In this document: positions 1 through 35,424 of the stretch, in pieces
Layout of the letters: every line of letters starts with the position of its first letter
Position numbering within the stretch: the first letter of the stretch is position 1
From: a virus
DNA length: 35,424 bases
IMG/VR virus record: IMGVR_UViG_3300047408_000041
Span: 1 to 35,424 of that record
Reading direction: 5' to 3' (one strand)
The notes under the pieces: generated by a model
What the model was told of the DNA's origin: nothing
Seen by the model: only the letters and a program-made list of their open reading frames with translations
Databases searched by the model: none
Made by a program: the position numbers and the translations under genes

Positions 1-127
1 TCTCCAGCCACTCAAAGGATGGATTGTACAGCTGCTCATGCACCCTGCCAGCTGTCGTGCCACTCACCAGAGCAGCTGCACCTAGATGGCCATACCCATC
101 TATTGCCTGCACTGTGCTGGTAAAGGC
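1..127. repeat. Terminal direct repeat, left copy
   Basis: Bases 1-127 are identical to 35298-35424. The repeat falls inside one coding frame, and removing one copy joins the two halves of the tail-tip gene in phase. This fits an assembler k-mer overlap (127 is a common k) on a circular or circularly permuted genome rather than a biological terminal repeat. Confidence 0.95.
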
Positions 128-2158
128 CAGAGCTGGGATCATGAGGGCCAGGTATGAGGTTTGCACTGGTAATGTCACGCTATAGCCTATGCCTCCCTGA
201 TTGATTGTGATCCTGTAGCCTGCAATACCCAGGCCATTAGGATCTGAGGGTGTGCTCCAGATAAATTGCAGCTGGGCCTCATCTATGTCTGGCAGGTATA
301 CGTTTGAGTTGACAGAGAATGTGGGAGGTGCTGGGAGCCTCAGGTATGAGGCCACCACAAAATCTGCCAGGCCAGCTGATGAGGGTGCCCAGGCACTCAC
401 TGTCCAGGCATTCTCTGCCCTCACCCTGCTCTGGTGGATTGTGGCTCCTGCTGGCACCATAAATATAGCCTGGGTGGCACTAGCTGCCACCAGTGTCTCC
501 TGGGTGGCTCCTCCCACCACTGTGCACTGGATCCTCTGGTGCAGCACTGAGGGATCTGATGAGGGTGTCCAGGTAAATGTGAGCTGTGTTTTATCAATCA
601 CTGGATCATACACAGAGCTCTGAGCCAGGCCAGTGGGTGCTGGCAGAGCTGGAGCTGCAGGGCTAGTACCTGTCACCCTGTTTGAGGGTGGGCTCCAGTG
701 GTCATGCGTATCTTTTGCATCCACCACCACATCATAGGCTGTGCTGGGTGGTATGTACCTGGAATAGGTGCCCTCCAGGTGCAGCATTACCACACCATAA
801 ATGGTGGCTTGATCCCACCACCTATGGGTGTCCACATCCCTGCTCACACTATTTACCCATGTCCAGGTCTGCAGGTATTGATTGAGCAGAGGTTGCCACA
901 CCTGTGAGGCCAGTGTGAGGTTTGTGGGTGCCAGAGGAGGTGTATTATCTCCCTCTGCTGGAGCTGCCAGTATGCCCTCACCACTCTCCAGGAGCTCCAG
1001 CCTCCTGCCTCCCAGGGTGAGTGTATAGAATGGATCATCATCAGTCGTGACATCTATGGCCACCTGCACCACCCTGTAATTGACACCTCCTGAGAGCCCA
1101 TCCTCCAGGCTATCAATCTCTGTCACCACCTCTCCAGGCATAATAGGGCTATCAGATCCGTGCTCATACACCTCTCTAGGGTATGCCACTTGATCCACTG
1201 CTATCTGCAGCTGTGAGAGAGCCTGGCCCAGTGTGGTGGAGGTGGTATCCTTTGCCGGATCCAGGGCCTGCCAGCTGCCACTATTGCCTCCAGGATTGTG
1301 CTGGTGATTTATGAATGGATTAGGATATGAGGCCTGTGCTGCTGTGTTTTCATAGGTGGCAGGGATCTGTGAGCTGGAGTACCAGGCCTGGGCTCTCTGG
1401 CTCACTTTGGTGCTGTCCAGGCTCCTGCTGGGTGTGCCATACCTGTACTTTTGGCCCCCTGTGGGTGCATCACTGAAAACGTACAGTGGAGAGGGTGTGA
1501 CAGCTCCATCCCACACGTGCAGCACTGGATTGCCTATGGGATCACTCACACCAAATGTGGAGCCTACTCCTATGTAAAATTGAGGCCTCAGGGCCTGATT
1601 GATTGCCCTGGCATTCGTGCAGATCTCCAGCAGCATCTGCCCATAGGTTTTACCGTGTGCCACATAGGCAGGCATTCCAGCTGCCACCAGAGGCTCCACA
1701 TAGTTTGAGGCATCAATCTCAATATTGACAGAGCCATGTCCCTGGTACTGCACAGCCTGGGAGAGGGCCACAATCTGAGAGGCAAATGAGCCTGCTGGGA
1801 TGGTCACAGATTTGTTGTCATCAATATCAATCCTCAGGTGTTTGAGGAGGATATTACAATCTGTTACAGCCACTTTCCACTGGGCCATCTGGCCTTTGGC
1901 TGTGGTGAGCCTGCCATCTATCAGACCTATGAGCCACCTGCCTCTGGGTGCCACTCCAGCTCCTGTGCCATCAAAGGCCTGCCACAGCCTCACCACCTGC
2001 TTATTTTTTATGGTGAGGCCTCCTGCCAGTTTTTCAAAGTACAGGTTGCAGGATCCCACCACTCCAGGCCCTGAGGGCCTCAGAGCCTCCATTGCCACCC
2101 AGTATGGTGTGAAGTCCACACCATCGATGGTGCACATCCGTTTGCCCTGCAGGCTCAT
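1..2158 (-). CDS. Tail-tip hub/receptor-binding protein, N-terminal part (gene continues across the contig ends)
   Basis: The ATG at 2158 lies one base after the tape-measure stop (TGATATG). The frame stays open to base 1 and continues in phase at 35297, ending at 34027, for a total of 1,142 aa. Residues 1 to about 395 resemble a siphophage baseplate hub or Tal N-terminus (a segment reading LWQAFDGT, then a beta-rich stretch). Three fibronectin-III-like repeats follow, starting near residues 407, 506 and 609 (PLAPTNLTL, PAPTGLAQS, PAPPTFSVN). A sugar-binding-like jelly-roll starts near residue 711 (NPSFEWLER). The position directly after the tape measure and the domain order suggest one protein serving as hub, stalk and receptor binder. 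The hub assignment rests on position and general pattern; the repeats are clearer. Confidence 0.85.
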   Translation of the reverse strand, partial: MSLQGKRMCTIDGVDFTPYWVAMEALRPSGPGVVGSCNLYFEKLAGGLTIKNKQVVRLWQAFDGTGAGVAPRGRWLIGLIDGRLTTAKGQMAQWKVAVTDCNILLKHLRIDIDDNKSVTIPAGSFASQIVALSQAVQYQGHGSVNIEIDASNYVEPLVAAGMPAYVAHGKTYGQMLLEICTNARAINQALRPQFYIGVGSTFGVSDPIGNPVLHVWDGAVTPSPLYVFSDAPTGGQKYRYGTPSRSLDSTKVSQRAQAWYSSSQIPATYENTAAQASYPNPFINHQHNPGGNSGSWQALDPAKDTTSTTLGQALSQLQIAVDQVAYPREVYEHGSDSPIMPGEVVTEIDSLEDGLSGGVNYRVVQVAIDVTTDDDPFYTLTLGGRRLELLESGEGILAAPAEGDNTPPLAPTNLTLASQVWQPLLNQYLQTWTWVNSVSRDVDTHRWWDQATIYGVVMLHLEGTYSRYIPPSTAYDVVVDAKDTHDHWSPPSNRVTGTSPAAPALPAPTGLAQSSVYDPVIDKTQLTFTWTPSSDPSVLHQRIQCTVVGGATQETLVAASATQAIFMVPAGATIHQSRVRAENAWTVSAWAPSSAGLADFVVASYLRLPAPPTFSVNSNVYLPDIDEAQLQFIWSTPSDPNGLGIAGYRITINQGGIGYSVTLPVQTSYLALMIPALAFTSTVQAIDGYGHLGAAALVSGTTAGRVHEQLYNPSFEWLE

Positions 2159-2159
2159 A

Positions 2160-4865
2160 TCAATACACTCCCATCTGCCTCAATCTGTCTCCCACCTGCT
2201 GGGAGACAGCTGCCACAAAATCAGCTGCCAGAGCCTGGCCATTCGTGCCAGGGCCTGCATTTATCACCATCCCTGTAAAATCAAACCGGATGGTGCCTCC
2301 AGCACCACCTCCAGGAGCTCCTGAGAGGGCACCCAGGCCCACACTCCCTGAGGAGAATGCTGTCACACCCTGCACTGGCACTCCTCCCACCACTGGAGCT
2401 CCTGAGAGAGCTGCACCTATGGTGCCCAGGCCCACACTCTCTGTCATAGCTTGCAAATCCTGCAGGTGGCCCATGAGGGTGTCCTTTACTGCAGGCATTC
2501 CAGCATCCAGGCCTGCCACCATACCGTTTGGCAGCTCCTCAAACAGATCTGCCATGAGGGTGGAGGCACTGTGGATCCCAAAGAAGTTTTTGACAGCATC
2601 CACCACAGATCCCAGCATCCCTGTCACCCAGTTGAGAAAACCCTGCCAGCCATTCTGGATGCCCTGCTGGATACCACTCACTATATTTTGGCCTATGGTG
2701 AGTACCTTTGTCGCAGCATCTGCAGCTGTGGAGGTGATCCAGTCCCACACCTTTTGGGCTATCTCCAGCAGTTTGGCACCTATGGTGGCTAGCACTCCTC
2801 CTGGCCCTGTGATCCAATTCCAGAATGCTGGGATCCACTCATTCACCAGGTGGGCTCCCAGGTCTGTGGCTGTACTGGAGAGCCACTGCCAGAGAGCTGT
2901 GGCTATCTGCCCTAGCCAGGTGCCCAGCTGTGGCAATACACTCTGTGTCACCCAATTTTGGAATGCTGTGCTCCACTCTGCCAGCTTTGCCAGAATTGTT
3001 GGCCCATTAGTCGTGATCCAATTCCACACAGCAGAGATCACTGTGCCCAGCCACCCAGGCAGCTGGGAGAGGAGGGAGCCTATCCAATCAAAGAATGATT
3101 GAGCCCACACTGCCAGCTGGGCCAGAATTGTTGGCCCATTCGTTTGGATCCATCCCATAATGAGCTGGATCACCTGGGCCAGCCACCCAGGCAGCTGTGG
3201 AATTACATCAGTCCAGATCCAGGAGAGGAGGGCACCTGCCCACTGGAGGAGCTGGCCTATAATCTGAGGCACTGCACTTATGAGAAAACCCAGCAGTGAG
3301 CCCAGGAGCTGGGCCAGAAAACCCAGCAGAGGTGGTATCTGTGGCAGGATCCACTGAATGAGGGCCAGGCCCCACTGGGCCAGGGTGGCCAGCACCTGAG
3401 GCACAGCAGCTGCCAGGAATTGCAGGGCCTGCTGTACAAACTGGCCCAGTGCTGCCAGGATCCCTGGCAGAGCTGTCTGGAATTGTGTCCACAGGCCCTG
3501 GATCCAGGCACCTATCATAGGCCCTGCCTGGGCCAGGAACGTGCCTATGGCCTGGCCTATCTGGCCAAATACTCCAGGGATGGCCTGCAGCACCCCCAGT
3601 ATGCCTCCAGTCTGGAATGCCTTTGTGAGGGTGTCCCATCCCTGCTGGAATGCCTGGATCACAGGCTGTGCCACCTGCCATACCTGTGTCACCAGATCTC
3701 GAATGCCCAGAAAATTATTTTGGAATGCTATCCACAGAGCTGCTATCACCAGGCCCAGGGCCACAAAGGGTGCTGCAGCTGCCAGTGTAGCTGCCACCAC
3801 TGGCAATAGTGCAGGCAGGGTGGTGGTGAGCATAGTGGTGGCCCAGGCTATAAATGCAGGCACCACCTGGGAGAGGATGATTGAGCCCAGCAGTATGAGC
3901 ACAGGCACAGCATTCTCTGTGAGGAATTGCCCTATATTCTGCAGGGTGGGCCAGGCATTTATAAAGGCCTGTGCCAGATCATTTACCAGAGGCACCAGGA
4001 AGTTTATGGCACCTGTGAGGCCCTGGGCCAGTGCATCTGCCAGGCCCTGGATAACACCCATCACCTCTGGAGAGCCCAGCCATCCCATAAACTGGGTGAG
4101 CAGAGGCACCAGAGTATCACCCACACTCTGCTCTACATTTTTGAATGCCTCAGAGAGCTGCATTTGCTTGCCGGCAAACGTGTCTGCAGCTGCAGCTGCA
4201 CTGCCACCAAACTCTTTTGAGAGCTCATCCAGAATTACCTTTTGAGCTCCAGCCATATCACCAGCATCCTGCATGGTTTTTATTTGGTTTTTTTGCGCGT
4301 CTGTGAATGTGACACCCACACGTGTGAGGGCAGTGAGGCCCTGGGTGGGATCATTTAGGGCTTTGCCTAGCTGTATTGCACCTCCAGATACGTCTGTGCC
4401 CATTGCCTGGGCCATGTCCACCATCGTCTGGGTGGCCTGTGGGAATACATCAGAGCCTATGTTTGTGAATGTGAGGAGGAGGTTTTCACCTTTGAGCACA
4501 GCATCATCAGCTGCCATACTCACACCATTTGCTGCACTGAGAGAGGAGGCCAGATCCTGGGCCTGCTGGGAGGTGACACCAGCTTTACCACCTGTGCTCT
4601 CCAGCACAGCTCCCAGCTGTGCCACTCCAGCACTCCACTCCTGGCTCTCACCTATGGCATCACCAAAGAATGAGGTGATCTGGCCACCCAGGGCACTCAC
4701 TCCAGCTGTGACAGCACCACCCAGAGCGAATGAGAATGCATTTTGCAGTACAGCACCCTTTTGAGAGGTGTTTTCTGCATCTGTGGCCACCTGCTGGAGG
4801 CCCTGGGAGGCCTCATTCCTGAGCTCAATTAGTAGCTGCAGACTGGCATTTGCTCCACCACCCAT
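2160..4865 (-). CDS. Tape measure protein
   Basis: This 901-aa protein is the largest intact gene in the window. It sets tail length and fills the tail tube before DNA ejection. The N-terminus is Ala/Gly-rich with coiled-coil character. The middle, about residues 280-470, is strongly hydrophobic. From about 470 to 740 it has many spaced Trp residues, including two near-repeats containing TNGPTILA at about residues 575 and 616. The C-terminus carries FGIHSAS, the family's typical end motif, followed by a GMVAGLDAGM-type helix. I see no lysozyme or peptidase domain. The start is supported by AGGAGG seven bases upstream of ATG. It lies between the chaperones and the tail-tip gene, as in other siphophages. 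At about 1.5 angstrom per residue the tail would be about 135 nm (inference). Confidence 0.95.
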   Translation of the reverse strand: MGGGANASLQLLIELRNEASQGLQQVATDAENTSQKGAVLQNAFSFALGGAVTAGVSALGGQITSFFGDAIGESQEWSAGVAQLGAVLESTGGKAGVTSQQAQDLASSLSAANGVSMAADDAVLKGENLLLTFTNIGSDVFPQATQTMVDMAQAMGTDVSGGAIQLGKALNDPTQGLTALTRVGVTFTDAQKNQIKTMQDAGDMAGAQKVILDELSKEFGGSAAAAADTFAGKQMQLSEAFKNVEQSVGDTLVPLLTQFMGWLGSPEVMGVIQGLADALAQGLTGAINFLVPLVNDLAQAFINAWPTLQNIGQFLTENAVPVLILLGSIILSQVVPAFIAWATTMLTTTLPALLPVVAATLAAAAPFVALGLVIAALWIAFQNNFLGIRDLVTQVWQVAQPVIQAFQQGWDTLTKAFQTGGILGVLQAIPGVFGQIGQAIGTFLAQAGPMIGAWIQGLWTQFQTALPGILAALGQFVQQALQFLAAAVPQVLATLAQWGLALIQWILPQIPPLLGFLAQLLGSLLGFLISAVPQIIGQLLQWAGALLSWIWTDVIPQLPGWLAQVIQLIMGWIQTNGPTILAQLAVWAQSFFDWIGSLLSQLPGWLGTVISAVWNWITTNGPTILAKLAEWSTAFQNWVTQSVLPQLGTWLGQIATALWQWLSSTATDLGAHLVNEWIPAFWNWITGPGGVLATIGAKLLEIAQKVWDWITSTAADAATKVLTIGQNIVSGIQQGIQNGWQGFLNWVTGMLGSVVDAVKNFFGIHSASTLMADLFEELPNGMVAGLDAGMPAVKDTLMGHLQDLQAMTESVGLGTIGAALSGAPVVGGVPVQGVTAFSSGSVGLGALSGAPGGGAGGTIRFDFTGMVINAGPGTNGQALAADFVAAVSQQVGDRLRQMGVY

Positions 4866-4903
4866 TGCAGGGCCTCCTCACACTCACTCTCTCTCTATTG
4901 CCC

Positions 4904-4929
4904 ATTAGTGATAGGATCCTATCACTAAT
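4904..4929. promoter_or_regulatory. 26-bp perfect palindrome containing two ATTAGTGAT boxes
   Basis: ATTAGTGATAGGA is followed directly by its exact reverse complement, centred on GGATCC. It lies between the chaperone stop (4933) and the tape-measure ribosome-binding site. It has no loop and no T-run, so it looks more like a dimer binding site than a terminator. A 22-bp core copy occurs at 18384-18405. Confidence 0.7.
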
Positions 4930-4932
4930 CAA

Positions 4933-5819
4933 TCAATCAAAATCAGGATCCGGCTCTGTTATGTACTGGCCACCTTTGGCCCCATTCGCACCAGCTGCAG
5001 CTCTGGTGGTGGTGGTGGTGCTGGTGGTGGTGCTGGCCTTTGAGCCTTTGGGTTTATGTTTGGAATTAGCAGAGAGCTTTGCCACCAGCTGCTCAATAAA
5101 ATCAGGATCCTGCTCATCTATCTGCTCTGGTGTCCAGTGGAGAGCCTCTGCCAGCAGCACCTCAGTGTCATAGTCTCCTATTGAGGTGCCACCAGGCCAG
5201 AGGCCATCCATTGCCCTCAAATATCTCTGCTCTATTACTTTGGGCTTATTCTCTCCCTCTTTTTGTTGCGCCTGCCTATCTCCTCCACCACCCTGGCCAC
5301 CAGCATATTATCTGGATCCAGATCCAGGATGTTATCACGTGTCACAGCCATTCCCACAAAGGATGGCCCCATCCAGCTCACCACATTTAGCACCAGGAGC
5401 TCAATATTGTATGAGCCTATGTCAAAGCCTCCCTGCATACCTGCCAGGGCCAGCTCATCCTCAGAGGCCTGCTCTGTCTGCACCTCTGCCAGCTGCAGGC
5501 CTCCACCAGAGGCAGCTCCTGCAGGAGGTGGCATACCAGGCACCTGTGCAGAGGAGCTCCCTCTGCCATTCGCTCTGGCACTCTGTGCTGCCTGTGCACG
5601 TGCAGCTGCCTTTGGATCCACCTGCATCCTGGAGGCCAGGCCCATCAGTTTTTGTTTTTGGCCATAATTCATTTTTCGCTGGATGTATATCCTGTCCAGA
5701 CCGTGCTCATCATCCTGCTGTACATCACCTATGTCCAGGGCCTCCTGCAGATCCTCTCCCTCCAGCTGCACTGGCACAGGATCTTTGCCTCTGCCAACAA
5801 ACATATTATGTCCTGCCAT
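4933..5819 (-). CDS. Tail assembly chaperone GT, -1 frameshift fusion
   Basis: This is the predicted 295-aa product made when ribosomes slip -1 on CCCAAAG (5238-5244), just before the stop of the upstream chaperone. The T part adds 101 residues starting VIEQRYLRAM. It has an acidic helical segment followed by a Thr-rich low-complexity stretch (about 4970-5035) and ends at 4933. The T frame alone has only a TTG with no ribosome-binding site, so expression by frameshift is the simplest explanation. In lambda the G and GT proteins coat and chaperone the tape measure during tail assembly, and the order here (tail tube, G/GT, tape measure) matches. The ratio of the two products cannot be read from sequence. 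Confidence 0.85.
5235..5819 (-). CDS. Tail assembly chaperone G-like protein
   Basis: A protein of 194 aa between the tail tube and tape measure genes. An Ala/Gly/Pro-rich linker (about residues 70-115) separates two folded-looking parts. The C-terminal part ends in a basic helix (EIGRRNKKRERISPK). The chosen start is ATG 5819, eight bases after GGAGG within GGAGGTACTA. A GTG 30 bases upstream is in frame but would place this ribosome-binding site inside the gene. The stop TAA directly follows the slippery heptamer used for the GT fusion. Sequence identity to known chaperones is not obvious to me; the call rests on position, size and the frameshift signal. Confidence 0.8.
   Translation of the reverse strand: MAGHNMFVGRGKDPVPVQLEGEDLQEALDIGDVQQDDEHGLDRIYIQRKMNYGQKQKLMGLASRMQVDPKAAARAQAAQSARANGRGSSSAQVPGMPPPAGAASGGGLQLAEVQTEQASEDELALAGMQGGFDIGSYNIELLVLNVVSWMGPSFVGMAVTRDNILDLDPDNMLVARVVEEIGRRNKKRERISPK
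5238..5244 (-). other. Programmed -1 ribosomal frameshift site CCCAAAG
   Basis: On the minus strand the frame-0 codons are AGC CCA AAG TAA. The heptamer C CCA AAG fits the X XXY YYZ rule, and after slippage both tRNAs re-pair on CCC and AAA. The -1 frame then stays open for 101 codons. Lambda uses GGGAAAG at the same place in its G/T genes. Confidence 0.85.
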
Positions 5820-5869
5820 TTTAGTACCTCCTGAGTTATCACTAATCACTAATACCTCACTAATGGGTG

Positions 5870-5931
5870 AGGGCTCTGTGAGCCCAGGAGGCAGGCCTCC
5901 AGCCGGCCATACCTCTCTCCCACAGAGCCCT
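5870..5931 (-). terminator. Branched hairpin between tail tube and chaperone genes
   Basis: Arms AGGGCTCTGTG (5870-5880) and CACAGAGCCCT (5921-5931) pair over 11 bp. An inner hairpin GGAGGC/GCCTCC lies at about 5887-5900. There is no T-run after it. It probably reduces transcription, or protects mRNA ends, between the abundant tail tube message and downstream genes (inference). Confidence 0.5.
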
Positions 5932-5979
5932 CAAACAGAGAGCCACCTATTCTATTGCACCGCACTCTCTTTGGCGCGA

Positions 5980-5988
5980 ATTATACCA
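5980..5988 (-). promoter_or_regulatory. Candidate extended -10 promoter TGGTATAAT
   Basis: On the minus strand, TG-N-TATAAT lies just after the tail tube stop and upstream of the chaperone/tape-measure genes. No good -35 is present at 17 bases. Support is from motif match only. Confidence 0.35.
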
Positions 5989-5993
5989 CCAGG

Positions 5994-7007
5994 TTATAGG
6001 GTGGCCCTGGTGTTATACACTGTCACGATGGCATCCGTGCCAGCTGTGGCATTTTCCTCACTCTCCATAGTGAGCTCCATTGTACGATTGCCCTCATAGT
6101 TTGCCCATTTGAGGCTATCCAGGGTGCCATACATATCTACCTGCACCATATTGTAATAGGTGAGAGGCCCTGTTACAGTCTCGATGGCAGAGCCATAGTG
6201 GATCACCCTGAGCTTTACCTGCTGGGCTCCCTCATACAGGTTGTACTCTGTTTGATCCACCATATCCAGGGTGATTTTTGTGGTGCAGTGCGTTTTCTTA
6301 CGTCCAGTATGGTGATAGTCCAGGCCACTGGCAGGGCCTTGCCCAGGCCACTTATAGGTGACACCTGTGGGGAATGTGTGCTCCACATTTAGCACCCTGC
6401 CCACTATCAGTGTCGTGCCTATGGCCAGGGAGGTATCTGCATACACTGCAATCCAGCCTGGCACAATCAATGGGCCTAGTGCCTGGGCAGGTGGTGTGGG
6501 TGCAGCTCCCAGCTGGGTGAGAAAATGAGTGTGCCCTTTGACACTCATTTTCGTGCCATCATTGCCTGTGGGCTGGCTCTTTATGGTGAGCTCATCAAGC
6601 ATCCCATAGCCACCCTGGTATATCTTTTGGTTTGGATCACCAAAATACTCTGTGGCACTTTTGAGATCATCAGCTGTGATTGAGCGTGGAAAAACCCAGC
6701 TCTTTGTGAGCACAGCAGAGGGTGGTGTGGCAGGTGTGGTAATGCCACCTTTGAGGGCCATGTTTGCCAGCACAGGCAGCATCCAGGGATCCAGATCCCC
6801 ATCAGCTGCCAGCTCACCCCATTTACGTACTATCTGTGTACGTCCACCATGCTCTGCCAGGGTGGCTGTGGTGTCTGGTGCCCTGTATAGCTCCCTCATA
6901 GGTGTGAGGGTGCCCACCATATTGAGCCAGTGATCTGGTGGTGTGAGGATTGTGCCTCTCACTGCCTCCAGTTTGAGCTGTACGCTCTCAAATGCGACCT
7001 CTGCCAT
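5994..7007 (-). CDS. Major tail tube protein
   Basis: A 337-aa protein lying between the neck genes and the tail chaperones, the standard place for the tail tube subunit. It is Thr/Gly/Tyr-rich and beta-strand-rich with few Cys, as expected. A stretch around residues 20-60 (LTPPDHWLNM, then MRELYRAPD) resembles the N-terminal part of large tube proteins. At this length it is larger than minimal tube proteins (about 150-250 aa), so it may carry an extra surface domain. The start is ATG 7007 with GAGGAG upstream. Its leader TGAGGAGAGCAAAG is shared exactly with the capsid gene. Confidence 0.8.
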   Translation of the reverse strand: MAEVAFESVQLKLEAVRGTILTPPDHWLNMVGTLTPMRELYRAPDTTATLAEHGGRTQIVRKWGELAADGDLDPWMLPVLANMALKGGITTPATPPSAVLTKSWVFPRSITADDLKSATEYFGDPNQKIYQGGYGMLDELTIKSQPTGNDGTKMSVKGHTHFLTQLGAAPTPPAQALGPLIVPGWIAVYADTSLAIGTTLIVGRVLNVEHTFPTGVTYKWPGQGPASGLDYHHTGRKKTHCTTKITLDMVDQTEYNLYEGAQQVKLRVIHYGSAIETVTGPLTYYNMVQVDMYGTLDSLKWANYEGNRTMELTMESEENATAGTDAIVTVYNTRATL

Positions 7008-7080
7008 AGCTTTGCTCTCCTCAGTTTGGATTGTATGGTGAGGTGCAGCTCACACCTCCAGCACTGCCTCTCTCTCTCCG

Positions 7081-7560
7081 TTATGAGCTCTGGGCCTCTG
7101 CAGGCTCCTCTGCACCAGCTCCCTCACTGGCATCCTCTGCCTCTGCCTCTGCACCAGTGGGCTCCACAGCCTCACCAGAGCTCCCCTGCACGTGCACAGG
7201 TGCCAGTGAGCCTGTGGAGCTGGTGGAGGCTCCCTGAGCAGCTGCCTGGGCCTCCTGCTCTCTCTGGGCCTGGCTCTTTTTGGCCTCTGCCTGGGCCTTT
7301 GCCTCCTGTGGGTGATCCTGAGCCCAGTCCTCATAGGCCTGTTGATCCAGATCCTCCTGGCTCACCCAGCCATCCGGCTTTGTTTTCCTGTACAGTGGAG
7401 AGGCCTCCACTGTTTTCTGCTCTCTATCGGAGAGCCCATCCCAGTCTGCCTGGGTGAGATCCCTGAGAGGGATGCCGTGTATACCGTAATATCCACCCTG
7501 GCCAGTGTCCACAATCTTTGCCCTGTCCAGGTATCTCACTATAGTGGTGGGCTTTACCAT
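7081..7560 (-). CDS. Unknown neck-region protein with acidic disordered tail
   Basis: A 159-aa protein between the tail terminator and tail tube genes. Residues 1 to about 85 look folded, with charged and aromatic residues and a run reading YYGIHGIPLRDLTQ. From about residue 86 onward it is an Ala/Glu/Gln/Ser-rich low-complexity tail that is strongly acidic at the end. GGAGGAGG lies upstream of ATG 7560. It could be a small virion or assembly protein. I do not recognise a family. Confidence 0.75.
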   Translation of the reverse strand: MVKPTTIVRYLDRAKIVDTGQGGYYGIHGIPLRDLTQADWDGLSDREQKTVEASPLYRKTKPDGWVSQEDLDQQAYEDWAQDHPQEAKAQAEAKKSQAQREQEAQAAAQGASTSSTGSLAPVHVQGSSGEAVEPTGAEAEAEDASEGAGAEEPAEAQSS

Positions 7561-7658
7561 TTGCGTGCCTCCTCCTGTCCTGTCCTGTTTGGTGTTTGGT
7601 GTCCGATGGTTGATATTCTACGCCGTGCAGCAAACGTGCCTGCAGGTATGCACAATTA

Positions 7659-8138
7659 TTAGAATAGCCTGGGCACCCTGGCTCTCTTTGTCCAGGTATC
7701 ACTGAGAAAATCTATTGCCCTGTATATGGTGCCACCTATGCCCACAAATACGGATGTCCAGTCTGTGATCTGGGCCATACCTCTGTCAATATAGCCCTGC
7801 AGGTTACAATCCTCCTCCACACCCTGGATGATGGCATTTATCCAGGGCCTCAATTCGGCCTCTGTGGTGGCATTCTCTGCCCATTTGAGGCAGAGCCTGT
7901 GCAGCTGAAAATAGTGGGTGGCAATCACATTGCCCTCAGAGCTCACCCTGCCTCCTCTGTCCAGTGTGTAAATGGTGGGCAGGATCTGCAGCTCTGCAGG
8001 CTCATAGTCCAGGATATTCACTGGGTGGCCTGCATCGTCCAGGATGGCCAGGTCTGGGATCCTGGCAAATATCACGCCGTATCTATTCACTATGTCTGTG
8101 TATTCATCTGCCATCTGTGGCCACTGCTCTCCTATCAC
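7659..8138 (-). CDS. Probable tail terminator/completion protein
   Basis: A 159-aa protein located after the gp10-like protein and before the tail tube gene, where siphophages keep the tail terminator that caps the tail and joins it to the head. It is rich in Trp and aromatic residues, with a middle segment HRLCLKWAENATTEAELRPW. Two starts are possible: GTG 8138, inside an ATTAGTGAT box, or ATG 8114 (MADEYTD), which has GGAGAG but at a long distance. The preceding gene is in the same frame, separated only by TGA TTA. The function is from position. Confidence 0.65.
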   Translation of the reverse strand: MIGEQWPQMADEYTDIVNRYGVIFARIPDLAILDDAGHPVNILDYEPAELQILPTIYTLDRGGRVSSEGNVIATHYFQLHRLCLKWAENATTEAELRPWINAIIQGVEEDCNLQGYIDRGMAQITDWTSVFVGIGGTIYRAIDFLSDTWTKRARVPRLF

Positions 8139-8141
8139 TAA

Positions 8142-8513
8142 TCACTTTGTGAGCCTCTCCAGCAGGCTCCTGCCAAATCTCTGCAGGATGGCTGTGGCTT
8201 TGCCAGAGCTCACCAGCTCCTCCAGGCCTGCCTTTATGTATGGCCTGGCCCTCATCCATTTGGTGCCATCGTGCACAAAGATTGCGTAATTTACCATATT
8301 GCCCACCACAGCCTGGGTGGCACTGAGGGCTCTGCCTGATATGTCCCTGGCCAGGGTGCCAGTTTTCCAGGCTCTCAGAGGCCCTGCTATTTGATCCTTT
8401 GAGGAGGCCTCTCCTGCCAGGCCCATTTGCTGCATTACTTCCTGTGTCTGAAAATCATTCTGCACCTCTGTGAGCCTGGCAGCAAATGCTGATAGTGTCG
8501 TGCTAGATGGCAT
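8142..8513 (-). CDS. HK97 gp10-like neck protein
   Basis: A 123-aa protein. The segment NYAIFVHDGTKWMRARPYIK matches the gp10-like family pattern (YA-x-VEDGT, then a RPF/RPY turn and a C-terminal helix). Such proteins act at the head-tail joint. The neighbours are the connector upstream and the probable terminator downstream. No strong ribosome-binding site precedes ATG 8513; it lies four bases after the connector stop, so translational coupling is likely. Confidence 0.75.
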   Translation of the reverse strand: MPSSTTLSAFAARLTEVQNDFQTQEVMQQMGLAGEASSKDQIAGPLRAWKTGTLARDISGRALSATQAVVGNMVNYAIFVHDGTKWMRARPYIKAGLEELVSSGKATAILQRFGRSLLERLTK

Positions 8514-8517
8514 GGTG

Positions 8518-9153
8518 TTAGCCCACCACTGTGGGCAGGTTATCCTGGTATTGCTGCAGGGCCAGTTTGAGGATCATCTCCTGCCTGTTTGTGAGCCCTC
8601 TCTGATAGCCCACCACTATCTGCCCTCCTGTGTCCACTCCGATTGCATCACTGAATGAGGCTTTATCTTTTTCTTTCCAGATATTAGCTGTGATCTCCAC
8701 AGCCACCTCTGTGATGTCTTTTGGCACTGGCCCCCATCCCCATCCAGCTGTCACCAGGTATCTGCCTGGGAGCCACTGGAATAGGTTAGGGTAATAGCCC
8801 AGGGTGGGCACACCAAAGGCCTGGGAGGTGTTTGATAGGTACAGGTTGCCATCCGCATCCTCTTTGTAGTTATCAGCTGGCACAGTCTGGAGCCATTCTG
8901 TTGTCACCAGGGAGACAGAGCCCAGCTCATGCACTGGTAATATCAGATAGCCGGATCCATAGCCCAGGATAGTCCTGGCCTCCTCCACATAGCCCTCATA
9001 GCCGTGCCTGATGTAACGCTCAATCACACTCTGCACCCTCTCAATTATGTGCCCTAGTGTGGTGTCCACCACTATACCTGCAGGTGTGGAGCTGCCTGGT
9101 AATTTGTCCAGGTACTCTCTCACGTCTGCTACTGTGCACATAGGCAGGCCCAT
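8518..9153 (-). CDS. Head-tail connector (gp6-like)
   Basis: A 211-aa protein. The N-terminal helical part (VADVREYLDKLP, HIIERVQSVIERYI) and the later segment ITEVAVEITANIWKEKDK are typical of gp6/gp15-type connectors, which form the ring below the portal. The middle region is beta-rich and longer than in the smallest members (about 100 aa). Its ATG overlaps the stop of the preceding small gene (TAATG), and this junction contains an ATCACTAAT box. Confidence 0.75.
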   Translation of the reverse strand: MGLPMCTVADVREYLDKLPGSSTPAGIVVDTTLGHIIERVQSVIERYIRHGYEGYVEEARTILGYGSGYLILPVHELGSVSLVTTEWLQTVPADNYKEDADGNLYLSNTSQAFGVPTLGYYPNLFQWLPGRYLVTAGWGWGPVPKDITEVAVEITANIWKEKDKASFSDAIGVDTGGQIVVGYQRGLTNRQEMILKLALQQYQDNLPTVVG

Positions 9154-9365
9154 TAGTGATTGCCCTCCTCCTGAGTAGGTGCCAGGCCCAGGATCTCTGC
9201 CTGCTGGGCCAGTGGGAGAGGCTCTCCATCATCTCCCAGGAGCACTATATCAGATATGGTGGTGCCCTGCTCGAATGCCAGCACCTCCTGCACTCTCTCT
9301 CTGCTCATTCCCAGGATTTGCATATTGAGCTCCAGTGTCTCCTGCTCTGTGTCTCCTCTGAGCAT
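9153..9365 (-). CDS. Small unknown head-region protein
   Basis: A 70-aa acidic protein, MLRGDTEQET at the start, with a probable helix around SRERVQEVLAFEQG. It is joined by TAATG overlaps at both ends, to the MuF/zincin gene upstream and the connector downstream, so it is translated as part of the head operon. No family is recognised. Confidence 0.65.
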   Translation of the reverse strand: MLRGDTEQETLELNMQILGMSRERVQEVLAFEQGTTISDIVLLGDDGEPLPLAQQAEILGLAPTQEEGNH

Positions 9366-10672
9366 TACTTTTTAGCCCTCCATCCCTGCTGGGTAAATAG
9401 TTGATCCATAGCCTGCCTGATAGGCTCAAAATCGGCATCCTGCCATTGCTGCTTAAATGGTGAGGTGGTGGCCTGCTCTTTTTTGAGCTGCTCTAGCATC
9501 ACAGGATCCTCTGAGCTCACTGCTATGTACTGGGCATAGGCCCTGGCCCACACCTCCACATCAGAGGTGATATACCTCAGATACGATTGATCCACATAGG
9601 CTGTATAGTCTCTGCCATCTGAGGTGGTAAATGTTACAGTGGGTTTGCCTTTGAGAGCCCTCATACCTGAGATTGCGTCTGAATTGTTGGCAGCATCCTG
9701 GAATGCTGCCATTACAGGATCATGGGCAGTGGTGGCATAGGCTCCCTGCTTTGAGCCCAGGGCCTGGTGATCCAAAAAATGGCCTATCTCATGTGCAGCT
9801 GTCATTTCCTGGTGCTGGCCTTTGGTACTCACCTTTATGCCCTCTGGCAGGCCAGAATAATAGTACCTGTACTGCCCTAGTGTGGAGGTGCCACTGGAGG
9901 CCTTTATGCCTATGTGAGGCAGTGGGCCATCTCCGTGCACTTTGTTGATTGCATCCAGTGTCCTCTGCATACTTTTGCCCAGTTTGCCACCTGGTATGTC
10001 AATATGGGCACTCACTGGCTCTCCCTGGGCCTCCCACTGCCCTGCCTCTCCCAGAGAGCCTCCTGAGGGCACTGAGCCTGCAGGTGTGGGCTGGCCCATG
10101 TCTCCAGTCTCCACTATGGGTGCGAAAAACCTCCTGCAGTTTGGGTGGGCAATCGGATTTGCAGCTGCCTCCTCCACTGTCCACACCTGGCCATTTGCAG
10201 CTGCACACTCATCATCTTTGTCTCCGTCGTGCACCATTACATGGGTAATGCCAGCTTTGCCATAGGTGAGCAGAGAGCCCATATTGTATGCACTAGCTGT
10301 CTCTGTACGTGCAATAGTCCTGGCTCTGCTGGTGCTGTCAATTTGCATCCCACTCTTTAGCAAATCAGTGGTTTGTGGGATTGAGAGGCCCTCTCTATTC
10401 TGGGTGTCCACAATAGTCTGGATCCTCTGCCTGGTGGTATCACTAATGCCCTTTACTTGATCTGCCAGCAGATCTGTCACATTATCCAGCTCATCCCTCC
10501 TGAGGGCATAAGACTGGCCTATGGGCAGGCCTGCACTCTGGAGCTGGTGAGAGGCCTCTGCAGATCCCAGCTCTGCCAGCTGCGAATGCAGAGGCCTCAT
10601 GGCAGAGGATAAATCCTCACCAGAGGCCTCCCAGTCGTTATCATCCACTATCTGCTGGAGAGATTTTGCCAC
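9365..10672 (-). CDS. MuF-type head morphogenesis protein fused to a zincin metalloprotease domain
   Basis: A 435-aa protein. Residues about 50-190 are a MuF/SPP1 gp7-like minor head domain: RARTIARTETASAYN, VMVHDGDKDDECAAANGQVW, and HPNCRRFFAP near residue 180. Residues about 215-400 form a second domain with HEIGHFLDH at 294-302, the HExxHxxxH zinc motif, and a later acidic helix DVEVWARAYAQYI (about 371-383), as in zincin proteases that use a downstream Glu. MuF proteins enter or line the capsid through the portal, and C-terminal enzyme or toxin domains fused to them can be injected with DNA. It lies downstream of the capsid gene rather than next to the portal, which is less common. The target of the protease is unknown. 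Confidence 0.85.
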   Translation of the reverse strand: MAKSLQQIVDDNDWEASGEDLSSAMRPLHSQLAELGSAEASHQLQSAGLPIGQSYALRRDELDNVTDLLADQVKGISDTTRQRIQTIVDTQNREGLSIPQTTDLLKSGMQIDSTSRARTIARTETASAYNMGSLLTYGKAGITHVMVHDGDKDDECAAANGQVWTVEEAAANPIAHPNCRRFFAPIVETGDMGQPTPAGSVPSGGSLGEAGQWEAQGEPVSAHIDIPGGKLGKSMQRTLDAINKVHGDGPLPHIGIKASSGTSTLGQYRYYYSGLPEGIKVSTKGQHQEMTAAHEIGHFLDHQALGSKQGAYATTAHDPVMAAFQDAANNSDAISGMRALKGKPTVTFTTSDGRDYTAYVDQSYLRYITSDVEVWARAYAQYIAVSSEDPVMLEQLKKEQATTSPFKQQWQDADFEPIRQAMDQLFTQQGWRAKK

Positions 10673-10701
10673 AGGTGGCCTGTACTCCTCAGTTTGTTAG
10701 A

Positions 10702-11412
10702 TTAGGATGCTGCCTTTGGCTTTGTGCTGCCTTTGGCCACCTGGCTCTGCACCACACCAGGCCTCTTTGGCTGGCCCTGCCCTGTCACCTGCTGTGGGTG
10801 AGTGAGCCCAGAGCCCTCTGCATTCACCAGAGGTGTGCCCTGCCCAGAGGAGCTCTCATGCAGATCCAGCACCTGCACAGCTGCCCTATTCTGCTCACTG
10901 GGTGCACCCACCACCATAAACCCACTGGGTGAGGCACTGGTGGCCACAGCTCCCTCAGGAGCCTCTCCAGTGTCTCCTGCAGCCTCACCTGGTGCCAGGG
11001 TGGTGCCATCTGTGCTGCCAGAGCCATGAGTGGGTGGCTCACCCACACCTGTACTGGGTGCCTCAGTCGTGCTGGGTGCACTGCTGGGCTCCTCTTTGGT
11101 GGTGGTGGGCTTTGTGCCCTGGCCCCCACTCTCACCACCCTCACCCTCACCACCATCCAGGCCCTGGATTTGGTCTGGAGAGAGGCCCAGTGTGATTGAG
11201 CCAGGCCCTGCAGGCCCACTCATCTCAGGTGTCACCTCTTTGATGCCTCTCTTTGCCAGCTCAGGGAGGCCCATCCTCTCTGCCACAGGCATAGGCACAG
11301 CAGCACCCTTTGAGGCCAGCAGGATCACCCTGCCATCCTCCAGCGTCTGCACGATGTCATCCTCTGCTATAAAGTTATTACCTGTGCTCACAGGTGTGCT
11401 CATAATGGCCAT
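10702..11412 (-). CDS. Disordered virion-region protein
   Basis: A 236-aa protein between the capsid and MuF genes. Residues 1 to about 75 look folded (TGNNFIAEDDIVQTLEDGRV). The rest is Gly/Ser/Thr/Pro/Glu-rich and disordered, with short predicted strands such as GFMVVGAPS near residue 165. It might be a capsid decoration or head-filling protein. This is from position only. GGAGGTATAAACGGAC precedes ATG 11412, and a second in-frame ATG lies 9 bases on. Confidence 0.7.
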   Translation of the reverse strand: MAIMSTPVSTGNNFIAEDDIVQTLEDGRVILLASKGAAVPMPVAERMGLPELAKRGIKEVTPEMSGPAGPGSITLGLSPDQIQGLDGGEGEGGESGGQGTKPTTTKEEPSSAPSTTEAPSTGVGEPPTHGSGSTDGTTLAPGEAAGDTGEAPEGAVATSASPSGFMVVGAPSEQNRAAVQVLDLHESSSGQGTPLVNAEGSGLTHPQQVTGQGQPKRPGVVQSQVAKGSTKPKAAS

Positions 11413-11577
11413 GTCCGTTTATACCTCCTGGTGCGTATCACTAATGAATTGTTGATTATGAGGAGGAGCTGGATCCTCTGTGCTCCTGGCCTGCCCACCA
11501 GCAGGCATCCGGCTCACCAGCTCCTCCTGCATTCTCTGTGCCCACCTGAGCCCATTCTCTCAGGAGAGCTGCAGATA

Positions 11578-12879
11578 CTATATGAGGGTGATTTTCTCGA
11601 ATGCCAGAGGCCTGGGCACTCCGAATGCAGCTCTGAGCTCTGCCAGGATGGCCACAGCATTCCTCAGGAAGTAGTCTGTAGGCTCACCCACACGTATCTC
11701 TGTCTGCATCCTGTCCCACAGGGTGGCTCCCATTCGGAAATTGCCCACCAGGGCAGTGAGGGCTGGGATGGCAGCTGTCTCCACCAGAGGCACTCTCCAG
11801 ATCCGCTGGGCCACTGGATCATATATCTGCACTTCCTCAGTGTTGATATACTCATTTGTGGTGGCCTTTAGCAGCTCCACAGCCTCTGCATCCGCTGGGT
11901 TGAGCACGATGGCATCCGGCTGATAGAATGCCAGTCGTATATCTGTGATAGCACGGCGCAGGGTGTCTGCCTTTGTGTCTGTGGTGAGCTGGCCTCTGCC
12001 TGTGGGTGCACTGGCACTCATCACTCTGAGCTGGATGCCTGCTGTCTGCAGGATCCCTGTAAAGTTATTACCAGTGCCATCCCCATTCAGGATTTGATCC
12101 TCCAGGGCCACCTGCACCATATAGGTGAGCTCATTATCAATGGTGCCTCTGAGCCTGGGTGCATCGTCCAGGATCTGCCTGGAGGCTCCTATCCAGGTAG
12201 CAATGGTGCGTACAGGAGCTGTCACACCAGCAAATACCAGGTTGCTCTCTGGCTTTAGGCCAAAGGCTCCAGCACTGTACTCTGGCACCACAGCTGCAGT
12301 GTTTGTGCGGGTGATCATCTGCACATAGGCCACAGCATCAGAGGTGGTGGGAATTGTTGTCACCATATCCAGGATGGATCTGGGCCTCTGCCTGGCAATG
12401 TCCAAAGGATCATTGTAGTACACAGGCTGCGTCATAATTCCACCAGCAGCATCTGTGGCCCCATACAGGGCCTTTTGCTGGATGTCGTGCCTGGGATCCT
12501 GAGGCCTCAGGTGGGCCTTTACGTCCACTGCACCCATGTCCCTGCCATTATTGTGCTGGTATGTCTCGCTCTCCACCACCAGCTGGCCCCATGATTTTCT
12601 GCCCTCACCAGGCAGATACAGGCCACCACTCTGGCCCTGCAGGCCCTCTGAGAGAGGAGCTCTGCCAGAGCCCAGGCTCACAAAGCCCTCCAGGCCTTTG
12701 AGCTCTGTGAGCTGGGTGATCTCTGTCCTGAGGCCTTTGCCCTCAGTGATCATCCTCTCCAGGGCATCCCTGTCCTCCTGGGTGACACCATCACCCTTTG
12801 CCTCCAGAGAGGCATAATACTGCTTTGTTTGGTTGATTTTGGTTTGCAGCTGTGTCTCCAGCTCTTTGAGCTCTGCCAT
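11578..12879 (-). CDS. Major capsid protein, HK97 fold
   Basis: A 433-aa protein from ATG 12879, with AGGAG about ten bases upstream. An in-frame TTG at 12897 would place the ribosome-binding site inside the gene. The N-terminal part (about residues 1-75) is a coiled-coil delta/scaffold domain (ELETQLQTKINQTKQYYAS). The mature part carries the P-loop/E-loop region (GGIMTQPVYYNDPL), then VVPEYSAGAFGLKPE and the C-terminal LRAAFGVPRPLAFEKI, a typical end of HK97-type capsid proteins. It follows the prohead protease, which would remove the delta domain. Its ribosome-binding leader is shared with the tail tube gene. Confidence 0.93.
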   Translation of the reverse strand: MAELKELETQLQTKINQTKQYYASLEAKGDGVTQEDRDALERMITEGKGLRTEITQLTELKGLEGFVSLGSGRAPLSEGLQGQSGGLYLPGEGRKSWGQLVVESETYQHNNGRDMGAVDVKAHLRPQDPRHDIQQKALYGATDAAGGIMTQPVYYNDPLDIARQRPRSILDMVTTIPTTSDAVAYVQMITRTNTAAVVPEYSAGAFGLKPESNLVFAGVTAPVRTIATWIGASRQILDDAPRLRGTIDNELTYMVQVALEDQILNGDGTGNNFTGILQTAGIQLRVMSASAPTGRGQLTTDTKADTLRRAITDIRLAFYQPDAIVLNPADAEAVELLKATTNEYINTEEVQIYDPVAQRIWRVPLVETAAIPALTALVGNFRMGATLWDRMQTEIRVGEPTDYFLRNAVAILAELRAAFGVPRPLAFEKITLI

Positions 12880-12981
12880 TTTCTTTGCTCTCCTCAATAC
12901 GTAGTAAATGATTAGTGATTGATTGCTGGTGGCCAGCAGCTCCTCTGGCTCACACTCTCTCTGGCCTCCTGGCTCACAGGA

Positions 12982-13878
12982 TTAGGTGAGGCTCCTCTCC
13001 ATCTCCAGCTCCAGGAGCTCCAGCTGCTGTTTGAGTGTCCACAGTGGTGGCAGAGCTCCGGCTGTGTCCTTTTGGCCAGCAGGTGGCTGGGTAATACTCT
13101 TTTTGCCAGGATCCTCCTCAGGATCCTCCTCAGGATCCTCTTTGTCCTCCTCAGTGTCCTCAGGTTTGCCTTTGCATACAGTGGGCTCCAGATCCACAAT
13201 CATATTGTGGATGCTCTTTATTAGTTTGCGGTCTGCACCACTGTGCCTGGCTCCAGATTTGAGGGAGAGCCTGCCCAGGCCCTCAATAATAGCTTTGATA
13301 TGCTCCAGGGCTATACCTGTCTCTGGTGTCCACAGCACCTCCAGCTGGTGAGCCTTTGAGGCAATGGTGGCAGGGTTTGCACCCCACAGCACATCCGATA
13401 CCTCCCACAGCTTTACCTCTTTGAGCTCCCTCACCTGGCTATTGCCAGTCTCTGTGGCGATGGGTGTAAAATCCGTTTTCACAGGATCATAGCCATAGCT
13501 CTGCTGGGTGATGGCTCCCTCCAGGAGGCCCTGGTATGCCTCCTCACCTCTGGGTGTCTGCAGATACTTGCGTGCCACCTGCACTCCACCAGAGGCCTCT
13601 GGGTATGCTGCCAGGAGCTCAGGAGGCAGCTCCTCCCTGGGCACCTCTTTGAGATCCACCACAGCTGCAGTGGGAGGCCCTGAGGCACCCCAGTCCATAT
13701 TGTGGCTCCACAGGTATTTGATGTTTTTCGTGCTCATGCCCTCTCGGATGGTTTTTGAGAATGAGCCAGGCCAGCTCCTGTCCATTACATAGTCCACCAC
13801 TCCGTGCACAGCAAATATGCCTGTGACCTCTCTGCCCTCTATACCTTTGGTGTAGGTGGGTATAACTTTACGCTCCAC
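12982..13878 (-). CDS. Prohead protease (HK97 U35 family) with C-terminal scaffold-like tail
   Basis: A 298-aa protein. The protease domain covers about residues 1-190: GIFAVHGVVDYVMDRSWPGSF, with probable catalytic His59 (YLWSHNMDWG) and Ser127 (GAITQQSYGYDPV), and KLWEVSDVLWGANPAT at its end. Beyond residue 200 is a charged region with a tandem EEDP repeat (13105-13145) and a C-terminal helix, which may act as a scaffold. It matures the capsid shell. The start is GTG 13878, six bases after AGGAGG. It lies between portal and capsid genes as usual. Confidence 0.9.
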   Translation of the reverse strand: MERKVIPTYTKGIEGREVTGIFAVHGVVDYVMDRSWPGSFSKTIREGMSTKNIKYLWSHNMDWGASGPPTAAVVDLKEVPREELPPELLAAYPEASGGVQVARKYLQTPRGEEAYQGLLEGAITQQSYGYDPVKTDFTPIATETGNSQVRELKEVKLWEVSDVLWGANPATIASKAHQLEVLWTPETGIALEHIKAIIEGLGRLSLKSGARHSGADRKLIKSIHNMIVDLEPTVCKGKPEDTEEDKEDPEEDPEEDPGKKSITQPPAGQKDTAGALPPLWTLKQQLELLELEMERSLT

Positions 13879-13902
13879 TGTGGGCCTCCTGTGTATTGCC
13901 AG

Positions 13903-13911
13903 ATTATATCA
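13903..13911 (-). promoter_or_regulatory. Candidate extended -10 promoter TGATATAAT
   Basis: On the minus strand, TG-N-TATAAT sits in the 88-bp gap between the portal stop and the protease start, about 25 bases before the ribosome-binding site. No -35 match is seen at 17 bases. It could add transcripts for the protease and capsid genes. Confidence 0.4.
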
Positions 13912-13966
13912 CCAAATACGTGCAGCTCTTTGTGGTGGTGTTTTCCACACTCCCACACTCTCTCAC

Positions 13967-15685
13967 TCATTCGCTCTGCAGGGCCAGCTCATCGATGATA
14001 GTCTGCCAGTCTGCCTCAATATGGCCACTGGCCAGCCTCTCCACCTGGTGCTGCAGTGATTGCCTGGTGGCCCTGGCCTTTATTGCTGCCTCCAGTCGTG
14101 CCAGGTATGGGAATGCTTTGGGTGGCACTACGTCTGTGATGGTGCCAGCTTTTTCTGTGCCTGCTGGCAGGGTGCCTGGTGCCTGCACCATATCAGCTGG
14201 TGAGCTCCCAGCTGGCACTGCCACTTTGTGCTCATCCCTCAGGTAATAATCACCCTGAGGATCCGGCTCCTGGCCCAGCACCTCCCTCAATTCATTGAGA
14301 GTAATGGCACCATCTATAAACTGGGCCAGGGCTCTCTCCTGCTTTGCTGTGGTGTCCTCCTGCAGATAGGGCACAGAGGAAAAATCCCACCACAGCCTCA
14401 CTCTCTCCTGCCTGATAGCATCCTCACCCACAAACTGGGTGAGCAGAGCCCATGTGAGCCAGGCCCTGTACTCTGTGTAAGCATAGTAGAGGGTGCCATT
14501 CCAGTAGTTATCCCAGGCCTCCTGCAGGTTTGAGTAGGTGGCCCTCAGGAGGCCTGCATAAGAGTAAATGATGAGTGGTGGGATCCCAAATACCATGCAG
14601 ATCCGGCTCTCTGTGAATGCCCTGATATTCTGGCTCTCCAGCTCATCCAGGTTTGCTCCGATTTTGGTATAGTCTGCATCCTCATCCATTACAGCAGGTG
14701 CGTGCATCCTGCCACTCTGCCTGCCATACTTTTTGGCCCACTTGGCTCCCAGCTCCTGGGCCTGGGCCTCTGTTAGTCGTTTGCCCTTTACTTTGATTAT
14801 GCCAGAGGGCACTCCACCATTATTGAAAAACTCCCTGATATACTCTGTCTGGGCACTGTCTGCATCCACTGAGCCCATTGCCACTGCCAGCCTGGAGAGG
14901 CCTCCCAGTCTATTCTGAGGATCATACACCCTCTTTACCAGCATATTCTCACCCTTGATGGTGGTCACACCATAGCCCATACGGTACTCATAATCGTATT
15001 TGCCATCATCCCTCTGCACTGGTGTGACACAGCCTGGATCCAGTGGGTATATGCCCTCTGGCAGGCCACTCCTCTCATTACGTGTGACCTCTGCATAAAA
15101 TAGGCCTGTGGTGTCTGTGCTGGTAAAGTATGCCCTGGCCAGGCCTGCCTCATCCATATCAGGATTAGGCCTCATCATTAGCATTCGCATAGGGTGCCCA
15201 TCCACCTCTGCCCAGTCTCCGTCTGCATTCTTATTCTGCACTGCCAGCCTGGGATTTATGGTGGATTGAGCCTTGATCTCCACAGCTGCAAATACCATCT
15301 CATTTGTCTTATAGGCTCTCCACAGATTAGGGATGGCGTAATTCGTGCCTGCTTTACGTCCAGGCTGTATGCCCACTGCCTGCAGGCTCAGGGTGGGTGT
15401 GCTCTTTATTGAGAGGCCCTGCTGGATCACCTTTGAGGAGCTCTCTGAGAGGGCCATATTTATGCCACCCTCACCCATATTGATGGTGGGCACCCTCAGG
15501 AGGCCCATAATATCCTCTGGTGCCCTCCTGGGAGCCTGCCAGGAGCTCTCATAGCCACCCACACCAGGCAGCTGGGAGGCTTTGCCTCTGTATGGCCTGT
15601 GCAGAGGTGATGGCTGTGGTGCACTCTCACCCTCACTGCTCTCTGCTTTGCGCCTGCCTTTATTGTACTGGTGGGCTAGTGTCAT
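13967..15685 (-). CDS. Portal protein (HK97 family)
   Basis: A 572-aa protein, longer than HK97 portal (about 420 aa) because of N- and C-terminal extensions. Core features are AYKTNEMVFAAVEIKAQS near residue 130, MLMMRPNPDMDEAGL, the loop EYIREFFNNGGVPSGIIKV, and IRAFTESRICMVFGIPPLI, all typical of family members. It forms the dodecameric DNA gate at one vertex of the capsid and binds terminase. AGGAGGAGG lies upstream of ATG 15685. The last 80 residues contain a helical region that may contact the MuF-type protein. Confidence 0.93.
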   Translation of the reverse strand: MTLAHQYNKGRRKAESSEGESAPQPSPLHRPYRGKASQLPGVGGYESSWQAPRRAPEDIMGLLRVPTINMGEGGINMALSESSSKVIQQGLSIKSTPTLSLQAVGIQPGRKAGTNYAIPNLWRAYKTNEMVFAAVEIKAQSTINPRLAVQNKNADGDWAEVDGHPMRMLMMRPNPDMDEAGLARAYFTSTDTTGLFYAEVTRNERSGLPEGIYPLDPGCVTPVQRDDGKYDYEYRMGYGVTTIKGENMLVKRVYDPQNRLGGLSRLAVAMGSVDADSAQTEYIREFFNNGGVPSGIIKVKGKRLTEAQAQELGAKWAKKYGRQSGRMHAPAVMDEDADYTKIGANLDELESQNIRAFTESRICMVFGIPPLIIYSYAGLLRATYSNLQEAWDNYWNGTLYYAYTEYRAWLTWALLTQFVGEDAIRQERVRLWWDFSSVPYLQEDTTAKQERALAQFIDGAITLNELREVLGQEPDPQGDYYLRDEHKVAVPAGSSPADMVQAPGTLPAGTEKAGTITDVVPPKAFPYLARLEAAIKARATRQSLQHQVERLASGHIEADWQTIIDELALQSE

Positions 15686-15714
15686 ATTGAGGCCTCCTCC
15701 TGAGTGTTAGCTGG

Positions 15715-16917
15715 CTATACATACACTCCCAGGCCAGCTGTGGCCAGCAGATCCACAGCACCTGAGATGGCATCCACTTGATCATCCTTTGCCTTTGAGC
15801 TCTGGCTCCCTGTAAAACCCATGAGCTCACCTATAAATCCTGGTGTCCAGTGTCTCCTGGCTACTTTGAGCGTGCCTGCTTTGGCCTTTGAGGCCCAGGG
15901 CATGGCTCTCTGGTATTTGCCTTTGTCCGGCCTGTGTCCCTCCAGAGTATAGCCCAGGAGCTCACCTCTCCTCTGCAGGCTCTGCACAGCTGCCAGCTGA
16001 TAGGCCACCTGCTCCACACCTATGCTCACATCTGGGCCATCGTCCAGAGCAGTGCTCACAATCATCTCCTCCACCTCTGGCCATTCCCACTGGCCTCTCA
16101 CTATGTCTGCTATTATGAGCTCTCCTGAGTGGTGTCTGCCCAGTAGTGCACCCACAGTATAATCTGCCCTGCTGTCTGGTGAGGTGGCCAGATCCCAGTA
16201 CCTCACCCATTGCTCACAGTCTGGGATCTCATCCAGCAAATCAATAAACCATTCGCGTCTGAATAGGGTGCCTCCTAATTCGACAAATGCACCACCCAGC
16301 TCCTGCTCTGCGAATGCACCCACATACTCTGTGGAGAGGGCCTCAATAAACTCCCTGGCCAGGAATGTATTATCACTAATGTGAGATTGCACCAGGTATC
16401 TATCAGGATGCTCCTGGGCCTCCACCACAAACTTTTGGTATACCCAGTTTTCTATACCGTTTGGTGTGGAGGTGATCCACAGAGGGCCTGCACGTCCACC
16501 CTCACTCAATCTGCCTATTGCAATGAGGTACATGGCCTCTGCCATATATGCTGCCTCATCCAGCCAGGCCCAGGAGGCCTCAATTCCTCTGGTGCTATCG
16601 GGTTGATCTGCACTTCTGAATAAGATTTGTGCACCATTCCACAGGGTGGCCCTCATCTCTGTCTTATGAAAATCTGTCACCCAGTCTCCAGCCACCTGTA
16701 TAAACTTCCTGAGGGTGCTGTCTCTGAGCTGTGGGAATGTAGGCCCTAGCACCAGGCCCAGGCTATTAGGGTGCCCACTGTGCATGAGGGCCTTTATGGA
16801 TCCTGCATGGGTTTTACCAGAGCGAATGCCACCTATATAGGCTGTGTATTTACTCTGGCTCTGGATGAATAGGCCCTGTTTGTGGTGCACTCTCAATAAT
16901 AATTCTGATGGTGCCAT
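15715..16917 (-). CDS. terL: Terminase large subunit
   Basis: A 400-aa ATPase and nuclease that packages DNA. Walker A is GIRSGKT at residues 30-36, Walker B is WAWLDEA with Asp120 and Glu121, and the coupling motif is STPNG at 150-154. The nuclease acidic residues are Asp242 (YWDLATSPD), Glu302 (GVEQVAY) and the KDDQVDAIS cluster at 377-385. The start ATG 16917 lies inside the small subunit gene (68-base overlap), with GGAGGAG about 12 bases upstream. A box-like ATCACTAAT at 16372 is coding here. The packaging strategy cannot be assigned with confidence. Confidence 0.95.
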   Translation of the reverse strand: MAPSELLLRVHHKQGLFIQSQSKYTAYIGGIRSGKTHAGSIKALMHSGHPNSLGLVLGPTFPQLRDSTLRKFIQVAGDWVTDFHKTEMRATLWNGAQILFRSADQPDSTRGIEASWAWLDEAAYMAEAMYLIAIGRLSEGGRAGPLWITSTPNGIENWVYQKFVVEAQEHPDRYLVQSHISDNTFLAREFIEALSTEYVGAFAEQELGGAFVELGGTLFRREWFIDLLDEIPDCEQWVRYWDLATSPDSRADYTVGALLGRHHSGELIIADIVRGQWEWPEVEEMIVSTALDDGPDVSIGVEQVAYQLAAVQSLQRRGELLGYTLEGHRPDKGKYQRAMPWASKAKAGTLKVARRHWTPGFIGELMGFTGSQSSKAKDDQVDAISGAVDLLATAGLGVYV

Positions 16918-17317
16918 CCGTTATGATTGCTCCTCCGTCTGGGCCTGTATGCTCTGTCCTCTGCACGTCCCTGTACACATCCGGTTTGTGGGCTTTGAGC
17001 CAGAACATGAGCAACAAATCTGATTTAGCTTTGCCTCTCCTCAGGGCCTCTGCCTCTGCCTCCTCAATAGCCTCAGTGAGGGCCTCCTGCCAGGCCTCAC
17101 CAAACAGGGCATCCGCATCCCTCCAGTCATAGGCTGTACGTCTGGATATTGAGGCAGCTCTGCAGGCACTGCCCACACTCTCTCCTGCCCTGAGCATATC
17201 CAGGAAAATGCCTTTTTTCTTTGCTGTGAGGGATGCGCGTAATTCCTCCCATTTGGCCCTGAGCTCAGGATCCTCTGGAGGTGGTGGCAAATCCTTTGGT
17301 GGCCTGCCTCTGAGCAT
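16850..17317 (-). CDS. terS: Terminase small subunit
   Basis: A 155-aa protein. A helix-turn-helix (VGSACRAASISRRTAYDWRD, about residues 48-67) is followed by a helical acidic segment (EAIEEAEAEALRRG) and the typical FWLKAHKPDVYRDV. It binds the packaging site and recruits the large subunit. It starts eight bases after AGGAGG within GGAGGTATAGACT. It overlaps the large subunit gene by 68 bases. Confidence 0.9.
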   Translation of the reverse strand: MLRGRPPKDLPPPPEDPELRAKWEELRASLTAKKKGIFLDMLRAGESVGSACRAASISRRTAYDWRDADALFGEAWQEALTEAIEEAEAEALRRGKAKSDLLLMFWLKAHKPDVYRDVQRTEHTGPDGGAIITDGTIRIIIESAPQTGPIHPEPE

Positions 17318-17320
17318 AGT

Positions 17321-17539
17321 CTATACCTCCTCACTCTCTCTCTGGATGGCCTCCATCCCTTTGCACAGCACAGCCTCATGCAGCTCCTCTGCCCTGGAGG
17401 CCAGCTCACCTATAATGGGCACCTCAGGGTGGCTATGTCTCATCCAGGTGTCGAATGGTGCATAGCCCACTCTGGTGCAGCTCTGGATCCACAGAGCTGC
17501 ATAATCTGGGTGATCCTCCCAGGTTTTCTGTATGGCCAT
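17321..17539 (-). CDS. Small unknown protein before terminase
   Basis: A 72-aa protein, first gene of the late block, with AGGAGG five bases upstream of ATG 17539. It is rich in Trp and Glu (TWEDHPDYAALWIQSC). It ends three bases before the small terminase start, so the two are probably co-translated. It might assist packaging. I recognise no family. Confidence 0.65.
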   Translation of the reverse strand: MAIQKTWEDHPDYAALWIQSCTRVGYAPFDTWMRHSHPEVPIIGELASRAEELHEAVLCKGMEAIQRESEEV

Positions 17540-17614
17540 GTGTGCCTCCTCACTCTCTCTCTGGTATTTATCTGCACTTTACTGCAATTCTGTGGCCTTT
17601 ACTACGGGATGCAC

Positions 17615-17649
17615 AGAGCCTGCAGGCAATCCAGGCAGCTGCAGGCTCT
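17615..17649 (-). terminator. Hairpin separating replication and late genes
   Basis: AGAGCCTGCAG (17615-17625) pairs perfectly with CTGCAGGCTCT (17639-17649) around a 13-base loop. It lies between the MazG-like gene stop and the first late gene. No clear T-run follows on the minus strand, so it may be an attenuator or processing site. Confidence 0.5.
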
Positions 17650-17656
17650 GAGATCT

Positions 17657-17672
17657 GGGCTAATGTTAGCCC
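17657..17672. promoter_or_regulatory. 16-bp palindrome GGGCTAATGTTAGCCC
   Basis: Seven-base arms surround TG, in the 153-bp gap ahead of the late genes. It could be a binding site or the first part of a compound terminator with the adjacent hairpin. I find no consensus promoter in this gap. Confidence 0.35.
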
Positions 17673-17692
17673 TCCAGTCGTGCTAGTGTCAA

Positions 17693-18130
17693 TTACACAG
17701 GATCCGGCTCACCCTCATGCTCTGCCACACCCTGGGCATCCGGCTCGCCCCATTTTCTCTGGATATTCCTGCTCATTTTAGCTGCCACATAATCCTCCAG
17801 CTGGAGGTGGATATAGCCAGCCATAGCCAGAGCCAGGATGGTGACATCAGCTGTCTCACCCATAATGCTGGCCAGTGTCCGGCTCACTGCTGGGTGTTTT
17901 TCCACTGAGAGCTTTACGCTCTCCTGAATGTGGCACTCCTCCAGGCCACAGGCCAGGGCCAGCTCTGTGGCCTCCCTCACCAGGTGGAGGGCAATGCCCT
18001 GGTGCGTATGCTCTGGGAATGTTTTTGAGGCCCACCTGTCCACAAAATCCTGCCACCAGGCCAGGAGCATCCTGGCATCAGCATCTGTGCCCACTGGCCT
18101 CTGGGCACTGTAATTTGTACGTATGCTCAC
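17693..18130 (-). CDS. MazG-like nucleotide pyrophosphohydrolase
   Basis: A 145-aa all-helical protein. The pattern LVREATELALACG followed by IMGETADVTILALAMAG and AAKMSRNIQRKWGEP is that of MazG/DUF550-type enzymes: a metal-binding ExxE-like helix, an E-x-x-D helix and a K-x-x-x-N-x-x-R-x-W end. Such phage enzymes hydrolyse dNTPs or NTPs, and some counter ppGpp-based host responses. The start is GTG 18130, with the ribosome-binding site GGAGGTACTAAG inside the end of the preceding gene and a GTGA overlap with its stop. Confidence 0.7.
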   Translation of the reverse strand: MSIRTNYSAQRPVGTDADARMLLAWWQDFVDRWASKTFPEHTHQGIALHLVREATELALACGLEECHIQESVKLSVEKHPAVSRTLASIMGETADVTILALAMAGYIHLQLEDYVAAKMSRNIQRKWGEPDAQGVAEHEGEPDPV

Positions 18131-18348
18131 CTTAGTACCTCCTGCTTTGTCTGTGTCTCTGCATTCTTTACGCTCTGGATCTCTGCCCAGAGCTCTGCCA
18201 TTAGTACAAACTTTGGCCTAGCACTCTGGAATAGCTCCCAGAGCACATCACCTGAGGCTTTACCGTGCAGCCTCCCATGCATCACTATGTACCTGGCCAG
18301 GCTCTGCACTGCCTCCTGCCTCATTTGCTCCAGCTCACCTGTTTTCAC
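18127..18348 (-). CDS. Small helical unknown protein
   Basis: A 73-aa protein starting at GTG 18348, eight bases after GGAGG in GGAGGTACTAGAG. It is predicted helical (MRQEAVQSLARYIVMHG). It overlaps the MazG-like gene by four bases. A 22-bp palindrome lies just upstream of its ribosome-binding site. Family unknown. Confidence 0.65.
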   Translation of the reverse strand: MKTGELEQMRQEAVQSLARYIVMHGRLHGKASGDVLWELFQSARPKFVLMAELWAEIQSVKNAETQTKQEVLR

Positions 18349-18383
18349 CTCTAGTACCTCCTATTTTGTGGCTATTTGCTCAT

Positions 18384-18405
18384 TAGTGATAGGATCCTAT
18401 CACTA
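18384..18405. promoter_or_regulatory. 22-bp perfect palindrome, second copy of the large box
   Basis: TAGTGATAGGA is followed directly by its reverse complement, centred on GGATCC. One flank extends to a full ATTAGTGAT box (18382-18390). It is the same core as 4904-4929 and again lies between a stop codon and the next ribosome-binding site. Confidence 0.65.
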
Positions 18406-18411
18406 TGTGGT

Positions 18412-18885
18412 TTATGTGCCTGTGGCAGTGGTGTCCACAGGCCTGGTGGGCAGGCCTCTCTGGGTGCCCTTTATCTCCTCAGGGCCTGGGCCTTTGGGTG
18501 TGACCTCAGGGCCTGGGCTCTTTTGTCCACTATCACCTCCTCTCCTGAGGGCATCCAGTCGTGCCTCTCTGATTTTCTGGGCCTCCACCTCTGTCTCTGC
18601 CAGCTGCTCTGGATCTGCCTCCTCCCAGGGAGCCTCCTGGGCCTGCATTCGCACTGCAGCTATCCTCCAGCCCAGATCTGCAAAGGCCTGCCTCAGGGTG
18701 TCACCCAGAGCCCTGGAGGCTATCCTGAGCTCATACAGCCTATAATCTGAGCAGGCCATCTCCAGCACTTTGAGGATGTCTCTGTTATCAATGTCTGCAG
18801 GCCAGTCTGCCACATAGCGTGCTGCCAGCTGCACCTGAGCCCACAGATCCAGCCTGCCCTCCTCAATCGGATCACTCTGCCTCAT
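18412..18885 (-). CDS. Unknown helical protein
   Basis: A 157-aa protein, helical to about residue 110 (LYELRIASRALGDTLRQAF) with a Pro/Gly/Thr-rich tail. It overlaps the DUF1064 nuclease gene by 14 bases, and GAGGAGGGAG lies upstream of ATG 18885 inside that gene. Its location among replication genes suggests a DNA-metabolism accessory. No family is recognised. Confidence 0.65.
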   Translation of the reverse strand: MRQSDPIEEGRLDLWAQVQLAARYVADWPADIDNRDILKVLEMACSDYRLYELRIASRALGDTLRQAFADLGWRIAAVRMQAQEAPWEEADPEQLAETEVEAQKIREARLDALRRGGDSGQKSPGPEVTPKGPGPEEIKGTQRGLPTRPVDTTATGT

Positions 18886-19438
18886 TTGATTTGCTCTCCC
18901 TCCTCACCTCTTTGATGATGATGCCGTACTCTAATCTGAGCCACTTCTTTTTGAGCCTGTACATAGGTGTGGCCACACCCTTTACATCCTCCACCACCAC
19001 CCTGGCAGGCATCCCAGTCCTCCTATCACTGGGCTTTATGTACCTAAAATCACAAAAGTAATGGCTCACCAGCTCTGCACTGGTGCCGTGCAGAATATCA
19101 GGGCAGTGGAGGGCATACCTCACCTGCAGCTCCAGGTTTGAGATCTCTCCAGCCTTTTGCATGAGGAGGAGCTCATCATACCTGTGGGCCTCTGCTTTGC
19201 TGTCAAACGTGATCCAGGCTTTACCTTTGCACACTGGGCACAGAGGGCATACAGGCTCTCCAGTGGAGGAGAGCTGGGCTCTGTGGCATACTCTCCTCTC
19301 TTTTTTGGCATAGTATTTGTGCTGTTTGTCCTCCTCTGGGCCTGCCTGGCCACCCTGGGCCAGCTGGGCCTCCAGCTCTCTGGCAATGGGTGTGCCCTGG
19401 TGCAGCTGTGCATACCTGGCCAGCTCCTCATTACTCAT
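18872..19438 (-). CDS. DUF1064 PD-(D/E)XK-like nuclease
   Basis: A 188-aa protein. It starts with the family pattern KYYAKKERRV at 41-50. Then come FDSKAEAHRYDEL (79-90) with Glu83, Asp130 in YFCDFRYIK, and the VVEDVKG motif with Asp151 and Lys153, a PD-(D/E)XK-type active site. A Cys-rich insert (CPLCPVCKG, about 64-72) may bind zinc. Phage DUF1064 proteins sit in recombination and replication modules and may cleave branched DNA. ATG 19438 overlaps the preceding stop by eight bases. A GTG at 19492 is less likely because it would overlap the upstream gene by 62 bases. Confidence 0.8.
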   Translation of the reverse strand: MSNEELARYAQLHQGTPIARELEAQLAQGGQAGPEEDKQHKYYAKKERRVCHRAQLSSTGEPVCPLCPVCKGKAWITFDSKAEAHRYDELLLMQKAGEISNLELQVRYALHCPDILHGTSAELVSHYFCDFRYIKPSDRRTGMPARVVVEDVKGVATPMYRLKKKWLRLEYGIIIKEVRRESKSNEAE

Positions 19439-19964
19439 CCTCACCACTCTGGGCCTCCTCTGCCTGTGTCTCTCCTGGGCTCTGGCTATCACTAATGGGC
19501 CTGGGCTCTGCCTCCAGCTCCAGCTCCTCTGCCCTCACTCTCTCTGCCTCTGCCTGGCTCCTCTCTTTGCCATACCAGCTGTCCAGCTTATCAATCACCA
19601 TATAATCTGGCAGGATGCGTGCAGCTGTGAATGCCTTTATGCCTGCCTTTTTGCCCAGCAGGCCCAGCACTATGGCAGGGCCTTTACCGTATGCCTGGCC
19701 CAGGGCACTGAGGAATATGTGCAGAGCTGCCAGCAGAGTGAGAGCCTCCTCACTATTGAGGAGGATGCCTCCAGGCTCCACCATACCCATTGCCTGCAGC
19801 TCCAGGTACTCCACCCTCTTTTTGAGGTGCTGCACACAGGTATCTTTGGCATAGTGCACCTGTGTCTCTGCAGCACCCTGCCTCATATCAAATACCAGCA
19901 GGTGCCCACCACAGATCCTGCAGTACTTGCCTCTGGGCTCTGTCCTATCAGTCGCGTTATCCAT
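19431..19964 (-). CDS. Zinc-binding unknown protein (CxxC-H-C module)
   Basis: A 177-aa protein from ATG 19964, 12 bases after GGAGG of GGAGGTACTGG. Upstream in-frame starts would put this ribosome-binding site inside the gene. Cys15, Cys18, His37 and Cys43 form CxxC-x18-H-x5-C (YCRICGG ... VHYAKDTCV). The same arrangement begins the 223-aa protein at 22987-23658. A hydrophobic helical segment (ALTLLAALHIFLSALGQAYG, about 85-105) and an acidic C-terminus follow. Function unknown; perhaps a nucleic-acid or protein adaptor. Confidence 0.65.
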   Translation of the reverse strand: MDNATDRTEPRGKYCRICGGHLLVFDMRQGAAETQVHYAKDTCVQHLKKRVEYLELQAMGMVEPGGILLNSEEALTLLAALHIFLSALGQAYGKGPAIVLGLLGKKAGIKAFTAARILPDYMVIDKLDSWYGKERSQAEAERVRAEELELEAEPRPISDSQSPGETQAEEAQSGEDE

Positions 19965-19990
19965 AGTTTTCCAGTACCTCCTCATGGTGT

Positions 19991-20899
19991 CTATAGGTGT
20001 CCGGTTTTCCTCAATCGTTTGGCCTGCTCTGGGCTCAGGTCTGCCCACCTGCTCTCATCCTCACTCACAGGCAGCATGAGCCTCAGTGGGAGCTCTTTGG
20101 GCCTCTCCAGAGGGTATGAGCCCTCCAGCTCCAGCTCCTGGGCACCAAAGGCCTGCAGAGCCTCCCTGTGCCTCACTGGATCCAGCTCTGCACCTATGTA
20201 GCTCCTGCCCATTGCCCTGCAGGCACGTGCCAGGGAGGCCCTGGATCCTGAGTACAAATCTATCACTAAATCTCCGTGTTTGCACGCCATGTCCACCAGT
20301 CTCCTGAGGGCCAGCTGTGGTTTTTCTGAGTGTCCACCTCTGGGTGCTGTCCAGGAATTGCTGGCCTCAGTGCGTGCCTCTGGGTGGCCCCTGGTATACA
20401 GGAGGAGGAGCTCTGCATTACCTCTAAAATGATAGCCCACACCTGAGCTCATCCCTGTCTTATGCCAGCTGCCTCCAGAGACATACCTCCAGCCTCTCTG
20501 CTCATTTGGATGGTTATTTGGCCAGCAATTGAGGAGCTGGGAGCTCCACTGCATCCACTCCTCCAGCTTTGGGAATGTGCACCACACCTGCAGATAGCTG
20601 TCCAGTGCAGCCACCTGGTGGGCCTGTTTGAGGTGGCCCCATATACTCTCCATACCCAGGCCATCGTATTGCCCAGAGGCCAGGCCTCTCTGCCTCCTCT
20701 TGCTCTGGCCTCTGGTGCCATCACTGTACACCCAGGGAGGATCTGCCATCACCAGGGTGGCCTTTGGCAGCTGCTGGGCCTCCTGCAGGGCCAGCACTCT
20801 CTCCAGCATTAGCTGGCAATCAGTCTGCCATATCACCTGCAGAGGCCAGGTGTCTGGCAGCTGCAGCTCCTCACCCTGCAGCACTTTAGCTTTGCTCAT
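19991..20899 (-). CDS. DNA methyltransferase, probable N6-adenine, beta class
   Basis: A 302-aa protein. Motif IV is DPPW (residues 53-56, MADPPWVYSDG) and motif I is C-terminal, LVIDLYSGSRASLARACR, so the order is that of beta-class enzymes. HSEKPQLALRRLVD near residue 194 is the usual linker before motif I. The aromatic DPPW favours adenine N6 over cytosine C5. It could protect phage DNA from restriction or modify host DNA. It is unlikely to cause the CpG depletion, since that would need a C5-cytosine enzyme. Target sequence unknown. Confidence 0.85.
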   Translation of the reverse strand: MSKAKVLQGEELQLPDTWPLQVIWQTDCQLMLERVLALQEAQQLPKATLVMADPPWVYSDGTRGQSKRRQRGLASGQYDGLGMESIWGHLKQAHQVAALDSYLQVWCTFPKLEEWMQWSSQLLNCWPNNHPNEQRGWRYVSGGSWHKTGMSSGVGYHFRGNAELLLLYTRGHPEARTEASNSWTAPRGGHSEKPQLALRRLVDMACKHGDLVIDLYSGSRASLARACRAMGRSYIGAELDPVRHREALQAFGAQELELEGSYPLERPKELPLRLMLPVSEDESRWADLSPEQAKRLRKTGHL

Positions 20900-21422
20900 T
20901 CTGTGTATCCTCCTGAGGCAGCATGAGCACTAGCCAAAAATGAGCAGGATCTGTGGCCAGTTTGTGAGCCTTTACCACTGCCCTCTGCCTCTCCTCTCCC
21001 TCCAGCACCTGGCTCTGGTGGATGGCCTGCAGCATATCCAGTGAGAGGCTAATACCAAAGGGTGCTGCTGGGCTCTGGGCCTCCTGGGTGGCCTGCACGT
21101 CCACCTGCCCTCTGGCCACCTGCACCACATTAGTGGGCTCTGTGGGAGCTGGAGCTGGCACTGCCCTCAGTGGTGCAGGCTCCACATCCATCTGCAGCCT
21201 CACTCCCAGCTCCAGCTGCACCACCCTGGCCACCCTCTGAGCCCATACCAGGGCCTCTCCTCCCAGCTCACCCTCTGCACCTATCAGCACCTCATCTATC
21301 CACCACCACAGGCTCCACAGAGCCTCTGAGGCCATAGCTGCCAGATCCTCCTCTAAATGCTCAAGCTGGCCCATGCATTCCTCTGCCAGGGCCTTTGTAT
21401 CATTGTGCGATATTCCACTCAC
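20886..21422 (-). CDS. Unknown replication-region protein
   Basis: A 178-aa protein from GTG 21422, eight bases after GGAGG of GGAGGTACTAAAG. The N-terminal half is helical and acidic (ECMGQLEHLEEDLAAMASEA), the middle is Pro/Ala-rich, and the C-terminal part is helical (ISLSLDMLQAIHQSQ). It overlaps the methyltransferase gene by 14 bases. Family unknown. Confidence 0.65.
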   Translation of the reverse strand: MSGISHNDTKALAEECMGQLEHLEEDLAAMASEALWSLWWWIDEVLIGAEGELGGEALVWAQRVARVVQLELGVRLQMDVEPAPLRAVPAPAPTEPTNVVQVARGQVDVQATQEAQSPAAPFGISLSLDMLQAIHQSQVLEGEERQRAVVKAHKLATDPAHFWLVLMLPQEDTQNEQS

Positions 21423-21466
21423 CTTTAGTACCTCCTAATCTAATCACTAATCAGTTTGTCGGATTG

Positions 21467-21598
21467 CTAGTAATTGCCTCCTGCACTGAGGGCCTGGAGA
21501 GCCACTGCCATCAGCAGGAGGCCCAGGCCAAAGGCCAGCAGCACCAGGCCCAGTGCCAGCAGAGCCCTGGCCCAGTGCCAGCTATAACGGGATGTCAT
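21467..21598 (-). CDS. 43-aa single-pass membrane peptide
   Basis: Its ATG at 21598 overlaps the end of the upstream gene by 17 bases, with GGTGAG before it; the stop is at 21467. After a basic, aromatic N-terminus (MTSRYSWHWAR) come about 24 hydrophobic residues (ALLALGLVLLAFGLGLLLM) and a short tail. It lies among replication genes, not lysis genes. It could help anchor replication at the membrane or alter the host membrane. Function is not known. Confidence 0.5.
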   Translation of the reverse strand: MTSRYSWHWARALLALGLVLLAFGLGLLLMAVALQALSAGGNY

Positions 21599-22103
21599 TC
21601 TCACCACCTATCACCTCCTCTCTCTGTCTCTTTGATCTCCTGTCGTGCACTGGGAGCTGGGTGTGGCCTGGCACAGGCCATTTGCCCACCTTTGAGAGGC
21701 CTGGTGGCCTCCAGTCTGGTGGCAGGCCTCTCCTCTGCTTAAATGCTGCGAATGAGGTATAGTCCTCCCTGCTCTCTGGAGGAGGTGGCAGCTGGAGCTG
21801 GCCTCTGTATGAGGCCTGGTATCCACTCTGGGCCTCCTCCTCAATCTCTCTCCACTTTGCCACCACCTCACCAGCTGCCAGGGCATAGGTGCCCTCATGG
21901 CTCTGGATTGCCCTCCTGAATGCCTCCCTGAGCAGGTGGGTGGGCACCAGCTCCAGGGCATATAGCCAGCTCTCTCCCTCTGCACTAAATCTCTCCACAT
22001 CCACTGTCACCCTCTGGGAGCTGTGAGCCATACTCACTTGATCCAGTACAATAGCGTATCTCTCCTCCAGCTCCCTCTGCTCATATTTGCTCTCCCACCT
22101 CAT
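21582..22103 (-). CDS. Unknown protein coupled to the replication initiator
   Basis: A 173-aa protein whose ATG overlaps the initiator stop (ATGA) with GGAGG inside the initiator gene. The segment LREAFRRAIQSHEGTYALAAGEVVAKWREI recalls the pattern of phage helicase-loader or loader-associated proteins (helix, then an aromatic-Pro/Ala-rich entry to a W-containing helix). The rest is Pro- and Arg-rich. A helicase-loading role is possible from position but not shown. Confidence 0.65.
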   Translation of the reverse strand: MRWESKYEQRELEERYAIVLDQVSMAHSSQRVTVDVERFSAEGESWLYALELVPTHLLREAFRRAIQSHEGTYALAAGEVVAKWREIEEEAQSGYQASYRGQLQLPPPPESREDYTSFAAFKQRRGLPPDWRPPGLSKVGKWPVPGHTQLPVHDRRSKRQREEVIGGENDIPL

Positions 22104-22987
22104 ATCCTCTTGCCTCCTCCCTCTCTTTGTCGTTTGAGCTCCTCTGCTCTCTGTGCTGCCTCCCTGCCCAAACGCATTACATCAATAGCTGCCTGATTTG
22201 CTGCTGTATGCCCTCCTGAGCCATTCACAGGGTGCCCAGCACCATTTGAGCTGCCAGAGAGCCCTGGTGAGGCTGTGGTGAGCTCCTGTGGCCCTCTGGC
22301 CTGGCCACCAGACTGGGATCTCTCCTGGTGTCTCTTTTGGGCCTGCCTCATGCCAGTCCTCCACTCTGCACTCCAGTCTGCCCTCTCATAGCCTTTGGCC
22401 CTCATAGCATCCAGCCACTGCTCTGTGTCGGGCTCCACCTCCACCAGTGGGCAATGCTTTGTGCACCACTCCACCATCTGTGGTGTGACCTCCAGAGCCT
22501 CTGGTGGAGGTGTCAATTTGGCACCATTCCTCCTCTCTCTCTCTCTTAACTCATCCTCTCTATTAGTGGATGTATTAAGTATAGAGAGAGAGAGAGGCTC
22601 CAGAGGTGTCAAAATGGCACCTTTTTGTGCCTGGGAATGGTGCCATTTTGGCACCTCTGCACCACCCTGAGGCTCCAGAGGTGCCATTTTGACACCTTTA
22701 GCTGTGGCCAAATGGTGCCATTTTGACACTATTAGCAGCTGGTACTGGCTCACCTGGTGAGCTCCTGAGTGTCGTGCCACCTGGAGCTCACCAAAGGCCT
22801 CCAGGCCCTGCAGGTGCCTCACTGTGGCACGCTCTGAGTATCCACAGAGCCTGCACAGCTGGGCAATGGATGCTGTGCATACAGAGGAGCCTGGTGGGCA
22901 GAGCATGGCCAGCTCCAGGAGGAGGAGCCTCTCACCAGCTGTGGCTCTCGAATGCTCAAATACGATGCCAGCCTCCTCCAGGGCCAT
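22100..22987 (-). CDS. Replication initiator (lambda O-like arrangement)
   Basis: A 295-aa protein. The N-terminal winged-helix part (about residues 1-88) contains ASIAQLCRLCGYSERATVRH as the helix-turn-helix, the HTH_36 type found in phage initiators. The middle, about 89-160, is encoded by the iterons at 22509-22730 and reads as repeated short motifs (SKWHHLA, VKMAPLEP, PKWHHSQ, AILTPLEP, AKLTPPP). The C-terminal part is low-complexity with basic residues. By analogy with lambda O, the N-terminal domain would bind the iterons inside its own gene and recruit a helicase loader. The ribosome-binding site is AGAGGAGAGGATACTA before ATG 22987. Confidence 0.75.
   Translation of the reverse strand: MALEEAGIVFEHSRATAGERLLLLELAMLCPPGSSVCTASIAQLCRLCGYSERATVRHLQGLEAFGELQVARHSGAHQVSQYQLLIVSKWHHLATAKGVKMAPLEPQGGAEVPKWHHSQAQKGAILTPLEPLSLSILNTSTNREDELRERERRNGAKLTPPPEALEVTPQMVEWCTKHCPLVEVEPDTEQWLDAMRAKGYERADWSAEWRTGMRQAQKRHQERSQSGGQARGPQELTTASPGLSGSSNGAGHPVNGSGGHTAANQAAIDVMRLGREAAQRAEELKRQREGGGKRI
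22509..22730. other. Putative replication origin with five iterons
   Basis: Five 17-bp near-palindromic repeats lie at 22509-22525, 22605-22621, 22639-22655, 22680-22696 and 22714-22730. On the plus strand they read GGTGTCAATTTGGCACC, GGTGTCAAAATGGCACC, GGTGCCATTTTGGCACC, GGTGCCATTTTGACACC and GGTGCCATTTTGACACT. Start spacings are 96, 34, 41 and 34. Between the first and second lies an AT-richer stretch framed by a 15-bp inverted repeat (22532-22546 and 22583-22597). This matches the lambda-type ori layout inside an initiator gene. Confidence 0.75.
22532..22597. repeat. CT/GA 15-bp inverted repeat flanking an AT-richer core in the origin
   Basis: CCTCTCTCTCTCTCT (22532-22546) and its exact complement AGAGAGAGAGAGAGG (22583-22597) surround 36 bases including TGTATTAAGTAT. 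This is a candidate DNA-unwinding element beside the iterons. Confidence 0.6.
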
Positions 22988-23658
22988 TAGTATCCTCTCC
23001 TCTCTGTGTCCTCAATTCCTGAGGTGTCTGTGGTGGAGGGCTCATCCGTATCACCCTCACCCTCAAACAGCTCTGGATCTGGATCTGGTGGCAGTGTCTC
23101 TGCAGGGTGTGCTGCCACCATTGCCTCATAGCTGCCTGGGCCTCTCTCCTGGTGCACATTCTCCCAGCCTCTGGGCACTGGTGGCAGCACACCCTGAGCC
23201 TGGGCCACTATGGCATCCATATTTGCCACCACAGCCTGCTTTGCTGGGCTCATGCCCACCCTTGCCAGAAAACGCTCTGCCTCCCTGTCCACCTCTGCCT
23301 CTGTCTCCTGATAGGCATACTGCTCAGTGAATACCAGGCCTCTCTGCACGTTCAGAATAATGCCATCGATGGCCCTCATCTGGATGTTCACCATCATCAG
23401 GGAGGCATTCAGCTCCTGCAGCTGCTGGCCCAGCTCCTGGATCCTGGGTATGAGCTGGGCTCTGGCCTGGTGGAGCTCTTTGTACCAGCTCTGCACCCAT
23501 CCGGCTGTGATTTGCTCCTGAGGCACACCCTGGCCACCCTGTGCTGCCTCCAGCTGTCTCCTGAGAGCTGCCACACATTTATCCAGGCCTATGTGCCTGG
23601 GCATTCCCTGCATTACTATGACAGAGGCATCGCTCTGCCCACATATCACGCATTCCAT
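22987..23658 (-). CDS. Zinc-module coiled-coil protein
   Basis: A 223-aa protein. The N-terminus has Cys3, Cys6, His22 and Cys28 (MECVICGQ, then RHIGLDKCVAAL), the same CxxC-H-x5-C module as the 177-aa protein at 19431-19964. Residues about 30-150 are a long coiled-coil (ELGQQLQELNASLMMVNIQM), and the acidic C-terminus is disordered. Its stop and start overlap neighbouring genes (TAATG), so it is made together with the initiator. Function unknown. Confidence 0.7.
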   Translation of the reverse strand: MECVICGQSDASVIVMQGMPRHIGLDKCVAALRRQLEAAQGGQGVPQEQITAGWVQSWYKELHQARAQLIPRIQELGQQLQELNASLMMVNIQMRAIDGIILNVQRGLVFTEQYAYQETEAEVDREAERFLARVGMSPAKQAVVANMDAIVAQAQGVLPPVPRGWENVHQERGPGSYEAMVAAHPAETLPPDPDPELFEGEGDTDEPSTTDTSGIEDTERRGY

Positions 23659-24011
23659 TAGTTTATTGCTCCTCCCTGGATCTCTCCTCTGGCCACCCTG
23701 TGGTTTGTCTCGAATTGCTCAATCATGCTGGCAGGGAATGGGCACCCCATCTCCTCTGCAGCATCAAATACTGCCCTGATTGCTGTCTCATAATCCACCC
23801 TGCCAAAGGCTATACGCCTGCACACTATCTGGTGACCTATGGCAGCATCATGGGCCTGCACTATCACTTTATCTGGCAGGCCTTCCCTCCAGGCTATGAG
23901 GGCTGCCTCCAGCAGAGCCCTCACCTCCTCACAGATATAATTGCTCCTCTCATAGGCCACTCCTGCCTGCTCTGCCTTTGTCTGTGGTTTTCTCCGTCGT
24001 GATCTGTCCAC
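23658..24011 (-). CDS. Unknown protein upstream of the replication cluster
   Basis: A 117-aa protein from GTG 24011, eight bases after GGAGG of GGAGGTACTAGAG. A basic N-terminus (VDRSRRRKPQTK) is followed by helices (EEVRALLEAALIAWREG, AIRAVFDAAEEMG). An ATTAGTGAT box lies just before the ribosome-binding site. No family is recognised. Confidence 0.65.
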   Translation of the reverse strand: MDRSRRRKPQTKAEQAGVAYERSNYICEEVRALLEAALIAWREGLPDKVIVQAHDAAIGHQIVCRRIAFGRVDYETAIRAVFDAAEEMGCPFPASMIEQFETNHRVARGEIQGGAIN

Positions 24012-24063
24012 CTCTAGTACCTCCACAAATTGATTAGTGATTGCAGCTCCTGAGTGAGTGAGG

Positions 24064-24097
24064 CCCAGAGGTGTGGGAGCTGCACCACACCTCTGGG
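24064..24097 (-). terminator. 13-bp perfect hairpin after the RecT-like gene
   Basis: CCCAGAGGTGTGG (24064-24076) pairs with CCACACCTCTGGG (24085-24097) around an 8-base loop, 19 bases beyond the RecT-like stop. No T-run follows on the minus strand. It may be an intrinsic terminator of unusual type, an attenuator, or an RNA-stabilising element. Confidence 0.55.
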
Positions 24098-24115
24098 CTC
24101 TGGGCACGAATGATA

Positions 24116-25048
24116 CTACTTTGCCAGTGAGGCCTGCAAATCCACAAAGGCCTCAATCACTGTGGCCATGAGCTCTTTTGACAGCTGGGTAAAGGATGTG
24201 CGGTCTGGGAGGATCTCTGCGTATTTGGCCCAGAGCTCTTTTGAGGGCACACCCTCTGCCTCCAGTTTGCGCCACAGGCCACCAAACCGTGCCACCAGCT
24301 CCTGGGCCTCCACATCCAGCTCCACCTGTGGCACGCTCTCTCTGGGCTCTCTCTGAGGCTTTACAGCTGCAGCTGGAGCCTTTGCTGCAGGAGGAGGTGG
24401 TGGATCCACTACGTGCACATACTCCACACCATCCACCACCTCCTGCTGGGTGTGCACTGTTTTCAAATCCACCCTGCCAGCACCACTCATGGTGTCCACC
24501 TCTGTCTCATCCAGCATACCCAGGCCACAGATTGAGAGTGTCACACGCCGTTTGGCTTTGGTGATTGCTTTGAGCCTGGCATTTGCCAGCTCATTGCCAC
24601 TGAGGCCCTGGATGGGTGTTATGCCCTCATCCATATCACTCCTGCCATCTGGCAGGGTGGCCTCCACACTCACTATGCACAGGCCTGCCTCAATCTTTGT
24701 CTCCAGTTTGGTAAAGGATACCTGCCTCTGTGTCCTGAGCTGTGCAGCTCCCTCTTTCGTGGCATACAGACTCAGTTTGCCCTGAAAATACAGGTACTCG
24801 AATGGCCTGCTCACTGGATTGAGGCCCAGGCTCCTGCACAGCTGCTGGTAATACAGGAGCCTCTCCTGAGGTGTGAGCTGGGAGAGATCCCCCATTACCA
24901 GGAGCCTCTCTGCTGTGTCCAGTGGGATCATACCCAGCTGGGTGGTGGAGAGAGCTGCACTCACCTCCTGGGCCTGCTGTGGGCTCTGCTGCACCACCTG
25001 CAGGCCTCTCTCCTGGGCCTCCTGTGCCGATTGAGATTTATTTGCCAT
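24116..25048 (-). CDS. RecT-like recombination/annealing protein
   Basis: A 310-aa protein from ATG 25048 with GGGAGGT upstream. A TTG at 25075 would enclose this site. Family signature: MGDLSQLTPQERLLYYQQLC, then RPFEYLYFQGKLSLYATKEG, then GNELANARLKAITKAKRRV and SICGLGMLDETEVD near residue 200. Proteins with this pattern occur in phage recombination modules, resembling RecT/Erf-type single-strand annealing proteins. The C-terminal region contains a Pro/Ala linker and a helical end. It sits between the membrane gene cluster and the replication block. The annealing role is from family context, not shown here. Confidence 0.7.
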   Translation of the reverse strand: MANKSQSAQEAQERGLQVVQQSPQQAQEVSAALSTTQLGMIPLDTAERLLVMGDLSQLTPQERLLYYQQLCRSLGLNPVSRPFEYLYFQGKLSLYATKEGAAQLRTQRQVSFTKLETKIEAGLCIVSVEATLPDGRSDMDEGITPIQGLSGNELANARLKAITKAKRRVTLSICGLGMLDETEVDTMSGAGRVDLKTVHTQQEVVDGVEYVHVVDPPPPPAAKAPAAAVKPQREPRESVPQVELDVEAQELVARFGGLWRKLEAEGVPSKELWAKYAEILPDRTSFTQLSKELMATVIEAFVDLQASLAK

Positions 25049-25211
25049 TTTCGCTATTACCTCCCAGGCCCCCAAACAGGGCCACTATGGCCAGGGCCAG
25101 CAGCACAAAGGCCACCAGCTCATCCAGGCCTGCATATATCCTCAGGAGAGCTGCCACAAAGGCCAGTATGAGCAGGAGCTGGGCTCTCCGAATGCTATCC
25201 ACTGTACGCAT
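25038..25211 (-). CDS. 57-aa two-pass membrane protein
   Basis: The chosen start is ATG 25211, directly after AGGAGG (GTGAGGAGG), inside the end of the preceding gene. Two hydrophobic stretches, LLLILAFVAALLRIY (about 13-27) and LVAFVLLALAIVALFGG (about 33-49), are joined by a short loop. It overlaps the RecT-like gene by 11 bases. It may act with the upstream membrane protein. Function unknown. Confidence 0.6.
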   Translation of the reverse strand: MRTVDSIRRAQLLLILAFVAALLRIYAGLDELVAFVLLALAIVALFGGLGGNSENGK

Positions 25212-25713
25212 CCTCCTCACTCTCACTCTCACTCTCACCCTCACTCTCCACCACCACCACTGGTGCCCTCTTTGCTCCTGGGCTCACAGTCGTGCCACCT
25301 GCAGGCTTTGACATCAGCACCCAGAGGGCTCCATTGCCCTGATTAGGATCCACCCAGGCCCTCTCAAATGCAAAGCCTCTGGCCACACTCTCATCCAGGG
25401 CCACCTGCAGATCTCCTGCATTATCTGCCCACTGCACATCGTACTCTTTGGGCCACTTGATTTGATCCACTGCCTGGCTCCTGGCCTTTACTTGATCCCT
25501 CACCAGGGCCTGCTGGCTATCCTGCAGGCCTGCCAGCACCCTGCTCACTCCGTCCAGGGTGGCTCCCAGCAGCACCCATGCCTCTGTCTGCTCTCTGCTC
25601 ATTGCCTCATGCCTGCTCAGAGCCTGCAGGGCCACCCACAGAGCTCCCAGAGCCATCAGAGCCACCACTATGATTGTGCTGGCCACTATTACTGCCACCT
25701 GTGCTGTATCCAC
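25195..25713 (-). CDS. Membrane-anchored coiled-coil protein with acidic tail
   Basis: A 172-aa protein from GTG 25713, eight bases after GGAGG. A transmembrane segment (VAVIVASTIIVVALMALGAL) occupies about residues 6-28. A coiled-coil region follows (EQTEAWVLLGATLDGVSRVL), then a C-terminal region with ERAWVDPNQGNGALWVLMSK, and finally a very acidic Ser/Glu tail. The tail is encoded by a repetitive CTCACT tract (25215-25250). It overlaps the 57-aa membrane gene. Family unknown. Confidence 0.65.
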   Translation of the reverse strand: MDTAQVAVIVASTIIVVALMALGALWVALQALSRHEAMSREQTEAWVLLGATLDGVSRVLAGLQDSQQALVRDQVKARSQAVDQIKWPKEYDVQWADNAGDLQVALDESVARGFAFERAWVDPNQGNGALWVLMSKPAGGTTVSPGAKRAPVVVVESEGESESESEEDAYSG

Positions 25714-25921
25714 TGTATTTGCCTCCTGCTGTGAGTTGATTAGTGATTGAGCGTGCCAAACTGAGCATCCTGGGTGCCCTCTGCAGGAGGAGGCCCTTAC
25801 AATGGGCACAGCTGGTGGATTGCCACCAGCTGCCATCTCTCCTCTGCCTGTATACGCTCTGCAGGCCACCTCTCAGGTGGCACATAGGGCACTGCCTGCC
25901 TCTGGATTTGTTTGCTCCCAT
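25607..25921 (-). CDS. Small zinc-ribbon protein overlapping the membrane gene
   Basis: A 104-aa protein from ATG 25921, six bases after GGAGAG. Cys11, Cys14, Cys38 and Cys41 (CPMC ... CAHC) form a zinc ribbon. Beyond about residue 58 the frame runs for 107 bases over the start of the membrane-protein gene and reads as low-complexity Gly/Ser. The functional part may end earlier, or the frames could be linked by frameshift. The first 57 residues are the best supported. Confidence 0.55.
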   Translation of the reverse strand: MGANKSRGRQCPMCHLRGGLQSVYRQRRDGSWWQSTSCAHCKGLLLQRAPRMLSLARSITNQLTAGGKYSGYSTGGSNSGQHNHSGGSDGSGSSVGGPAGSEQA

Positions 25922-25948
25922 CGTTTGCTCTCCATTCGTGATAAAGAG

Positions 25949-25983
25949 AGGCCCAGGCCCTCTGCTGTGAGGTGCCTGGGCCT
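25949..25983 (-). terminator. Terminator-like hairpin after the DUF932 gene
   Basis: AGGCCCAGGC (25949-25958) pairs with GCCTGGGCCT (25974-25983) around a 15-base loop. On the minus strand it lies 12 bases after the DUF932 stop and is followed by CTCTTTATC, a weak T-rich tail. Confidence 0.55.
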
Positions 25984-25994
25984 GGGCTGATTAG

Positions 25995-27059
25995 TTAGGA
26001 TGCTGTGGCTATCTCCCTCCACTCACTCCTGGGCAGTGAGATTATATTGCCTCCCAGGGCCTCCAGCTCCACTGCCCTATCATAGCTCTCCACCTCTGTG
26101 CTGTGCCTAGTGACAGCGTTTGCCAGGCCCCACATACTCAGAGAGCCTCCCTCCACCAGGTGCCGTAGTACACCTGCCCTCTCTTTGTCATTCAGTGTGC
26201 TCTTTTTGGCCAGCACCTCCACTGCCTTTACCGGATCTCCCTCAATCCTGGCAGTGTCTGCCTCCTGCATCTTTGCCACTATTTTGCCCAGGATGGCCTC
26301 AGAGAGTGAGCCTCTCACTGTGTCTCTCACAGTCTTATAAAAGGCCACATCCTGAGCTTTGAGCGTATCATCAGCAAAAATCTCTGCTGCCTGGCTGTCC
26401 CAGATCTCCCAGGCTTTGCCTACATGGTTGCGCCTCTGGCCAAAATCGTTATGCACCATCCCATTCGTGCACACCAGTCTGAATGAGAGAGGCTGTACAG
26501 AGAGTGAGCCCAGGCCAGTCTCACTGTTTGTTATCAGGATCCCAGCCTGCACAGTGTCACCCACTTTGACATCCATTTGCACCCTGGGTGTGGTGGCCTG
26601 GATGTACAGCCTGCTGTCTGTGACCTCACAGGAGGCCAGCTGCAGGCCTGGCACGTCTGCCAGCTCTGGCAGCAGCACCTCCAGCAAATCGTAATTATCC
26701 AGCCTCCTGTACCTGTCGGAGAGGAGGGCTCTGGCCTGGCCATCCAGGCTCCTCACCATGCGCCTCTCTTTTGTCTCCCTGGCCTGGAATAGCGTATTGA
26801 TTGAGGTATCCAGCAGCTGGGTATGCCCACTCCTGAGCCTATCATAGTAGGCCTGTGGTATCTGCAGGTGGGTGGCCACCTGCCTGTGAGCTTGATCCAT
26901 CATAGTGAGGCCATTCACCACAGAGCCCAGAGCCATCTGGGTGCCTGCCTCATTCGTCTGTACACTCAGAGCCTGGCTCTGCACTACATAATCTGCCTTT
27001 ACCTCATTCTGCCTCTCCACTTCTGTGGCCAGCTCTACCAAAGATTTGCCTGTTTTCAC
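25995..27059 (-). CDS. DUF932 (phage/plasmid-like) protein
   Basis: A 354-aa protein from GTG 27059 with GGAGGTACTAAG directly upstream. Family features are DQAHRQVATHLQIPQAYYDR near residue 60, LSDRYRRLDNYDLLEVLLP near 115, a beta-rich core with FRLVCTNGMV near 200, and a helical C-terminus. DUF932 proteins are common on phages and plasmids; their biochemical role is unclear, with links to replication or DNA protection suggested. The ORF begins directly after a region holding a possible operator. High confidence in the family, low in function. Confidence 0.85.
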   Translation of the reverse strand: MKTGKSLVELATEVERQNEVKADYVVQSQALSVQTNEAGTQMALGSVVNGLTMMDQAHRQVATHLQIPQAYYDRLRSGHTQLLDTSINTLFQARETKERRMVRSLDGQARALLSDRYRRLDNYDLLEVLLPELADVPGLQLASCEVTDSRLYIQATTPRVQMDVKVGDTVQAGILITNSETGLGSLSVQPLSFRLVCTNGMVHNDFGQRRNHVGKAWEIWDSQAAEIFADDTLKAQDVAFYKTVRDTVRGSLSEAILGKIVAKMQEADTARIEGDPVKAVEVLAKKSTLNDKERAGVLRHLVEGGSLSMWGLANAVTRHSTEVESYDRAVELEALGGNIISLPRSEWREIATAS

Positions 27060-27081
27060 CTTAGTACCTCCTATAGGTTTG

Positions 27082-27096
27082 AGCACTGTACGTGCT
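27082..27096. promoter_or_regulatory. Operator-like palindrome AGCAC-TGTAC-GTGCT
   Basis: Five-base inverted arms flank five bases, just upstream of the DUF932 ribosome-binding site and downstream of the small HTH regulator gene. The size suits a Cro/XRE dimer site. Binding is not shown. Confidence 0.35.
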
Positions 27097-27136
27097 ATAA
27101 TTCGTTAGCCCTGCCTCACCAGCAGGAGCTCTAGTA

Positions 27137-27141
27137 CCTCC
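27137..27141 (-). promoter_or_regulatory. Orphan ribosome-binding site GGAGGTACTAGAG without a gene
   Basis: The motif matches the standard gene-associated site, but only CTC, CTG, CTG, GTG and a very short frame (MRQG-type from GTG, stop TAA) follow. It may start a leader peptide or be a relic of a lost gene. It can also pair with GAGCTCC next to it. Confidence 0.4.
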
Positions 27142-27143
27142 AC

Positions 27144-27169
27144 CTGGCCCAGGCTCATCCCTGGGCCAG
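27144..27169 (-). terminator. 10-bp perfect hairpin after the HTH gene
   Basis: CTGGCCCAGG (27144-27153) pairs with CCTGGGCCAG (27160-27169) around a 6-base loop, just beyond the HTH gene stop. There is no T-run on the minus side. Confidence 0.45.
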
Positions 27170-27179
27170 TTTGGTGCCT

Positions 27180-27398
27180 TTAGTCCTCTGCCTCCAGAGA
27201 GGCCAGCACAGCCTCCTGCAGCTCAGGGTATGAGCCTCTGAGCCTGGCAGCACCTTTACGTATGCTGTCTCCCAGAGGGATCTCACCTCTCCTGGTGCCT
27301 GCCCACAGGGATCTGCTCACTTTGAGCAGTTTGGCCATATCACCATCAGTGAGGCCCTGGGTGTGCTGGATGTTTGCCAGTCTCTGTACTAATGCCAC
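27180..27398 (-). CDS. XRE/Cro-type transcriptional regulator
   Basis: A 72-aa protein. The helix-turn-helix is GLTDGDMAKLLKVSRSLW followed by GTRRGEIPLGDSIRKGAARL, as in XRE/Cro proteins. GGAGG lies nine bases before GTG 27398. It has its own candidate promoter at 27488-27516. A lone Cro-like regulator without an integrase could switch early and late expression rather than maintain lysogeny (inference). Confidence 0.8.
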   Translation of the reverse strand: MALVQRLANIQHTQGLTDGDMAKLLKVSRSLWAGTRRGEIPLGDSIRKGAARLRGSYPELQEAVLASLEAED

Positions 27399-27487
27399 TT
27401 TGTATCACCTCCTCTCTTTGCCAGTTGCGAAAGCGTATCTATGAGGCCCACAGCCGTGTGGCCTGCAGGTGGCTGGCCTGCACCTCA

Positions 27488-27516
27488 ATAATACCACCTA
27501 GCAATTTGTTATGCAA
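27488..27516 (-). promoter_or_regulatory. Candidate promoter TTGCAT-17-TATTAT
   Basis: On the minus strand, TTGCAT (27511-27516) and TATTAT (27488-27493) are 17 bases apart in the 121-bp gap before the XRE gene. The -10 matches 5 of 6 consensus bases and the -35 is partial. The 5' leader of about 80 bases contains a GGCCACA/TGTGGGCC stem. Confidence 0.55.
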
Positions 27517-27519
27517 CAC

Positions 27520-27951
27520 CTACTTTTGCACAATCCACTGCAGGATTTGCACATCTGCTCTGCCCTCACCAGGTGGAAAATAGGCACGTGCAGAGTTATA
27601 GTCCACCTCCAGCACCAGGCCCTCTGCTAGGTGCCTGGCCCTGTCCTGAGGTGCAGAGCAATCCACCACCTCATAGGTGGCCAGGTGGCCATTTACCTCT
27701 GCCTGCACGCTCTCTCCCAGTCGTGTGCAATCTGGCACTGAGGCCATGTGAGCCCTCACTGGCAGGCCTCTGTGTCGTGCCACCCTCTCCATTACACCTG
27801 GGCTGTAATACTTGCCTATGCCCACCTGCAGAGGCTGTATGCAGCACTGAGGCATCCCTGGCACCACTGGGATGGCAGGAGCCTCCTGGAGGCCCTGTGG
27901 AGGGCTCAGGAGGCTCTGGATCCAGAGTACCAGTATTATGAGCCAGCTCAC
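27520..27951 (-). CDS. Secreted barrel-like protein (possible RlpA/DPBB-like)
   Basis: A 143-aa protein with an N-terminal signal peptide (MSWLIILVLWIQSLLS), probably exported. The mature part has YYSPGVMERVARHRG, then a beta-rich region MASVPDCTRLGESVQAEVNG, YEVVDCSAPQDRARH, and LVLEVDYNSARAYF. The pattern (Cys-containing strands, a VVDC motif and a final VDY-A strand) recalls small double-psi beta-barrel proteins such as RlpA, which act on peptidoglycan, but this is tentative. ATG overlaps the previous gene (ATGA). It is the third gene of the early operon, so it could act at the cell envelope early in infection. Confidence 0.65.
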   Translation of the reverse strand: MSWLIILVLWIQSLLSPPQGLQEAPAIPVVPGMPQCCIQPLQVGIGKYYSPGVMERVARHRGLPVRAHMASVPDCTRLGESVQAEVNGHLATYEVVDCSAPQDRARHLAEGLVLEVDYNSARAYFPPGEGRADVQILQWIVQK

Positions 27952-28730
27952 CTCTGGCCTTTGCCTCTGCCTCTGGCCACCTGGTATGTACCAGGCAGCT
28001 CCACCACCTTTGTGGCAGGCTCAGGAGAGCACAGGCCTTTGGCCACCTGGATGCACTGGAGAGCTGTGCCTGTGTCCTCTAGGATGTCGTGCAGAGGGTG
28101 GCCTATGCCCTCCAGCCACCTCTCCACCTCTCTAGGGCCATAGGCAGCAAACAGCCTGCCACCCACTCTCACCTGCACCAGGGCCTGCCCACACGTGCAG
28201 GGCACCCACTGGCCCTCAGGGCCTGCAGGAGCCTCCATCAGGGCCAGCTGGCCCTCCAGATAGCCTATGGGATCTGCCATCTGCCGGCCACTGCCCTCCA
28301 GGTGGGCCTGTGGAGCTGGAGCTGGAGCCTGCTGGGCAGGTTTGTCCAGGCCATAGGCCCTCTCAATCTCTGCCCTGCTCACCATCCTCTGTTTTTTCTT
28401 TGGGTGCCTACTCCATCCAGGTGTAGGATAGGATTTGATATAGCCCAGGTTGATCCTGGTGCTAATGGTGTTTGGGTGCCTGCCCACCAGTTTGGCAGCT
28501 CTGGCAATCGGGATGAGATCTGTGGGCACGCTCTCTCCCTGGTGCGTGCCTGCCTCTGCCTGCCTCATCTGCCCAGCGTGGAATGCCAGGCCATGCCAGT
28601 CTTTATCTGTGATCCACCTGCTGGCCCTGTGGCAATTCGTGCAGGTGGCCCTGGCCAGCTCTGCCTGGATCTCCAGCAGCACTGTGCCTTTGCCTCCACA
28701 AAATCTGCAATTTGCGTTTGTCTGTATCAT
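27948..28730 (-). CDS. Zinc-ribbon plus helix-turn-helix regulator
   Basis: A 260-aa protein from ATG 28730, with GGAGGTACAAAAA upstream; starts further upstream would include this site. Cys8, Cys11, Cys30 and Cys33 form a zinc ribbon. A helix-turn-helix of excisionase/MerR character follows (LIPIARAAKLVGRHPNTIST, then RINLGYIKSY), then an Ala/Pro-rich linker. The C-terminal domain starts near WVPCTCGQALVQVRV. Likely a DNA-binding regulator of the early region. Binding sites unknown. Confidence 0.7.
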   Translation of the reverse strand: MIQTNANCRFCGGKGTVLLEIQAELARATCTNCHRASRWITDKDWHGLAFHAGQMRQAEAGTHQGESVPTDLIPIARAAKLVGRHPNTISTRINLGYIKSYPTPGWSRHPKKKQRMVSRAEIERAYGLDKPAQQAPAPAPQAHLEGSGRQMADPIGYLEGQLALMEAPAGPEGQWVPCTCGQALVQVRVGGRLFAAYGPREVERWLEGIGHPLHDILEDTGTALQCIQVAKGLCSPEPATKVVELPGTYQVARGRGKGQR

Positions 28731-28761
28731 TTTTTGTACCTCCTGTGATTGAGCTGCCAGA

Positions 28762-30300
28762 TTATAGAGTGATGTGGAGCTCCAGCTCACCAGCTCCCTG
28801 CAGGGTGGCCCACTCTGTGAGGCCCACCACCAGAGTATCTATACTGCCACTGTGGTGGAAAATGCGCCTGGTGGTGGGCAGGCCTTTGAGCTGGGTGCGA
28901 TAGTCCAGGCCTGTGCCCTCTTGATCCCTGGCAATCTCTGCCAGAGCCACCACAGGCCTCATAGCAGGTGGCACCCTGTCTGGTGAGGGCCTGCCTGGGA
29001 GCTGTGAGCTCTCAGAGGCCCTGAGCTCCTCCAGCTGCACTGCCCACTGAGCTGTGTTTGCCATCATTTGCTGGTACTCCTCCTCTGTGAGGCCCTCTGC
29101 CAGGGCCAGCTCTGCCATTAGGCCATCCACTGGTGCAGGCTGTGGGCCTTTGGAATAGTCCCACTCAGATTGCCCTGGGAGCTCCTGAGAGAGCCCAGGA
29201 GCCTCTGCAGGCTGTGAGGGTGCGTGATAGGTGCCCACCACCTGCCAGTATTGCCTCTGGCCAGTGCAGATATACTCCAGGCCTTTGGCCAGGGAGGCCT
29301 CCACCTCCTCTGCCTCAATTTTCCTGAGCCTCCCACAGGCAGGGCACTCCAGACGGATCATAGGCACCTGCACAGATTTGGTGGATCCCCAGCTCTCCAC
29401 CAGCTTTGTGCCCTGCACCCTGCAGAGCATCCGCATGATTGCCGGATGCTCACCCTCTGCCCTCCAGGCCCTGGCTCTCACCTGGGCCTCCACCTCTGGC
29501 CAGTTGCCAGTGCACAGAGGGCACTCTGTGCCCTCCAGGTGCTGGAATAGGCAATTAGGGCACTCCACCACTGCAGGGAGGCCCTCAGAGGCCTGTGGGA
29601 GAGCTGCTGTGACAGCTGCCAGCAGCATTGCACGCACATCCTGTGGCTCTGTGTCCTCATCCTCCAGCTCCACCAGCACCTCTGGCTCCTCCTGGCCCAC
29701 CAGCACCTCATCTGCCAGATTGCCTGTGCCTCCACACTCCTCACATACCACATTTGTGCCAGAGCTCTCTCCACCCTGCCAGTGATAGCCATGCCCTGTG
29801 CACCTGGTGCACTGCTGGTATGTCTCCTGAGGATTGCACTGGGTGCAGGGCACTTTGGTGAGCTCCTCTGCTTTGAGGCCCACTCTCACCCACCTGTACC
29901 CATTCGTGCAGAATGGGCATTCGCGCATCCTGGCCTCCCTGGCCTCTGCCTCTGCCTCTGCCTCCTCCTGAGCCTGGGCCTCCAGGATGGCCTCTGCACC
30001 ATCCCTGGAGGTGTGCCGTGTCTGCATTACCCAGGCCACATCCCTCTCATAAGAGAGGGCCTGCTGTGCTGCCTGATAGCCAGGATCCTGCTCACCCAGC
30101 CTATTCACATACAGGATGCTCACTCCCATCGCTTTGCCCTCCTCACTCTCCCTGAGCTCCAGAGCCCTGATGGGCACTATCAGCCTGTAAATACCCAGGG
30201 TGCTGTGCTGTGACCACAGGCCTCTCACCACTGCCATAGGTGCCTGGTACTTATCAGCTGCCTGCTCTGCATTCCTCTGTCTCTTATAGTAACCGTACAT
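28762..30300 (-). CDS. Multi-zinc early protein with DnaJ-like CxxC array
   Basis: A 512-aa protein, the first gene behind the consensus promoter. Cys pairs lie at 128/131, 152/155, 164/167 and 186/189, the last two in CTRCTGHGYHW and CEECGGTGNL, as in the DnaJ Cys-rich domain with two zinc sites. A second ribbon has 247/250 and 260/263, and a further pair is at 319/322 with another Cys near 345. Before these, residues 101-127 are an Ala/Glu helix. The C-terminal third is helical and ends in a beta-rich piece. There is no J-domain, so it is not a chaperone DnaJ. The role may be host takeover or RNA/protein binding (inference). GGAGGTACTAGAAA precedes ATG 30300. Confidence 0.75.
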   Translation of the reverse strand: MYGYYKRQRNAEQAADKYQAPMAVVRGLWSQHSTLGIYRLIVPIRALELRESEEGKAMGVSILYVNRLGEQDPGYQAAQQALSYERDVAWVMQTRHTSRDGAEAILEAQAQEEAEAEAEAREARMRECPFCTNGYRWVRVGLKAEELTKVPCTQCNPQETYQQCTRCTGHGYHWQGGESSGTNVVCEECGGTGNLADEVLVGQEEPEVLVELEDEDTEPQDVRAMLLAAVTAALPQASEGLPAVVECPNCLFQHLEGTECPLCTGNWPEVEAQVRARAWRAEGEHPAIMRMLCRVQGTKLVESWGSTKSVQVPMIRLECPACGRLRKIEAEEVEASLAKGLEYICTGQRQYWQVVGTYHAPSQPAEAPGLSQELPGQSEWDYSKGPQPAPVDGLMAELALAEGLTEEEYQQMMANTAQWAVQLEELRASESSQLPGRPSPDRVPPAMRPVVALAEIARDQEGTGLDYRTQLKGLPTTRRIFHHSGSIDTLVVGLTEWATLQGAGELELHITL

Positions 30301-30365
30301 TTTCTAGTACCTCCGTTTGGTTTGTATTGAGTGTCGTGAGAGGCTCTCATCTGCCTCCCACACTC

Positions 30366-30394
30366 ATTATATCTAATCACTAATCGGGTGTCAA
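30366..30394 (-). promoter_or_regulatory. Perfect sigma70-type promoter TTGACA-17-TATAAT
   Basis: On the minus strand, -35 TTGACA (30389-30394) and -10 TATAAT (30366-30371) have an exact 17-base spacer. The spacer contains the box ATTAGTGAT (30376-30384), so a factor binding it would cover the promoter. Transcription would run into the 512-aa gene. Confidence 0.85.
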
Positions 30395-30408
30395 TAGCAA
30401 TCACTAAA

Positions 30409-30448
30409 ATGCACTGAGCTCTGGTGGCAAGTCCAGAGCTCAGTGCAT
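30409..30448 (-). terminator. Strong terminator hairpin ending the lysis operon
   Basis: ATGCACTGAGCTCTGG (30409-30424) pairs perfectly over 16 bp with 30433-30448, 8-base loop. On the minus strand it is followed by TTTTAGTG. It lies between the glycoside-hydrolase-like stop (30487) and the early promoter, so it insulates the two units. Confidence 0.75.
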
Positions 30449-30486
30449 GGGAGGTTTGGGAATTAGCTGTATTTAGTCGTGCTGTG

Positions 30487-31389
30487 CTAGTGCTGGCCTA
30501 TGGTGGCCAGTGTCTTTTGGGAGGGCTCAAAGCCTGGCCACCCTGCAGAGCCTGGGCAGATAAATCTGCAGGTGGCCACTATGTATGGCTGTGCTCTGTA
30601 CCAGTCCAGTACAGCTGCAGATCCTGGCAGATCCTCTGCCTCAATCTCCAGCAGCTGGGCCTGTGTTGGGTGCTGCCTCTGCTCTGGTGGGTATTTATCA
30701 ATCAGTGAGCATCCCCATTCTGCCACCAGGATTTTGTATGAGGGTGCCCACCTGTGGTATTTGGCAGCATTTGCAGAAAACCCATCCTCCACAGCGTGCT
30801 TTGCATACTGGAAATAGCTGTCACAGCACAGGCCCTGCACCAGGTTAGGTGTATTGAGGATGAGCTTATACGCATCCCACCATCCTCCCTGGGCCTCAAT
30901 CTCTGCCCAGTGTCCAGGCCCATCTGCCAGTGGTGCCAGCCACAGCTGCAGCTCCTGCTGGAGGAGAGCCACCACTGCACTGCTGTGGCCATGCCCTGCC
31001 CAGTAGGTGCCCAGCAGGCTCCTCAGAGTGTGGATGGCATTCGTGATGAGCCACTGCCAGTTAAAACATTCGTGCACTGGCAGCTGGCCATTTGGCTCTG
31101 TGTCCAGCTGGTATATCCTCACTCCCACTGGGTGCAGCTGCACTATCTGCTCATACCACCTCCTGCCCAGCTCCTGGTATGAGTAATAGCTGCCATCCGG
31201 CCTGGTGGAATTGCTGCACCTGGCTATATACAGGCCTCCTGGGTGGGTGAGCTCCAGCTGGGCCACATTATCAGCTGTATGCTCTGGCATCAGTTTGGCT
31301 CCCTCAAACTTGCCCAGCTCATACGCACTGATTTGAGCCCTGTCCAGGAGGCCTGGCCTGTTTGGCAGGTGCAGTAGTTTTCTAGCCAT
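30487..31389 (-). CDS. Glycoside-hydrolase-like protein of the lysis region
   Basis: A 300-aa protein. YQLDTEPN (Glu98) and ILVAEWG (Glu225) resemble the acid/base and nucleophile motifs of clan-A TIM-barrel glycoside hydrolases, and their spacing of about 127 residues fits. The N-terminal ISAYELGKFEGAKLM has the start of a barrel strand. There is no signal peptide, so access to the wall would need a holin. It overlaps the holin-like gene by eight bases. It may be a second endolysin or a virion-associated depolymerase. The substrate is unknown, and it could instead be a peptidoglycan glycosidase of new type. Confidence 0.55.
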   Translation of the reverse strand: MARKLLHLPNRPGLLDRAQISAYELGKFEGAKLMPEHTADNVAQLELTHPGGLYIARCSNSTRPDGSYYSYQELGRRWYEQIVQLHPVGVRIYQLDTEPNGQLPVHECFNWQWLITNAIHTLRSLLGTYWAGHGHSSAVVALLQQELQLWLAPLADGPGHWAEIEAQGGWWDAYKLILNTPNLVQGLCCDSYFQYAKHAVEDGFSANAAKYHRWAPSYKILVAEWGCSLIDKYPPEQRQHPTQAQLLEIEAEDLPGSAAVLDWYRAQPYIVATCRFICPGSAGWPGFEPSQKTLATIGQH

Positions 31390-31804
31390 TGCTGGCAGGG
31401 CCTTTTTTGAGGGCCAGGATCTCTCCCTCTGTGAGAGGCACCTGCTTTACAGGCACCCTGGGCAGATCCGTTTGGCCATGTATCTGGGTGGCCACACCAA
31501 AGGCCATTAGCACGTCCAGGAGCCAGGTGGCCCAATTCCAGGCATCCTGGGAGAGGAGCACATACAGGGCATACAGAATGGTGGGCACTATGGCTGTGAT
31601 TGCCCATGTGAGCCACCTGGCAGCAAATGGTGAGGCAGGGTGCCCTCCATCCTGCAGATTTTGCAGCACAAAGGCCACCACCCTATTTACCACCACTCCA
31701 GCTGCAGGCCCTAGTGCATAGCCTATGAGATCCAGCAGTGTCTGTGTATCTTTGTCGTGCACCACCTGTAGGAGCACATACAGGGCATATAGAACAAATA
31801 GCAT
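31382..31804 (-). CDS. Holin-like membrane protein
   Basis: A 140-aa protein with three or four hydrophobic segments: VLYALYVLLQVV at the N-terminus, LIGYALGPAAGVVVNRVVAF (26-45), TWAITAIVPTILYALYVLL (about 67-85) and WLLDVLMAFGVAT (about 93-105). The C-terminus is charged. It lies between the amidase and the hydrolase-like gene, the place for a holin. AGGAGG is seven bases before ATG 31804. Confidence 0.65.
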   Translation of the reverse strand: MLFVLYALYVLLQVVHDKDTQTLLDLIGYALGPAAGVVVNRVVAFVLQNLQDGGHPASPFAARWLTWAITAIVPTILYALYVLLSQDAWNWATWLLDVLMAFGVATQIHGQTDLPRVPVKQVPLTEGEILALKKGPASNG

Positions 31805-31904
31805 CTCAGTGCCTCCTATCTTTTGTTAGTGATTAGTGATTGAGCTGTCCAGAGATCACACCAGAGCCAGGGTTGATCCCAGCTGTCTGTATCATCCGGC
31901 TCCA

Positions 31905-32630
31905 TTAGCCAGCCACCCTGCCATCCCACAGAGGGATGCCACCCCATACTTTGCCTGGCCAGTTTTCCGGCTTGCGTATATCAAACAGGTGGCCATAGAA
32001 TGTGGCCCAGTCGAATGGGCCAGCATTCGGATCTGTGTGGGCCTCCCTGGCTCTCTCATAGGTGGCCTGCACCTGGCCAGCTCCTGCCAGATCCCTCACA
32101 CTCCCAAATGAGGCATCCCAGTGTGAGCAGATGTGCAGGTTTGAGATTTTGGCCACAGCTGCATGATATGCGATTGAGAGAGCCAGTTTGATGTACTGGG
32201 CCTCTGTGAATAGCTGGCCACCATCCCCATTCTGCAGGTTTTCCAGCTCATAGCCTCTGGCGTGCAGATTGAGGAGCCTCTGGCCTCTCCAGCTCCCTGG
32301 ATTGCAGTGTCCACAGCCAAAGCCTGCAGGCACCATGTCATAAATCGTAAAATCATCCCTGGGTATGAGCTGGTGAGCACATACCAGTCTGCCATCCCTC
32401 ACACTGCCTGCTGGCTCTAATTCGTGCCAGTTTGCATCCACTTTGGCAGCAAAGTATGGCAGGGTGTTTGAGCCCACTGTGCCGTGCACCAGCTCCACCT
32501 CCTCACTCCACTTTGAGTAGGGTGTATACAGGATGGGTGGTGTTAGATAGCCTGTGTCGTTTGCTGCACTCCTCTGCCATACAGGCTTTACCTGCATCTT
32601 TGCAGCATAGTCTGGGTAATTCACACTCAC
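31905..32630 (-). CDS. N-acetylmuramoyl-L-alanine amidase (endolysin)
   Basis: A 241-aa protein from GTG 32630, eight bases after GGAGG; a TTG at 32636 is too close to it. The Amidase_2 pattern: LVHGTVGSNTLPYF with His49, ARGYELENLQNGDGG (family IGIELEN-like), ICSHWDASF with His170, and HTDPNAGPFDWATFYGHL with Asp200, matching the zinc ligands His, His and Asp and the family C-terminal DPG-x-FDW. An extra Cys-containing loop (GCGHCNPG) lies near residue 105. It cuts the amide bond between MurNAc and the stem peptide. No signal peptide is seen. Confidence 0.85.
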   Translation of the reverse strand: MSVNYPDYAAKMQVKPVWQRSAANDTGYLTPPILYTPYSKWSEEVELVHGTVGSNTLPYFAAKVDANWHELEPAGSVRDGRLVCAHQLIPRDDFTIYDMVPAGFGCGHCNPGSWRGQRLLNLHARGYELENLQNGDGGQLFTEAQYIKLALSIAYHAAVAKISNLHICSHWDASFGSVRDLAGAGQVQATYERAREAHTDPNAGPFDWATFYGHLFDIRKPENWPGKVWGGIPLWDGRVAG

Positions 32631-32659
32631 TCTCAATACCTCCTATGGTTGATTAGTGA

Positions 32660-33142
32660 TTAGTCTGCATCGTCGTTTGCGTGTTTGGCCAGGTATCTCT
32701 CCTCCCTGGCCAGCTCATCCTTTGAGGGTTTTTCGTTTTTGTATTTGCGTGCAAATACCAGGTGCCTCACCTCCTCCCTCAATTCTCTCCTGTCCAGTCG
32801 TGCCAGCAGGGCATCCACTCCCAGCACAGCTGCAATGCCTATAAAGAAAATAGAATTGATGAGCTCAAATGTTTGTAGGCCTGTGTCGTGTGGAGGAGGT
32901 TGCAGGATAGATTGCACACCCAGGCTCACAAACAGGCCCACCACTCCCATCCTCACTGCCTCTGCCCTCACTGCACTGGAGGCCTCAATCCTATAGGCTC
33001 TGGGCAATCTATCACGGATCACTCCTCTCCAGTCCACCAGGCTATCCACAAACGTCCAGGCCACCAGGCAGAATGTGATTGCTACTATTGAGGTGTATAC
33101 CATCTCCAGAGGTGATGCATTCCCTGTGGCAAATATGTCCAT
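32660..33142 (-). CDS. Three-pass membrane protein of the lysis region
   Basis: A 160-aa protein with hydrophobic segments at about 15-34 (VYTSIVAITFCLVAWTF), 65-82 (VVGLFVSLGVQSIL) and 93-113 (SIFFIGIAAVLGVDALLA). A charged coiled-coil end follows (ELREEVRHLVFARKYK). It might be a holin, a spanin partner or an antiholin. The start ATG 33142 has GAGGAGG upstream; the intervening bases include ATCACGAAT, a variant box. Confidence 0.6.
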   Translation of the reverse strand: MDIFATGNASPLEMVYTSIVAITFCLVAWTFVDSLVDWRGVIRDRLPRAYRIEASSAVRAEAVRMGVVGLFVSLGVQSILQPPPHDTGLQTFELINSIFFIGIAAVLGVDALLARLDRRELREEVRHLVFARKYKNEKPSKDELAREERYLAKHANDDAD

Positions 33143-33148
33143 TCGTGA

Positions 33149-33427
33149 TTAGTCCCTCCTCTTTAGCACCCTCAATCTCACATTTAGCTCCTCCACCCTG
33201 AGCTCCTGCTCTGTGATCCTGGTGGCCACATCACTGGGTGAGGGATCCTGGCCCTCTGTGCTGGGCACCAGTGAGCCAGGATCCACACCAGGCCCTGGGA
33301 TGCCTGGTATGTGGTGCCCTTTACTCTCTGCAGGCCCTGGTGGCCTCTGGTGCCCTCTCAATCTCTCCCAGGCAGCTCTGAATGTACTGGCCAGCTCTGC
33401 AGCTGGAGAGGTTATATCAATACTCAT
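33149..33427 (-). CDS. Small unknown protein between membrane genes
   Basis: A 92-aa protein with an N-terminal helix (ELASTFRAAWERLRG), a Pro/Gly-rich middle, and a C-terminal helix (ITEQELRVEELNVRLRVL) suited to a coiled coil. It overlaps the next gene upstream by ATGA. Family unknown. Confidence 0.6.
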   Translation of the reverse strand: MSIDITSPAAELASTFRAAWERLRGHQRPPGPAESKGHHIPGIPGPGVDPGSLVPSTEGQDPSPSDVATRITEQELRVEELNVRLRVLKRRD

Positions 33428-33684
33428 GCATCATCACCACTCTTTGTTTGCTGGGCAATATCCAGGGCCTGGGCCTGGGCCTGGATGGCTTTATCTGTCA
33501 CATTCGCACTCTTTAGGGCCAGGGCTCTCCAGATCTCCAGCTCCCTCACTACTCTCCTATGGGTGCTGCCAAATACCCAGAGAGGTTTTTCTCTGGCTCC
33601 TGCCACCAGAATGAGGAATAGCACAGCTGTGACACTGAGGCCCCCCACTGTATCTATAATGCCTTTGATCTCTGCTGGATCCAT
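33424..33684 (-). CDS. Small single-pass membrane protein
   Basis: An 86-aa protein. A transmembrane segment (LSVTAVLFLILVAG) covers about residues 16-29, followed by a charged cytoplasmic-type helix (VVRELEIWRALALKSANV). It may be a small holin or an antiholin. GGAGG lies shortly before ATG 33684. It overlaps the downstream gene by four bases. Confidence 0.6.
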   Translation of the reverse strand: MDPAEIKGIIDTVGGLSVTAVLFLILVAGAREKPLWVFGSTHRRVVRELEIWRALALKSANVTDKAIQAQAQALDIAQQTKSGDDA

Positions 33685-33734
33685 TCTCCTCCCTGCTCAC
33701 TCTCTCTCTCTGCCTCCTCCCTGCTCTCTGCCCT

Positions 33735-34004
33735 TTACTTTTTGAGCCTGTACAGTTTGGCAGCTGTGGCCTGCACGTGAATGCTATCCACCAGGGCCTG
33801 CTGGGCCACCAGAGCTGCCTGGTATTGAGCTGGCGTGAGAGCATTCGCACCAAATACGGCATCCAGGTCTGCCTGCACTATCTGGATGCCATTTGTCTGC
33901 ATTGCTGCATACTCCTGCTGGAGGGCACTCCAGGCATCTGCAAACTGGAGAGTGTTTGATATGAGTGTTTGGGTGTCCTGTATAAATCCCTGCGTACGTG
34001 CCAT
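33735..34004 (-). CDS. Small helical unknown protein after the tail-tip gene
   Basis: An 89-aa helical protein (TLQFADAWSALQQEYAAMQT, QYQAALVAQQALVDSIHV). AGGAGG lies eight bases before ATG 34004. It is located between the tail-tip and lysis genes, so it may be a tail accessory or fiber chaperone. Family unknown. Confidence 0.65.
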   Translation of the reverse strand: MARTQGFIQDTQTLISNTLQFADAWSALQQEYAAMQTNGIQIVQADLDAVFGANALTPAQYQAALVAQQALVDSIHVQATAAKLYRLKK

Positions 34005-34026
34005 AATGCGTGCCTCCTATTAGGTG

Positions 34027-35424
34027 CTAGGTGTATATTTTACGTCCGGCCACCCTGGGTGGCCCCATCTGCATATTACCAGGTGTGCCTGTTTTCGTGA
34101 TCTGCACCTCAATCCACACATCTCCTGTCACAGTAGGATTGTTTGAGAATGATGTCATGGGTGCAGGGTGTGCCCAGGTGTCGTGTGCTGTTAGGGAGGT
34201 ATTGAGGGTGCCCATACTCAGGGTGCCAGAGCCACTATTGAGCCTCCTCAATTCTATAGTCCAATAGCTCAATCCGCTGTTTGTAGTGTATACAAAATAG
34301 CTGATGTCGAATTGAGTTATTAGCATACCGTTTTTGCCATCCAGCGTGCAGGCAAATACCTCTGTGTTTGCACTATATGGCTGTGCACCCAGATAGGTGG
34401 CCATAGGCAGGAGCTCCTCTGCACCCAGCCACCTGGTGCCATCACTCTCCAGCACCAGGCCTGCCTGGGCTATTACCTGCCAGTTTGCATTATCACTCTG
34501 CACTGCCACCACTTGATTTTTTTCTATCAGTGGGTATGTGCTAATACCATCAATCAGCTGTGAGGAGGTGGTGGCCAGTGTCACCTTTGCAGCTCCTCCA
34601 GTATTTTTGATTATGTACACCCTGCCACCTATGCCCACAGCTGTGGGCAGGGTGGCTGTGAATGGTGAGAGAGAGCTGCACAGGTACACTGTGGCACTGC
34701 TGTCCAGGGTAAAGCCTGCAGTTTTTGATATTGTGGTGAGGCCTATGGTATCCAGTCGTGCCAGTTTGGCAGCTGTAATGCTGGCATCTGCCAGTTTGGG
34801 TGTAGTGATTGCCAGGGCCTTTACATCCTGTGTCCTCACCTCTGCCCTGAATACCAGGTTATCTATCCACTGGTACTGGCCTGCAGCTGTAAAGCCTCCA
34901 GGCCCTGTGATTTTCAGTCGTGCATACCTGCTATTTGGATAGGCAAATATCCCTCCGTTTGCATTCTGCTGGCTCCAGGTGGAGGTGGTATTGTTTGGCC
35001 CTGTTACACCACTCACAGAGCCCAGGAATGCAAAGTTAACATCGTAATAGTCCACCTCAAATACATCAGCAGGCAGACTGGCATCAGATCTGCCATCCGC
35101 ATCCAGCAGGTATGATTTGCTCCCATCCACTCTAAAATAATCACTAATGATTGAGGGTGGTGTGCCTCCTGCAGAGAGTTGATCAAACCGTATGGAGTAA
35201 TTGCCATCAGAGGCCTGGCTATTATCCCAGAGTACATGGCCATTGCCTGTGCCGTTTGAGAGTGTCCACCCATCTGGGCTCACAGGCCCTGGCCTCCTCT
35301 CCAGCCACTCAAAGGATGGATTGTACAGCTGCTCATGCACCCTGCCAGCTGTCGTGCCACTCACCAGAGCAGCTGCACCTAGATGGCCATACCCATCTAT
35401 TGCCTGCACTGTGCTGGTAAAGGC
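34027..35424 (-). CDS. Tail-tip hub/receptor-binding protein, C-terminal part
   Basis: This is the same gene as 1-2158, continued across the contig ends. The frame is open to the end of the window and joins position 127 through the repeat. Within this part are the end of the third fibronectin-III-like repeat, and a jelly-roll region reading NPSFEWLER, then SDGNYSIRFDQLS, similar to carbohydrate-binding modules. Next comes a repeat-rich part (ITTPKLADASITAAKLAR), and a typical phage-fiber end domain with LIDGISTYPLIEKNQVVAVQ and SDNANWQVIAQAG. The final 130 residues form a beta-rich terminal domain. Stop at 34027. A methionine at 35409 is internal, not the start. Confidence 0.85.
   Translation of the reverse strand, partial: AFTSTVQAIDGYGHLGAAALVSGTTAGRVHEQLYNPSFEWLERRPGPVSPDGWTLSNGTGNGHVLWDNSQASDGNYSIRFDQLSAGGTPPSIISDYFRVDGSKSYLLDADGRSDASLPADVFEVDYYDVNFAFLGSVSGVTGPNNTTSTWSQQNANGGIFAYPNSRYARLKITGPGGFTAAGQYQWIDNLVFRAEVRTQDVKALAITTPKLADASITAAKLARLDTIGLTTISKTAGFTLDSSATVYLCSSLSPFTATLPTAVGIGGRVYIIKNTGGAAKVTLATTSSQLIDGISTYPLIEKNQVVAVQSDNANWQVIAQAGLVLESDGTRWLGAEELLPMATYLGAQPYSANTEVFACTLDGKNGMLITQFDISYFVYTTNSGLSYWTIELRRLNSGSGTLSMGTLNTSLTAHDTWAHPAPMTSFSNNPTVTGDVWIEVQITKTGTPGNMQMGPPRVAGRKIYT
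35298..35424. repeat. Terminal direct repeat, right copy
   Basis: Identical to 1-127. It marks the overlap at which the contig circularises to 35,297 bp. The extra copy is probably not present in the real genome. Confidence 0.95.

Follow-up and report, generated by a model that had tools for sequence, protein, structure and literature searches.

In the phage genome described here, the near-absence of CpG is one face of a wider, genome-wide and largely strand-symmetric purge of many short words of 4–6 bp. The purge acts at the level of the DNA, picks out particular words, few of them palindromes, and exceeds codon preference by far in strength. CpG is not as such what is forbidden; words that lack it carry most of the bias. 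The window, by which we mean the whole stretch analysed (IMGVR_UViG_3300047408_000041, positions 1-35424; 35,424 bp), is a whole phage genome record, and the identical 127-bp direct repeats at its two ends suggest that this genome is complete.

Starting with the dinucleotide, we see 344 CpG across the window against ~2,690 expected (C 10,905, G 8,738; GC 55.5%), a loss of some seven eighths of CG pairs and an odds ratio of 0.126 (strand-symmetric; 0.128 on one strand). This lies under the limit of about 0.5 that the initial annotation had set for its claim of a genome-wide near-absence of CpG, and its count of 7 CpG in bases 1-1260 is exact (ratio 0.074); the abundance of GpC (1.14) and of TpG and CpA (1.57), the preference for AGG/AGA amongst arginine codons (85%) and the rarity of NCG codons (1-7% of their families) were likewise correctly described. 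The ratio ranges from 0.049 to 0.214 over the 35 full 1-kb segments, and the per-kb variance in CpG count (8.7) is close to its mean (9.7), so that the loss is even rather than mosaic. It extends to the 3,540 bases outside ORFs of at least 50 aa, with 45 CpG seen against 253 expected. Among 171 other loci fetched by similarity to the large terminase subunit (TerL; loci of at least 3 kb, some overlapping, pieces of the window and of its relative L003 excluded), only L151 has a lower CpG ratio than the window, and none has a stronger 4-mer bias.

With symmetric trinucleotides already allowed for by the model, 37 of the 1,198 words tested fall to 0.1 of expectation or less once redundant ones are left out (59 before dropping those that contain a shorter one; a repeat run again gave 37). 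One of the 37 was palindromic in one run and none in the other. Examples of the eliminated words are GATCAG, GCTGAG, GTCAG, GAWTC, CGAG, GGACC and CCAAT. By the same test, nine ordinary controls yield 0-9 eliminated words, locus L178 yields 7 and L177 yields 15. Dinucleotides predict 1,969 occurrences of the 37 words in the window, where only 48 are seen, and outside ORFs 3 are seen where 183 are expected; it is thus the DNA, and not the codons, that is the target, the words being eliminated on both strands of coding and non-coding sequence alike. In L003 the same words stand at a ratio of 0.75. The edges of the words are sharp: counting both strands, the base after GATCA is A 23, C 31 or T 17 times but never G; after CTCAG it is A 38, G 87 or T 31 times but never C; and after GGGCC it is A 94 or T 148 times, with neither C nor G (the G case would be a CpG). 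One-stranded words are also present (GTCC 0 on the coding strand versus GGAC 117), as are depleted units as short as 3 bp (GAA, AAC, AAG and GAC). Under a stricter null, in which all sub-words are known, 1 of 135 4-mers, 9 of 384 5-mers, 9 of 813 6-mers and 4 of 1,000 7-mers remain below 0.15. Words that contain CpG are themselves far from uniform, and are not depleted to a similar degree, as avoidance specific to the dinucleotide would have it: 275 of 592 CpG hexamers are absent, 61 stand at half of expectation or more and 12 at or above it (ratios 0 to 1.9; chi-square 5,001 on 591 df). The special contexts proposed for the surviving CpG are indeed seen: the retained words include CATTCG (36, on both strands) and CACGAC (27, confined to the coding strand).

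The reach of these words is best seen in the prediction of synonymous codon choice. In held-out genes, a uniform model scores -1.235 nats per codon, a CpG term alone -1.080 and codon usage -0.932; symmetric 3-mers reach -0.71, 5-mers -0.513 and 6-mers -0.47, and adding codon terms to the 5-mers brings almost no gain (-0.511). Symmetric and strand-specific 5-mer models perform equally (-0.486 and -0.485), with the strand-specific model slightly ahead at word lengths 2-4, by 0.009-0.015 nats. The CpG term alone provides about a fifth of the word-model gain, and in the window the non-CpG words score -0.5191 with or without it (all words, -0.5128), a comparison that we set aside because the non-CpG features absorb the CpG effect and the explanations are not told apart by it. 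Symmetric words up to 6 bp explain 0.62 of the synonymous-choice information in held-out genes of the window; the same fraction is 0.11 in T7, 0.08 in lambda, 0.10 in P2, 0.14 in Mu, 0.13 in ctLpZ231, 0.21 in Mwe-Yong1, 0.12 in Nsp-JY10, 0.07 in psiM100 and 0.23 in L003, and rises to 0.38 and 0.45 in two other unusual phages (L178 and L177, respectively). Words also give little gain in six further loci (L180/181, L099, L112, L154 and, from cellular genomes, L007 and L081).

Our preferred explanation, which we hold at roughly even chances, is that both the word purge and the CpG loss stem from selection imposed by a number of host defences, each specific for a non-palindromic sequence; the agent is inferred. 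Such defences would act on short sites in unmodified DNA, for the most part without palindromic symmetry (BREX, Type I/IIG/III-like restriction, perhaps recognition of the PAM type), and selection by them would remove the recognised sites from the phage, mostly via synonymous changes; many of the eliminated words contain CpG, so the genome-wide ratio would fall to 0.13 as a consequence. If defence is the cause, the words missing from phages would reveal which motifs the defences of uncultured hosts recognise. More tentatively, and at somewhat less than even chances, the genome may be written around some 20 or more non-palindromic recognition sites, with defence avoidance rather than codon usage or mutation fixing most of its synonymous sequence; were this true, the words absent from the genome would record, like a legible fossil, which defences the host population carries, and would include motifs that have no assigned system. 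Several observations count against defence avoidance: avoidance alone would predict a smaller TG/CA excess, a bare CpG term retains a slight negative weight (-0.36), the 3-bp depleted units are, to our knowledge, shorter than any known restriction site, some words are strongly one-stranded, strand-specific models have a slight edge at word lengths 2-4, and the stricter null leaves fewer eliminated words. The scarcity of palindromes also weighs against it, as avoidance in a published survey falls mostly, indeed almost only, at orthodox Type II sites, rarely at Type III sites and not at those of Type I and IIG (PMC6286503).

As in restriction-site avoidance by other phages, specific short words are brought close to zero, apparently by selection. 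In control phages, however, the words lost are few and often palindromic (T7 4/9, lambda 3/3, P2 5/8, Mu 6/8, ctLpZ231 6/9), whereas in the window nearly all eliminated words are non-palindromic and short words set about six tenths of the synonymous information; the palindrome contrast is not seen with L178 (0/7), Mwe-Yong1 (0/2), L177 (3/15) or L003 (1/2). Palindromic Type II sites were considered as an explanation for the window and rejected, palindromic words not being preferentially eliminated (palindromic 6-mers as a class, 586 seen, 710 expected), although single words do fit Type II avoidance (GGGCCC, 0 against 28 sites expected; GANTC, 1 site). GATCAG is the Salmonella BREX motif in a published report, according to which T7 also lacks it (PMC11341690); BREX motifs are 6-bp and non-palindromic. 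The window likewise has no GATCAG/CTGATC on either strand (15-24 expected; 20 in L003), this being the one eliminated word so far matched to a published motif. Among the very short motifs that are depleted, GAA/TTC and AAG/CTT, which we take to resemble Type I PAMs, are reminiscent of PAM depletion, yet in the window single words of 4-5 bp have almost disappeared, and many of these do not look like PAMs. Published evidence of PAM depletion, in phages whose hosts carry CRISPR, covers some groups of hosts and of CRISPR types (PMC4246573). No report of the pattern described here was found in the portions of the open-licence literature on CpG depletion or avoidance in phages that were covered.

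That the phage simply mirrors a host genome whose mutation or repair spectrum gives the same word bias appears unlikely. The 4-mer profile of L003 is correlated with that of the window (r 0.73) and its CpG loss is milder, so the tendency may be common to a host group. Against this, a TerL profile search of contigs from 84,980 species returned 138 bacterial or archaeal stretches encoding a relative, and of the 80 of these that were kept none correlates with the window in 4-mers at more than 0.522 or falls under 0.525 in CpG ratio. The 6-bp word edges, at which one following base never occurs while others are frequent, moreover resemble no mutation spectrum known to us.

We consider it distinctly unlikely that a host cytosine methyltransferase methylates CpG and that spontaneous deamination to TpG/CpA then outpaces selection against the change. 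Vertebrate-type CpG loss by 5mC deamination combines low CpG with raised TpG/CpA; the window has both, and its surplus of TpG/CpA roughly balances the CpG deficit. Relative to L003 (CpG ratio 0.527), threonine codons have also shifted from ACG to ACA, and 6 of the 17 L003 CGN arginine sites with a changed amino acid are Gln or His, the products of deamination, compared with 1 of 12 for AGR. At synonymous sites, however, CpG has not been replaced mainly by TpG/CpA: in this comparison with one relative, which is not an ancestor and whose synonymous sites are diverged and possibly saturated, L003 NCG sites are A 16, C 15, T 13 and G 2 in the window (A, 16 of 44 replaced), in keeping with the general NCN proportions in 14 window genes (chi-square p 0.58), and L003 NNC codons before G become A 5, T 5, G 8 and C 1 (18 replaced, just 5 of them by T). 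Of 35 conserved CGN arginines in L003, 23 are AGR in the window, a change that needs a transversion and so counts against deamination, which would turn CGN into Cys/Trp/stop or His/Gln. Words without CpG are lost just as sharply. Thus, of the initial annotation's reading, the extreme CpG loss, the TG/CA excess and some role for selection are supported but the deamination of methylated CpG is not, and the purge as a whole resembles evasion of bacterial defences that recognise DNA more than it does the chemical decay of methylated DNA.

Selection directly against the CpG dinucleotide is, in our estimation, very unlikely. Such a pressure does seem to exist, since it appears to act in a separate phage clade almost without CpG, in which 53 of 80 contigs have none. 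In the window, though, the remaining 344 CpG are concentrated in certain words, some above expectation, and the CpG term accounts for only its fifth of the word bias; a sparse model places -0.36 on CG compared with up to -1.76 on longer CpG words, whilst in the CpG-free phage the weight on CG is -4.94. The clade is instructive in its own right: TG/CA is 1.03-1.22 across its 80 contigs, and a phage lineage can evidently lose nearly all of its CpG. The window, for its part, cautions that a low phage CpG ratio need not imply methylation and deamination. Codon or tRNA adaptation to the host is extremely unlikely, for although usage is very skewed (GAG 95%, GTG 80%, CTT <1%), the words are avoided in all three frames and outside ORFs, symmetric 3-mers far outperform codon usage as a predictor, and codon terms add next to nothing to 5-mers.

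The gene content is that of a tailed dsDNA phage (Caudoviricetes, HK97-type head), with capsid, prohead protease, portal and terminase genes adjoining one another (Table 1). When all 39 predicted ORFs (called greedily at about 100 aa or more, and perhaps including a few wrong ones; a 50-aa limit served for non-ORF counts) were scanned with Pfam, the sole methyltransferase was of the N6-adenine/N4-cytosine kind and no C5-cytosine methyltransferase was found. This enzyme could protect some sites. The Amidase_2-like protein is a possible lysin and, if real, would point to a host with peptidoglycan.

Table 1. Terminal repeats and annotated genes of the window
Feature	Position	Strand	Remarks
Direct terminal repeat, left copy	1..127	+	127 bp, identical to 35298-35424
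Tail tape-measure protein	2160..4865	-	Pfam TMP_2
HK97-type major capsid protein	11578..12897	-	Phage_capsid; 71% aa identity to L003
Prohead protease	12982..13878	-	Peptidase_S78
Portal protein	13967..15685	-	58% aa identity to L003
Terminase large subunit (TerL)	15715..16917	-	76% aa identity to L003
Terminase small subunit	16850..17317	-	
Holliday junction resolvase-like	18872..19492	-	DUF1064
DNA methyltransferase, N6-adenine/N4-cytosine family	19991..20899	-	
Replication-initiation protein, weakly O-like	22100..22987	-	
DUF932 protein	25995..27086	-	
Amidase_2-like protein	31905..32636	-	E 8e-5, under curated cut-off
Direct terminal repeat, right copy	35298..35424	+	127 bp

The phyla for the host search were picked by guess, and empty answers from them say little. 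The top TerL matches by E-value (38%) lie in MAGs titled Chloracidobacterium and Pyrinomonadaceae (L007 and L008), which we rejected as evidence of a host. Of 400 genomes from the phylum to which a MAG titled Dehalococcoidia belongs, 14 match TerL with an E-value no worse than 1e-20. The lysin candidate at 31905-32636 finds weak matches in 2 of 297 genomes from the phylum of a MAG titled Acidobacteriota, in 1 of 301 from that of the Dehalococcoidia MAG and in none of a further 12 genomes or records; a second candidate (30487-31389) finds none in 251 genomes. Searching for spacer-like DNA with the first 18.5 kb of the window, 41 of the 297 Acidobacteriota-group genomes match at E ≤0.01 (best 2.6e-5), but many of these matches are to a TGG repeat at 5004-5036, and no regularly spaced repeats occur within up to 1.5 kb on each side of the ten spacer-match loci returned. 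In the viral collection, the lysin query found no relative; TerL, capsid and two-row alignment queries recovered L003 as the only close relative, and the relatives that a wider TerL profile brought in were all distant, among the best 80 of at least 462 matches.

Counted over its whole length, the window bears out the near-absence of CpG described in the initial annotation: 344 CpG are present against ~2,690 expected from base content, a genome-wide odds ratio of 0.126 (a ratio above about 0.5 had been named as speaking against the claim). The loss is even along the window (per kb, mean 9.7, variance 8.7), affects every codon position (86/375, 86/965 and 133/975 observed/expected under a random-synonymous null) and is also found outside the ORFs (45 seen, 253 expected). 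CpG words are depleted unequally, however: among the 592 CpG hexamers expected 8 or more times, 275 never occur, whereas 61 attain at least half their expected count and 12 equal or surpass it; CGTGCA (36 versus 19.8 expected) and CATTCG (29 versus 16.0) are over-represented. A sparse model gives CG itself a weight of -0.36, compared to -1.76 for CGAG, -1.71 for CCACG, -1.67 for CACCG and -1.52 for CGATC; in L178, from a separate, nearly CpG-free phage clade, the weight on CG is -4.94.

The bias extends beyond CpG, with several words missing or almost so on the coding strand in all three frames (observed/expected: CGGG 0/225, CTCG 0/120, GTCC 0/103, CCCC 1/113, GAAC 2/137). Given these missing words, we modelled choice among synonymous codons as a function of the DNA words formed, scored as held-out log-likelihood per codon. 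This rises from -1.235 (uniform) through -0.932 (codon usage) and -0.906 (symmetric dinucleotides) to -0.71, -0.592, -0.513 and -0.47 for symmetric words of up to 3, 4, 5 and 6 bases; strand-specific words add just 0.009–0.015 at 2–4 bases and nothing at 5, and a CpG term by itself (-1.080) supplies about one fifth of the total gain. In the window, words account for 62% of the information in synonymous choice, as against 7–23% in T7, lambda, P2, Mu, psiM100, two cyanophages, one uncultured phage and L003, the window's nearest relative; the share is also high in L177 (45%) and the CpG-free L178 (38%), two other phages with unusual word bias. The window is extreme relative to these author-picked, non-random controls (well-known laboratory phages or matches from other searches) and to 171 other loci retrieved by terminase similarity.

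With synonymous sequences sampled from a fitted symmetric trinucleotide model as the null, 59 of 1,198 testable 4–6-mers lie at or below 0.1 of expectation, or 37 once words containing a shorter one are removed. Six include CpG, and palindromes number one (CCATGG) in a first run and none in a second. Grouped by eye, their families include CGAG; GACC; CCAAG/CAAGG/CCTTC; CCCC-containing; GCTGAG/GGCTGA/GGCTGC; CCAAT; GTCAG; GAATC and GATCAG. Under a stricter null, in which all sub-words are known, 1/135 4-mers, 9/384 5-mers, 9/813 6-mers and 4/1,000 7-mers fall below 0.15, GGGCCC being the only palindrome. Summed over the window, the eliminated words number 48 where dinucleotides predict 1,969, a ratio biased downward because the list was picked on window ORFs; outside the ORFs, where the count is mostly independent of that selection, there are 3 against 183. 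The word loss is thus a property of the DNA rather than of codons. It is far stronger here than in L003, where the same words stand at 0.75 of expectation (0.75–1.04 in psiM100, T7, lambda, Mu and L178).

L003 (amino acid identity: TerL 76%, capsid 71%, portal 58%) nearly matches the window in GC content (54.8%), shows a CpG ratio of 0.527 and allows a comparison at codons whose amino acid and first two bases agree in both phages. The TG/CA excess from which the initial annotation suggested deamination of methylated CpG is present and incompletely accounted for, part of it accompanying a general CAG/CTG excess, and Gln or His stands at 6 of 17 L003 CGN positions with an altered amino acid. Deamination, however, predicts mostly A in place of NCG and mostly T in place of NNC before G, whereas the window has A 16, C 15, T 13, G 2 and A 5, T 5, G 8, C 1 respectively, with the bases at L003 NCG sites following ordinary NCN usage across 14 window genes (p 0.58). 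Where a CGN Arg of L003 is conserved (35 positions), the window has mostly AGR (23, versus 12 CGN). We therefore consider deamination an improbable route to the loss.

The depletion is DNA-level, largely strand-symmetric and word-specific; from it we infer selection against these words by host systems recognising unmodified sites. Counting for this are sharp 6-bp word edges, with a zero count for one following base; the loss of GATCAG (0 in the window, 20 in L003), the Salmonella BREX motif according to PMC11341690; and that of GANTC (1 site) and GGGCCC (0). Counting against it are the near-lack of palindromes, when the avoidance described in the literature chiefly concerns orthodox Type II systems (PMC6286503), the depletion of 3-bp units (GAA, AAC, AAG, GAC), and one-stranded words (on the coding, minus strand, GTCC 0 versus GGAC 117), for which a protein-preserving null fails to account. 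Perhaps some twenty systems, a large number, would be needed. Because the host search found no host for the window, we place host defence as the agent at about an even chance.

Further strand-biased words are AGTC (5, versus 73 GACT, coding strand) and CACGAC (all 27 copies on the coding strand).

The record carries a 127 bp direct terminal repeat and 39 listed ORFs, all on the minus strand; a tRNA scan found none, and megablast of bases 1–25000 against 50,697 phage records gave zero matches. Its two end ORFs are pieces of one gene, split by the record ends and continuous via the repeat, so it probably represents a circle, or a genome with terminal repeats, opened within that gene. The pyrophosphohydrolase match is weak (E 3.4e-4, under the curated cut-off); the family is found in phages with 2-aminoadenine DNA, and Pfam scans of the window showed no partner enzyme.

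Annotated features of the window
Feature	Position	Strand	Basis
Left-edge gene piece	2–2158	minus	continues into right-edge ORF
dATP/dGTP pyrophosphohydrolase family	17693–18130	minus	weak family match
Right-edge ORF	34027–35424	minus	continuation of left-edge gene
Tape measure		minus	ORF annotation
HK97-type capsid		minus	ORF annotation
Prohead protease		minus	ORF annotation
Portal		minus	ORF annotation
Terminase, large and small subunits		minus	ORF annotation
Resolvase		minus	ORF annotation
Replication protein, weakly O-like		minus	ORF annotation
N6/N4 DNA methyltransferase		minus	ORF annotation
Amidase_2-like protein		minus	ORF annotation

Avoidance of 6-bp palindromes is strong in L003 (33 seen, 158 expected) and slight in the window (586 seen, 710 expected), CAGCTG occurring 0 and 110 times respectively; though related, the two seem to carry differing avoidance histories. 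GANTC, at one site in each, may be avoided by both. L177 (IMGVR_UViG_3300037245_001406) combines extreme word bias (15/907 words eliminated; GATC in ORFs 1 versus 68) with a CpG ratio of 1.16.

In the separate clade (L178–L179, which form the whole of IMGVR_UViG_3300029448_000481, 22,453 bp, and L195–L274), L178 and L179 together hold 1 CpG against ~640 expected, and every one of the 247 Arg codons in L178's longer ORFs (~100 aa upward) is AGA or AGG. Among the best 80 of 133 TerL relatives (contigs rather than independent lineages, L195 being the query's own record), 53 have no CpG, 69 have a ratio <0.02, and five members at 86% TerL identity have 0.30–0.46. With TG/CA merely 1.03–1.22 in these 80, the clade's loss looks like selection on CpG itself.

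What the first reader, a model, noticed from the sequence alone, without database searches (positions are those of the whole stretch)
28762..30300. Large multi-zinc early protein with a DnaJ-like Cys array but no J-domain
At least seven CxxC pairs lie in one 512-aa protein, the first gene behind the best promoter. This layout is unusual. Early genes often redirect host functions, so this is a good candidate for an undescribed takeover or anti-defence factor.
Basis: partly seen in the sequence, partly recalled or inferred. Interest (0 to 1): 0.7.

Follow-up and report, generated by a model that had tools for sequence, protein, structure and literature searches.

The report
Orphan zinc-rich early phage protein
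The first gene behind the strongest promoter of an unnamed bacterial virus encodes a protein studded with zinc-binding-type motifs that has no recognisable relatives; it is probably an early regulator, but nothing found here shows that it attacks the host or its defences.

Summary
ORF 28762-30300 (-) is a real 512-aa gene with 16 Cys and 7 CxxC pairs (chance mean 0.46). It sits directly behind the only 12/12 sigma70-type promoter of what looks like a complete 35.3-kb tailed-phage genome (127-bp identical ends), after a strong terminator-type hairpin and at the head of a roughly 12.7-kb early operon. It is an ORFan: no convincing relative was found in Pfam, NCBIfam, PHROGs, PDB, phage and plasmid collections, IMG/VR or bacterial and archaeal genomes, at the sensitivity available.

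'DnaJ-like' is only superficial: no J-domain, two of four strict CxxCxGxG motifs, sub-threshold hits. Unit 1 (126-160) resembles unit 2 (161-197) and the N-terminus of the next gene (zinc ribbon plus HTH-like region), which favours tandem zinc ribbons. A tempting similarity to lambda-Q/YdfT antiterminators reduced, in an independently built model, to the zinc module alone.

Best reading (about 0.4): a multi-zinc-ribbon early regulator acting with gene 2. Host takeover or anti-defence is untested. AlphaFold gave no usable model. A more striking side finding is near-total loss of GANTC, GGWCC, GGGCCC, CpG and other words, suggesting intense restriction pressure.

The parts
28762..30300 (-). the ORFan multi-zinc-type protein, 512 aa, pI 4.8
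29710..29919 (-). Cys array 1, aa 128-197: CPFC-CTQC-CTRC-CEEC, read as two tandem zinc ribbons
   Evidence: unit 1 v unit 2 P=0.004 with Cys fixed, uncorrected for 10 comparisons
29512..29562 (-). Cys array 2, aa 247-263 (CPNC..CPLC), short anti-TRAP-like knuckle pair
   Evidence: anti-TRAP E=1.1, not significant
29263..29346 (-). Cys array 3, aa 319-346 (CPAC...C), incomplete ribbon
30366..30394 (-). 12/12 sigma70-type promoter (TTGACA-17-TATAAT)
30402..30448 (-). terminator-type hairpin closing the late/lysis unit
   Evidence: -30.7 kcal/mol, z -8.1
30337..30360 (-). hairpin near the 5' end of the early transcript (function unknown)
   Evidence: z about -2
27948..28730 (-). gene 2: zinc ribbon (CRFC..CTNC) plus a region that looks like a helix-turn-helix, 260 aa from ATG at 28730; probable partner
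17663..17692 (-). late-type promoter 10/12; perfect inverted repeat GGGCTAAcaTTAGCCC over its -10

Best explanation
A non-enzymatic, modular multi-zinc-ribbon protein made first in infection. It most likely works as an early regulator: its zinc ribbons dock on nucleic acid or on the transcription machinery, and with the zinc/HTH-type gene 2 protein made from the same transcript it controls the single 12.7-kb early operon and/or the switch to the late-type promoter at 17692. Shown: gene, Cys content, promoter, gene order, absence of recognised homologs. Inferred: zinc binding, early timing, regulatory role, partnership with gene 2.
For: First gene behind the only perfect promoter, downstream of a strong terminator-type hairpin. 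Genes follow head to tail to the late-type promoter with one minus-strand terminator-like site (20449-20434) in between; the scan as a whole finds terminators at about the chance level. 7 CxxC pairs against 0.46 by chance. Array unit 1 resembles the gene 2 N-terminal ribbon (P=0.0055 with Cys fixed), and gene 2 weakly matches an excisionase/transcription-regulator family (E=0.007). Zinc modules of this look occur in phage transcription regulators: lambda-Q/YdfT-type antiterminators carry 2-4 CxxC motifs with comparable long-short-long spacing (ours 24/12/22, YdfT 35/13/26). No enzyme family scores convincingly.
Against: Overall acidic (pI 4.8), unlike a typical nucleic-acid binder, although aa 263-326 are richer in Lys/Arg. 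No recognisable DNA-binding fold in the protein itself. Repeat P-values are not corrected for 10 comparisons. No homologs, so conservation of the Cys residues cannot be shown. Both structure predictions failed (pLDDT 37.5 and 43.7).
Confidence: 0.4

Rival explanations
1. Host-takeover or anti-defence protein (for example anti-restriction) made first to disarm the cell; the zinc ribbons bind a host protein.
For: Promoter-proximal early position; acidic; the genome shows loss of many restriction-type words, so the host probably restricts heavily; generic Lar-like zinc ribbon (E=0.02, 15.6 bits against cut-off 28.6).
Against: No family evidence. The Lar similarity is no better than that to other zinc ribbons. 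Site loss suggests evasion by avoidance rather than by a protein.
Confidence: 0.2
2. Accessory DNA replication or recombination protein using zinc ribbons to bind DNA or a replication partner.
For: Shares its operon with a replication-initiator-like protein, a resolvase and a methyltransferase; partial DnaJ-like Cys motifs are known inside HMO-2011-type phage DNA polymerases (PMC9038755).
Against: No polymerase, primase, helicase or nuclease signature; lies at the far end of the operon from the replication genes; acidic.
Confidence: 0.2
3. A divergent lambda-Q/YdfT-type antiterminator.
For: phrog_127 matches aa 57-193 colinearly: 24.0 bits, E=5e-5 on aa 50-201; scrambling or reversing aa 50-127 drops it to 10.6-12.6 bits in 7 controls.
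Against: A model built here from 8 real Q proteins finds only the zinc module; aa 1-127 score -0.5 bits and native aa 50-201 score no better than 200 scrambled controls (9.5 v mean 10.6). Neither end of the Q profile is matched. Lambda Q sits at the end of the early region (established knowledge), this gene at its start. The PHROG model also rings in 13 of 14 control genomes at a lax threshold.
Confidence: 0.07
4. A J-less DnaJ-like chaperone or co-chaperone.
For: Two strict CxxCxGxG motifs; DnaJ family hit at E=0.16 over aa 150-196.
Against: No J-domain and no other DnaJ domain found; Cys spacing differs from DnaJ (from memory about 17/22/14); alternative pairing favoured by the internal repeat.
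Confidence: 0.03

Closest known systems
Lambda-Q/YdfT antitermination family (phrog_127, Pfam Antiterm PF03589)
   Same: Multi-motif DnaJ-like zinc module with long-short-long spacing; phage transcription context
   Different: Q N- and C-terminal regions not recognised; twice as long; first rather than last early gene; two further Cys arrays
DnaJ central domain (PF00684) and anti-TRAP
   Same: CxxCxGxG-type knuckles
   Different: No J-domain; only 2 of 4 strict motifs; spacing 24/12/22; hits below cut-off
Lar restriction-alleviation zinc ribbon (PF14354)
   Same: CPFC ... VxCxxC-type ribbon in unit 1 and a similar one in gene 2
   Different: Sub-threshold (E=0.02 and 0.096); the Lar model has only 58 positions
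Zinc/HTH-type proteins in the capsid relatives L035 and L090
   Same: Several CxxC knuckles; HTH-like region like that of gene 2
   Different: No significant sequence match to this ORF; similarity judged by eye

Membership tests
DnaJ/Hsp40 | J-domain with HPD | tested here: not met
   no Pfam hit; no HPD in the sequence
DnaJ/Hsp40 | four CxxCxGxG repeats | tested here: not met
   strict motif only at Cys 164 and 186; PF00684 16.0 bits against cut-off 32.7
Lambda-Q/YdfT antiterminator | zinc module of the family | tested here: inconclusive
   Cys fragment 13.3 bits; phrog_127 24 bits on aa 50-201
Lambda-Q/YdfT antiterminator | Q N-terminal and C-terminal regions | tested here: not met
   no match to profile 1-45 or 197-253; aa 1-127 -0.5 bits
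Lambda-Q/YdfT antiterminator | antitermination activity at the late promoter | not testable with these tools
   needs a transcription assay
Lar restriction alleviation | PF14354 above the curated cut-off | tested here: not met
   15.6 bits against 28.6
Zinc-binding proteins in general | binds zinc through the Cys pairs | not testable with these tools
   7 CxxC pairs only suggest it

The most novel reading that the evidence does not exclude
The protein is the founder of a new class of phage early factor: a multi-zinc-ribbon protein that reprograms host RNA polymerase (processive antitermination or early-late switch) with a zinc/HTH-type partner, unrelated to N, Q or other known antiterminators.
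Probability: 0.12. Interest if true: 0.6.

Novelty: new member of a known kind. Interest (0 to 1): 0.3.

Why it matters
Early orphan genes of phages are a proven source of factors that bind host machinery (general knowledge). This one has the highest CxxC count of any protein in its genome, a clean transcriptional setting and a testable partner gene. By itself, an orphan zinc-ribbon protein is ordinary for a phage. If it proved to act on RNA polymerase or on restriction it would be a new tool and possibly a new regulatory class.

Tried and rejected
Homolog searches for the ORF: Pfam, NCBIfam, PHROGs, PADLOC (112), PDB sequences, phages by tblastn up to E=10, plasmids, IMG/VR patterns of the whole protein and two fragments, genomes, whole records of relatives: nothing convincing. 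The scans by peptide pattern reach only close relatives, so distant ones may exist. Relatives found through portal, terminase, capsid and DUF932 share structural genes or the DUF932 gene but no homolog of this ORF; the nearest, L002 (terL 73%), is a 10.6-kb fragment that does not reach the early start. The Q-antiterminator lead looked real with scrambled controls on the PHROG model (69) but failed with an independently built Q model. Structure prediction, full length and aa 120-205, was unusable, so no fold search was run. Gene 2 searches in phages and IMG/VR found nothing. Rfam: nothing in the window. A search for prophage relatives of the capsid in genomes, to learn the host, found nothing; the host is unknown.

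Full report
OBSERVATION. The ORF is real and correctly placed. It has 16 Cys and 7 CxxC pairs; whole-protein shuffles give 0.46 on average and never more than 5. No other window protein has more than 2. Codon bias supports this frame only. The sole 12/12 sigma70-type promoter of the window ends 65 bases upstream of the start codon, after a 16-bp hairpin with a short T-run.

GENOME CONTEXT. First and last 127 bases are identical, so this looks like a complete phage genome of about 35.3 kb. Essentially all genes run on the minus strand: early genes from 30300 down to about 17.7 kb (this ORF, a zinc/HTH-type gene, DUF932/phrog_1362, replication-initiator-like, DNA methyltransferase, resolvase), a late-type promoter at 17692, then terminase, portal, protease, capsid, tail, and lysis round to 30487. 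'Early' therefore rests on gene order and promoter, not on expression data.

ANATOMY. aa 1-127: no match when searched alone, ending in a long E/A-rich stretch that the low-confidence model draws as a helix. aa 128-197: CPFC, CTQC, CTRC, CEEC. aa 247-263: CPNC, CPLC. aa 319-345: CPAC and a lone Cys. aa 361-512: no match. Local alignment with Cys positions held fixed gives unit 1 v unit 2 P=0.004 and unit 1 v gene 2 P=0.0055, before correction for 10 comparisons. Corrected, both are about 0.04-0.06, so the tandem-ribbon reading is favoured, not proven. The fragment model draws a beta-hairpin between CPFC and CTQC, at pLDDT about 50-65: weak support at best.

KNOWN FAMILIES. No hit passes any curated cut-off. 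DnaJ membership fails (no J-domain, two strict motifs). Such J-less DnaJ-like arrays are not new in phages: the YdfT-type Q proteins carry them and HMO-2011-type DNA polymerases contain a partial DnaJ central domain with two CxxCxGxG motifs (PMC9038755). The Q family was tested carefully. The PHROG model gives 24 bits to aa 50-201, and scrambling or reversing aa 50-127 lowers this to 10.6-12.6 bits. But a model built here from eight Q proteins gives 13.3 bits to the Cys fragment, 9.5 to aa 50-201 (200 scrambled controls: mean 10.6, maximum 18.3) and -0.5 to aa 1-127. The two results conflict on the N-terminal part; the conservative conclusion is a shared zinc module only.

HOMOLOGS. None found in any collection. 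Because the large scans use exact peptide patterns, this shows no close relative, not no relative.

MECHANISM. The main reading, an early regulator acting with gene 2, rests on position, shared ribbon type and the zinc/regulator theme, and is an inference at about 0.4. Anti-defence stands at 0.2: the phage avoids many restriction words, so restriction probably matters to it, but no result ties this protein to it.

VERDICT. A true and tidy observation, an orphan of unproven function, of moderate to low interest on present evidence. The genome-wide word avoidance deserves its own follow-up.

Noticed in passing
whole window: Near-total loss of restriction-type words. Against synonymous-codon shuffles of 25 genes: GANTC 1 v 59.9, GGWCC 0 v 37.6, GGGCCC 0 v 10.1, CCATGG 0 v 5.9, GCATGC 0 v 7.6, CG 234 v 864. 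CpG observed/expected is 0.13. Suggests a host with many restriction systems.
   Followed up: partly
whole window, coding (minus) strand: One-orientation avoidance: GTCC 0 (shuffles 45.6) while GGAC is 82 (105); also CTCG 0 v 87.5, CCCC 1 v 75, CCAAT 0 v 26. Recalls the strand bias of T7 for type III restriction sites (from memory).
   Followed up: partly
L002 1-10619 (IMGVR_UViG_3300018757_000017): Nearest relative (terL 73%, capsid 70%) shares loss of GANTC (1 v 23.3), TTAA (2 v 17.5) and others but not of GGWCC (16 v 13.7) or CTWAG (21 v 16.7); CpG o/e 0.53. Avoidance seems to differ between close phages.
   Followed up: partly
17613-17692 (-): Perfect inverted repeat GGGCTAAcaTTAGCCC (17672-17657) over the -10 of the late-type promoter, followed by a 12-bp leader hairpin without a T-run.
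   Followed up: partly
17693-18130 (-): Weak match to dATP/dGTP pyrophosphohydrolase PF04447 (E=3e-4, 21.2 bits, cut-off 23), a family linked to modified-base phages (from memory).
   Followed up: no
19991-20899 (-): N6/N4-type DNA methyltransferase (PF01555 41.7 bits; DPPW motif); target unknown, could be protection against host restriction.
   Followed up: no
1-127 and 35298-35424: Identical 127-bp ends: terminal repeat or circular assembly.
   Followed up: no
30337-30360 (-): Hairpin at the very start of the early transcript (z about -2).
   Followed up: no
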